From contig OZ037768.1 of assembly GCA_964035545.1 (NCBI GenBank), positions 17,045,875 to 17,109,874 of the forward strand: a stretch of DNA of 64,000 bases, given 5' to 3'. The position numbers and the translations under genes were made by a program. The stretch is from Bugula neritina. Taxonomy: Eukaryota; Bryozoa; Gymnolaemata; Cheilostomatida; Bugulidae. The notes beneath the pieces were generated by a model. The model ran no database searches, had not been told where the DNA came from, and saw only the letters and a program-made list of their open reading frames with translations. Below are positions 1 to 64,000 of this stretch, piece by piece (position 1 is the first letter of the stretch; each line of letters opens with the position of its first letter).

Positions 1-3000
1 TGGAATCTCAAGTTTCCCAATTGCAGAGCGAGAATCTTGAACTGAAAGCCAAAGTTGCAGAACATGACTTGAAAATATCCAAAATTGAGGACAATCCCAG
101 AGCAATCTATGCTACTGACAGCAAACTAACCAGAAGGAAGAGATCAGCCAGTGGTACAATTGACTACGGCTACACTGATGACAGACACAAGTATGCCTAT
201 GGAACAGGTGGCGGAGGTATGTTTGCTGCCCTAAACATTTTCTAATATGGCACATCATCCAACAGCAATTTCGGTAATCCGACAAAACTTCTTGTGGTAT
301 TTAAATGAATAGTGTTATTGAGAGTGTGCAAATTTTTACCATATACTCAACTAATTTTATGATTTTAAATTTTATTAGCATGCGCCTGCCCAGCTGGTCC
401 ACAAGGTCCCCCAGGTCCTCCAGGTCCCAAAGGAGACAGAGGAGATGCTGGTAGACCAGGTTACAATGGTCAACCAGGTCCAGTTGGAGCCACTGGTACA
501 GCTGGAGTTGGTCTCAAAGGACAAAGAGGTGCCACTGGTTCCACTGGTGTTCGAGGACAAGGATCTGTTGGTGCACCAGGATATGATGGTAAAGATGGTC
601 TGCCTGGAGTACCTGGTAGAGATGGAGATACCGGCCCAATGGGAGCACCTGGTGTTCCAGGATATGATGGTAAAGATGGAGCTCCAGGACTACCTGGTCA
701 AGATGGTAACAATGGTTTGCCTGGACGAGATGGTGTTGATGGTCAAGATGGAGAGCCAGGAGCTCGAGGATTACCTGGATATGATGGTAAAGATGGAGCT
801 CCAGGCCCACAAGGCTTGCCAGGACGACAAGGTGAACGAGGATTTGATGGTCAACCAGGAGCAGCCGGAAAAGATGGTGCTCCAGGACCAGCTGGACCTC
901 AAGGTGCTCCCGGAAAAGATGGTACCGATGGTCGACATGGTACAGATGGAAACCATGGTAATGATGGGCAAGATGGACAACCAGGCCAACCAGGAGAACC
1001 CGGACCACAAGGTCAACCAGGACCACAAGGAGGCCGAGGTCATCCAGGAAGAGATGGATCTGATGGTCAACCAGGAGAGCCTGGCAGAGATGGAGTTGAT
1101 GGAGCTCCAGGAGCACCAGGATATGATGGACAAGATGGACAACCAGGACCTTCAGGTCAACCAGGACCACAAGGAGCACCCGGTGAGCGTGGACAAGCAG
1201 GAGCACCAGGAAGAGATGGTGTGGATGGCGCACCAGGTCAGCCAGGAGAAAGAGGATCACAAGGTTCAGCCGGAAGAGATGGAGTTGATGGCCAACCAGG
1301 CCCAGCAGGTAGAGATGGTGTTGATGGCAAACCAGGTGCACCTGGATTTGATGGACAAGATGGTCAGCCAGGACCAGCTGGTCAACCAGGCCAGCCTGGC
1401 TCTCGTGGTGATCAAGGCCCTGCTGGTGCTCCAGGTAGAGATGGAGTTGATGGTCAGCCAGGACAAATAGGCCAAACTGGTGCTCCAGGACAACGTGGTG
1501 AACCAGGAGCACAAGGAGCATCAGGAAGAGATGGCAGTGATGGTCAACCAGGACAACGCGGACCAGCAGGCGCACCAGGTTTAGATGGACAAGATGGTCA
1601 ACCAGGAACACCAGGACAAGCAGGACAACAAGGAGCTGTGGGACCACAAGGAGCTCCAGGACCTCAAGGTGCACCTGGTGCACCTGGAGTAGCAGGAGCT
1701 GATGGATTTGATGGACAAGATGGTCAACCAGGACAAACTGGTGCACCTGGGCAAAGAGGAGAAGCTGGACAACCAGGGGCTGCAGGTAGAGATGGTATTG
1801 ATGGAGCACCAGGACAGCCAGGAAGAGATGGAGTTAATGGTCAGCCAGGACAGCAAGGAGCACCTGGACAAAGAGGACAAGATGGAGCACCTGGACAAAT
1901 TGGTGCACCAGGACAGCAAGGAGCACCAGGAGCACAAGGAGCACCAGGTCAACGAGGACAACAAGGAGCATCTGGAAGCCCTGGAAGAGATGGCAGTGAT
2001 GGTCAAAATGGTCAACCAGGACAACAAGGAGCACCAGGTCAACCTGGTCAAGCAGGTGCTCCAGGACAAGTTGGAGCTCCTGGTCAACAGGGAGCACCAG
2101 GACAACAAGGACAGCCAGGATCACAAGGTGCACCAGGCCAAAGAGGTCAAGCTGGAGCACCAGGACAAGCTGGAGCAGCTGGACAGCCAGGAGCTGCTGG
2201 TCAACCAGGTAGAGATGGTGCTGCTGGACAACCAGGACAACAAGGTGCACAAGGTCAACCAGGTACTCCAGGACAAGCTGGTGCACCAGGTCAATCTGGA
2301 GCACCAGGTCAACAAGGTGCTGCAGGCGCTCCAGGAGCACCCGGACAGAGAGGTCAAGCTGGGCAACCAGGCACAGCTGGACAAGCCGGAGCACCAGGAC
2401 AAGTCGGAGCACCAGGACAAGCTGGAGCACCAGGACGAGATGGACAGGCAGGCGCTCGAGGACAAGCAGGAGCAGCTGGTAGAGATGGAAACAATGGAGC
2501 ACCTGGAGCACCAGGTAGAGATGGCAGCGATGGACAGCCAGGTCAGCCAGGAACATCAGGAGCACCTGGAACCCCAGGCCAACAAGGAGCACCTGGTCAA
2601 CAAGGAGCACCAGGCACACCAGGCCGAGATGGAGCTGCTGGTCAACCCGGTCAACAAGGAGCACCAGGACAAAGAGGTCAAGCTGGAGCACCAGGACAAG
2701 CTGGAGCAGCTGGACAGCCAGGAGCTGCTGGTCAACCAGGTAGAGATGGTGCTGCTGGACAACCAGGACAACAAGGAACACCAGGACAGGCTGGAGCACC
2801 AGGGCAAGCTGGAGCACCAGGACAACAAGGAGCACCTGGCCAACGTGGTCAAGCTGGATCTCCAGGACAGGCAGGAGCAGCTGGTCAACCAGGCGCTGCT
2901 GGACAACCAGGAAGAGATGGTGCCGCTGGTCAACCAGGTCAACAAGGTGCAGCAGGACAACCAGGTCAAGCTGGTGCCCCAGGACAACGAGGCCAAGCAG

Positions 3001-6000
3001 GAGCACCCGGTCAACAAGGAGCACCAGGTACACCAGGAAGAGATGGGGTTGCTGGCCAACCTGGCCAACAAGGAGCACCAGGACAAAGAGGACAAGCTGG
3101 AGCACCAGGTCAAGCTGGAGCACCAGGACAAGCTGGAGCACCTGGTCAAGCCGGACAAGCAGGTCAACAAGGGGCACCTGGTCAACAAGGAGCACCAGGC
3201 ACACCAGGCCGAGATGGCGCTGCTGGTCAACCAGGACAACAAGGAGCACCTGGACAAAGAGGTCAAGCCGGATCACCAGGACAAGCTGGAGCAGCTGGAC
3301 AACCAGGAGCAGCTGGTCAACCAGGTAGAGATGGTGCAGCTGGACAACCAGGACAGCAAGGAGCTCCAGGACAGGCTGGAGCACCAGGACAAGCTGGAGC
3401 ACCAGGACAACAAGGAGCACCTGGACAAAGAGGCCAAGCTGGAGCCCCAGGTCAAACTGGAGCAGCTGGACAACCAGGTGCTGCTGGACAACCAGGAAGA
3501 GATGGTGCTGCTGGTCAACCGGGTCAACAAGGTGCAGCAGGACAAGCTGGAGCACCAGGACAAGCTGGAGCTCCTGGTCAAGCTGGAGCACCAGGTCAAC
3601 GAGGACAAGCTGGAGCACCAGGTAGAGATGGTAGCAATGGTCAACCAGGTGCTGCCGGAAGAGATGGAGCACCTGGTCAACAGGGAGCACAAGGTCAACC
3701 TGGTACACCAGGTCAAGCTGGAGCACCAGGTCAACGTGGCGCTGCAGGCACACCAGGACAAGCAGGAGCACCTGGACAGGCTGGAGCACAAGGAGCACCC
3801 GGTCAAAGAGGTCAAGCTGGAGCACCAGGTCAACAAGGAGCAGCTGGACAACCAGGTGCTGCTGGACAACCAGGAAGAGATGGTGCTGCTGGTCAACCAG
3901 GTCAGCAAGGCGCAGCAGGACAGCCAGGTACTCCAGGCCAAGCTGGAGCTCCTGGTCAAGCTGGAGCACCAGGACAACAAGGACAAGCAGGTGCACCAGG
4001 ACAAGCTGGAGCCCCTGGTCAATCTGGAGCACCAGGTCAAAGAGGAGCAGCTGGACAACCAGGTGCTGCTGGTCAACCAGGAAGAGACGGTGCAGCTGGT
4101 CAACCAGGTCAACAAGGAGCACCAGGACAGAGAGGTCAAGCTGGAGCACCAGGACAAGCTGGAGCAGCTGGACAGCAAGGAGCACCCGGAGCACCAGGTA
4201 GAGATGGTGCAGCTGGTCAACCTGGTCAACAAGGAGCAGCTGGTCAACCAGGAACTCCAGGACAAGCAGGAGCACCAGGTCAACGTGGCGCTGCAGGTAC
4301 ACCAGGACAAGCAGGAGCACCAGGACAACAGGGAGCACAAGGTGCACCTGGAAGAGACGGAAACAACGGGCAACCTGGTCAACAAGGAGCTCAAGGACAA
4401 GCTGGAGCACCTGGTCAACAAGGAGCACCAGGCACACCAGGCCGAGATGGAGCTGCTGGTCAACCCGGTCAACAAGGAGCACCAGGACAAAGAGGTCAAG
4501 CTGGAGCACCAGGACAAACTGGAGCAGCTGGACAACCAGGTGCTGCTGGTCAACCAGGTAGAGATGGTGCAGCTGGACAACCAGGACAGCAAGGAGCTGC
4601 AGGTCAAGCTGGAGCACCAGGACAAGCTGGAGCACCAGGACAACAAGGAGCACCAGGCCAAAGAGGTCAAGCAGGAGCACCAGGTGCAGCAGGACAAGCC
4701 GGAGCTCCAGGAAGAGATGGTGCCGCAGGACAACCAGGTTCTGCCGGTCAGCCAGGTAGAGATGGTGCTGCTGGTCAACCAGGACAACAAGGCGCAGCTG
4801 GTCAACCAGGAACACCTGGTCAACAAGGTGCACCTGGTCAACAAGGAGCACCTGGTCAAAGAGGTCAAGCTGGTGCACCAGGACAAGCTGGAGCAGCTGG
4901 ACAACCAGGAGCTGCAGGTCAACCAGGAAGAGATGGATCTGCTGGACAACCAGGACAAGCTGGAGCACCAGGACAAAGAGGACAAGCTGGAGCACCAGGA
5001 CAAGCTGGAGCAGCTGGACAACCAGGAGCTGCAGGTCAACCAGGAAGAGATGGATCTGCTGGACAACCAGGACAACAAGGTGCACCAGGTCAAGCTGGCG
5101 CACCAGGACAACAAGGTCAAGCAGGTGCTCCAGGAAGAGATGGTGCTGCTGGACAGCCAGGAGCCCAAGGACAACCAGGAACACCAGGACAGCAAGGTGC
5201 CCCAGGTCAACGTGGACAAGCAGGTGCCCAAGGACAGTCAGGAGCACCAGGAGTTCCAGGTAGAGATGGTGCTGTTGGACAACCAGGACAACAAGGAGCC
5301 CCAGGAGCTCCAGGAAGAGATGGAGCTAACGGACAGAATGGACAACCTGGAGCCCAAGGCCAACCAGGAACACCTGGACAACAAGGTGCACCAGGATCAC
5401 CTGGCCGAGATGGCAACAATGGCCAACCTGGAACACCAGGTCAACAAGGAGCAGCTGGGCAAGCAGGAGCCCCAGGACAAGCAGGAGCACCAGGTCAACG
5501 TGGTGCTGCAGGCACACCAGGACAAGCAGGTGCACCAGGACAACAGGGAGCACAAGGCGCACCTGGAAGAGACGGAAACAACGGGCAACCTGGTCAACAA
5601 GGAGCTCAAGGACAAGCTGGAGCACCTGGTCAACAAGGAGCACCAGGCACACCAGGCCGAGATGGAGCTGCTGGTCAACCCGGTCAACAAGGAGCACCAG
5701 GACAAAGAGGTCAAGCTGGAGCACCAGGACAAACTGGAGCAGCTGGACAACCAGGTGCTGCTGGTCAACCAGGTAGAGATGGTGCAGCTGGACAACCAGG
5801 ACAGCAAGGAGCTGCAGGTCAAGCTGGAGCACCAGGACAAGCTGGAGCTCCAGGACAACAAGGAGCACCAGGCCAAAGAGGTCAAGCAGGAGCACCAGGT
5901 GCAGCAGGACAAGCCGGAGCTCCAGGAAGAGATGGTGCCGCAGGACAACCAGGTTCTGCCGGTCAGCCAGGTAGAGATGGTGCTGCTGGTCAACCAGGAC

Positions 6001-9000
6001 AACAAGGCGCAGCTGGTCAACCAGGAACACCTGGTCAACAAGGTGCACCTGGTCAACAAGGAGCACCTGGTCAAAGAGGTCAAGCTGGTGCACCAGGACA
6101 AGCTGGAGCAGCTGGACAACCAGGAGCAGCAGGTCAACCAGGTAGAGATGGCGCTGCTGGTCAACCTGGACAACGAGGAGCTGCTGGTCAACCAGGAACA
6201 CCTGGTCAAGCAGGCGCACCAGGTCAAGCAGGTGCACCTGGTCAACAAGGTCAAGCTGGATCACCAGGACAAGCTGGAGCACCTGGACAACAGGGAGCAC
6301 CAGGCACACCAGGACGAGATGGAGCTGCTGGTCAACCTGGTCAACAAGGAGCACCAGGACAGAGAGGTCAAGCTGGTTCACCAGGTCAAGCTGGAGCACC
6401 AGGACAGGCTGGAGCACCTGGTCAAGCAGGAGCACCAGGACAACAAGGCCAAGCTGGAGCACCAGGACAGGCTGGAGCACCAGGACAAGCAGGAGCACCA
6501 GGTCAAAGAGGTCAAGCTGGTACCCCAGGAGCAGCAGGTAACCCAGGAAGAGATGGTGCCGCCGGTCAACCTGGCCAACAAGGTGCCCCAGGACAACAAG
6601 GACAAGCAGGAGCACCAGGACAAGCAGGAGCACCAGGACAAGCAGGAGCTGCTGGCCGAGATGGCTCAAACGGTAGAGATGGTGCAGTTGGCCAACCTGG
6701 CCAACAAGGTGCACCAGGTCAACAAGGACAAGCAGGAGCACCCGGAGCACCTGGCCGAGATGGCAACACAGGAGCACCAGGAACACCTGGTAGAGATGGA
6801 GCAAACGGTCAAGCTGGAGCACCTGGACAACGAGGAGCCGCAGGACAGCCAGGTACCCCAGGACAAGCTGGAGCACCAGGACAAGCTGGCCAACAAGGCG
6901 CTCCAGGTCAAGCTGGAACACCCGGACAACAAGGTGCTGCTGGTCAACCAGGTAGAGATGGTGCTGCTGGACAACCAGGGCAACAAGGCGCAGCAGGTCA
7001 GACTGGAGCTCCAGGACAACCAGGTGCTGCTGGTAGAGATGGTGTTGCTGGTCAACCAGGACAAGCTGGAGCACCTGGACAAAGAGGTCAAGCTGGAGCA
7101 CCAGGACAAGCAGGAGCAGCTGGACAGCCAGGTGCTGCTGGTCAACCAGGTAGAGATGGTGCTGCTGGACAATCAGGTCAAGCCGGACCACAAGGAGCTC
7201 CTGGAACCCCAGGAAGAGATGGTGCAGCTGGTCAGCCAGGACAAGCTGGAGCACCAGGACAAAGAGGTCAAGCTGGAGCACCAGGACAAGCTGGAGCAGC
7301 TGGACAGCCCGGTGCTGCTGGTCAACCAGGTAGAGATGGTGCTGCTGGACAATCAGGTCAAGCCGGACCACAAGGAGCTCCTGGAACCCCAGGAAGAGAT
7401 GGTGCAGCTGGTCAGCCAGGACAAGCTGGAGCACCAGGACAAAGAGGACAAGCTGGAGCACCAGGACAAACAGGAGCAGCTGGACAACCAGGTGCTGCTG
7501 GTCAACCAGGTAGAGATGGCGCTGCTGGACAATCAGGTGCTGCTGGACGTGATGGCAACACAGGTGCTCCAGGTGCACCAGGCAGAGATGGTGCTCCTGG
7601 TCAACCAGGACAGCAAGGAGCTCCAGGACAAGCTGGAGCACCAGGACAAGCTGGAGCTCAAGGACAACAAGGTGCAGCTGGTCAAAGAGGACAAGCTGGT
7701 GCACCAGGACAAGCCGGTAGAGATGGAGCACCTGGTCAACCTGGTGCTGCAGGCAGAGATGGTGTGAATGGAAGAGATGGACAATCTGGACAGCCCGGTC
7801 AAGCTGGAGCACCAGGCCAAGCTGGTGCCCCAGGACAAGCAGGCTCAAGAGGACAAGCAGGTGCACCAGGTCAAGCTGGAGCACCAGGACAGGCTGGAGC
7901 ACCTGGACAACAGGGAGCACCAGGCACACCAGGACGAGATGGAGCTGCTGGTCAACCTGGTCAACAAGGAGCACCAGGACAGAGAGGTCAAGCTGGAGCA
8001 CCAGGACAAGCTGGAGCACCAGGACAAGCTGGAGCACCTGGTCAAGCAGGAGCACCAGGACAACAAGGTCAAGCTGGAGCACCAGGACAGGCTGGAGCAC
8101 CAGGACAAGCAGGAGCTGCAGGCAGAGATGGTGCTAATGGACAAGATGGAAGACAAGGAGCTCCAGGAAGAGATGGTGCTAATGGTCAACCAGGACAACA
8201 AGGTGCCCCAGGACAACAAGGACAAGCAGGAGCACCAGGACAAGCAGGAGCACCAGGACAACCAGGAGCTGCTGGCCGTGATGGCTCAAACGGAAGAGAT
8301 GGTGCCAATGGTCAACCTGGCCAACAAGGAGCCCCAGGACAACAAGGACAAGCAGGAGCACCAGGACAAGCAGGAGCACCAGGTCAAGCTGGAGCTGCAG
8401 GCAGAGATGGTGCTAATGGACAAGACGGAAGACAAGGAGCTCCAGGAAGAGATGGTGCCAATGGTCAACCAGGACAGCAAGGAGCTCAAGGAGCACCAGG
8501 ACAAGCAGGAGCCCCAGGACAAGCAGGAGCACCTGGTCAAGCTGGAGCTCAAGGAGCACCAGGACAAGCAGGATCACCAGGACAGGCTGGTGCACCTGGA
8601 CAAGCCGGAGCACCAGGACAAGCAGGCGCTCCAGGACAACAAGGCCAAGCTGGAGCACCAGGACAAGCTGGAGCACCAGGACAAGCAGGAGCTGCAGGCA
8701 GAGATGGTGCTAATGGACAAGATGGAAGACAAGGAGCTCCAGGAAGAGATGGTGCTAATGGTCAACCAGGACAACAAGGTGCCCCAGGACAACAAGGACA
8801 AGCAGGTGCACCAGGACAAGCAGGAGCACCAGGACAACCAGGAGCTGCTGGCCGTGATGGCTCAAACGGAAGAGATGGTGCCAATGGTCAACCTGGCCAA
8901 CAAGGTGCCCCAGGACAACAAGGACAAGCTGGAGCACCAGGACAAGCAGGAGCACCAGGTCAACCTGGAGCCGCAGGCAGAGATGGTGCTAATGGACAAG

Positions 9001-10769
9001 ATGGAAGACAAGGAGCTCCAGGAAGAGATGGTGCCAATGGTCAACCAGGACAGCAAGGAGCTCAAGGAGCACCAGGACAAGCAGGAGCTCCAGGACAAGC
9101 AGGAGCACCAGGACAACATGGCCAAGCTGGAGCACCAGGACAAGCTGGAGCACCAGGACAAGCAGGTGCAGCTGGACCAGCAGGTTCACCAGGACAACAA
9201 GGAGCACCTGGTGCCCCTGGTAGAGATGGAGTCAATGGCCAAAATGGTCAACAGGGCGCACAGGGAGTTGCTGGACAACCTGGTGCACCAGGTCAAGCAG
9301 GTGCAGCAGGACAACCTGGTACTCCAGGACAAGCAGGAGCACCTGGTCAAGCAGGACCAGCTGGAGCACCAGGACAAGCAGGAGCACCTGGCCAAGCAGG
9401 ACCAGCTGGAGCACCAGGACAACACGGAGTTGCTGGTGCCCCAGGAAACGCTGGAAGAGATGGCGTTAATGGACAAAATGGTCAAGCTGGTGCACAAGGT
9501 CAACCTGGACCAGCTGGACCAGCTGGAGCTCCTGGTAGAGATGGAGTCAATGGTGCCCCTGGACATCCAGGAAGTAATGGCGCACCAGGTGTTCCAGGAA
9601 GAGATGGTGTAAATGGACAAGCAGGAGTTAACGGACAACCAGGAGCACAAGGACCAGCTGGAGCACCAGGAAGCAATGGTGTTAATGGCCAGCAAGGAGC
9701 TCCAGGACCTGCTGGAAGAGATGGCAATCCTGGTGCACCAGGACGAGATGGCGCTAACGGACAAGCTGGACCTGCTGGACCCGCAGGTGCTAATGGACAA
9801 AATGGTGCCGCAGGCCGTGATGGAAATCCAGGTCCAGCAGGACCTGCAGGACAGCCTGGAGCACCAGGAGTTAATGGACAGAATGGACAAGATGGTCTTC
9901 CAGGAGTACCTGGTAGAGATGGAGTCAATGGTCAATCAGGTCAAAGAGGAGCCCAAGGACAACGAGGAGATACTGGAGCACCAGGACCTCAAGGTGCTGC
10001 AGGTGCACCAGGCCAGCATGGTGCCCCAGGTAGAGATGGAAATACTGGAGCACCAGGAAATGATGGAGCTCAAGGAGCACCAGGAGTACCAGGATATGAT
10101 GGTCAAGATGGACAACCAGGACAGCAAGGAGCACCTGGACCACAAGGTCCTCAAGGTAACTCTGGTCCAGCAGGACCTGCAGGACGAGATGGTCAAAATG
10201 GAGCACCAGGAGTACCAGGATATGATGGTCAAGATGGTAGACCCGGCCCACAAGGAGCACCTGGACCACAAGGAGCACGAGGAAACACAGGGCAAGCAGG
10301 GGCACGTGGTAGCGATGGCAAAGATGGCGCACCTGGTGTACCAGGATATGATGGCCAGCCAGGAGCCAACGGTGAACGTGGACCCGCAGGACCTGCAGGA
10401 CGAGATGGTAATCCAGGAGCACCAGGACACGATGGTGCACCAGGCGATGCTGGAGCACCCGGAGTAGATGGTGCACCTGGAGTGCCCGGAAGAGATGGCT
10501 ATGATGGACTACCAGGAAAAGATGGTGAACGAGGACCAGCAGGACCAGCAGGAGCAGCTGGCCATGATGGCAGACCAGGACCCCAAGGAGCACCAGGTGT
10601 TGATGGAGTAGATGGCAAAGATGGTTTACCAGGATTTGATGGACTACCAGGAGCACCTGGTCTAGATGGTGTGGATGGTGCACCAGGCCAAACTGGCGCC
10701 ACCGGACCAATCAGAATTATCGGCAAACCAGATCCAAATGCAGTAGGCGGTTATGCCAAAAGAAGATAA
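1..10769 (+). CDS. Giant transmembrane-type collagen A (5' partial; two exons visible: 1-216 and 379-10769)
   Basis: The window opens inside an exon (codons in frame from base 3) and at least 3,534 residues are visible. Counting from the first visible residue, 1-31 form a heptad coiled coil (core V4, L7, N11, L14, V18, I25, I28), the usual trimerisation device of membrane collagens. RRKR at 44-47 is a furin-type site. A Tyr-rich spacer (Tyr 55, 57, 64, 66) and CACP at 73-76 follow. The exon ends GGAG|gtatgt and resumes after ttattag at 379, phase 1. The second exon encodes about 1,146 Gly-X-Y triplets, broken only by two 2-residue slips near the start, and ends in a 19-residue tail (IRIIGKP...YAKRR). 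There is no fibrillar C-propeptide or NC1 domain. The centre is dominated by GQA, GQQ, GAP and GQP; the first and last few hundred residues are more charged (GYDGQDG, GRDG). By analogy with collagen B, the missing 5' exon should carry a transmembrane segment. Phylum-specific name unknown. Confidence 0.93.
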
Positions 10770-11039
10770 ATGACATAATATTTCTTATTACCTTATAATT
10801 TCATTACTATGTATACAATCAAGCACAGAGTGGAGGCTTGAACTGAAAGGACATCACAGCATTATTTTTATATTGTCCCATTTCTGTAAATATTTATGGT
10901 AATCAGACTTTAGGATAGTTATGGTTATAACTACATCAGTTGAGACATTATAATAATGTTCTACACTATTCATATTTTTGTTGCGTTATTGTTATGTTAT
11001 TATTTTAGTCCAGAACTGCTCAAAACCTAATACAGGTTC

Positions 11040-11045
11040 AATAAA
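11040..11045 (+). terminator. Probable poly(A) signal of collagen A
   Basis: An AATAAA hexamer lies 271 bp after the collagen A stop codon, the first canonical signal I see downstream. No GU-rich downstream element was verified. Confidence 0.4.
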
Positions 11046-12755
11046 TGTAAGAGATGATTATATGCACACTTTTCTATTATTAGAATTTCTCAGAATACAA
11101 ATGGCTAAGACCTACTGTACACATAGCTCAGGAGTGCAAATTAAATCACTTGACAAATAATTTGCAGAAAACAAATTCAAAAGGAACATTTTTAGACACA
11201 CACCTTTAAACCAACAACACTCAACTCCCTAAATTTACAGTATATTTTTAATAACATGCATAGTCTAAACACAGTATTAAAAAACAAACAAGTATGGCTG
11301 CAGTTTATAATTTAATTAGCTAAAATTGCATAATTTAAAAGTAGCAGTCTTCATTATTACCAAAAATATCATAAACTTTGAGGTATTATAATATTAAATA
11401 TAGAATTTTCACCTAGAAAAGTAGGCCGTAATGGCAGCACTCCAGGCTAAACTTTGCCTAAACTGATTACAATTATGAAAAGTATTCAGGCCCAAGTATT
11501 ACACTGCAGTTAGTGCATAGTTCTGAATGATCTAGAATTCCAATATGTGATATCTAATGGGCACAACTATTTAAATTTTCTGCTCAACTATTCCTATAGC
11601 AGTTCAAAAATAGATGCTCAGCTAAAATGTAAATGTACATACAAATTAGTAGCAAATTTAGTAACTAAAGTAATTTGGTTTATCACTACCATATCAAGCC
11701 CTGCAATACTGTAAGTCAAAGTTTCCAGCAAATTGTGTATAAATTATGTCATTTGCTCTTCCATAGTGCACCACACAAAAATATGAAGATCCATAGTCTG
11801 GCAGAAAAACACCAATTTTTGACTTAGGTTCGCAACCCCGGATAAAGTTTTTTTCTCTTCTGATTATTCAAATATAGGGTCTAGGTAAATGTTTCCAGGT
11901 GGGTGTGGACTTCTTACCCTTGAGCATTTTGAGAAATTCAAGATGGCCGCCAGGCACTAGACGATTCTTTATAATTCAAATGTATCTACCCACCGAGGCT
12001 AAATTTAAGGTTCCAATGCTTTGAAATCTTTAGAAATTAATATAATAAAGATGCATGTGTCCTTATCATGTGTATTATTGAGTAATAGGCAAATGATCCC
12101 CAAGGGTAACTAAGCTAAGCCTTTATCATTCATTTTTTTAAGTTTAACCTAGCCTTGCCGTGTTTATAATTTCCTTGCATCTCTGCATCAGTTTGTTCTA
12201 AATTCTATGGGGTGATGTTATATGCTGATTACAAATATGTCCAACAAATAAAGCTGAAAGGGGTTCTGCAAAATTGAAATGCAACGCCATTGTCATTTGA
12301 GCTAAATAGCAATTTATTTCAAACTAGCATGCCTATCAAAAAGGTTTGTTGAGCTGCCAATTTAATAGTTATTTTCAGTTTTAAGACTTTAGCCATGTTT
12401 TTTAAAGTTAGAAAAAGGGGTCAACAACCTTAATAACACAACACCATGACTTCTTAACATAATTTAATTGCTTTATTATTGACACATCGTTTATCTAAAT
12501 ATTGACATTTTTGCTTTCGAAAACTACTTCTACTATCAGCACATTTGACTTTTTCTCTAAAAACATTTGTAAACAGTTTTTTTTATGAATAAGAATCTAT
12601 TTTATGCTGGGGGAAGTAATACATCCATTAAAACAGTGGTTCCCTACCTTTTTCATACCAATCTCCTTTCATAAAATTTTACTATTAATTTCTCCACTTT
12701 AATGACTTATGTCCAGTGCAATGGAACACTAATGGTTGAAACGGATTTGGTGAAA
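11046..12755. other. Non-coding AT-rich stretch
   Basis: No convincing exon on either strand. Apart from the dispersed repeat copy at about 11791-11952, I see only unstructured AT-rich sequence with frequent stops. Confidence 0.6.
11791..11952 (-). repeat. Dispersed repeat, copy 1 (inverted relative to 17519-17672)
   Basis: About 155 bp matches the reverse complement of 17519-17672 at roughly 80% by eye. Shared landmarks are GTCTGGCAGA, CGGATAAAGTTTTTTTCTC, GTAAATGTTTCCAGGTGGGT and CAAGATGGCC. No coding content. The two copies flank the decayed-transposon region in opposite orientation, but nothing shows they are ends of a single element. Confidence 0.7.
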
Positions 12756-12759
12756 GTAG

Positions 12760-13850
12760 TTAATTCTACTTTTGGTGGTTTTCCCAAAATGCTAAATAGA
12801 AAAAGTCTCCCCAGAATGTACTGGGCCTGAGAATATTGGTGGGAGAGCTGTTGAAGCCAGTCTTTGATGAAAATGTAATCACTAGCATGGAGGACCTTGA
12901 AAAGATGTTGACTAAGATTTCAGAGAGCTCAAGAACAGCAAAACTGTGGGTCATGTGCTTTATTAGACCAATTTTTACCATCAACACCCACATCAAAGCT
13001 GATAGAGAAGGAGACTGGGCCTTACACCTAGCAATGGAAGAGGAAATGCATTTATATCTGTATAGCATGTAGGTCATGCCACAAGATGTAAGGATTGAAT
13101 TCGTGACTGGTAACCACACAATGCATCATAAACTCGGCCAGCTCAACAGCATCTGGTCAAACATGACCATTGAGGTGACCTTTGTGAGATGTGGTCACAG
13201 CAAGGGGGAATCATTGGCATCACCAATAAAACTGAAATTGTCAAGGTGTGGGTGTATAGTACTTCTGCATGCAACAAGATACAGTAAGGCCTCAGTGACA
13301 TCAGAGATGAGTCTGAAATAAATGCTTCCACTACTCATAAGGAAGAGATGCAATCAAGAATCCAATCTGATTCAAGGGACAGAAAGTTTGTCAAAGGGAA
13401 GATTGAACTCTGCAATGTCCTACTCGAAGAAGGATGCCACCCAGTTGCTCTTGTCAATATTGAAACAGAGAAAGTCATCAGTTATTCAGCAATTATTATT
13501 AACAATATTTTTGTCATAGGTAAAGCATATATACAAGAATTTAAAGTGAACTAGTCGGAGGGGTTAACTAAATCCTTGTCATCTAAAGTGAAGACAATGG
13601 TATCATCTCAAAGGCATATTAAGGTTTCTAATACCACTGTATGTGATACTGAAGTCATATATGCCCGAACCATTGTACTCAAGCAGACCAAGAATTTGAA
13701 TGTGGGCTCTTTAATAGCTCATAAACTTGCAGCATTGTCACCTTCTACATTCAAGGAAACAGGGAAAATAAGAAAAACTAAGACCAAGTTAATTTTAAAA
13801 AAATCTGTGAAAATTAAGTTTTCAGAACAGTCTGCGACAAGAAGATAAGA
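12760..13850 (+). pseudogene. Decayed copy of a multicopy invertebrate gene family of unknown function
   Basis: Reading through stops and frame changes, consecutive plus-strand segments (about 12836-13072, 13076-13260, 13348-13500, 13576-13848) look like successive parts of one protein. Landmarks are GDWALHL, a partly preserved region with LNSIWSNM and FVRCGHSKG, a segment containing SDSRDRKFVKGKIELCN, then CDTEVIYAR and AHKLAALSPSTF. From memory this pattern resembles uncharacterised multicopy proteins of mollusc and cnidarian genomes (intact relatives read like WNGIWSDM, MRYGHGPGG, VYDTxVIYSR, LLSHELAPVPTSMF). In-frame stops near 13070 and 13319 and frame shifts show it is dead. It runs directly into a LINE 3' end. 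Function unknown; transposon-linked spread is an inference. Confidence 0.55.
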
Positions 13851-13859
13851 AAATTCCCA

Positions 13860-14370
13860 CCAAGTTGGAGGTTCTGTTATCCATGATGGCAATAAAAACT
13901 ACACTGATGTATGGATATCAGACATGGCCACTGACTCAAAGACAAGAAGGCAAGATAAGTGTAACTGAGATGAGGATGCTTCGACACATTTACAATATAG
14001 AGTGGGAAGACCATGCAACATATGATAATATAAGAGAGGAGGCCAAAATAAAAACTATCGCAATAGGCATGAGGAGGAAACCTCTTCAATGGTATGGACA
14101 TATGCGCAGAAGAGATAGGGAGGAAGATATTATAATGGTGGCTGAGATGAAGATACAGAGAAAGAGAGGGAGGCCAAAGAAAAGGTTAATGGATCCAATG
14201 AAGGATGACATACTGAAATGTGGCCTTTCAGATGAAGATGTTGACGACAGAATCAGATGACACTCTCTGATAGCACTTGGTGCCCTGCAAAATCGACACT
14301 TCCTAGACCACAGCACACTAGGTGAGAAAGTTCGAGACAAATCCCTATAATGGACAATTTTCTGCCGTCC
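13860..14370 (+). mobile_element. LINE (non-LTR retrotransposon) 3' end, 5'-truncated
   Basis: The open frame 13865-14260 has the C-terminal signature of endonuclease/reverse-transcriptase LINE proteins: YGYQTWPLTQRQ, EMRMLRH, LQWYGHMRRRD, then KRGRPKKRLMDPMKDDI and a final DRIRWH region broken by a stop at 14260. The reverse-transcriptase palm is missing, so this is a 5'-truncated dead copy. A related, differently truncated copy lies at 63395-64000. Family (RTE-like or similar) is inferred from this C-terminal pattern only. Confidence 0.85.
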
Positions 14371-14811
14371 CATGACCTCTCAGAGTGTGATACAGTGGCA
14401 ACAATGTAAAATATTGGAAAGGGAGTCATACTAAATGTCTTGGATGGAAGAAAAGTGTGATTTGGTGACACTAGGGCTTCTTTTCAGGATGACTATTCAT
14501 ACAAGCTACCAGGTTTATGCTATGTTGCTACGCTTATGCAAAGTGCTCTTCCATGACATCTACAAGACAAAAGGCTTAGAAAACCAAGGTCAGCAATGCT
14601 ATTTGTGATGTGCCTTTAACTTATGTACTTTGCCTCCTACAGATAAAGCTATTGGACAATGTCACCAGAGCACACCTCCAGGAGCCATATGAAACTGCGG
14701 CATTAAACCTACTAGAACATTGGTAGGTGAAAGGGGATCTAATAGAATCTCTTTTCCCAAAAAGAGTAGGAAATGATGTTGCACTTACACCAGACAGTAT
14801 TATGAAGGGGA

Positions 14812-15055
14812 TCATTTTACTTAATTTGGTGTACACTCAATGATTCTAGTTTTTGGCGATTTTTTACAATTTAGCTGCTATCGTATATAGATTTTTGCCT
14901 CAAACTATTAAAATTTTAACAAATAAATTGAATAATTAAGGCTTTTCCAATTATGCATGATTTTCTATGTTTTTTCCTAATTTATTAGTACATTGAAATA
15001 TTATATAGACCGTGATGGTTCACAAATTATATATATTTAGCTCGTATGACATGAC
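14812..15055 (+). repeat. Degenerate MITE copy, related to 44369-44732
   Basis: Starts with a form of the MITE terminus (ATTTTACTTAATTTGGTG) and continues with the same order of blocks as the left half of the copy at 44369: TTTAGCTGCTA, a TATATAGATT block, AAGGCTTTTCCAATT and ATGATTTTCTATGTTTT. The right terminal inverted repeat is not evident, so the copy looks truncated or rearranged. Confidence 0.6.
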
Positions 15056-15128
15056 GCCGCGCTTAAATGTTGCAGGACCTCTTCCCAGTTTTTTTGCTAT
15101 GCATAGTTAGAATTAACAAATTCTATTA

Positions 15129-16843
15129 CCGTAAAATGGGGTAACTTTAGCCACTTGGGGTAACTTTGGCCACTTTGGAAAAAATGTTTAAAATGTAGCT
15201 GGTGCTATATCTATAAAGTCTAAAGATATTTTAATTGTATATATGCACTGACTGCAGATTGGTGCATCCTATTTCTGAAAAATAATTGATATACTTATTT
15301 GCTGCTTCTTGCTGTCAGCCATTTTCAATTTCCTGTTTGACAACAAGATTTTCAGCGCTGTCCAACTTTAATCTATTTGAAGGCATTAGAAAAGCTGGAC
15401 TCATTTTCTTTTTTGAATTAAAGAACTTTGGTGAGTATTTAACCAGGATATTTGTAATTTAGGTAAATAAATTGAAATCCAAAATTAAAATATGTGTCTT
15501 AAATTCACTGTGTACAATTTTTGACAAATTTGGGGTAACTTTGGCCATGACTAAATGGTACTCCAAAGTAGGTTTCTGGCAGCGCTGCGAATTTTCTGTT
15601 ACTTCAGACACATAGTATATTACTCTCTAAAGGCACAATCATTTGATTCACCTATACCCAATGCTTTAGTTATATATTTGAAACAACTTAGAGTCCGAAA
15701 TATGAAATAATTACATGGGGAATTATGCATTTTTGTTCCCAGACAGCAATTTTGTGTTTGAATGTTTTTTTTTATATAAGAATTTGACCATGCATTGTAA
15801 AATGTCTTTTTCAGGACAATTATACTCAGAAAATATTAAAGAAAAGTAACATCTCCAAGATATGGTATATCTGAGGAGATCATTGGTTTTGCTTTATTCA
15901 CAAGAATTGGCAGCTGGAAAGTCTTGACAAGAAGTGGCTAGAAATATGATATTACCAAAGGAACACTACAAAACAGAGCCGCATGAAGACACAAGCTGAA
16001 GCCTGGACGCCAAACTGTGTTAACACAAGTAGAGGAGGTAGCCATTGTTGACCATACTACAAAGCTGGCTCAATGGGGCTTTCCATTAGATAAAACAGAC
16101 TTTCGAATAATAGTCAAGACCTATTTTGACAAATGTGAGAGAAGAGTGCAACATTTCAAAAGCAACTACTCTCAAGATCACTGGAGTCTCAGTTTTATGT
16201 CACGACATAAAGATAGCTTGTCTCACAGGTTGTGCCAAAACATAGCACCGGAATGGGCAACAGTTGATTCTGAAGACATTACGCATTATTTAAAAAATCT
16301 ACAGACAACTGCCACAGCCTATAGTTTGAAAGGTCATACTTGAATTTTAGATTAAATTCAATGGAATTTGAACTTGTACAGTGATTTATTCAATGTTGAC
16401 AGCAAAATACATGATTTTTTATACATATACAAAAATTTTTACACTTAATAACAATGTTCCTCAAATAGCTGTGGTTTCAATGCAATAATTACACTATTAT
16501 AGCTTGCATTTTGTCTAAAATAATTTTTGTTGGTAGTAATGAAGTTGAATAATGTTGTTCTTTAATTTCTAACTGGCTAAAAAAGCTCCAAGTGCTGCTA
16601 ACTTTAGCTACATGGAGAATAACGACACCGGCCAAAGTTACCCCGAAAATAGGGTAACTTTGGCCACCTACTTTTTTTAATACCACAGGAGATCTAGCAG
16701 TCCCAAACTGCAAATGGTTCTTTCATTTAGTGCATATGTTGATAAGCTTCATTTAGCATCCAAAAATTTTAAAGAATATTGTAATCCTTTCATATGACAC
16801 CCAAAATATGTCTCAAAACGGCCAATGTTACCCCATTTTACGG
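15129..16843 (+). mobile_element. pogo/Tigger-like Tc1-mariner DNA transposon, full-length ends, dead
   Basis: A 1,715-bp unit has perfect terminal inverted repeats CCGTAAAATGGGGTAAC at the left and its complement at the right, each flanked by TA (15127-15128 and 16844-16845), the target-site duplication of this superfamily. The motif GGGTAACTTTGGCCA recurs inside near both ends (about 15159, 15531, 16635, 16652), as subterminal transposase-binding sites would. It encodes only the N-terminal half of a transposase, so it could move only with a helper, if at all. Confidence 0.85.
15950..16343 (+). pseudogene. Remnant of pogo/Tigger transposase N-terminus (HTH_psq plus CENP-B-type DNA-binding region)
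   Basis: In one frame the segment reads GTLQNRAA, one in-frame TGA, then RHKLKPGRQTVLTQVEEVAIVDH, followed by LAQWGFPLDK, VKTYFDK, FKSNYSQDHW, FMSRHKDSLSHR and CQNIAPEWA. This is the order seen in the psq-HTH and CENP-B/jerky-type DNA-binding domains of Tigger transposases. The downstream DDE catalytic domain is absent: the frame ends at 16343 and only AT-rich DNA follows up to the right inverted repeat. It sits inside the TIR-bounded element at 15129-16843. Confidence 0.8.
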
Positions 16844-17152
16844 TACTCTATGTAGTAAGTTTTCATGAATTTTGAGCAAACTTTAAAATTTTTGATCATA
16901 ATCTGCTGATGTGTGCTAAATAAAGTAAAATGGCCCAAATTCATTACATGTTCCTGTGGAAGCCAACAATCATGCAAAACAACGAGATATGGCTATTCTA
17001 GTACATATATCCCATGCACAGAGTTCTGCCCTTGTGAAGCAGTAACAGGAGTGTGCTGCAATGAACTAACATTTCTAACAAATGCTAATGATAGAAAAAA
17101 ATGAGAAAGATGTTTAATATGAACATGAGCAAAAGTTTGTGCATCTGTATGA

Positions 17153-17153
17153 T

Positions 17154-17186
<33 letters not shown>

Positions 17187-17187
17187 G
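17153..17187. repeat. (AT)n microsatellite
   Basis: A run of alternating TA broken once by TG. No other content. Confidence 0.9.
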
Positions 17188-17518
17188 TTCAAATTTAACT
17201 TTAGCTGAGCAATATGCCTCTGTATCTTTTTCACTTTCTATTCACTGGCAAAAAGCAATGTTTTTTTTATACATCTGTCCAAACAATTATTCAAAAACCT
17301 TGTATTTTTTCTCTGCACCGTATATGATGTTTTATTGAAGCAATTCCGATTTTTGAGCTGAACAACATGTCTCTTGGCTCTTTACTTTGATTAATTTTGC
17401 ACTGGCATGGCACATATTCATTCCAAAAATGCACATCTATTTAAATCATCAAAAAACTTCTGTTTTTGCATCATAATATAGACTTTATGCCTATTAGATG
17501 ACGATTTTTTCATAATTG

Positions 17519-17672
17519 GTGGCCATCTTGGATTTCTCGAAATGCTCAAGGGTGGCGGGTCCACACCCACCTGGAAACATTTACCTGGACCCTCAAGATA
17601 AATAATCAAGAGAGAAAAAAACTTTATCCGAGATTGAGAACCTAACCCCCAGTTCTGCCAGACTACCAGTAT
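17519..17672 (+). repeat. Dispersed repeat, copy 2
   Basis: Reverse complement of the copy at 11791-11952. It reads GGCCATCTTGG ... ACCCACCTGGAAACATTTAC ... GAGAGAAAAAAACTTTATCC ... TCTGCCAGACTA. It adjoins the tandemly duplicated block that follows, and related sequence (a TTGTGTxxAxATTATGT block) also occurs near 11730, so the repeat unit is probably longer than the 155 bp recognised here. Confidence 0.7.
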
Positions 17673-17689
17673 TTTTCCTTTGTATTACT

Positions 17690-18610
17690 TGTAGTCATCT
17701 AACAAAGTAAGGGTAACCAACACAAACCTCATAAACATTAGATGCGTTTAACGCTATTATGTGGTTCAACTATAATTAACAAATTATTCACAACTAAGAA
17801 AATTATGAGAGATTTTGTTAGTATTTATGCTTACATTTATGTTTTGCTGCATAATATTATAATCTTCAACAAATCAAAGACACTATTATATTTTTAGCAG
17901 TTGTTTACTCTTGACTTTATTTGGTAAGACAACTCCAAATGAGACTGCAGTACAAGAATTCAAAACTGGTTAAAAAGATAGCATACCCAAGCGAATAAAT
18001 GCTATTTTAACCACAACTGCACAGTAATGCAGAAAGAAAACATGTTCCATTATTTTAAATGATTTATACACTTTGACATCACAGTTTTATAGAAAGCATA
18101 CAAAAATAATATCTCTGCATAATTAAGCCTTAGTATTGTTACCTAAAATTTCAAGCAAGTTGTGTTTACATTATGTTACTTGCTAGAAATCTATATTCTA
18201 CAGTATTTTCCTCAAAAGCCCTGTACTGCTTGCAGTCATAAAATAAAACAAAGTAGAGAAGACAGAAACACAAATCTCACAAACATTAGAGGTGTTTGAA
18301 GCTATTACGTCATTCAACTATACTCAACAAACCATTCACAACTTAGAAAGTTATGGGTTAGTTTGTTAGTGTTTATGCTTACATAACTCATATTCTACAG
18401 TATATTTTTTAACAAAACTCAAATATAATTTCTGGTAGTTGTTTACTCTTGACTATATTTGGCAAGACAACTCCAAATGAGATTGCATACGTGCCTAAAT
18501 GATTAAATACTTGTTTCTATTACAACTGAATAATTATGCAAAAAACAAAGATGCTCTATTATCATGAATGATTTATACACTTTGGTATCATAGTTTTACA
18601 TAAGATATAC
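17690..18610. repeat. Tandem duplication, two diverged units offset by about 538 bp
   Basis: Unit 1 (about 17690-18160) and unit 2 (about 18230-18610) share blocks in the same order: CTCA(T/C)AAACATTAGA, CAA(A/C)(T/C)(T/C)ATTCACAACT, GTTAGT(A/G)TTTATGCTTACAT, AGTTGTTTACTCTTGACT, AAGACAACTCCAAATGAGA and ATGATTTATACACTTTG. No open reading frame is conserved between the units, so this is non-coding. Confidence 0.8.
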
Positions 18611-21600
18611 ATAAGCAAAATTGATTCTAATGAAACATTAAACCTATATTGCAATCCATGCTATCATTGGTCAAATTTTATTGAACCAATCAACTACTTA
18701 CATGCTGTAGCATATTTGAACCTTTAACTGACTGACAGCACTTCCAATGATAAATCACATTTGCTGCTTTTTTTCTGGCTACAAAAATATAATATCTTTA
18801 AAAACATTTCACACAAGTGCGTGAATAAGACATACAGCTCCTACTAAATCACGGAAGTACTTTTTCATACAGCCAAAGATTTTGTCCTTAATTGCAAAGC
18901 ACAAAGTTCTTTGAAGGTACAAACACATTTGTATGGAAATAATTTGAAAGTTGAGTAAAATTTTGAAGCCAACCTAAATCGTCAGCTTTGCTGAAAATGT
19001 CTGGGGCAGTATTTTGATTGAATAGGGAGCCTCTTAACTTGGCTTTTTTTTTAATTTAAGTTCTTTTTTCATAATACAGAATTATTTCTAACTAAGGCCA
19101 GCTTAGTTGAAATATGCATTATTAAAGTAATACTGCACCAAGTTTCTTTTTTGTTTAATGGCAGTTGTCAAAATTATGGCAATAATAAAAATTGCTAAGT
19201 ACTTTCACGTTGTTATATACATACATTAATTAAATTCATACTTGTATCTTTAATTTTATGGCCAATATGCACTCTAATTTTCATTTATCCTCCCTTAGGA
19301 TTCATCTATCATGAGAAAACAACTTCAAAAGAATTTAACTTGATCTAGTACAGTCTTTATAATACATAGCGATTACTTTGCATATTATGTAATCTGTATT
19401 TTTCACAACCTATTGTCAAAACAGTTATGCAAGCACTCCACCGGCCCCTGGTTACGAAGTGTTCCATTTAATGAATAAACTCTTCATTTTTAAACACCTA
19501 GGCTTTCAACAAAACTTCTCAAGAAAATCTTAGAATTTAAATTTCAAAGAGTATTTATTACATGTAATTTTCTGCTAAAATAATATAACTTGGCAAAACT
19601 TGGGTGGATTTTTATAAATTTTCTATAATTATTTCTAGTCAAGGCACCATGTACACTTGCACAAAGTGCAATGCTAAAGCAGCTTTATAGTTGAATACAT
19701 CTGCGGGTGCTTTGAATGTGTTTCTCTGTGTAAAATTGAGAACCTTGAGAGTAAAACAGCTGAAACATTTTCAAGGTAATTTCATACAAGATGAGCTAAA
19801 ATCAATCATTAGCAGAGTACTCTAAACCACAAGTTTATACCACCAAAGTTGCTTATATACAGCCAAATCAACAGAAAAGTGGGTCCCACATTCATGTATT
19901 GTAACAGCTAAAACTGCTTCAATAAAGTTTCATTTCTTAAAAGTATCAGTTACAACAAAGGTTTAAAAATTATTTTGAGTACATTAGAAAATTCAAAAAT
20001 ATCACAGTCATTTTCACTCAGTGGAGAAATGAAGTACAAAACATACACAGGTATTAATGATTGGCTAAAACAGATAAAGCAAAAATTTGTATTACTATTA
20101 TACAATGATAAGTGGGATGTTATAGAATGATGAGTATGGTATTATATAATAATGAGTATAGTTTTCAGTTCAATAGTTGCATGGAGAGCTCCTTCCTAAG
20201 CGAGCTCAACAAAATTCCCTATATAGACAAGAAGATAATAGAATTGGTTTAGCAGGAAGAGAGTTAAACTTTATGGGAAATAAAGAATTGAAGGTACACC
20301 ATTACCTCTCAATAGGTTGCATGTAATCAAAATAAATGAGATATTATGTATTGTAGTGGTTTACTTCCTTATTGATCATGTAGCTATTACTATTATAATT
20401 ATTGGCAACATGACTGTTTTATCATAATTACAATTCAATAAGAACCAATAGAAATTAGAAAAGAGGAATTTTTACTGCACTCCATTATGACAGATCAATT
20501 ATGTTGACCATTATATTGAATAAATTACAGCATAAGCATAATAAATATAATAATAGTAAATGTATAAGACCAACATCGGCATACGACCAATTTGGTTATC
20601 ATACACTTTTTAAAAGATGAAGTAAAACACCTACTCCATGAACATATTTCATTTGTCAGACTAATAGCTGACGTGAGGTGGGAACACTCATTGTTTGCCA
20701 TGAAGAATGTAGTTGATAATAAAATCACATTTTCATATTACGCTGATGCCTAACAGTAAGCACGTTTTAGTACTAGTGATTAACAAACTGCGTCAATGTC
20801 GCCTACAGATTACTTATAATCACTAATTAATACTTAATTTACCTTCCCACACAAATATCCAGCCGTGATGATAAATAAAAAAAATCTACCCTCATCAGAT
20901 AATAATTGTTATTAATGCTTGTTTTATTAGCAAAGATTTGCTGTATTATTGGTTTGCAGAGGAAGATTTCAAACTCGCATGTTAATATGTTTCTATTACT
21001 TTAAACTGGAATAAGTGGGTTAAACATGCAGAGATTACGATAAGCAGCAGTAATAATAGGGATGATCCAGTTGAGCTCACCTCTTGACTCAACACACAGT
21101 TATTCTATTCTCTTCTTCAAATAGGCTATAGTCTGCCAGAGCCTGCCAGCTGCAATATTATGATGCAGAGCAGCACTGATGAATAGAAAGAATACCACTT
21201 GACAAAGGTTAACTCCAGTTATAAATACCAAGCATATTGTATTTATGAATGACATGACCCAGACCCTATTTTTACAAGTAGAAAATAGCAGAGCATATCG
21301 TGAAGGAAAGATACAGTGTGAGCAAGATTATTAGTAACATTAAAACAATATATATCACATTAGCGCCAAGCAGTTCCAAATGATGCAATAGTAAAAGTAT
21401 AAGCATAATATAATATAAAATATGACAATAGCATATGTTTGTGTTAAAACAAGTTTTAAAAACTTTTGTTCTGAGACAGCTTAAATTGACCTAAAATTAG
21501 TATGCACATAATATATAACTAATATACAGCTAATCTACAGTTAAGATAAGCTTAGCATATGCAACTGTAAATATAGTGCATTTGAACATAAAATGAAAGT

Positions 21601-22690
21601 TACCTTCTCAACTTTTCAGGAGACGCCGAAAAAAGTAGTATTGAACACTAAAAAGATAAAAGTAGCATTTGAGCAACTAACTATACCTTAAAGATGTTAC
21701 TTTAAGTTGAGACAAACATACTTTTTCATTAAGAATTATTGCATTTAGTTGATTAGCATTTTTCCATAGCTGGTAGTCATCAAATACATAATCATTTTTT
21801 CATAAGCTTTCAATCAGTTTAGCATCAATATTCACCATGCAATAATATCTATTAAAGAAAGAGGTTATCAAAGTTGAGTACTATTTGAGAAACTATGGTA
21901 TAAACCTAAGAAAACCAATGAGAAACTTGTTTTCTATACTCACAATGATGAAAATAGGGAGTTATTTCCTCTCTTTTGACTTTGAGAAGACAACTATTTA
22001 TAAAAAAGTAATGCATTAATACATAGTGAATCTGCTCTTTAACATTACGATGATTAGCGTAGCCAACAAATGGAAATTTTACAGCAGAAAATGGGATCAA
22101 GAAAATATCACCGACATATATGGAGTATAGATACAGCATGTTTTTTTGACAAACTACTAAATTTGAAACCAACTATGAATCTTGGCTAAATAACCAAAAT
22201 TTAACTTGACGCTTTTAATAGCAGCCAAACAGAATTGCCCATTAAAACCGTTTTTGACAGCAACAACAAAACAAAAACTAAAATACACTTTAATGTGTAT
22301 GTAATGCTTACTTGCAAAACAAAAATGTGCAAATAATGCAATTGCATTGAATTTCCAATTTGAATAATTCAAATTTTCACCAACTAGCTGTAGGAAAAAG
22401 GACAATACCAACAGCAATGTAGGCATAACTTAACAAAAATTAAGAGCCGTTATGTATTAGAATATAGGAGCAAATCACCTTCTATGACCAGTTTCAATAA
22501 TTATTTCTAAGGTGAAAACTAATGAAGAGCCCCAACAAACATGATTGATTACAATAATCCTTATTAATACTGTCATTAATCTACTAAGGACTTCCATAAC
22601 AAGATTCTCTCAGGCATGACTACAAGATACACCAATCAGCTAAAACCACCAATCAGCAGCCAACAAATCGAATTCGAGGTTTGGTCAAGA
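18611..22690. other. Intergenic AT-rich DNA
   Basis: I see no supportable exon, RNA gene or transposon ends in these 4 kb. Short open frames (for example minus-strand frames at 21906-22172 and 22157-22426) have no domain-like sequence or paired splice sites. The 3' end is presumably the upstream regulatory region of collagen B. Confidence 0.5.
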
Positions 22691-22696
22691 GAGTAT

Positions 22697-22703
22697 AAAA
22701 CAG
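22697..22703 (+). promoter_or_regulatory. TATA box of collagen B
   Basis: TATAAAA lies about 30 bp upstream of a pyrimidine/TCAGATT initiator-like stretch near 22728-22735, followed by a short leader with a good splice donor. Position and spacing suit a strongly regulated structural-protein gene. Confidence 0.6.
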
Positions 22704-22727
22704 CTGTGTAATCAAGATACTTCAGAT

Positions 22728-22797
22728 TCTCTCCTCTGAATTTCAAAGAAGAGAGTTCCAGAATATCATCTTCTCCATCTGTAACACTACACAGAGG
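22728..22797 (+). other. Untranslated leader exon of collagen B (5' boundary estimated)
   Basis: About 70 nt between the inferred start site and the donor ACAGAGG|gtaagc. It contains no ATG. The next acceptor, tgatttgtag at 23331-23340, opens the first coding exon 7 nt before its ATG, giving a 543-bp leader intron. Confidence 0.5.
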
Positions 22798-23347
22798 GTA
22801 AGCATGGACTTTTTTCACTATCTGGGAGAGTTAATATAAACCTGGTTGTAGATAATATAATATTAGCTATCTTTAGGTTTATTAATCAAGAAAAGTCAAA
22901 TAAAATTTAGTCAATTTATTTTCATGAGTTGAAACAAATATTTGAAATTTAACTTGATGGTTAAAAAAGAATAATTTTTTAAAGGGTAATATGAAAATAT
23001 TATTAGTAAAATCATACACTTGCTTATTTATTCTACACTCAAAAACTTGTTTTTGACTTTATAGGAAACGTTTTGCTGAATTTTTTAAGCACTAGACTAC
23101 ATGGCTGAGTGTAGGAATTACCAAAATTAGCCAAAATTTTCAAATAGAACATTACTTTAGGAAAGACTAAAAATTTCTATAACCTTTTATTCCTTAAAAT
23201 TTCTAAGCTATTAAAAAACTATATGGCAGATTATTTAATGAATTTTATTATATACAAACAGTATTCTAAAATTCCACGTGAAATAAAATTATTAACTGCC
23301 ATTAGACAATTGTAATACTGATTGTATACTTGATTTGTAGAGTAAAG

Positions 23348-26300
23348 ATGAAGGGGGACTTAGAGTATGCAGGACATGCTCATTCTAGCAAAGAATCAGA
23401 CCGAAGGTCACCTGTGATATCAGGACTTGGAGTTATTGCTATCACAGGTTTACTCATTACAGTAACCACAGCTGGTACTATATTCGGAGTTCATCTACTC
23501 AACAGAATTGATGACCTGCAGGTATTTATTTCATATAGAATTATTTGCAATAGTTAATACATACATTTCAACTTGACATTCCTAAAACAAAAAAGAGAAA
23601 ATTCTGTAAATAATATGCTTATTGATAATTTCAATTTCTGTACATCTTTTAAACATTAATTTTAAATTAAATCTTGCGGGTAAGCAAACACAAAAATAAA
23701 GAGCGGACCTATAATGTTTTAGACAAGGAATATGGAATTAGAACTGAAGGTAGCATACAAAACGGATATTGAGCAGCAAAATGAGCGAATTAATAATTTG
23801 GAAAAGAAAACAACCGAACACCTGAGGAAAAGGAGAGCAAATTACGGCGATGAATATGGATATGCGGCTGGAAATGGCCCTGAATATGGAGGTAAGTAGT
23901 TGACTAGCAGAAACTAATAATCCTGAGTATATGTGCAATTTTCTATTTGATTAGCTATCTAAACTAACTTTTATATAAAACCAGAACTTTGGCTTAAGTC
24001 ACAGAATGTACTTATCATGGTGTTATTCAATTATTTTAGCTACAGGTTGCAGCTGCCCAGCTGGACCACCAGGTAGAGATGGCCCCAGAGGACCACCTGG
24101 ACCCAAGGGTGACCGTGGAGATGCAGGACGCCCAGGAAGCAATGGGGTACCAGGCAGAATTGGTGCTACTGGTGCATATGGTGCAAGAGGAGCTACTGGA
24201 GCAACTGGTGTTCGAGGTGTTGGTGTACCTGGAGAAGATGGTAGAGATGGAGTGCCTGGAAGAGTTGGATCAACCGGAGCTCCTGGAGTACCAGGTAGAG
24301 ATGGATATGATGGCACACCAGGACCAGTTGGCCAGCCAGGAGAACCAGGAAGAGATGGTGTTGATGGCAACCATGGCCGTGATGGAAACCACGGTAATGA
24401 TGGTGAAGATGGACGTCCAGGAGAACCAGGCAGACCAGGAGAGCCAGGAGAGCGAGGAGAACAAGGAAGCCCAGGCAGTCCTGGCAGAGATGGTTCCCCA
24501 GGATCACCTGGTTACGATGGTCAAGATGGAACTCCAGGTAGAGATGGATCACCAGGAGAAAGAGGACAAGATGGTCAACCTGGTCAAACAGGCGCACCTG
24601 GATCACCTGGATATGATGGACAAGATGGACAACCTGGTGAACCAGGAAGAGACGGTGAACCTGGAAGAGATGGGCAACCAGGTGAACGAGGACAAGATGG
24701 ACAGACAGGTGCTCCCGGTCAACGAGGAGAACCAGGAGTTTCAGGTTCACCAGGTCGAGATGGAGCACCAGGTGAGCGTGGACAAGATGGTGCACCTGGA
24801 TCACCAGGTGTACCAGGCTACGACGGACAAGATGGACAGCCAGGCGAACCAGGCAGAGATGGAGCACCAGGTGAACGTGGACAAGATGGAGCAGCAGGTG
24901 TGCCAGGCAGAGATGGATTCGATGGACAAGATGGACAACCAGGTGCACCAGGCAGAGATGGATCACCTGGAGAGAGAGGTCAAGATGGATCACCAGGTAG
25001 AGATGGAAATCCTGGTGAAAGAGGACAAGATGGAGCTCCAGGAGCACCAGGAGTACCAGGATTTGATGGGCAAGATGGACAGCCAGGAAGCTCTGGTAGA
25101 GATGGAGCACCAGGACAAAGAGGGGAGCCAGGAATTGATGGACAACCTGGCTCACAAGGAGCACCAGGAAGAGATGGATCTCAAGGAGCAAGAGGAGAAC
25201 CAGGACAGAGAGGTGAGCCAGGACAACGTGGAGAACCAGGAGCTTCAGGTAGAGATGGTTCACCAGGAGCACCAGGTAGAGATGGAACACCTGGAGATCG
25301 AGGTCAAGATGGCGCTCCAGGATCACCAGGAAGAGATGGTTTCGATGGACAAGATGGGGCTCAAGGAGCACCAGGCCAAAGAGGAGAGAGTGGACAGCCC
25401 GGCAATGATGGGAGACCCGGATCACCTGGAGAACGTGGACAAGATGGCGCTCCTGGTTCACCAGGAAGAGATGGATTTGATGGACAAGATGGGGCCCCAG
25501 GTGCTCCAGGAAGAGATGGATCTCAAGGACAAAGAGGAGAACCAGGACAGAGAGGTGAGCCAGGACAACGTGGAGAAGCTGGTACACCAGGAAGAGATGG
25601 GTCACCAGGATCCCCAGGTCAAGATGGTCAACCAGGTGCTCGAGGAAATGATGGCCAAGATGGCCAACCAGGATCACCAGGAAGAGATGGAGCTCCAGGA
25701 TTACGAGGAGAAGCTGGCCAACGAGGTGAGCCAGGGCAGCGTGGAGAATCAGGTAACCCAGGAAGAGATGGCTCACCAGGATCTCCAGGTCAAGATGGTC
25801 AACCAGGTGCACGAGGAAATGATGGGGCTCCAGGATCACCAGGAAGAGATGGGTCACAAGGAGCAAGAGGAGAACCCGGACAAAGAGGAGAACCAGGACA
25901 ACGTGGAGAGTCAGGTAACCCAGGAAGAGATGGCTCAACAGGATCTCCAGGCAGAGATGGAGCACCAGGTGAACGTGGGCAAGATGGTGCACCAGGTTCT
26001 CCCGGCCAAGATGGACAACCAGGTGCTCGTGGATTTGATGGACAAGATGGCCAAACAGGATCACCAGGTAGAGATGGAGCGCCAGGCTCAAGAGGTGAGC
26101 AAGGCCAACGTGGTGAACCTGGTACACCAGGAAGAGATGGGTCACCAGGATCTCCAGGTCAAGATGGTCAACCAGGTGCTCGAGGAAATGATGGCCAAGA
26201 TGGCCAACCAGGATCACCAGGAAGAGATGGAGCTCCAGGATTACGAGGAGAAGCAGGCCAACGAGGTGAACCAGGGCAGCGTGGAGAATCAGGTAATCCC

Positions 26301-29300
26301 GGAAGAGATGGCTCACCTGGATCTCCAGGTCAAGATGGTCAACCAGGTGCACGAGGAAATGATGGGGCTCCAGGTTCACCAGGAAGAGCTGGTTTTGATG
26401 GACAAGATGGGGCTCCAGGAGCACCAGGTAGAGATGGAGCACCAGGACAAAGAGGCGAACCAGGCCAACGTGGAGAGGCTGGCCAGCAAGGTCAATCTGG
26501 GCAACCAGGCCAAAGGGGAGAACGTGGAGAGCCTGGAACTGCCGGAAGAGATGGGTCACCAGGAGCACCAGGACAAACTGGAGCACCTGGAGACAGAGGA
26601 CAAGATGGAAACCCCGGAAGAGACGGTGCTCCAGGACAACGAGGACTGGATGGTAGTCCAGGTGCACCAGGTGCATCAGGATTTGATGGACAAGATGGTG
26701 CACCTGGAGCTCCAGGCAGAGATGGGTCACCTGGTGCAAGAGGAGAGCCTGGTCAAAGAGGTGAGCCAGGCCAAAGAGGTGAGCAAGGACAACGTGGAGA
26801 ACCAGGAACTCAAGGTAGAGATGGTGCATCTGGATCACCAGGTAGAGATGGTGCACCAGGAGAACGTGGACAAGACGGTGCTTCAGGAAGAGATGGCTCA
26901 CCAGGCGCCCCAGGACAAGATGGTCAACCAGGTGCACGAGGATTTGATGGTCAAGATGGACAACCTGGAGCACCAGGAAGAGATGGAGCTCCAGGATCAC
27001 CAGGACAAGATGGTCAGGCTGGTAACCCAGGTAGAGACGGATCACCAGGCGAGCGTGGACAAGATGGCGCTCCTGGATCACCAGGAAGAGCTGGTTTTGA
27101 TGGACAAGATGGGGCTCCAGGATCACCTGGAAGAGATGGATCTCCAGGCCAAAGAGGAGAAGCAGGACAAAGAGGTGAACCAGGACAACGTGGAGAAGCA
27201 GGAACACCAGGAAGAGATGGTTCACCTGGATCTCCAGGTAGAGATGGTGCAGCTGGTGAGAGAGGACAAGATGGTTCTCCAGGAGCACCAGGTTCATCAG
27301 GATTCGATGGTCAAGATGGTGCACCAGGAGCTCCAGGCAGAGATGGGTCACCTGGTGCTAGAGGAGAGCCAGGTCAAAGAGGAGAACCAGGTCAAAGAGG
27401 AGAACCTGGACAGCGTGGTGAGGCTGGCAATGCAGGTAGAGATGGTGCTCCAGGCAGAGATGGAGCAGCTGGAGAACGTGGACAAGATGGAAATCCTGGA
27501 AGAGATGGTGCTCCAGGACAACGAGGACTGGATGGTAGTCCAGGTGCACCAGGTGCATCAGGATTTGATGGACAAGATGGTGCACCAGGAGCTCCAGGCA
27601 GAGATGGGTCGCCTGGTGCTCGAGGAGAACCAGGTCAACGAGGTGAGCCAGGTCAAAGAGGCGAGCCAGGACAACGCGGAGAACCAGGAACTCAAGGTAG
27701 AGATGGTTCACCAGGAGCAGCAGGTAGAGATGGCGAACGAGGTGAGCGTGGACAAGACGGTGCTTCAGGATCACCAGGAAGAGATGGTGCACCAGGATCA
27801 CCAGGTCAAGATGGTCAACCAGGTGCTCGTGGATTTGATGGTCAAGATGGAGCTCCAGGATCACCAGGAAGAGATGGATCTCCTGGATCACCAGGACAAG
27901 ATGGTCAACCAGGCGCACGAGGAAATGATGGCCAAGATGGCCAACCAGGATCACCAGGAAGAGATGGAGCTCCAGGATCTCCAGGACAAGATGGTCAACC
28001 AGGAGCCCGTGGATTTGACGGACAAGACGGTGCACCTGGAGCACAAGGTAGAGATGGATCACCTGGTGCAAGAGGTGAACCAGGCCAGCGTGGAGAACCC
28101 GGACAACGCGGAGAATCAGGAACACCAGGTAGAGATGGTGCACCTGGATCACCAGGAAGAGATGGAGCCCAAGGAGAACGTGGACAAGATGGTCAACAGG
28201 GTAACCCTGGAAGAGACGGAGCAACAGGCGACCGTGGACAAGATGGCGCTCCTGGATCACCAGGAAGAGCTGGTTTTGATGGACAAGATGGGGCTCCAGG
28301 ATCACCAGGAAGAGATGGAGCACCAGGACAAAGAGGAGAACCAGGCCAACGTGGAGAGCCTGGCCAACAAGGTCAATCTGGGCAACCAGGCCAGAGGGGA
28401 GAACGTGGAGAGCCAGGAGCTTCTGGAAGAGATGGATCACCAGGAGCACCAGGACAAACTGGAGCACCTGGAGATCGAGGACAGGATGGAGCACCTGGTA
28501 GAGATGGTGAACGTGGAGAACGAGGTCAAGATGGTGCTCCTGGATCACCAGGAAGAGCTGGTTTTGATGGACAAGATGGGGCACCAGGATCACCAGGAAG
28601 AGATGGAGCTCCAGGATCTCCAGGACAAGATGGTCAACCAGGTGCACGAGGATTTGATGGCCAAGATGGAGCACCAGGATCACCAGGAAGAGATGGAGCT
28701 TCAGGATCTCCAGGACAAGATGGTCAACCTGGTAACCCAGGTAGAGATGGAGCACCAGGTGAGCGTGGACAAGATGGCGCTCCTGGATCACCAGGAAGAG
28801 CTGGTTTTGATGGACAAGATGGGGCTCCAGGATCTCCAGGTAGAGATGGATCACCTGGTGTAAGAGGTGAACCAGGCCAAAGGGGAGAACCTGGCCAACA
28901 AGGCCAATCTGGGCAACCAGGTCAAAGAGGAGAACGCGGAGAAGCAGGAGCTCCAGGTAGAGATGGTTCACAAGGATCACCAGGCCAAACTGGATCACCC
29001 GGAGAACGTGGACAAGATGGCGCTCCTGGTTCACCAGGAAGAGATGGTTTTGATGGACAAGATGGAGCTCCAGGCTCCCCAGGAAGAGATGGATCTCCAG
29101 GAGCAAGAGGAGAACCAGGTCAACGTGGTGAGGCAGGACAATCCGGTAGAGATGGCTCACCAGGTCAGAGAGGTGAACCAGGACAAAGAGGTGAGCCTGG
29201 TCAAAGAGGTGAGCCAGGTCAGCGTGGTGAGGCTGGTGCACCAGGAAACCCAGGCCGTGACGGTTCACAAGGAGCACCTGGTAATGACGGATCACCAGGT

Positions 29301-32300
29301 GAACGTGGGCAAAGCGGATCTCCAGGTAGAGATGGATCTCCAGGATCACCAGGACAAGATGGTCAACCAGGAGCTTCTGGAAACCCAGGAAGAGATGGTG
29401 AAAATGGAAGAGATGGAGCACCTGGAAACCCAGGAAGAGATGGCTTTGATGGACAAGATGGAGCTCCAGGAGCACCAGGAAGAGATGGTTCCCAAGGAGC
29501 AAGAGGAGAACCAGGTCAACGCGGAGAGTCTGGAGCACCAGGCAGAGATGGTTCACAAGGATCACCAGGCCAAACTGGATCACCTGGAGAACGTGGACAA
29601 GATGGCGCTCCTGGTTCACCAGGAAGAGATGGTTTTGATGGACAAGATGGAGCTCCAGGCTCCCCAGGAAGAGATGGATCTCCAGGAGCAAGAGGAGAAC
29701 CAGGACAGAGAGGTGAGCCAGGACAACGTGGAGAACCAGGTAACTCCGGAAGAGACGGTGCACCTGGATCACCAGGTAGAGATGGAGCACCTGGTGATAG
29801 AGGACAAGATGGAGCACCAGGTTCACCTGGAAGAGATGGATCATCAGGATCTCCAGGCAGAGATGGCTCACCCGGAGCACCAGGACAAGACGGCCAACCA
29901 GGCGCAAGAGGAAATGATGGACAAGATGGACAGCCCGGTTCACCAGGAAGAGATGGTGCACCAGGATCTCCAGGTCAAGATGGTCAACCAGGTGCTCGTG
30001 GATTCGATGGTCAAGATGGAGCTCCAGGATCTCCAGGAAGAGATGGAGCACCAGGAGCAAGAGGAGAGGCTGGTCAGCGAGGAGAAGCAGGACAACGTGG
30101 AGAACCAGGTAACTCCGGAAGAGATGGTGCACCAGGATCACCAGGTAGAGATGGTACACCAGGTGATAGAGGACAAGACGGAGCACCAGGATCTCCCGGA
30201 AGAGATGGTTCACCAGGATCTCCAGGTCAAGATGGTCAACCAGGTGCTCGTGGATTCGATGGTCAAGATGGAGCTCCAGGATCTCCAGGAAGAGATGGAG
30301 CACCAGGAGCAAGAGGAGAGGCTGGTCAGCGAGGAGAAGCAGGACAGCGTGGAGAACCAGGTAACCCTGGAAGAGATGGTGCACCAGGATCACCAGGTAG
30401 AGCTGGAGAACGAGGTGAGCGAGGACAAGATGGAGCACCAGGCTCTCGTGGTCAAGATGGACAACCAGGTGCAAGAGGAAATGATGGACAAGATGGACAG
30501 CCCGGTTCACCAGGAAGAGATGGTGCACCAGGATCTCCAGGTCAAGATGGTCAACCGGGCGCTCGTGGCTTTGATGGTCAAGATGGAGCTCCAGGATCTC
30601 CAGGAAGAGATGGAGCACCAGGAGCAAGAGGAGAGGCTGGTCAGCGAGGAGAAGCAGGACAGCGTGGAGAACCAGGTAACTCCGGAAGAGATGGTGCACC
30701 AGGATCACCAGGTAGAGATGGTACACCAGGTGATAGAGGACAAGACGGAGCACCAGGATCTCCCGGAAGAGATGGTTCACCAGGATCTCCAGGTCAAGAT
30801 GGTCAACCAGGCGCTCGTGGCTTTGATGGTCAAGATGGAGCTCCAGGATCTCCAGGAAGAGATGGAGCACCAGGAGCAAGAGGAGAGGCTGGCCAGCGAG
30901 GAGAAGCAGGACAGCGTGGAGAACCAGGTAACTCTGGAAGAGATGGTTCACCAGGATCACCTGGTAGAGATGGAGCACCAGGTTCTCCTGGACAAGATGG
31001 ACAACCAGGTTCTCCTGGACAAGATGGACAACCAGGTGCCCGTGGATTTGATGGTCAGGATGGGGCTCCTGGATCACCAGGAAGAGATGGAGCACCAGGA
31101 GCAAGAGGAGAGGCTGGTCAGCGAGGAGAAGCAGGACAGCGTGGAGAACCAGGTAACCCCGGAAGAGATGGTGCACCAGGATCACCAGGTAGAGCTGGAG
31201 AACGAGGTGAGCGTGGACAAGATGGATCCCCAGGATCTTCAGGTAGAGATGGTTCTCCAGGAATCAGAGGCGAGCCAGGACAACGCGGAGAACCAGGTAC
31301 CCCAGGAAGAGATGGAGCCAATGGTGAACGTGGTCAAGATGGCGCACCAGGATCTCCAGGAGCTAGAGGATTTGATGGACAAGATGGTGCACCTGGATCA
31401 CCAGGTAGAGATGGTGCTCGAGGAAATGATGGACAAGATGGCGCTTCAGGATCACCAGGAAGAGATGGTGCACCAGGATCACCAGGTCAAGATGGTCAAC
31501 CAGGTGCACGAGGCTTTGATGGTCAAGATGGAGCTCCAGGATCACCAGGAAGAGATGGATCTCCCGGATCACCAGGACAAGATGGTCAACCAGGAGCACG
31601 AGGAAATGATGGCCAAGATGGCCAAACAGGATCACCAGGAAGAGATGGTGCACCAGGATCTCCAGGACAAGATGGACAACCAGGAGCACGAGGCTTTGAT
31701 GGACAAGATGGTGCACCAGGATCACCAGGTAGAGATGGATCACCTGGTGCAAGAGGTGAGCCAGGACAACGTGGTGAGCCAGGACAAAGAGGTGAGACTG
31801 GACAACAAGGTCAATCAGGATCACCAGGTAGAGATGGGGCTCGAGGAAATGATGGACAAGATGGCGCCCCAGGATCACCTGGAAGAGATGGTGCACCAGG
31901 ATCTCCAGGACAAGATGGACAACCAGGTGCACGAGGCTTTGATGGTCAAGATGGAGCACCAGGATCACCAGGAAGAGATGGATCTCCAGGATCACCAGGA
32001 CAAAGAGGTGAGACTGGACAACAAGGTCAATCAGGATCACCAGGTAGAGATGGGGCTCGAGGAAATGATGGACAAGATGGCACCCCAGGATCACCAGGAA
32101 GAGATGGTGCACCAGGATCTCCAGGACAAGATGGACAACCAGGTGCACGAGGCTTTGATGGACAAGATGGTGCACCAGGATCACCAGGTAGAGATGGAGC
32201 AAACGGAGAACGTGGTCAGGATGGAGCACCAGGTTCACCAGGCAGGGATGGAGCACCAGGACCAAGTGGATTTGATGGACAAGATGGTGCACCAGGAGCA

Positions 32301-32963
32301 CCAGGAAGAGATGGAGCACCAGGATCATCTGGTAGAGATGGCTCACCAGGAGAACGAGGTCAAGATGGTAACCCCGGATCACCTGGACGAGATGGAGCAC
32401 CAGGAGCACCAGGGGAACGAGGAGCTGATGGTTCACCTGGTAGAGATGGAACACCAGGATATGATGGACAAGACGGTCTTCCAGGAGCTCCTGGACAAGA
32501 TGGAGCACCTGGTTCACCTGGTAGAGACGGAGAACCAGGACAACGAGGATATGATGGAGCACCTGGAGCACCTGGAGCACCTGGAGAAAGAGGACAAGAT
32601 GGTCAATCAGGTAGAGATGGAGCAGCTGGCAACCCAGGACAAGATGGACAACCAGGCAGAGATGGTGCACCTGGACCATCAGGTTACGATGGCCAAGATG
32701 GTCAACCTGGTGAACCAGGTAGAGATGGAGCACCTGGGCCACGCGGTGAAACTGGAGCTCCAGGAAGGGACGGAGCACCTGGTCAACGTGGCGAAACAGG
32801 TCAACAGGGTACACGTGGACAAGATGGCATACCAGGAAGAGATGGAGCACCCGGCAAAGATGGCTATGATGGGCTACCAGGTCAGACTGGTGCTACAGGA
32901 CCTATTCGTATAGTGCAAGGGAATGGTAGTGGAGTTGCTGCACGTGGTGGCTACGGTCACTAG
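23348..32963 (+). CDS. Giant transmembrane-type collagen B (complete, 3,088 aa; exons 23341-23521, 23723-23891, 24040-32963)
   Basis: Spliced reading frames agree at both junctions (phase 0, then phase 1). Residues 1-21 form a short cytoplasmic tail with RR at 19-20. Residues 23-48 are hydrophobic ([12 protein letters not shown]...), a type II transmembrane anchor. Residues 52-90 form a coiled coil (I54, L57, N61, L64, V68, then I74, I81, L84 after a stutter). RKRR at 93-96 is a furin-type site. A Tyr-rich spacer (Tyr 99, 103, 105, 113) and CSCP at 118-121 lead into about 982 Gly-X-Y triplets, then a 19-residue tail (IRIVQG...GGYGH). The repeat is dominated by [15 protein letters not shown] and GQR. 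After furin cleavage the collagen would be shed. Tandem neighbour and paralog of collagen A. The layout matches nematode cuticle collagens and membrane-associated collagens (XIII/XXIII/XXV), but is far longer than nematode ones. Role in cuticle or matrix is inferred. Confidence 0.95.
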
Positions 32964-33391
32964 AAACACACCAACAATTTTATCACAATAACAATTATTT
33001 ATCCAGGATAAGCAGTTTCAACTTGGTACAAAAATTAATGTTTTAATCAATGTTATGTTATGCTAGTAATTATATTTAATCGGAGTTTTATGGTGGCTGT
33101 TGATACTCAACTTGCAGCAACTCAATATTGTCATTCAGCATATTTTATTAGACTTAAAATGTGAAATGATGAAGTTTATTTTAAGCAGCCCAAACAAAGC
33201 TTTTGACATATTTTTATATTATCGAGATTCTTGTTGCTCAATCATCAATTTTTTAGTATGTGTACAGGAGAATTCACAAAATACAATATGAAATATACAC
33301 ACTCCAACTCATATCATCGATAAGACAAACTTTTCTAGTCATAATTATAATGCACAACACAACTTAAAAAATAATGTCAACTATGAGCGCT

Positions 33392-36300
33392 TCAGTCTAT
33401 CCAGCATCTCTGATACTCGGAGTCAAATTCTGGGTGAATATTGTAAGTGTGCAGATGTTTCGGTACAGTAACCTGGAAGTATGTCTGAGTTGAATTCTTT
33501 ATGAAAAACCTACCCACTATTTCTCGTTTAATCTTCTTTCTATCTGTTATGACATTAACAGGTTCGGTATAAGCAATCCGATCCACAGGTTTCCTGTAAC
33601 AAAATAATCATACTATCTCATAATACTCAACATTTACAGCAACCCCTTTCCTTGATAATGGATACAATAACAAAGATGTAGAAAACTTTTGGAAGGTGAT
33701 GTGTTACAGCATACAATTCTATTTTATTGATTTCACAGCTCCGTGAAAGCAGCAATATTTTAAAACTTACTTTTGTATCTCATTCCACCAATCAGCACTG
33801 AGCGTTTGTATTGGCACTTTTGGAAGGCTAACTAGACCTATTTTCTGTATGTAATCGTCACGGTAACTTGATACAAACTTCCTATCTGAGTGGGTGGCAT
33901 CTTTGTAGTACTTTGGTAACTGCTTGCAACTCTGAGCTATATTGTAGGAGAGCAAAAATTAAAGCAGGTTTCAAACAACAAAGATCCGTTTATAAAATGC
34001 ATTATTAGCAATGTGGAAGAATGTTATTTTAAAACGCTGCACGAAAAAAAAAACAAAATTGACATATGTTTAAAGACACTGCTGTAACGGCAACCAACAC
34101 CTGCAACTTCATATACCAAGGCCAGATTAAACTGTATACCTGATAGTGGTGACTTATCACAGTTGCCTTTCAACGTGGAAACTTTTTTAGCCAATGTTGG
34201 CATGTCCGAACATCCACCATGGTCTTTTTTCTAAATGGAATAGAGTTATTACATTGCGTACACAACAAACTATACAGCATATTTTGAATTGTCCTTTCTG
34301 AACTACATGTACTGTAGCCTTAGAATTGTTAGAGATTATTGTTATAGATGACACATACTATTTCATTGTTAGCCTCCTCTTTCTTGGATAAAACCTGTGA
34401 ATGAGGTTGTTTCACTTTTTCTCTGGCTAGTAGCATGTGCTTATACTGTCCCAGTACACTAGAGCAAGACACAGCTGTCTTATTCCTCTTGGCTCTCCAC
34501 ACTTGCCTCATCGCTGCTGTTTCTGAAATGAAATGTCAGCATGACTTTGAGTATACTGAGTATACTGATAGATGATGCTACAAATGCTATCAGGATACAG
34601 ACATTTTTTGTATTTTTCACAGTCTTATGATTAGAAAGTGACTTATAGGATAAAACTACAACTGAAACCGACTAGTTGACTATGTGACTTACATGCATTG
34701 AGTGTTTAGTCAGTATAAAAAAAACTCACGCAAGTTTATAGTCACTATCCCTGTGAGAACCCCTGATGGAAAGGGCTTTCATTGGATCAGGCTATAGATT
34801 TATTCAGATGTGCTACAGGAGCAGTTATGACTGGATGCTCTTCCTAACATCACCAATGACCTTTGTAGGGGTTCGAACCCATGACTTGGTGTTTACTAGG
34901 CAAATTCTCTAGCCCCTAGACCACTGTGGCTCCCTGTGCTTAGTCATTATGTTGTATTGCATTCAAGAAAAAAGGCAAGATAACACTGATCTAAATTTTA
35001 TTAATTGTTTTTACATATTCACAAGTTTCAATTACACACAATAATTTTCCAAATTTAGCTTCCGAGTTGACATTTTCATTTAAACAGTACTAGCTAAGTG
35101 ATATGATGTGCCGCATGCATGCAGAGAAAACAGGGGAATAAAGTTCCCAGTAAAACAGCATGAATATGCATTGACTCTAGCTCGCACGAGTATCTTGTCT
35201 AAAGGAAATTACAAGATAATTTGTTCATTAACCAAAATTAAAAGGCAATTTATAAACTTCTGTTGGATTCCATGTTACTAAAGTGATTCAACATTCATTG
35301 CACAAATAATTGGCAGAATCAGCACAAGTCTATAGCACAGAAATATCTTCGTCAAATTTCCATTAAGAACATATGAATAAATAATCTATCAAGATAAAAG
35401 TTAATAGCAGATTTCTATAAACATAATTTAGGCAACTTGAAGCCATGAATTTAATCATGTAAAAAAAATATGCACCTTCCAGCAAACAATGATATACTAT
35501 ATACATGACCCTCCGTGTTAGAGGAATATATACTATATACATGACCCTCTGTGTTAGAGGAATATATACTATATACATGACCCTCTGTGTTAGAGGAATA
35601 TATACTATATAGATGACCCTCTGTGTTAGAGGGATATACTATATACCCGACCCTCTGTGTTAGAGGGATATATTATATACATGACCCTCCGTGTTAGAGG
35701 GATATACTATATACATGACCCTCTGTGTTAGAGGAATATATACTATATACATGACCCTCTGTGTTAGAGGGATATATTATATACATGACCCTCTGGGCTA
35801 GAGGGATATATTATATACATGACCCTCTGTGTTAGAGGAATATATACTATATACCCGACCCTCTGTGTTAGAGGGATATATTATATAGATGACCCTCTGT
35901 GTTAGAGGGATATATTATATACATGACCCTCTGTGTTAGAGGAATATATACTATATACATGACCCTCTGTGTTAGAGGGATATATACTATATACATGACC
36001 CTCTGTGTTAGAGGAATATATATTATATACATGACCCTCTGTGTTAGAGGGATATATTATATACATGACCCTCTGTGTTAGAGGGATATACTATATACAT
36101 GACCCTCTGTGTTAGAGGGATATATTATATAGATGACCCTCTGTGTTAGAGGAATATATTATATACATGATCTCCAGCAGTGTGGGTATATATTATATAC
36201 ATGATAATATATATTATATGAATGTAATTTCAAATACCTACAGTTCATTATCCAAAACAGTTTAAGTAGTAAGCAACATTCATTTCAGCAATTTTGCAGT

Positions 36301-39300
36301 TAATTACACCTGGCAGATGTGAGTATGGTTATTAGTAAAATCTTTTAGATGGGCGTGGCTCATATAACCTACCAGGAAAGTCTGCCAAAAAATAACTCTA
36401 GATGTAGACACACAAGAAAATCTTACTTAAACTCACAAAAACCTTGACTGGATTGAATTTCAATTTTATAAAAGTGAAATTGCTCACACTTTATCCAATC
36501 AAATACTGACATGCAACTTGAATTACAATAGATAAGATTTTGAGAAAGGCTACTGTAGCAGTATGAAAAATATAGTTTGGATATATGCCAATATTGTACT
36601 ATGAAGCGTACAACACAGTTGATGCATTAACATCCAGATGCAAGTATATTACTCAGTTACTGTGGGAGTAGATCAAACAGGAAATATGCCAAAACATAGT
36701 ATGTAGATTACTGCACATGTATGTGTATTCAAGGAGTTTTCTCCTCTTTGAACAGATATAACAATTATTAAGACTTTTGTAACATGGCCACCTACATAGT
36801 TGGCTAGCTTGGCTGCACAAAGCAATTACACAACATGGCTGAATTAAAGGTATTCAACATGCTATTTGAGTATTTTTATCTATTTTCTTTCCACTTCTGT
36901 TTCATTAACTTCCAGGATGCAAGCTATAAATAAGCTATTGATATAGAGTTCTAATCTCCAAGACATGATAGCTAGCACTTCATATTTTCAAGTATGAAGA
37001 TTTGTGTGTAGTACAGCCCTATATAGAACTTTTGTAACTGTGATAAGACAATACAACTCAACTAATACTAGTAGAGCTGAAACTGTCTTATCCTGCACTC
37101 GTTCTACAGCTTATCTATTATATATAGGAAAAACCGTTATACCAATTTCAATATGAGAAGATCCACTTTGTGCACTGCACCACATATGGAACTTTCAGAT
37201 AGAACACTTTATAATTTACCAGCTCTATTGATAACCAAAAGAATTTTTTAAATAGAATGACCTATATAACTAGGCAACAGAAAAATTACAACTAAAACTT
37301 TAATAGTTTTATTGCAAAATTTAAACTTCTACAACCATTAAAAGTAACTATTATTAACAGCATCACCAAATCATCGTAAAAAATTAAAAGTAAAAACAAC
37401 TTTTTTTCAAATCACCATGGAAATATTTTACAACACAATTTGTGATGAAAATGCAACTAGAAATTAATAATTTTTAAATATTTAAAGTTTTACTGAAACG
37501 AGTTCCTTGTACGGCTGCTTTACAACATATGGCCTTTAAAAATAATATAAGGCAGTTCCTCAGCTAAGATAGCTAGGGTTTTACTACTTAGTACTTATAG
37601 TCAACTTAACTGCTATGGCAGTCAATCAGTAATGTTAAGGAATATTGTTTCGCCTCATTACACCTTACTAGCTCTTTTACTAACTTTACATTACTCTGGT
37701 TACCCGGCAGCAAAATACTTCAGTTTAAAGATATTATACTATTATCATATATATAATAAGTAAATCTTTAGCCTGATTCAACAAAAACCGCTTTCCATCA
37801 GGGTTTCCGACAGGGATGGCGACTATAAACTTGCTTGAGTTTTCACTATATTATATAGACAGTAGACTAGCTTTATATACAGCACCGCTTAAAGGCAAGG
37901 GAGCAGCGTGGTGTAGGGGTTAGAGCAATGGCTTAGTAAACACAAAGTCATGGGTTAGATTCCCATTAAAAGCCATTGCTGATGCTAGGAAGAGCATCCA
38001 TGCTTCATAATTGCCTCATATGAACAAGTCCTCAGCCTACTTAAAAAATCTTTCCCATCTATAAACTTGCATGAGTTTTTTAAAAGGCAAACGTACAGAA
38101 ATTTCAAAAATAATTCTTTAAAGCTATTATGTTGCTTAAGTAACTAATCAGTCTGGACAACAAACATAATTTTTGCATTTAATCTAAATTGAAACATTAA
38201 CTTGGCGTGTCATCACAGAACTTTTAAATTATGTTTGATGCTAAAATATGTTTGCCAAGTCTTTAACTTTGCTGTAATATTAATTGTAGTTCTACAGCAA
38301 CGGCTTATTTATTTTCTGCCGTCTCCATTTGTAGCTTAATAGGAGGCCTGCAGCTCACTCTAAATCCAGACAGAATAGACAGAAGTCAACTGCGCTACAG
38401 CAGCGTCAATCTTAAAGAGGAAGATTCAGTGAGGAGCCAATTGTTACAAAAAAGTGTTAATTATCAGGCTATCAAGTCTTGACCCGTTATTTATGTTTCA
38501 CTGCTAAATGATGCAGTTGGCAGAGTGTTAATTAAAGTATGTAGAATCAGTCTACATCACTACCTCATAAAACTATCTAAGAGCCATGTAGAGAATAACA
38601 CACAAACATCACTAAACTGGAGAAAACTGCAAGTTGTTTCAACTAACCAACTTTACAGATGATGCCAAGATTCCGAATGAAATAGATGGGTTAAAAATGA
38701 CATTCTTTAAAATTATTTTATTAAATCAATTGTACTAACAACCGTTATTCATAATAAAGTGTGTAAAAAACAGATGAAGTATATTTTCTAAGATTATTAA
38801 ACATTTTTTTATTGCTAACATCTGTTGAATTATAAGATTGCCATCATCTAAGCTGCACCCCTCCTTAGCAAAGATTTAAATTAAGTCTAATTAAGCCATT
38901 TTTATTGCAGCTAGCAGCTACATTACTAAACAGCTTCTCCCACACAAAAATCTACAGCCTAGATAAAAGCTATTTACTGCGCAGATTAAAATTACAGCAA
39001 CACGAAAGATAAATTACTACAGCTAAAAGATACTAAGTATATGAATGTAGTTTTAATGAATAATTGCTGAGTTTGCTACAGATCTGTAGGAAGATTTGGT
39101 GAGATTAGTAGACTGTATGGCAAGAAGATTATATAGTATTATTAGATAAACTGGTTGAAAGTGGAGGTAGAAGAGCAAACTTAGTAGCAGAGGCTTGGTT
39201 GAGGCACAAACAGCACTATAAGCTTTTAGATAAAGCTGCCGGCGTGTCCAGAGAAATTTGAATTTACACCTTCACTAAACCTTGTCATTATAAGCTGCTG

Positions 39301-42300
39301 CAAGTCAGTTGCAATATCTAAAGAACTATGAGACATCAAGCTTTCATTAGGAAAAATAGATTTCTTGCAGCATATCTGCATTCCAATCCACTCAACAGCA
39401 TTTTAATTTATAGGTACAATTAGTAGGTATTTGCATAAGCCCAGTTCCAGTTCCACCATGAAGTAGCTTAAGGAATTGTTCACCAATACTGTTTAATATG
39501 CTAGTATATTCATATCATTACTCACTTAATCATAATTATACTACAGGTAAAACATATATACATACAATCATACATGCGGTGTCACCACCATGTTTCAGAA
39601 TATATTATATTTAATTAGTTTCAAAGTGTGCTGCTCACTCATTTAGGAGAAGATACAGAGAACATTCACCTAACCAACTCTTCTTTCAGTGTACGGATAT
39701 ATAACATATATTAACCAAAAGAGATGAAGTAAATTGATAGGTGAGCTGAAAAACGTGAAATAAAATTGATGCAAGTTTTCAGGAATATGATAATGAATGT
39801 TTCACACAGCACACTCTGTGAACACCACTAAGGACATATTAGCCAGAAATGACTGCAGAAGTTATATCTACATATAGCTTACGTGTAATGAAAGTGCTCA
39901 TAAGAATTAACTGCAGAAACAAGTGCTATAGGAAATAATCAGAGGGATTAAAAAAGAAAACTGAGCTAATTATGGTAGGCGAACATCAGTAAATGGGACA
40001 GAGTATGATTTATGGAAGACCAGGACTTAACACACTCTTCTTTAATACAACCATCTTATAAGGACAATATTTCATATTTTCCATCACTTAAAGTATTAAA
40101 GTGCCACAAAGTAAACTTGACACATCATTATCCGTAAGCAGATTGAAGCTGTACAGCCACCGCCTGCATCCTGACTCCAACTTTATTGGAGAATAAAAAA
40201 TAGAAAGGCTGAATGTCATAAAACAAGGCAAACAGAATAACTTAGATTTTAGCCATGATACTTCTTTCTATATAATGGCAGTTTTATTACAAATTTAAAG
40301 TTTGAAAATGATAAAAATTCACTGATAACAGAAAAATACTTTTCATATTATTAAAAAGGATAATCTTTCTATCAGAAGACTTAATAAATACATAAAATAG
40401 GATAATGATAGTGATTTGCAGTAGTTTAAGTTTACCAGACAGGATTTTGATGACCCGGTTACCAAGGTGTTTAATCTTAAAAGAAATTTTAACGTCTCCC
40501 GGGATTATTAAGTTAGAAGTATTTCTATTTGAAGTTGCTTAAAACTAATTTGCAGCTGTTATCACATTATTTGCTTTGAAAAAATTAAGCTTTAGCTGCA
40601 GATTTTCACAACATAATATTTTAATGGTCAGTAAATTCTAGTACTTCGCAAGTTGTTGGGGAGAATGAGTGGCCTGTCCCCCCCCCATCTCAATATATCT
40701 ATAGCCTTATATTTTTATATGCTGTACAAATCGTGAAATAAAATTGCAATTATAAGGGTTCAAAACAGATTTCAACTGCCAAGTGTGCAACTAAAGGCAA
40801 ACTTTTGCAGCAATCAATGCTCTTCTGATGTAGAAAAGGGAAATTAAGAAAATAAACTGAAGCCCATTTTGTTGTTAAGCAGTTAGCAATCTGGTGAAGA
40901 CAGAGTAGATGTTAGCTTAGACTGGCGGTATTAAAATTATTCCACAGTTGAAAGTTAGGTACAGAGCTGGGAATGTTTCTGAGGAATACTACTTTTAGTA
41001 TATGCTTGTAACATATAAGATATGCAGCACTGGAACAACTAAAATGGCTCAAAATCTCGACATCGTACTAAAAGTTATAAGCTCAGTCATACTCAATTCT
41101 CTTCAGTTGTTTTGTAGATTTGTTTAGAAAAGTATCAATTGAATCAGAGAAATAATCTGCATTCAACAAGTATATGATTTTCACTGAATCCATTTATCTT
41201 AATAACAGTAAATGAGACAAAACCATTATTAGATGAATTATTCTTTTGATTAAATAAAATAGCTGAAGAAAATGGAATGTACTAAAAAGTAAAAACAAAA
41301 TTATTATTTACAATAATAATGTTAGCAGTTGAGCTTTGAAAGTTTATTAACAGTAAACCAATCATATTAGAGATGTGATTGAGACCAGTATTTCACCATT
41401 AGCTATAACCCCTAAGCTTGTATAACTACTAGAGTAGTCTGAGTAACAGTCAGCAACTACAGGTTGATGAAAGGCATTGTGGGTAAATGCAGCTGCCGGT
41501 TTAATTTTTAGAGTAGTAGTTGATATGGATTAATTACTGGCTGGCTGGTTCCCATGACTCGAATGAGTCAGTAAAGGATGTCCATATTTGCAGAAGCTCC
41601 GAAGTAGGAACAACATTAACTCTCAAAATATTACTTGCAACTTAGTGGCCAAAATAGGCTGATTTTATATTCATGTTGGGCTCAAAACATACTTTACAGA
41701 CTTCCCAGTCAAGAATAGCACGAGGACAGTGCAGGGGTTGATGGTGTTGATGAAGACAGCAATGCATCCTCAAGACAGAGTGGATTAGCCTAACCAACTG
41801 ATTCTACCCATCAACTGTGATAAGAAATGGCTTAAGGCAACCTCAAGATCTAAAACCTTCTAGTTTAAACAACCCAAACACTTTAACCTTAGACAGGTGA
41901 AATGGGTTCCAAACCATAATCCTGATGAATAACTAGCTATAACTATGATTACTGCTGCTTAAGCCTCACTGACATTTTTTAATAAACATGTGAGAATTAA
42001 TCCGAATGAACGCTAGGCAAAGCTGATACTGCATGGTATCCACCCTCATTATGGTAATCTCTAAAGTTTAACCAGTTTACCAGATTATAATAACCATTTC
42101 AGCATTCGCAGACAAACTCTTATTTCTTTTATCCCACAACATTTAAATACAATGCATTCAAACAGTCTTTATGAATAATAGCACCGGTGCAGGAAAAAAC
42201 ATATTTTTTCATACTCCGTCTGCGAACATGGTGCCACACAGGGCTGGTGCTGCGCAGGTGCCTGCAATCTGTGCTGAAGTGTGATAAAAACATGCATTTT

Positions 42301-45300
42301 ATTGCTTTTTCATGCCCAAATGACTCTAACTATTTATAAACTAGGTTTGACCATTACATAACCTTTACTAGCCAAAATAAGCTGGCGAGATTTCTGTATC
42401 AGAGACCTGTAGCAAGGTATCTTATGAGCAAAATATTATTAAAACCAAATGCCTCAATCAAACCATGATTTCGGCATTAAAACGAGCCCGTTTTAAAAGC
42501 ACCAATACTGAAAGCATGTAACAAAAATAGCTATAACTTTATGAAGTATTCACCACTCTGCTTGTGCTTGTAGCATCAAATCAAGAACTCATGTAGCTGT
42601 TCAACCTTCTCAATTTTAACAACACAACTGCCAAGTTATGGTACAATTTAATATAAACAGATTATATGTTAATCTGTAGATACCTCACTTCCAGGTTATT
42701 GAGTGACTTTCTCACATTTGACAATTTATTGGATAAATTCAATTTAACAACAAATAATGTTTTCAAGGGGCACACCATGTTATAGAGCTATAATTATTTT
42801 GCCCCTAAAATTTTCATGACTACATTAGCATTTGTTTTAGAACAACAAATGTTTTGTAGAGATTTGCACTAAGCAGTAAAGAGCTAAGCTTTTTAGGAAT
42901 AAAAACGATTAAGCAAAAAGTTTACTTTTACCACTATGGTAACTAGCATCTTAGTTAGCTGCTATGGTAACAAAAAGGCATTGCTAAAAAACCAATACAG
43001 CCAAAACTAACTCCAGTAATCACGATGATTAAACTCTCCCCCCCCCCCTTGAGTATAACAACCAGGTTAATAATTTTATTGATTATAGAAGAACTTCTAC
43101 CTCTTCTTCTTTGACCAGTTAAAAGCAGTTTTCTTAGACTTCCAGGATCAGTGGCTGGTAAAGTTAAAGTGTCATGAATCATTGGTCTAGTAGGGGTCCA
43201 AACCTAAATATAGAAAGATTTACATATGGTTTCACAAGTTGACAATGGTAAGCTGTTTTAAATTATATTATCACAAACTCCTCATGTCTACCAGAAAACA
43301 TAAATACAATTTCATTTCCTAGGCATAGCTTAGGGAAATGAAGTATCATTATTGATAGTTGTTCACCGCAAATTAAATTAGAAAAATATAATAATACCAA
43401 TAATTTATAGCAGTATCTGTAAAGAAAAACTGACATGAGCAATCCCTCTTTCTCTTAATCATGTTACTTAATTGAATGGAGAAAATATTTTCAAGATTAA
43501 ATTTGCATAAATGAGATTGGCACACTCTAACGACACAATTGAAGTGGTTTTGAGGAGAATTCCTAATTAAACTAAACATGTTACTCAGCATGAATAATTG
43601 ATCAAAGAAACCAGGACGAAAGTGTGCTTAAACAACCTACATAACGTAGGTGTACAAGTAACAAAGTAGGTCTAATGGGGCATGGTAAATTTATTATTTT
43701 TTACTATACAACATATTGCAAAAAAATGTCTAGTTTTTGAAACAAATAATTGGTAATTGTTAATACTGGAAATACATTGCAGTTTTCAGGTAGAGAATGC
43801 AAGAAGAATCATAGCTGTATAAAGGATCCATTACCTCTGCATGTGGGATTGCTGCTGTAGACACCCTGTGATTCAGGGGGGCTACATTCATTACACTCAT
43901 CGCATTAATTTAATGTCTTCTACAAAAGTAAAAAAAGAGGGCAATGATTGTGCAAGTATAATTTGCATAGATTTCGAAAGAGATGACATGGGTCAACCTT
44001 TACAGGGTATGTTTACGGACTATGGCCTGCAGAACTCAATTTTCTCAAGAACTTAAATTAACATAAAATTTAAATAGTTAAGGAGGTAGGCAAATTCAGT
44101 AACGGTACAATTTGGCAGCTTCAATCGGCAGAATTGAGTGCATCCAACTTTTGATAATCACGGTGCTTCATAAGTTACCCCTACAACTATCTTAACATAA
44201 TAATCTAGTGATTTCTTTAGCGCCGTTTTCTAATGAAGTTGATTTTCTTAATAAACATTTTGACAGAGTGGATTGTTACCATATGACTAAGTTGGAAGAA
44301 AGTGGCTAGGAATTCTTAGTTCTTCTTACAAGAAAGTTTACATTATCTGCATAGACTACAGCATCCAGTATATGGGTGATTTTACTTAATTTAGTGCACA
44401 CTATTATCTCTAGCTTTTAGCTATTTTTCAAAGTTTAGCAGCTAATGTATATATAGTTTGTTGCATTAAACCCATAGAATATCGACAAATACAACTGAAT
44501 AAAAAGGCTTTTTCTAATTTTGCTTGGTTTTCTAGGTTTTGTACAAACTTTTTAGTAAGTTTAGGTGTGCGGACCTGACGGCGATTGAAAAACCATCACA
44601 GTGGCACACAAATATATTAAACATCAGTTTAATACAAGAAACTACATACATTAGCTGCTAAACTGCTAAAAATAGCTAAAAACTAGAGACATATTATAGT
44701 GTGTACTAAATTAAGTAAAATCACCCATATATGAAATACCAACTTATTCTAAACTAGGTTGCATAAATAGTGGTTCAACCAAGCCCACAAATGTATTTGA
44801 TATTTTCATTTTTGGCAGAGTAAGTTGCGGTTTTAGGACATGTATATTTATATTCTTTCACATTAAGTTCTGGCTTTTCCTGCTACAACTATGCTACAAA
44901 TTTACACAAACCAAACCTTAGCCAGCTCACATCCTACTTATGTAAACCCATTTATCAATTGCAAGACTTATATTCAATTATCAAACTCCACAAGAAGGAT
45001 CTCAGCCAAACTTTTCTACTATCTTCCAACAAAACTTAATTGGGCGTAAAATATTAAAAGCATATTTTGGAAGATTAAAAAGACGCTTAATAATAGACGT
45101 TTGAGCTTCAAATCAAGATTTATTTACCTGTATTCTCCAATATTACAGCCATTAGACTATTTCCAATTAAATAGAAACTTGAGTTAACATAGCTCGATAT
45201 GAAATGGGTAGCTAATGGTTACATCACAAGAAACTAACTGTGCGGGTTATTGAAATGCTGAAGAAGTTGAAAGTGGTTTAGAGATGCATTGTAACCAAGC

Positions 45301-48300
45301 AGTATGTAACATTGATTCATTTCTATACAACCCCATTCAGCTAGTCTAAAAAATATTGATTAGTGAATTGAAGAGCAATTTCAAGAAAGCATTGTTTAAG
45401 TGTAACCTATTCACTCGTATTTACATTAACATTGCATTTCAATTGTAGGTGGGTAAGCATAGTATTATAATGTATCTGCACCAGTTAATGTGTAGTACTT
45501 TACTTTGTTTATTTCATACTGTTTTAAGCTGAGGTTCACACGAAATAATAAAATATTATATAAAATTGAATATAATATTATACTGATATAATATTAGTTT
45601 ATTCATTAAATGCATTAAATGTAGGGGAAATCATCTATGGTTAGTTAATAGCCATGGTATTATTCTTTATATTGTTTAATAGATGTCATTTCAATTTTAA
45701 TTTGCAAATGCATTCCAGCTTCTTCATATGTAGCTAGAATCTGCACACAATCCCATGAATATAAGCAAAAAATCTTATGAGAACTTGAGTGTTTTCATCA
45801 ATACAATAAAATGGGCAACTTGCACAAGAGCTGCTTATCCTAAGGACAATATGTTGTAACAATTGAAAAGTTAGTGACAATAATTTAAAGTGCTTCCAGT
45901 TTCGATTGACATCTCAAATGACGAATGCTAAACAACATAGCAGTTAGTATATATAAACCCGTATTAACTACAAAATTCCAGCAAAAAATTAACCCTTCAA
46001 TTAATTTATCTTAAAGCCCACACAGTTTAATGTCACGGATACGTAAATGCCACTTATACTGGCAAGCACATGCATTACGTATTCGCAAAGAATTGTAAGA
46101 TGGCTAACTTCAGTTGCGTAGTTGGCCTGGCCAAGAAGAAGTATTTAATTCAACACATTAAACTAAATTAGGGTGCCAGCAACCTTCATCTCAACATGAA
46201 TAAATCACTTGAAACCCAAAGGTGATTGTAATATCAAAAAGAGTTAAATAGCCCTTAGTAGTATATTGGTCTTGCAGCTAATTACAGATAAAAGTGTATG
46301 ATTAACAGGGTGTAACAACATAAAGAAGTTATCAAACAAGAAGACCTGATTTCATACCAATTAGTTCTAAAAAAACATTAAGTAAATTATAATAAGTGTC
46401 ATATATAGACACATTAGGAGATAAAACATGGTACTTCAAATAAACATTGCTGGGTGAAAAATTCAATAAAACCAATAATCATGTTATAATGTGAGATAAG
46501 CAGCAGCAAAGAGCGGCCATATGGTAAACCACAGAAGTGAAAACAACCCTCTGTAAACTTAAACTTATAAAAAACATCTTTACTTATAAAAAGTATGTTT
46601 AGCTTTTCGATGCAACAACCGATACTATTATAACATATTGTGAGAAAGCATAAGGGCAGAACGGCAGTAGGGAGTGGTCTAAGTAGCTACTCCAACTTAA
46701 ACAGGTGTGTAGTTTCTCGAAATGTTGCCTAATCACTTCAGGTTCCAACTAGAAACCTTCAGTTCAGCTCTTTTAGCAAAGAAAAATAGACATTATTTCT
46801 TATTAGTTAAAAATAGCTTGCTGGAACAGTATAACCCATAAATGAGGGCTATGAACTTATTACCATCAAAATAATGTGCCATTTCAGCACCTTATTTTCT
46901 AAAAACATTGAGGTGAGGACATGAAAACAACTTGAGGCTCTTACGAATCATCAACCAAGTATGTGGGTGGGCCTAGATGACACCAATCCTCTTCCAGGCT
47001 GTTTAGAAATGCATTGTGGGTTGTAAACAGTGCATGCAGACAGGAGACCAAATCATATTTTCTAGTATTAATAGTGTTGATTAGTCATCATTCGGCATAA
47101 ACCTGGTATCCTATGAAATTATAAATGGGCATTTTTGCCAAATAACAGACCTTGGAGGAAAAAAGATTAGCCGCAATAATTGCATTCCTTTAATTTAAGA
47201 ACAAAACATGACCGTGGAAGTGTTTTGCAACTAATAAATAAAACGTTTGGAGCTGGCTAACGTAAGCAGTATTCTGGATCGACTGATAAAAACATTTTCT
47301 CTCTTTAAAAAATATCCCATCAGGTTAAAATTAGATTGTTACATTAAGCATCGGAAGCCTTGCATCATCTAAGTTATGTAGACTTGAGAGTCTTGGGCTC
47401 AAGTCAGGACAATTTTAACGGCATGTAAATCTTCTAAGTAACCATAAAAATACAAGATTAATTTTGATTGTGGTTACATAAAGCAATCAGTAGTTTAGGT
47501 GGCAAGCATTGCTCCTACTTTGGTGCTGCAAAGCCTATTAAATGTAAAAAATAAATATTTAAAAGCAAGACACGCCCTTAAGCCACCAACTCTTAAAGAC
47601 AATCACCCCTTGCTGGGGTAAAATTTTAGATACAAACTATGAAAATACAAGTTAACATAGCAAAAAATAAGGACTATTATTACATATTTGACTTTTAATA
47701 TTATTAATTACAATTTCATTAGCTCAAAATTCCAAAAAAATATTAATTGACTCTACTTTATGATTAAATGAGTTCAGAGAAAGTTCCAGTAAAATCCGAT
47801 GCCAACATAAGATTAGATGACACTGCATCATAATATATGTCAGGGGAACATTGTAGAGTATGATTTTTATTTTAAATTAATAACTTTATTTTCTGTCAGC
47901 ATAATTATAAATCTTTCTATTGAATGCTCTGTAAATCACTAAACGCCGTATTTTTATCTATAGGAGTTGTACACAGTTTTATCTGATGAGGTCGAATCAT
48001 ATTGTGGCTCCAGTAGAGTCATAACTTGGCTATTAACATCATATGAAATACTCAAAAATAGTAAAAATTTATGATAACATGCCTGTTAGACTCCCTGCTA
48101 TGAAAATGTAACAATGCATGGCATCTTTTATTTTGATGAAAGACTTTACCAAAGGCAATGATGCAAGCAATGAGATTCAGACAACTCGATATTTAACATA
48201 GCAATTCACTAAACCTTAAACATGTCATCTACTTTTTAAAAAGTTAATCAAGAATAGTATGCAATATCTTCATCAATAATCTCCACGATGAAGGGCTATA

Positions 48301-49413
48301 TTATATGCTTTCTTAATATCTACTCCAGTTGCTATGCAAGTGGCAAATATCAATGTGGATCATCGTATCACTAATGGAACTTTCACAAAATATGTTAACT
48401 ACTTTGAAAACATCATGACCCATAAAACTGGGCTAGGTGTAACATGAAAGAAGAAATCATTATAAAAAATTACATTTTTACAGTAAAAGGTGCCAGCCTA
48501 GGCAACAAATAAGTATTTTGATGAGAAAAGTTTTTAATATAAATTAAATTATGATTTTGCTTGTAGATAGGAGACTTTTTATGAAACAAATATTGGGGTA
48601 GTTTGAATCCATTACCAGATGCATTTTCAAATGTATTCATTCTATACAACTGCTTTAAGAAGATGTGGGAAAATAACTCCAAAGCTTCTACATAATCAGG
48701 GTTGCCAAGCATTTCATGTTATAGACTCAATTGAATATTTTGGAATGATAACTTCAACTTAATGCATAATAAATGTATGGCAGTCGTAATTCTACAAATT
48801 AGGTAGCTTAAATTTATATGAAATCTATCAAGAGGCAAAGAAATTCGTAACTAGCAAAAGCAAAATTAATCGAAAATTACCTACAAACTAAATGATATGA
48901 CGCCAAAAGATAATTTCCCAACCTAATAGGTATCAAAGTTCTTGAATTTCTCATAGACTGTGGTGGGGAAATAGCATGTTGCATAATTGAAGCAGCTTAG
49001 TTGTTGAAAAAGACCAGTAATCATTGATGTCAAAGAAAGGAGAAATCAGTTAGCCTTGACTCTGAATCTATTTCTAAACACCTTTACATTGGAACATGAG
49101 GCAAGACTCAAGCATTAGAAATATTCGAAAGCAGATTTGTGGAAGCGTGACAGATGATCATTATGTTCATATAACAGAAAACATAAAAGTTTAAGACTTG
49201 TGTACCCTTTGAACCATATTTGAATAATTACACAACTCCAAAGTGTTTGAAACTTCAAGCAAGTCAAATAGGTGATGCAGCAGCCATAAAACATAAAAAA
49301 TCTTTTTAATATTCAAACAGCATGTTTTTCCAAATTAATTAGAAGAAATCATATAAGTATGCATTTATTTATTCAAAATAACAAAAAATAAGATGTTTAC
49401 TTACTCGTAGCAT
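33392..49413 (-). CDS. Unidentified six-exon gene, 244 aa
   Basis: Exons (minus strand): 49413-49405, 43203-43101, 34522-34359, 34230-34140, 33936-33771, 33593-33392, each internal boundary with AG acceptor and GT donor. Phases match at every join (0, 1, 0, 1, 2), giving one frame from ATG to TGA. The protein is basic and soluble, without signal peptide or membrane segment. It begins MLRVWTPTRPMIHDT, has a middle with many Lys/Ser, then KQLPKYYKDATH, FVSSYRDDYIQK, ADWWNEIQKKPVDRIAYTEP and ends EYQRCWID. I recognise no domain. The last four exons are close together and convincing. The 43-kb exon joins across an 8.6-kb intron, and the 9-nt first coding exon across 6.2 kb is the least certain. 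The exon upstream of that ATG extends to 49455 behind an acceptor, so another 5' exon is possible. Confidence 0.6.
34717..34935 (-). mobile_element. tRNA-derived SINE, copy 1
   Basis: On the minus strand it begins GGGAGCCACAGTGGTCTAGGGG (A-box-like TGGTCTAGGGG) and contains GGTTCGAACCC, a consensus B box of RNA polymerase III. It ends in a tail shared with the other copies (CCATCAGGGGTTCTCACAGG ... ACTATAAACTTGCGTGAG). Flanks carry an imperfect 15-bp direct repeat (GTGTTTAGTCAGTAT / GTGCTTAGTCATTAT). It lies just upstream (in transcription sense) of the third exon of the unidentified gene, in its long intron. Confidence 0.85.
35491..36205. repeat. Minisatellite, 34-36 bp unit, 19 good copies plus one degenerate
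   Basis: Unit: GACCCTCTGTGTTAGAGG followed by (A/G)ATATA(T)(A)(C/T)TATATACAT. Units differ mainly at GGA versus GGG and by a 2-bp length change in the AT half. Each contains CCCTCT-GTGTT-AGAGGG or a one-base-shorter version, a perfect inverted repeat with a 5-nt loop, next to an AT-rich near-palindrome. It lies in an intron of the unidentified minus-strand gene. Reading frames through it are repeat artefacts. Confidence 0.95.
37771..37846 (+). mobile_element. SINE 3'-end fragment
   Basis: Matches only the tail of the SINE family (GCCTGATTCAAC ... CTTTCCATCAGGGTTTC ... GACTATAAACTTGCTTGAG). The tRNA-like head is missing, so it is a 5'-truncated insertion. Confidence 0.75.
37899..38080 (+). 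mobile_element. tRNA-derived SINE, copy 2 (diverged)
   Basis: Begins GGGAGCAGCGTGGTGTAGGGG (A box) with a decayed B box (GGGTTAGATTCCC), then the shared GAAGAGCATCCA block and the tail CCATCTATAAACTTGCATGAG with an internal deletion. Older than the copy at 54151. Confidence 0.8.
38081..43100. other. Intronic AT-rich DNA of the unidentified gene
   Basis: No supportable exon, RNA gene or bounded transposon seen in this 5-kb stretch on either strand; only short homopolymer runs such as poly-C near 40680. Confidence 0.5.
44369..44732. mobile_element. MITE with about 80-bp terminal inverted repeats
   Basis: The left end TATATGGGTGATTTTACTTA and the following 75 bp (TTAGTGCACACTAT, CTCTAGCTTTTAGC, TTTAGCAGCTAATGTA) recur as an inverted copy at the right end (TACATTAGCTGCTAAA, GCTAAAAACTAGAG, GTGTACTAAATTAAG, finishing at CACCCATATA). 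About 200 bp separate the arms, with no open reading frame. TA-rich termini suggest a TA-type target, family unassigned. A degenerate relative lies at 14812-15055. It sits in the first long intron of the unidentified gene. Confidence 0.85.
45000..49390. other. AT-rich intron DNA without recognised features
   Basis: Within the inferred first intron of the unidentified minus-strand gene. A minus-strand frame at 48470-48712 reads protein-like for about 35 residues but lacks an acceptor in the right place, so it is not called. Confidence 0.45.
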
Positions 49414-50086
49414 TGTGAAAGGGCAGGACAATAAAACCTTCAACTTCCGTTGACACTAAAATTCATAACAATTAGCTATAGTTTACGTTTTAGCTCACAC
49501 CAAATTCATGAGAATGTTATTAGGGCATTTATCTACAGATATGCTGAAGCCTAAATAATTTAGAGCTCAATTAAAGGCATTGCAAAATTAGCATCTAACA
49601 AAAGCACACCATGGGACCTGAACAGGACCAGACAAATTTAATGGTATGCTAGATGGATACTATCGGTCATAGTCATATTTTATTGTGTTGCTAATCAATT
49701 TACATTGCCTCATAGGCTTGGAAATCCTGATATAAAATAATTTACAGGAAAAAAAGAAATCACAATGTGGCACCAATTCTATGGTTTAATGACATATATA
49801 TAGTTTCAACCTACACATCTTACAAGGAAGCATTAGACAAGACAATTCTTATAGTGAAACGTGACTAGTCATAAGTTTATTGAATGAAAGGTAATCCGAC
49901 TACAGTCATAGAAATGTTAAAAATAAGCCCATAAAATGGATATTACAAAATTACAAAAAATGATTAAATGACACTACAGGACACGGGAAAGCAGAAAAAA
50001 TGAAGGAATTAAGACTTTAGGTTCCTGACTAAGATAATGTCAAGTTTATATATCATGTTGGCCACTTGAACTACAATAATATACTC

Positions 50087-53000
50087 TTACTCTTTTTTCA
50101 AGTATTTTAGAATTGGATCTTTATCATCATCTGGTTTTAATTTTCGTTTGGTTGGCTCACAGGCTAGTTCTGTCAACTCTGACTTTGGTTTTGAAGCATC
50201 CGGCTTTGCAAACCAGTTTCTGAGGTCACCTTTGGACAAGTTTTTCTCCCTAAATAAACATAGCAAAGTCAACTGAAATAAAAACTTGCCAGCTGCCAAT
50301 GAGTCAACAATCAGCTACCTCAAACCTGAGTGAGAGTCATGCCAATATAAATGTAAAAAGATGCGATAAAATCAAATGCAATAACCAAAACCCGATATAC
50401 ACGGAAATCTTTAAAATTTGTAAAACAAACTATAAAAAACCAAAGTAAAGTACAAGTGGAAAAGAAGAAGGAGAAGACAATACCTAAAGAAGAGAAAATG
50501 AACTTTGAATTTTATTTTTGAGTTTTAGCTATCAAAAATAATGCAATCAATATACTACATATAATAATAAATCCATAAGAAAACTAAAAATCTTGTGACT
50601 ACCTCAAAACAATTAATAATCAAGAAAATAATGGCAGAAAATGAAATTTTCAAGTTGAAGTTGTCTTTTCTGAGTGGAAAAAAAGGTTAGACAACTTTAG
50701 GATGTTAAACTTTCTCAAATAAAATTTACGCAATTAGGTTTAAGAAATGGTTAATTCAGTTTGCAATACCTCATGTATTATTATAAACAGCTGTTCTCTC
50801 AAGCAAAAGAAACTTATTTGTACATTATTAAACAACCAAACACATTGTAGAAGGAGCATGAGAGAAGACAACTAATGACATTATAAAGCCCAGTATTTAT
50901 AAAACAGTAAACATGTTTAGTTACATACAGCATAGACTTGGCTGGCAAAGGTAGAGGACAGTCTGGCTCCTGATATCTCACATTGTTCACTTTATCAGTA
51001 ACTTGGTGACTCTCCAAACAATCCCGGCCAGTTATTAAATCCTTGACCTGGCAGCAGCAGAATGAGTCAGCAGTTAATACTCGAACACTCAACACAGAGA
51101 AGTATAGAAACATAAATTCTTAAAATATAATAGCAATTAATTACTGTTTTCAAACTTTCTAAAATCTTAGTGCAACATTTTGCTAATAAGTTTTCATCTT
51201 TACCTTCGAGGAAGGAAAATCTTTGAAACTAAGCCACCTCGCAACGTCTTCATCTGTTTCTAAGATCACCTATAAAGTTTAACATCATGCGGCTATCAAT
51301 TATAAACTATAGCAGTATACTAAACAGTATGTTTTGAAGAAAATGTCAAGAATTGTTACCTACCGGCATGCGGTGGTGTATTTTCCCAACAGCACCCACT
51401 GCTTCAGTAGTTATTATACTATAGGAATAGAGTGGACCATCCTAGAGGAATATAAAAATAACAATGATAACCTGTAACACTAATTACTCTGATGGATGTT
51501 TTTAAATGCACAATTACTGCATTTGTGGCTCAAATGATTCAATTCTTAAGAAATCAAATATAGTCTGTTTATTCAGTAGAAAAGTGTCTTTTTGCTTAAA
51601 GGACTGTTCTCTTCAACTCTTTTTTTTTAAGTTATGGATGTTTTACTAAAATGCTACTAACAGTTCATTATTGGATAAGCCCAAGTAAAATCTACCTGGC
51701 ATTTGCAAACATCAAATATTCCAGCCATAAACAACAGAGGCTTGGTGGCTGCAACAGGTTGATTATTCTCTCCAATGTTTTCACTATCTGCTAATAATCT
51801 GTTAAGAGATGAATCAGTTTTAACTTCTCTTGGTGCTTCGTCTTTCTCTTCTTTCACACGTGATTCTTGAATTGAAAGGAAAAAACACTTCACATTGAAA
51901 TTCATTTCTTATAAATTAAGTCTTTTTAGTCAATGGTTAGAGAAAAGTGGTCATGGGTTTGATCCTCAGTAAAGGTGATGTTAAGAAGAGCATCGAGTCA
52001 TAATTGCTCCTGCGAAACATATAAATAAGTCCTTAGCCTGCAATTTCCATCAGGAGTTTTCTCACAGGGATAGCAACTATAAACTTGAGTGAGTTTGTGT
52101 GAGTTTATGTGAGTTTATAGTTGGAAATCATATTTTTAAAAGTAAAATAAACTACCTTCAATGGGAAACTCAAGTTCAGCATAATATATTATTCTTAAAT
52201 AAATTTATCGTAATTAAATAAAACAAATTTTTTTTTAAAAATGTGAAATTTTTGAAAGCTTAGTACCTTTCTTTGTAAATAGATATGGAATCTTCTTTGA
52301 TCCAACTGTCTGCCATTCATAGAATCTGGAAAATATCAGCCATACATGTATTACGAGTCATAAGAGATGACTCAGAGCAACAATAACATATTAGAGTAAA
52401 TAGCAGCAGTAGACGCATGTAAACTGTAAAAGATCTGTCAATGTTAGAAGCCAGCTTGTCTAATTACCATTCCCTACCTCAGTTACTATACAACACCCCT
52501 GCTCTCTTGAGCCAGCAGCAAAATACTTTATGTAAACCATGTAATAGCAGTAAACTAAACACATACTATCAGAATAAAATGCAGCTGCCACAACTAGTAA
52601 ATCATTATTTTAGATTTTATATCAATGATGCAAAAAACTTTATTTTAATAAAATAAGAAATCTTGAGGTTGCTGGTAAAAATAAATTTATCAAAGTAGTA
52701 GAAAAAATTTATTTTAAAAGTTTGTGCAATATGTCACTTATTTTTACTGCACTCATTTTCCGTTTAACACAAAAAAAACATTATATTAACTGCCCATACC
52801 CTTCTGCTATAACAACACATCTCTTTCCTTTAGAAAATGGCACAGAAAATGTTGATTTTTCTGAAATAGTCTCTCCTCTACAATTATTGTGCATCGCTTT
52901 AAATGATGCCCGATCACCCTTGTGCCATTGTGGTATAAGCCCCCATCTCATTGGTTGTAATGTTCTCTTACCGCTTTGATCAGGTGAATGGTGGACAGTG

Positions 53001-53974
53001 GAGAGCAACACTGGACTACAACAAAATTCATCTTTTTGCTGCTTGAACTTTGTCATTTAGTAATGTATATTCCTACCAACACTACCATTTGGTAAGAATT
53101 AATTTTCATTTCAAGCGATGCATTTTACCAAGTTGTTATCACAACAATAAAAAAACAGTACTATATATTACATTATTATGATTTATTGATATTAAAACAT
53201 CAAGGGGTTTCTGGGGGTTACTTAATAAATGTGAGACTAATCAACCTGTATAAATATAACAGGTTATAGCTTTATAACTGGTAATCTTTTACTCTCATAT
53301 CCCAATATCTTATCCAGCATTTTTCCATAAATTTTATGAAAAAAAAATTATAGAGAAGTCTAAAGATAGAATGGTCTTTCAACAGAACTTGAGATGAGCC
53401 AAAAACCCAATTTCAGATACCTTATCAGTTATTAAATCAATACACTGCATTTACCACGGCAAAACAATAGTGCGTAGACTGCAAAGTTTTCATGTAGGAG
53501 ATTTTTAAAAATGACTTATCGATAACTACCACCACCTGAACAACTGCACCATTAAGTGGTACTAAACAGAATATCACTGATTAACTTAATTTGCAAGCAC
53601 ATACGTAAAAGTTGTTGGACCAACGTTATAGGAGGGACGGTAAGAGTCTCCAGTAGGAGGGTCTACCCAATCTGGGGCTACAAGTTTCCCAGTTGCAGGG
53701 TCCACATACTGGCAAGACTTTTGCAAGAGAACAGGATCAATAGCACTGTAATTAGGAACAGAATGCAACTTCTACCTCAACTTCCACTTTCTAATAGCCT
53801 TAACTACCTATTTGATGTTGCGAACTTATTTTCTTTAATAATTTAACAAAAAAATTTTAATCTTATAAAATAGATAAAATAAATAATGCATGCATTATGA
53901 CAAGCTTATGTAAATTGTACGAAACTCTGAGTTTTTAATTTTAGCACAACTTACCAAAATGTTCTTCCACACAT
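50087..53974 (-). CDS. HMCES: HMCES: SRAP-domain abasic-site DNA-protein crosslink protein, 343 aa, nine exons
   Basis: Exons (minus): 53974-53955, 53745-53605, 53015-52800, 52325-52267, 51865-51696, 51441-51364, 51269-51204, 51047-50929, 50249-50087; all phases agree. SRAP proteins shield abasic sites in single-stranded DNA at replication forks by a thiazolidine link through Cys2. Seen here: MCGRT at residues 1-5 with the essential Cys2; PMRWGLIPQW; NCRGET; the active-site Glu in GFYEWQ (E129); LLFMAGIFD; and HHRMP at 224-228 with the catalytic His. Length is close to human HMCES (354 aa). The C-terminus contains KGDLRNWFAKP, in the position where vertebrate HMCES has its PCNA-binding motif; function there is inferred. 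The exon 8 donor is fixed by phase: only CT|gtatgt keeps the last exon open. Exon 1 codes only six full codons, hence its absence from long frames. Confidence 0.95.
51926..52122 (+). mobile_element. tRNA-derived SINE, copy 3 (in HMCES intron 4)
   Basis: Shares TCATGGGTTTGATCC (decayed B box), AGAAGAGCATC, TAATTGCTCCTG, CCATCAGGAGTTTTCTCACAGG and CTATAAACTTGAGTGAG with the other copies, ending in a short GTGAGTTTAT tandem tail. The 5' head is partly lost. Inserted antisense to HMCES. Confidence 0.8.
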
Positions 53975-54150
53975 TTTGTTTAGGTGATTTGTGAGAAACG
54001 ATCTTCAAGTGCGTTACGAACAAGACAATAAAAAAAACTAGTGCTTCAGCAAAATCATCACCCAGAGCAGAGTCTATTTATGCCTAAAATAATAAAGTGA
54101 TGACATCCATAAATTAAAAAACTACAATATAGAACAATAATCATCTTATT

Positions 54151-54360
54151 ACTCACACAAGTTTATAGTCACCATCTTTGTGAGAAACCCCTGATAGAAG
54201 GGGCTTTTGTTAAATCGGGCTAAGGAATTGTTCAGATGAGGCATAGGAGCAATTATGACTGGGTGCTCTTCTTAACATCACCAATGGCCTTTGTCGGGGT
54301 TGGAACCCATGACTTCTCATTCACTAAGCAGCCTCTAAACCCAAGACTACGGGCTGCTCC
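54151..54360 (-). mobile_element. tRNA-derived SINE, copy 4, with an 18-bp target-site duplication
   Basis: Flanked by perfect direct repeats AACAATAATCATCTTATT (54133-54150 and 54361-54378), the hallmark of LINE-mediated insertion. Minus-strand head GGAGCAGCCCGTAGTCTTGGG, B-box region GGTTCCAACCCCG, then the shared GAAGAGCACCCA block and the CTATAAACTTGTGTGAG tail. The intact duplication makes it the youngest-looking copy in the window. Confidence 0.92.
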
Positions 54361-55550
54361 AACAATAATCATCTTATTGCTATATGTATATTGTACAGTA
54401 AAGAATAAAACAATGAGAGGTCTTGAAATAAATGTAAACAGCATATAATGTACAATTTGCATTTTAAGTATGCCAGCAAGACTTTTTTTTTTAAGAAAAA
54501 ATATTTTGCTACAACAGGATGTAGCAAGACTATAATGAGAAATTCAAACCCTATTTTTGGTGCTGTATACAAGATAATTTACAATGCTAATTTTGAAACT
54601 CTATTGGAACCTAGAGATTGGGTAAGATAAGTGTAAAACAATTTTTCGAAAAAACTAAAACCATGAAGCTATTTTTGCTTATTTATTTGAAGAAATACAA
54701 ATAACATGTGTTCTAATGCTTGTTTCTCACATTAGAAAAATTATAGAAACCTAAACTTACACGTAGTCCTGCATGTAATCATTAAGATAAACCCTTCATT
54801 ACAAACTAATAAATGATCAAATTCAATAGTTGTTGGATAAATTTTATACACCAATTAAATATAAAACATAAATTTTAAACTCATTACTATTATTACTAAG
54901 TTAAAAAGATGGTACAAGACTGGAACAATACCAAACATACCTAAAAATAAATACATTTTCTAGTAGTAGCTGCAGTTTTTGAACACCTCTAAGTCTATTG
55001 CTAGAGAATATTTGCAGCATGAGAATCTGCAAAATAAAGCAATTGCACTCGAAATAAAGATGTGAGCTCCAAAGTCATTGTTAGTGTCATTGAATTTGAT
55101 ACTCATACTCATGACTCAACTCTAAGAGTAAGTATGATACTGATACTGATAGGAAAAGTCAAAGTGAAAGTGACTAACTCAGATTAAAAGGTAAACAATA
55201 AAGGAAATAAAATTTAATAAATATGTCCAGAATTAAATAAACTCAAAAAGAATTGATTAGCTGATAAATCATTTTAAAAATGAATCAATCAATTATAATT
55301 TATTTAAATTAAAAATCAAAATAATTTCTTTTTTACTTTCCAATCCGCTTTTTCAAGTCTGAGTTTCGGTTACTGTTAGTGGGGTGAAATTGTATAGCTA
55401 TACGTGTCATTAAGTTCACTAAAACATTACAACCAGACAACAAACTTAATTCAAAATTGCTTTACAATCAAAGTTTTAATTAGCAGCAGCCCAAGTGTAA
55501 GCCACAGTATTAGTTATTAAATTTAAGGTGTAGGATTTTGACGCATTCTT

Positions 55551-55676
55551 TTGCAACTCTGGAGTTGGCGCGTTAAAACAATATCATACTCTCTATTCCA
55601 AAGAGTTGCAACTTGTAGCCTGATTTCCCCATTAGAGCAAATCCAAGCAACGTTGCTGCGCAACTAATGGGGAAAT
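55551..55676. promoter_or_regulatory. Nested inverted repeats upstream of DPCD
   Basis: Two adjacent palindromic units. TTGCAACTCT (55551-55560) pairs with AGAGTTGCAA (55602-55611). ATTTCCCCATTAG (55623-55635) pairs perfectly with CTAATGGGGAAAT (55664-55676) and encloses the perfect 12-bp palindrome AGCAACGTTGCT (55646-55657). It lies about 0.8 kb upstream of the DPCD start codon. Regulatory role is only inferred; it could also be a small mobile-element footprint. Confidence 0.35.
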
Positions 55677-55884
55677 TGGCGTTTCCATTTGTTATAAAAG
55701 CGTCGTCTATTCAATTTTTGACTCGGCTTCTTGAAACTTAAAAGTTGAAATTGAAAGTGATGAATGATACTCATACAGTCATACTGATATACTAGTACTT
55801 TAAATTATAATAGTGGTATTGTCATTGAGCATCAGTAGTAGTGGCAATAGTAGTAGTCGAAGTAACAGACTTAGAATTTAGTAG

Positions 55885-56050
55885 CAGTAGTATCTATACT
55901 TATACTAATACTCATACTGATACTCATAGTCATACTGGACTAGAGCATACTCATACTGATACTCATAGTCATACTGATACTAATGGTGATACTGAATCTG
56001 ATAGTAATAATTATAATAGTAATAATATTATTAATCATGATATTAATATT
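55885..56050. repeat. Degenerate CATACTGATACT-type simple repeat
   Basis: Runs of ATACTCATACTGATACTCAT and variants grading into ATAATAGTAATAAT. The same motif family is scattered from about 55090 and again at 60940-61400. A 97-codon frame through it is low-complexity and not called. Confidence 0.85.
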
Positions 56051-56447
56051 AATTTGATAATGACGGCGATGCTGAATAATACTTACACTATCACTCTAGT
56101 CTCTTTTATAATGATTATTGATTACCAAGTCTAATGGCTAATACTATTGAAGTTACTGAATGCATGCAACTATCAATGTTTAATATTGGCAAGTCATCTT
56201 GTAAATAGACACAGAGCATATACTGTATTCTTGATATTTGGTAACCTGTTTGAAGTAGGAGTTTGAAAGTTGACTCATCTGTGCTTCTGAGATGATCTGT
56301 GTAAAATAATGTTAATTTTTATTGAATTTCACACCTGTGGTTACTGTTAACTTTCCTGCCTACCATTAGAGCAGCAGTCTGTTAAATTAGCTGGTGTCTA
56401 AATAACATTTAATACATACAAATTGTGTTTTAGTTTTGCTGATAATT

Positions 56448-57044
56448 ATGGCAACTTCCTGGCAACAAAACTTGGAAACTGCTCAAAAAACAGCACTCCT
56501 ACAGGATGGAAAAAGAAAAGTACACTATACATTTAATGATGGAAAAGAAATGGTAGAAGAATATGATGCTAAAACTAATGAGCTAGTGTTACGGAAATGG
56601 AAGGAATTGGGTGCATTTGGAAATGCTAAACCATGGCAAATTGAAGTCGGTGAAGTTTTAGGACTATCACATACCGAGAAAGAGATAGGACTGATGGAAA
56701 GCTTGAACAATCCAGTAGTTGTTAGAAGAGACAAACTGGATGCATTTCAGTGGCGAATCAGAAACTTGCCTTATCCAATAGACACTTATAATGTTACAAT
56801 AGAAGAAAAATATATAGTGGTCAGGACAAGCAACAAAAAATACTTCAAAAAGCTCAACATTCCTGATATGGATCGTCTTAACTTAGATCTAAATGCAAAT
56901 CTAGTAACCTTCACGCATGCTAATAACACTCTCATCATAACCTACAAAAAACCCAGTCAACTATTAGAGTTTGAAACAAAACTTATAGAGAAATTGAAAT
57001 CTATAAAAGCTGAAGGTGATGTAAATCAGTGTAGACAACAATAA
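56448..57044 (+). CDS. DPCD: DPCD, ciliary protein, 198 aa, intron-free coding region
   Basis: The protein aligns over its length with vertebrate DPCD (203 aa in human), including TAQKTALLQDG(R/K)RKVHY, DGKEM, VRKW, FQWRIRNLPYP, VRT(T/S)NKKY(Y/F)KK, IPD and FTHANNTLII. DPCD is linked to motile cilia (named for deletion in primary ciliary dyskinesia) and interacts with the R2TP/RUVBL chaperone machinery; its fold contains a CS/p23-like region. The start chosen is MATSW at 56448; an in-frame upstream ATG at 56436 would add four residues, but MATSW matches the family N-terminus. A possible acceptor, gtgttttag at 56433, just upstream suggests a 5' UTR intron. The coding region has no intron, unlike the multi-exon vertebrate gene. 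It converges on GID8. Confidence 0.95.
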   Translation: MATSWQQNLETAQKTALLQDGKRKVHYTFNDGKEMVEEYDAKTNELVLRKWKELGAFGNAKPWQIEVGEVLGLSHTEKEIGLMESLNNPVVVRRDKLDAFQWRIRNLPYPIDTYNVTIEEKYIVVRTSNKKYFKKLNIPDMDRLNLDLNANLVTFTHANNTLIITYKKPSQLLEFETKLIEKLKSIKAEGDVNQCRQQ

Positions 57045-57241
57045 ACCAATCATAAATATTTCCAATGATCATATTAGTTACATAACATAGAAAGTAAATA
57101 TATGAATATTTATTGTTGCAACATCATTAGCTTTTTACATCTGTATTTCAATAACAATACCATGAGTTCAGTTATACATTGGAAGTATTGAGCACTAAAA
57201 TACTGGAACATTGAAACAAATAGTAACATCATAAATAATTC

Positions 57242-57247
57242 AATAAA
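57242..57247 (+). terminator. Probable poly(A) signal of DPCD
   Basis: AATAAA 198 bp after the stop codon. The reverse-strand signal for GID8 (TTTATT on plus at about 57106-57111) lies to its left, so the two 3' UTRs probably overlap. Confidence 0.45.
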
Positions 57248-57332
57248 AAGTACTTTAGTACAATTACGTTGTAATGTAACATGCAATGATTAGTATACAC
57301 AGTGATGTCTTTTTCTCCACCTCCACAGTTTT

Positions 57333-59206
57333 TTATGACAATTGTAATGTTCCTTTAGCAAAGTCAGTCATTTTTACATATTTAACATTTTTATTGTCAA
57401 GTTGCTGTTGGGACCAAGCAAGCAGTTTTAAGATTTTAGTAATTTGAGGCACAGATTCTTGGTTTTCTTGTTCTAGCATTTTGGCATTGACTTCACTTGC
57501 AACCTTAAAAAAAACTAAATTATAATTGTATTTAATTGTATAATTATAATTCATAATTGTTTATCAAATAAACAGCATCTAATGACCACTTCTCTTTCAA
57601 TACTGTATAGATAGCTCAGCAATAAAACTAAATCCACATCATAAAACTGGATGACATCATCAGTCAACAAGTAAAAGACACATGATCTTAAAAAAAGCTT
57701 TTATAATGAGCTGGAAAATATAACTTTACCTTTTGCCGATGACCCAAATTAAGCAAATCTCCAAAAGGTGAAGTGCTTGGCTCATCAAACGCCAACAGGG
57801 CTAGTGTTCTTTCCAATTCAGTCAGCACATCCTAAAAATTGGTAATCACTAAAAATATTCTACAATCTACATTCATTAATCCAACTGCACAGACATGCAT
57901 GATGTAGTGATCATCACAAAACACAACAGGTACTTCAGCATGGCTATTTCTAACTATGAAATTAGCTTATGAGAATCTGTCAAAAATGGCCCTTTGGTAC
58001 CAGACCTTAAATCATCAGCATGAATATAACAAGATGTTATAAATATATTTGAGCTTCTACATTTACATTAAAACTCAATATTTTTAAGAGAACTGTTCAT
58101 CAAGTGTCAATACAATTAGTAAATCAATTTATTTAGGTTTTTCAACTGCAATCAAGAAGAGATAATCTAAACTTCTAAAGGAAATTGATAATGGTGTGTA
58201 GATGTTTTGCTAATGTGAAACATGTAAAATATTTGAGTGTTGAAAAAAATATTTCAAGAAGTAGAACAGCAGAGCAACCAGCTTACTGGATCTCCATCTT
58301 CTGCTCTCTCAACAAGACATGTCTGAGCGAAATCCAATGCCTTCATTACATCTTTTTCTCTGATGAGTTCAATAAGTTGTTGTTGCTACAAAATACATAT
58401 ACATAAATATATGTAATAAACTAAATAAAGTGTTGAGTTATTTTAACAGAGTGTAACAAAGATAATTCTCTTTTTCTTCTTTAAAAAAAGCAAACTTTTA
58501 CAAAACACAGCAAGTATACTGTAAGATAAATGCCAATGTGTTAGAGTTATGGTTGTCCAAAACAAGCAAGACATCTCAAAAAGGTAACATAACCAAGGAA
58601 CAGTAAAGCAACACTTTACAGCAGAAATAACAGCCACCAAAGTACTCGCTTGGGTCATATAAATACTAAAAGCATACAAATTCTTGTGTATGTACATCAA
58701 ATAGTTTGGAGAGGTAAGTTACTATCCCTACCTGTATTTTAAAGTAGAGGAGATTGTCATTATCTAATAACTCAGGATGAATTTCATTAATGAGTGCTAC
58801 AGCTTTTTCTATCTCACCATTTTGCAAACAATTTCGAATTTCTAGGCGTTTATCGATAGTCTGCAAATCAATAGTTGGATTTATCCCAGACTCTATTTTA
58901 AATTTTTCTGCTGCTTCTTTAAATCCTTCTGAAATAAACCACACATAAGACAATATAAAAGAAAGTAAATCTCTAAACAGTACAGCTCAACTGACAAAAC
59001 ATACATATATTAGGAGCACAAATGAAAAATAAACTCAAATAATATAACATTTTTCACTTCAGCAAGCTGCAAAAAATACCTTTTTCTAAGTAGTCCATTA
59101 CCAGCATATTCATTTCCGCCCTTGTAGTATGAACACTTTTCAACTTACTGCTCCATTCTTCTAATATATCACTATCTTTTTGTGTTACATCCATCACAGT
59201 AGCCAT
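57333..59206 (-). CDS. GID8: GID8 homolog (TWA1), CTLH E3 ubiquitin ligase scaffold subunit, 231 aa, five exons
   Basis: Exons (minus): 59206-59080, 58928-58732, 58385-58287, 57831-57730, 57503-57333; phases agree and total 696 nt. Compared with human GID8 (228 aa): [12 protein letters not shown] and [16 protein letters not shown] form the LisH region (residues about 30-60); a CTLH domain follows ([26 protein letters not shown]), then the CRA domain ([56 protein letters not shown]). GID8 joins RanBP9/10 and the catalytic MAEA/RMND5 pair in the CTLH/GID ubiquitin ligase. The complete domain set and intact splice sites indicate a functional gene. Its 3' end faces DPCD. Confidence 0.95.
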
Positions 59207-59690
59207 GATGAAAAAATTTTCTGTAGTTCAAAAATGTTGTAAGCTTTCCAGACAGAGAAAACATTGCCAAGGTTATGCATAATAATATAAAATAAATCAT
59301 AACTAGCACTGGTTAAATTCAAATTGTTTTGTTAGCTTGATAAGAAGTTTGAAGGAAGTAATTTAAACAAAACCACAAGGTAAGCAGCCACCGAACATTT
59401 CTGTTGGGTGTGCTTAAAAAATATTTTTAGGGTACTAGTTTTGTTCAATGTTAAATGAAAAGTTAACTTTGTATATGGTAATCAAATCACATACGAATTT
59501 TAATATTACTTGTAACATTGTACCAGTAATAGTAACTATAAAAACAGTCATACTCATTGGGACATTACATGAGCTTGGAAAGCTTTTCCTAAATTATAGC
59601 TTTTCATGTATTATCACAGCTATGCTAGCTATATTATGATTTTTTCCCACTCATTATGGCTACTACTCAATAGCTAACCTTTTAGACTGG

Positions 59691-59697
59691 TATAAAA
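59691..59697 (+). promoter_or_regulatory. Candidate TATA box of a further gene to the right
   Basis: TATAAAA followed by AACCCAGC, in a setting reminiscent of the collagen B promoter (GTATAAAACAGC). No start site or leader exon could be confirmed. Confidence 0.2.
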
Positions 59698-60113
59698 ACC
59701 CAGCATTTTCACTTATCTTTTCACTTGTGACTTGCAATTACACTTATAACATATGATTTACCGGTTTTTACATTGTTATTTTCTTTCAGTCTGCGACAAT
59801 AAACATTTCTATATATTGAAACACAAAAATACTGCTCATTTGCTTTAAATTTACTGTAAAGCATAGCTATGAATTATCTGTTGATTCTGGAGCACCAACA
59901 TATACATATATGTAAATCAATGAAACTTTTCAAAGCAACAAGACTCTAATTACCTGTCCGAATACTACTATAATGACTAACAACCCAAGTTTGACAAAAC
60001 AGAAAATTTGCTATATGCGCAGTGCAGATATGAAGCTGAATATAAATTAGTTACGCTATTTTTCAAATCTAATATCTAAACAAGTTTTAAATTTCATTAG
60101 TGTTGTGCTGCAG

Positions 60114-60140
60114 GTTCATATGGCCACTATGCTCCTAAAG
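60114..60140 (+). other. Candidate 27-nt phase 1-1 microexon (GSYGHYAPK)
   Basis: A good acceptor (gtgttgtgctgcag) and a consensus donor (AAAG|gtaagt) bracket 27 nt. Read in phase 1, as collagen A and B do at the matching junction, it encodes GSYGHYAPK with two Tyr, like the Tyr/Gly spacers after the furin sites of A and B. No companion coiled-coil exon or Gly-X-Y exon is visible within the window, so this remains a candidate only. Confidence 0.25.
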
Positions 60141-60459
60141 GTAAGTGTGGATGTAACCTACTAATCAGTTCAAGAATGCATATAATATTTACTTAAAAAT
60201 TAGCCATTTAGCACAGAAAAAGTTGCATTTTCCTTTCAAATATTGTGAGTTTCAAACTTACTGAATCTGAAAAAAAATTTCTCTTTATGTGAAAAAATAT
60301 TAATCTCAAACCAAACCTATATGTGAAAATATAACAAGGTAACCTCTGCACATGTGTAATATAAAAGTAAGCTAGTTGAACTGCTAACTAGCCACCAAAA
60401 TGTAGTTTCTAAAAAAAATCAACGAAATTACACATGTTTACAAATAGTTCAAACTAGAC

Positions 60460-60800
60460 TAGTAGTAGCACCATCAGAAGTAGTAGCAGCAGTACCAGTA
60501 GAAGTGGTAGCACCAGTACTAGTAGCACCAGTACTAGTAGTAGCAGTAATAGTAGTAGTAGCAGTAGTAATGTAGTAATAACAGTACTACTACTGCCAAT
60601 ACTACTACTAGTAGTACAGGTACTAGGGTACTATAACTACTGTTACTAAATTACTATTACAGTACTGGTACTAATAGTAATAGTTTTAAAATTATTACTA
60701 GTACTAATACAGCACTAGTACTAATGGTAATAGTAGGCCTACTACTAGTATTAACAGCAATACTACTACTAGTACTAGTAGTAGTGGTACTATCACCATC
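60460..60800. repeat. (AGT/ACT)n-rich simple repeat
   Basis: Degenerate trinucleotide tract mixing AGTAGTAGC, AGTACCAGTAC and ACTACTACTAGTAGT, self-complementary in places and so able to fold. Confidence 0.9.
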
Positions 60801-60929
60801 CCTATTGACTATAGTCAATAACTATCAGCATCAGTCTATCATTATGTGATTTTCACATTGTGATTGTAAATGTACCACACATACTGTTTAGCTATATCAA
60901 TGTGTCATTGAATCAATACTTTGACAGCT

Positions 60930-61660
60930 TTGATTATAACTATCACTATGACTATGAGTATCAGTATGAGACACTATGAGAATGAGTATTAGTTACAACT
61001 TACAGTTGGTGTTACTGTTATGTCTTACAGCTAGTGCTACGCCTACAGTATCAGTAGACAGTATGAGTATGACTATTGGATTGAGTATTGTATCACAGAC
61101 TAACAGTATGAGTATGACTATGAGTATCAGTATGATACAGTGAGTATGACTACGAGTATTTTTTGAAGTTTTACCAATACTTATACTTATAGTTATAGTT
61201 ATTCCCATACTAATAATTATACTTATACTGTCAAGTGAGCATGACACTGAGACTGAGACTCATACTGATACTGATATCAGTGTGAGTTTGAGTTATCATA
61301 ACTCAAACTCATACTGATAATATCAGTATGAGTCTCAGCCTCAGTGTCATGCTCACTTGACAGCATCACTGATACTCATAACTCAAACTGATAATAGAAG
61401 TATTAGTATTACTATTAGTATTACTATTACTATTGGTATTACTATTACATTTACTGTATTACTATTACTATTAGTCAAACTCATAATGATAATCATAATC
61501 ATAATGACTAATGAGTCATAGTCAAACTCAGTGTCATATTGATACCAAAAGTAAAAGTAAATCAGGACCTCAAACTTAAAGTTAATTATAATCATAATGA
61601 TAATGATAACCATAATCATAATCATAATGATAATCATAATCATAATGAGTAAGTACTAAG
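60930..61660. repeat. Degenerate GAGTATCAGTAT / AATCATAATGAT simple-repeat cluster
   Basis: Mixed arrays of CAGTATGAGTATGAC, TACTCATACTGATA, TATTACTATTAGTA and ATAATCATAATCATAATG. They contain the palindrome at 61228-61363. Open frames here are repeat artefacts. Confidence 0.85.
61228..61363. repeat. 136-bp near-perfect palindrome (inverted repeat with about 1-nt loop)
   Basis: The left arm starts CTGTCAAGTGAGCATGACAC and the right arm ends with its complement at 61363. The centre is GAGTTAT-C-ATAACTC at about 61297. Over about 67-bp arms I count one substitution in the outer part and a small mismatch/indel cluster near TGATAC/ATATCA. Confidence 0.9.
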
Positions 61661-61699
61661 TTTACCTTAAAGTTAACAAATACTGAAATAGTAAGTTAC

Positions 61700-63390
61700 T
61701 GATTAACTTAAAGTTAATCAGATTAGCTATTCAATTAATTACTATTATGTAGTATTTAAAATAATAATAATAATATTAATAATACATACGAATATGCTAT
61801 TTGAAACATTAAAATTTGGTTGCCCCATCACATATTAAGATTAACTTTATTGGAGTCTTGTTGGCACAAGAAATCCCAGCTGAAGGCTAAGATATTGAAA
61901 AATTACCTTTTCTACTCATGGGAAAACAACTCTCTTACAAGCAGCGCCCAGTGCCTTTCGTATGATAATCCCATCAATGAAATAAGGTAGGCCAGGGTGT
62001 CCCAAATATTCTGGGGCTAAACTTTTCAAATATTTAGTTTGAACAACAAATTGTAATAGCTTTATAAGATGTAAAGCAATACAGTACAATTATATCAAGT
62101 TCTCAGTGCAGCCACAGAACTCCGACTTTTTGAATATAAACTACATATTATGTGCGTGAAGTTTAATATTAATATCCGGGTATATATGTGAGTGTGTATA
62201 TATTCTTGTTGTCATGTTTTACATTATATAAGCAGCCATAAAAATCTGCAAACAATATTAATTGAACTGAAAGTATTTGATCAACGTGAATATTTGGATA
62301 GTTGGTGCTAAATTGACTCTAGGCCATGAAAGTGCAGTCAAAGAAAAACAGTCTGCATTTGGAAAATATCCCAATTATTTGTAAGAATATTATGGTTGGG
62401 TCAAGTTAATAATTCCAATTTTGCAATATATATGAAGGCTGTAAACATTAAAGATATTTCAGCTAAGTGTTATTTTATCATCTAAGACTTGTTCTGCATT
62501 TAGCTAAGTTACAAAATCATTGCAAGTAAATGGAAACTTTGTAAAACTTGATGTGAAGTGTATTCTATTAACAAAATTTTATGTTCCACTGAATTGATGT
62601 ATATTCCACTTCATCTTAACGAAAAGTCATTGTTTTATTTACAATTGAGAAACACAAGAGCACAAATTAAAATACAAAATACCAATAAGATATATTTTTT
62701 AAAAAACTATATTTGTTTACAGGCAGTCAGAATAAACATATGGTGTCAGTAAGAAAAATACAAATATAATATCAAAAAGCCTTTAAATTTGATACCAAAT
62801 CTAAATTTAATATTTGATAATGCTACCAAAGTAAACTACTTCAACTAAACTCAATTCTGTATAGTAACATTTTTCAAAAGATTTCGTATTGAAAAACAAA
62901 TTTATAATAATACTTAGTTCCAAGATCACTTTGACCACTTAAAAAGATTTCCTAGATGTAAACAATAGCATCAGTTTATTAGTATAACACTTATACTTAT
63001 AAAATCCTTCACTTTGTTGTTTTAAAAAAGGTGAGAAGTAGTAAATACGAGTAATGCATTTGTCTAGTCTGCAAACCATAGAACACATCAACATGTTACG
63101 TAACAGCAAAACAGTCTTTTGAGATTCTACTGAAAATATGTGATGCAATCAATAATTTAAAATGTGAGAGAACAACGCACATCAACAAAGTCAGCAATAT
63201 AAAATCGCTGAACAAAAGCTACGATGCTCGAAACTTAGGAAAGCACAAACCAAACCGTGTCTCTACCCCCTCAAACGTGGGTCGGACATATTTGTAGCCT
63301 CCAATGTGGTCGGGATTTGGTGGAACAAAATCTTCAATTGAGCGCCCTGTGGTTGAGCCCTCTGGCTTTCTGTAAATTAGATGTATTAGT
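61700..63390. other. Intergenic AT-rich DNA
   Basis: Nothing supportable in either strand up to the LINE fragment. Confidence 0.45.
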
Positions 63391-63394
63391 AAAG

Positions 63395-64000
63395 CATTTC
63401 TTAATTGCAGATGATCTAGTTATCTGCAATAGAGAGGGAGGAAGGGTAGAAGAGAGATTAGAGGCATGGCGCGGACATTTAGAGGACGCAGGTCTCAAGG
63501 TGAGCCGGAAGAAAACTGAGCATCTTCCACCAAGGAAAAGCACAACCAGGATCAGAATGAAAAAATATGACCAGGAAGACTACACTGAGCTACCAACAAC
63601 TAACAAGTTCAAGTATCTGGAGACAGTGATAGATCAGGATGGAGGCTGTGAGGCGGAAGTCACAAGAAGAATAAGTGCAGCATGGGATAGATGGAGAGAC
63701 CTATCAGGAGTTATGTGTGATAAAAAAGTGCCTAAACAACTGAAGGTATTACTCTACAAAACAATCATAAAACCAACACTGATATATGGCAATGAAACAT
63801 GGCCCATCACCCAGAGGCAAGAACAAAGGATAGAGGCAACCGAAATGCGAATGCTCAGACACACACAGGGAATAAACTGGGGGCTCATGTTAGGAATGAA
63901 GGCATAAGAAGCGAAGCTAAGGTTAAACCTGTGTCTAGGTATATGAGGAAGAGAAGACTTCAGTGGTATGGTCATGTGCAGAGGAGAGATAGTGAAGAGG
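63395..64000 (+). mobile_element. LINE reverse-transcriptase fragment, continues past the window edge
   Basis: Reads HFLIADDLVI (the catalytic ADD of the reverse-transcriptase palm, first residue changed from the usual Tyr/Phe context), then LEDAGLKVSRKKTEHL, FKYLETVIDQDG, ISAAWDRWRDLSGV, the thumb-to-tail segment YGNETWPITQRQEQR and EMRMLRH. At about 63895 the frame shifts; the continuation (LQWYGHVQRRD) is in another frame up to the window end. 5'-truncated just before the ADD motif. Better preserved than the copy at 13860-14370, with the same C-terminal pattern. Confidence 0.88.

What the first reader, a model, noticed from the sequence alone, without database searches (positions are those of the whole stretch)
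1..32963. Tandem pair of giant shed-transmembrane collagens with a nematode-cuticle-like plan in a non-nematode animal
Both genes encode coiled coil, furin site, Tyr-rich spacer, CxCP and about 1,000-1,150 nearly unbroken Gly-X-Y triplets, with no C-propeptide; gene B also shows a type II anchor. This is the layout of nematode cuticle collagens (about 300 aa) and of membrane collagens XIII/XXIII/XXV, but roughly ten times nematode length. DPCD, a motile-cilium gene, lies in the same window and argues against a nematode. At about 0.286 nm per residue the rods would be near 0.98 and 0.84 micrometres. This may be a distinct family of cuticle or matrix collagen.
Basis: partly seen in the sequence, partly recalled or inferred. 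Interest (0 to 1): 0.88.

Follow-up and report, generated by a model that had tools for sequence, protein, structure and literature searches.

The report
Giant membrane-tethered collagens in a bryozoan
A moss animal (the bryozoan Bugula neritina) carries two neighbouring genes for very long collagens that appear to be made as membrane-anchored, enzyme-releasable rods, a building plan best known from roundworm skin, and the same genome holds smaller genes with the same plan.

Summary
The window is chromosome 4 of Bugula neritina (Bryozoa), so it is indeed a non-nematode. Two head-to-tail genes encode 3,594 aa (A) and 3,088 aa (B), with 1,145 and 982 Gly-X-Y triplets almost unbroken in single exons of 10.4 and 8.9 kb. 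Gene A's anchor exon lies just left of the window; 171 of its 174 coding nt match gene B's. Both proteins read: predicted type II anchor, helical linker, furin-type site (RRKR/RKRR), Tyr-rich spacer, CxCP, rod, short tail, no C-propeptide. At least seven further loci (C to I, chromosome 2) show this plan, some with only about 25 triplets. Pfam's nematode cuticle-collagen N-domain is not matched and MACIT hallmarks are absent from A and B. Common descent of A/B with C to I is not shown by sequence. In both giants Tyr is confined to the two ends (GYD four times at each) and absent from 2,500 to 3,000 interior residues. Most likely these are shed apical-matrix (cuticle) collagens cross-linked through their ends; tissue and cross-links are untested. 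Giant length has annelid precedent (8,859 aa). New variant of a known kind.

The parts
1..216 (+). Gene A exon 3 (starts 4 bases left of the window): linker helix, furin-type site, Tyr-rich spacer
   Evidence: GT donor at 217
132..143 (+). Gene A furin-type site RRKR before Ser
379..10769 (+). Gene A exon 4: CACP, 1,145 Gly-X-Y triplets, tail [21 protein letters not shown], stop
381..392 (+). Gene A CACP motif, holding the only two Cys of the protein
579..1127 (+). Gene A N-end zone with four GYD triplets (residues 199-381)
10092..10505 (+). Gene A C-end zone with four GYD triplets (residues 3370-3507); no Tyr between residues 380 and 3371
4224..4958 (+). Gene A internal direct repeat, 735 bp, 98.0% identical to a copy 1,215 bp downstream
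22692..22797 (+). Putative TATA-like motif and 5' non-coding exon of gene B (suggested only)
   Evidence: reading; not tested
23341..23521 (+). Gene B exon 2 (ATG at 23348): cytosolic N-terminus and signal anchor; 171 of 174 coding nt identical to gene A's off-window exon
23414..23500 (+). Gene B predicted transmembrane segment, residues 23-51
23723..23891 (+). Gene B exon 3: helical linker, furin-type site, Tyr-rich spacer
23825..23836 (+). Gene B furin-type site RKRR before Ala
24040..32963 (+). Gene B exon 4: CSCP, 982 Gly-X-Y triplets, tail [21 protein letters not shown], stop
24303..24824 (+). Gene B N-end zone with four GYD triplets (residues 203-376)
32457..32870 (+). Gene B C-end zone with four GYD triplets (residues 2921-3058); all 31 GFD triplets lie between the zones

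Best explanation
A and B are structural collagens of a bryozoan, made as type II membrane proteins (N-terminus in the cytosol). Shown from sequence: anchor exon, linker, furin-type site, Tyr-rich spacer, CxCP, giant Gly-X-Y rod, short tail, tandem arrangement. Inferred: three chains zip up from the N-terminal helical linker, a proprotein convertase cuts at RRKR/RKRR, and the freed rod (about 0.98 or 0.84 um) carries a new Tyr-rich N-terminus and one CxC pair for disulphides. Rods are then joined at their ends by oxidised Tyr (GYD zones plus spacer) and Cys, not along their length and not through interior Lys, in an extracellular coat most likely at the apical surface (cuticle). The long interior grew by in-frame duplication of whole Gly-X-Y blocks.
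For: Gene models and motifs. Helix up to the cut site in B. Same order of anchor, RxKR, Tyr, CxC and Gly-X-Y in seven more loci, C to I. In C. elegans 56 of 173 cuticle collagens have a signal sequence and the rest (117) are predicted type II, 109 of 173 have RxxR, and BLI-4 promotes their secretion (PMC10538796, abstract and passages); links there form at Tyr rather than Lys (PMC11304992, passages). Largest Tyr gap 2,991 of 3,462 (A) and 2,547 of 2,971 (B), reached by 0 of 100,000 random placements each; no Lys in A 450-3445 or B 138-3053. Peroxidase family PF03098: 87 exon-level matches on six chromosomes; tyrosinase: 1 match. Internal repeats up to 735 bp at 98%; the 28 offsets printed (of 55 found) are all multiples of 9 bp.
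Against: No expression, proteomic or tissue evidence. The positive-inside bias is weak. The coiled-coil score is not above shuffles for B (535 of 2,000), F (901) or H (258), though it is for A (11), C (11) and D (20). Tyr confinement may simply reflect amplification of a Tyr-free interior unit; it is not 31 independent events. Peroxidases have many other roles. Bryozoan cuticle is classically described as chitin plus protein (recalled), and I saw no paper assigning collagen to it in the listings.
Confidence: 0.5

Rival explanations
1. Same molecules, but deposited basally: they form interstitial or basal matrix such as the stiff tentacle matrix, funiculus or membranous sac rather than cuticle.
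For: Vertebrate type II furin-cleaved collagens (MACITs) are not cuticular (recalled; shedding described in PMC4678570, passages). A charged rod such as B (296 K/R and 424 D/E) would suit a hydrated matrix (inference).
Against: Rods without interior Lys and with Tyr ends fit an oxidatively tanned coat better than a lysyl-oxidase matrix (inference). No localisation data either way.
Confidence: 0.25
2. They are bryozoan MACITs (collagen XIII/XXIII/XXV orthologues) that expanded.
For: Predicted type II anchor, helical linker, juxtamembrane furin-type site. I raised this rival slightly (0.05 to 0.07) on noticing it.
Against: MACITs have interrupted helices and a highly conserved C-terminal 34 residues with a Trp, and were not identified in Lophotrochozoa (PMC4678570). 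A and B have almost no interruptions, no Trp at all, and end GGYAKRR / GGYGH.
Confidence: 0.07
3. They are true homologues of nematode cuticle collagens, i.e. a cuticle-collagen family older than the nematodes.
For: Same order of parts, small members in the same genome (F, 23 triplets in the rod exon), Tyr and CxC flanking the helix.
Against: Pfam PF01484 (Col_cuticle_N) is not matched at E up to 1 for A and B nor up to 10 for C, D, E, F, G and the B anchor (HMMER's filters drop most weak matches), and has no match in the whole genome at E 0.001 (none of its 14 control genomes rang, so this is weak). Only two Cys, no C-terminal Cys cluster, in A and in B.
Confidence: 0.15
4. The Tyr end zones have no function: A and B grew by amplifying a Tyr-free unit between old flanks, and Phe for Tyr in B was fixed once and copied.
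For: Interior is made of in-frame duplications; smaller gene C has Tyr all along its helix.
Against: A and B have quite different interiors, yet both exclude Tyr and both have four GYD at each end; only about the last 60-90 residues of the C flank are alike above the control maximum, so the end zones are not simply one copied block.
Confidence: 0.45

Closest known systems
Nematode (C. elegans) cuticle collagens, SQT-3 type
   Same: Type II anchor or signal, N-terminal RxxR convertase site, Cys next to the helix, Tyr available for cross-links (PMC10538796, PMC11304992, passages)
MACITs: collagens XIII, XXIII, XXV and COL-99
   Same: Type II anchor, helical linker, juxtamembrane furin site, shedding design
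   Different: A and B not interrupted; conserved W-containing C-terminus absent from A and B; MACITs not identified in Lophotrochozoa (PMC4678570)
Annelid giant collagens (Alvinella, Paralvinella, Eisenia)
   Same: Lophotrochozoan, very long Gly-X-Y rods, Pro common at Y
   Different: Up to 8,859 aa; in the five giants Pro at X is 33-40% of counted repeats (PMC12403961 Table 1) against about 4% (45) in A and about 1% (9) in B; N-terminal plan of the annelid proteins not available to me
Fibrillar collagens (types I-III, V, XI)
   Same: Long uninterrupted helix
   Different: A and B have no C-propeptide, presumed N-terminal nucleation, and a membrane anchor

Membership tests
Collagen superfamily | Extended Gly-X-Y repeats | tested here: met
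   1,145 and 982 triplets; PF01391 on N-terminal pieces: B E 1.8e-8 over cut-off, A 1.3e-4 under cut-off; C-terminal pieces 3e-12 and 2.1e-19
Nematode cuticle collagens | Col_cuticle_N domain (PF01484) | tested here: not met
   genome search had no positive control
Nematode cuticle collagens | N-terminal RxxR convertase site | tested here: met
   RRKR and RKRR; cleavage not tested
Nematode cuticle collagens | Three Cys clusters around two Gly-X-Y regions | tested here: not met
   only two Cys, both in CxCP, in A and in B; feature as described in PMC11304992
Nematode cuticle collagens | Secreted by epidermis into cuticle | not testable with these tools
   no expression data
MACIT (XIII/XXIII/XXV) | Type II transmembrane anchor | tested here: met
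   hydropathy and charge; prediction only, charge bias small
MACIT (XIII/XXIII/XXV) | Juxtamembrane furin site | tested here: met
   cleavage itself not tested
MACIT (XIII/XXIII/XXV) | Several collagen domains with interruptions | tested here: not met
   two (A) and one (B) minor interruptions near the N end
MACIT (XIII/XXIII/XXV) | Conserved W-containing C-terminus | tested here: not met
   no Trp in A or B against the description in PMC4678570; gene F ends SWKP, not examined further
Annelid giant collagens | Sequence similarity of end domains | not tested
   no annelid sequences reachable; protein database off
Bryozoan loci C to I (same plan) | Anchor, RxKR, Tyr, CxC, Gly-X-Y in order | tested here: met
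   9 loci A to I; linker exon read in all but E (for I); D to I read by eye, not fully modelled; J looks degenerate
Bryozoan loci C to I (same plan) | Common descent with A/B by sequence | tested here: inconclusive
   profile of D to I: 130 and 708 of 1,000 full shuffles reach A and B, 2 reach C (172 with the anchor kept); helix starts A-C 372 and B-C 765 of 800 background windows reach the score, A-B 0 and C-D 0

The most novel reading that the evidence does not exclude
Bryozoans, and perhaps lophotrochozoans generally, build an apical coat from a distinct class of membrane-tethered, convertase-shed collagens ranging from about 25 to over 1,100 triplets, in which the longest are end-cross-linked micrometre rods whose Tyr is restricted to the two ends. 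The nematode cuticle-collagen plan would then be either ancestral to protostomes or a striking convergence.
Probability: 0.3. Interest if true: 0.8.

Novelty: new variant of a known kind. Interest (0 to 1): 0.6.

Why it matters
It brings a shed, membrane-anchored collagen plan, described for nematode cuticle and for MACITs (the latter reported as not identified in Lophotrochozoa), into Bryozoa, with a size range of roughly 45-fold between genes of one plan if gene F ends where its frame does. It makes testable whether annelid, bryozoan and nematode cuticle collagens share an origin, and offers natural micrometre rods with chemically distinct ends as a materials model.

Tried and rejected
Homologues of the end domains in public proteins: not possible, the database was switched off; not asked again. 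Nematode Col_cuticle_N: no match. NCBIfam on N-terminal pieces of B and F: mainly bacterial collagen-like adhesins far under their cut-offs, i.e. Gly-X-Y similarity. PDB with A's N-terminal 139 residues: 9 chains at E 0.23-0.73, nothing meaningful. A profile of D to I against A, B and C: no support for common descent of A/B with them, and helix starts agree. Triplet autocorrelation for a fibril-like period (lags 1-199): no dominant lag; highest values 0.18 (A) and 0.13 (B) against a base of about 0.08. Conserved C flank: above the control maximum only for about the last 60-90 residues. Literature on bryozoan collagen genes: (listings from a library of open papers) showed no paper describing these genes; this is not proof of absence. 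The heptad score is my own and uncalibrated. First model of gene C had a one-base splice error, corrected. The CxCP pattern scan missed gene D because an intron splits it, so its negatives are weak.

Full report
What organism. The genome holding the window (215,847,546 bases, 295 contigs) has contigs of 35,640,107, 33,575,671 and 24,795,343 bases for C1, C2 and C4; C9 is 10.9 Mb and C10 to C14 are each under 50 kb. A 15,248-base contig is mitochondrial. Its gene order as I read it from the translated frames (genes named by eye, no search), cox1, atp6, nad3, nad2, cox2, cob, nad4L, nad4, nad5, nad1, cox3, on one strand, matches Table 1 for Bugula neritina (PMC2678162, section 6). The Darwin Tree of Life assembly tzBugNeri2.1 has 9 chromosomes, of 35.64, 33.58, 32.42 and 24.8 Mb for the first four, and a 15.25 kb mitochondrion (PMC11480708, abstract, outline and passages). 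Its totals (216.00 Mb, 320 scaffolds) differ slightly from those held. I take the window to be B. neritina chromosome 4, 17,045,875-17,109,874.

The two genes. Gene A's first coding exon lies outside the window at C4:17,045,532-17,045,705. Spliced A is 3,594 aa, spliced B 3,088 aa; every border used has GT and AG and the frames join. Both share: a 58-residue anchor exon, a linker, a furin-type site, a Tyr-rich spacer, CxCP, the rod, then [11 protein letters not shown] and 16 more residues. The anchor exons differ at 3 of 174 coding nt, all within the last nine, while a nucleotide alignment of the flanks runs only about 8 bases into the upstream intron and 3 into the downstream one, beyond a shared 7-base leader. 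That is either recent gene conversion confined to the exon or constraint on the nucleotides; I cannot tell which.

The rod. A has 1,145 triplets, led by [13 protein letters not shown] has 982, led by [12 protein letters not shown]. From CxCP on, A is nearly neutral (167 K/R, 165 D/E) and B acidic (296 K/R, 424 D/E), so equal partners in one heterotrimer are unlikely (inference). Pro at Y is 433 (A) and 409 (B); Pro at X only 45 and 9, unlike the five annelid giants of PMC12403961 (section 12). The interiors consist of in-frame repeats: up to 735 bp at 98% (A) and 578 bp at 95.5% (B); all 28 offsets printed, of 55 found, are multiples of nine bases (which scanned only multiples of three).

Tyr at the ends. 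In A, Tyr occurs up to residue 380 and again from 3371; in B, up to 375 and again from 2922. GYD occurs eight times in each protein, four near each end; B's 31 GFD all lie between residues 407 and 2858, A has four GFD, at 286, 454, 574 and 3550. Random placement never gave such gaps (0 of 100,000 for each), but that control ignores that the interior is amplified repeats, so it shows a pattern and not selection. Lys is missing from A 450-3445 and B 138-3053. Gene C, smaller and of the same plan, has Tyr throughout.

Others with the plan. Single-protein searches of the genome gave: C, chr2 33,081,104-33,084,817, modelled as 913 aa in five exons; D (minus strand, anchor from 33,066,961 down; REKR, CQCP) and E (plus strand, 33,071,216; RTKR, CYC) beside it; F and G at 29.645 and 29.651 Mb with 23 triplets in F's rod exon plus two in the exon before; H and I at 29.640 and 29.634 Mb; and J at 2.37 Mb, whose Gly frame looks broken, probably a pseudogene. 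All nine of A to I have a Tyr between the RxKR-type site and the CxC; a linker exon was read in all but E. Nine is a lower bound, and only A, B and C are fully modelled. Parts of one other collagen cluster (L020, L021, L022, L040) showed no CxCP in a pattern scan that also missed D. By sequence, A and B are related to each other (helix start: 0 of 800 background windows reach the score) and C to D (0 of 800), but A-C (372 of 800), B-C (765), B-D (470) and A-D (724) are not above background, and a profile of D to I does not single out A (130 of 1,000 shuffles reach it) or B (708). I therefore speak of one plan in two sequence groups, not of one proven family.

How it probably works. Anchor plus site make a shed collagen the simplest reading. 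The linker of B is predicted as one helix that stops just past the cut site (single sequence, monomer, mean pLDDT 78), although a crude heptad score does not support a coiled coil in B, F or H. In C. elegans, convertase BLI-4 promotes secretion of such collagens (PMC10538796, abstract and passages) and links form at Tyr, proposedly through a peroxidase and a dual oxidase (PMC11304992, passages). B. neritina has many animal-peroxidase exons (87 matches) and one tyrosinase match. Steps not shown: topology, trimerisation, cleavage, tissue, cross-linking.

Known or new. Neither the nematode cuticle nor the MACIT membership test is passed by A and B. One loose end: gene F ends SWKP, and WKP is a C-terminal triplet reported for invertebrate MACITs; I think this is chance but could not compare sequences. 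Annelid giants set a precedent for length. I found no description of these bryozoan genes in the listings, which cover open papers only. Verdict: real, a new variant of shed transmembrane collagens; the cuticle role is plausible and untested.

Noticed in passing
C4:17045532-17045705 (just left of the window) and window 23348-23521: Anchor exons of A and B are 171/174 identical with the identity ending near the exon borders while introns have diverged: exon-confined conversion or nucleotide-level constraint.
   Followed up: partly
window 369-10769 and 23979-32963: Very long additional open frames on both strands over the collagen exons (e.g. 2,024 aa in another + frame, 1,301 aa on -), probably a by-product of the repeat.
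   Followed up: no
window 35491-36170: Minisatellite of about 34 bp (104 bp higher order), 19.5 copies, 89% matches.
   Followed up: no
window 52784-53056 (-), 58669-58986 (-), 56448-57044 (+): An SRAP-domain exon (HMCES-like by name recalled), a CTLH-domain exon (GID8-like by eye), and the DPCD gene.
   Followed up: partly
window 63239-63904 and 13811-14257: Fragments resembling a non-LTR reverse transcriptase by eye; weak RVT_1 match for the first (E 0.0063, under cut-off), none for the second.
   Followed up: no
C1:30180000-30246000 (L020-L022, L040): Another cluster of long collagens with open frames up to 865 codons; one ends beside an EGF-like segment, read by eye.
   Followed up: no
C9:8063658-8137279 and C3:1186418-1240933: Apparent tandem arrays of animal heme peroxidase exons.
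   Followed up: no
C2:2366300-2368300 (L046): Probable pseudogene J of the anchored collagen group, with a broken Gly frame.
   Followed up: partly
L042 (C2:29644700-29647700): Small gene F ends SWKP; WKP is a C-terminal triplet reported for invertebrate MACITs.
   Followed up: no
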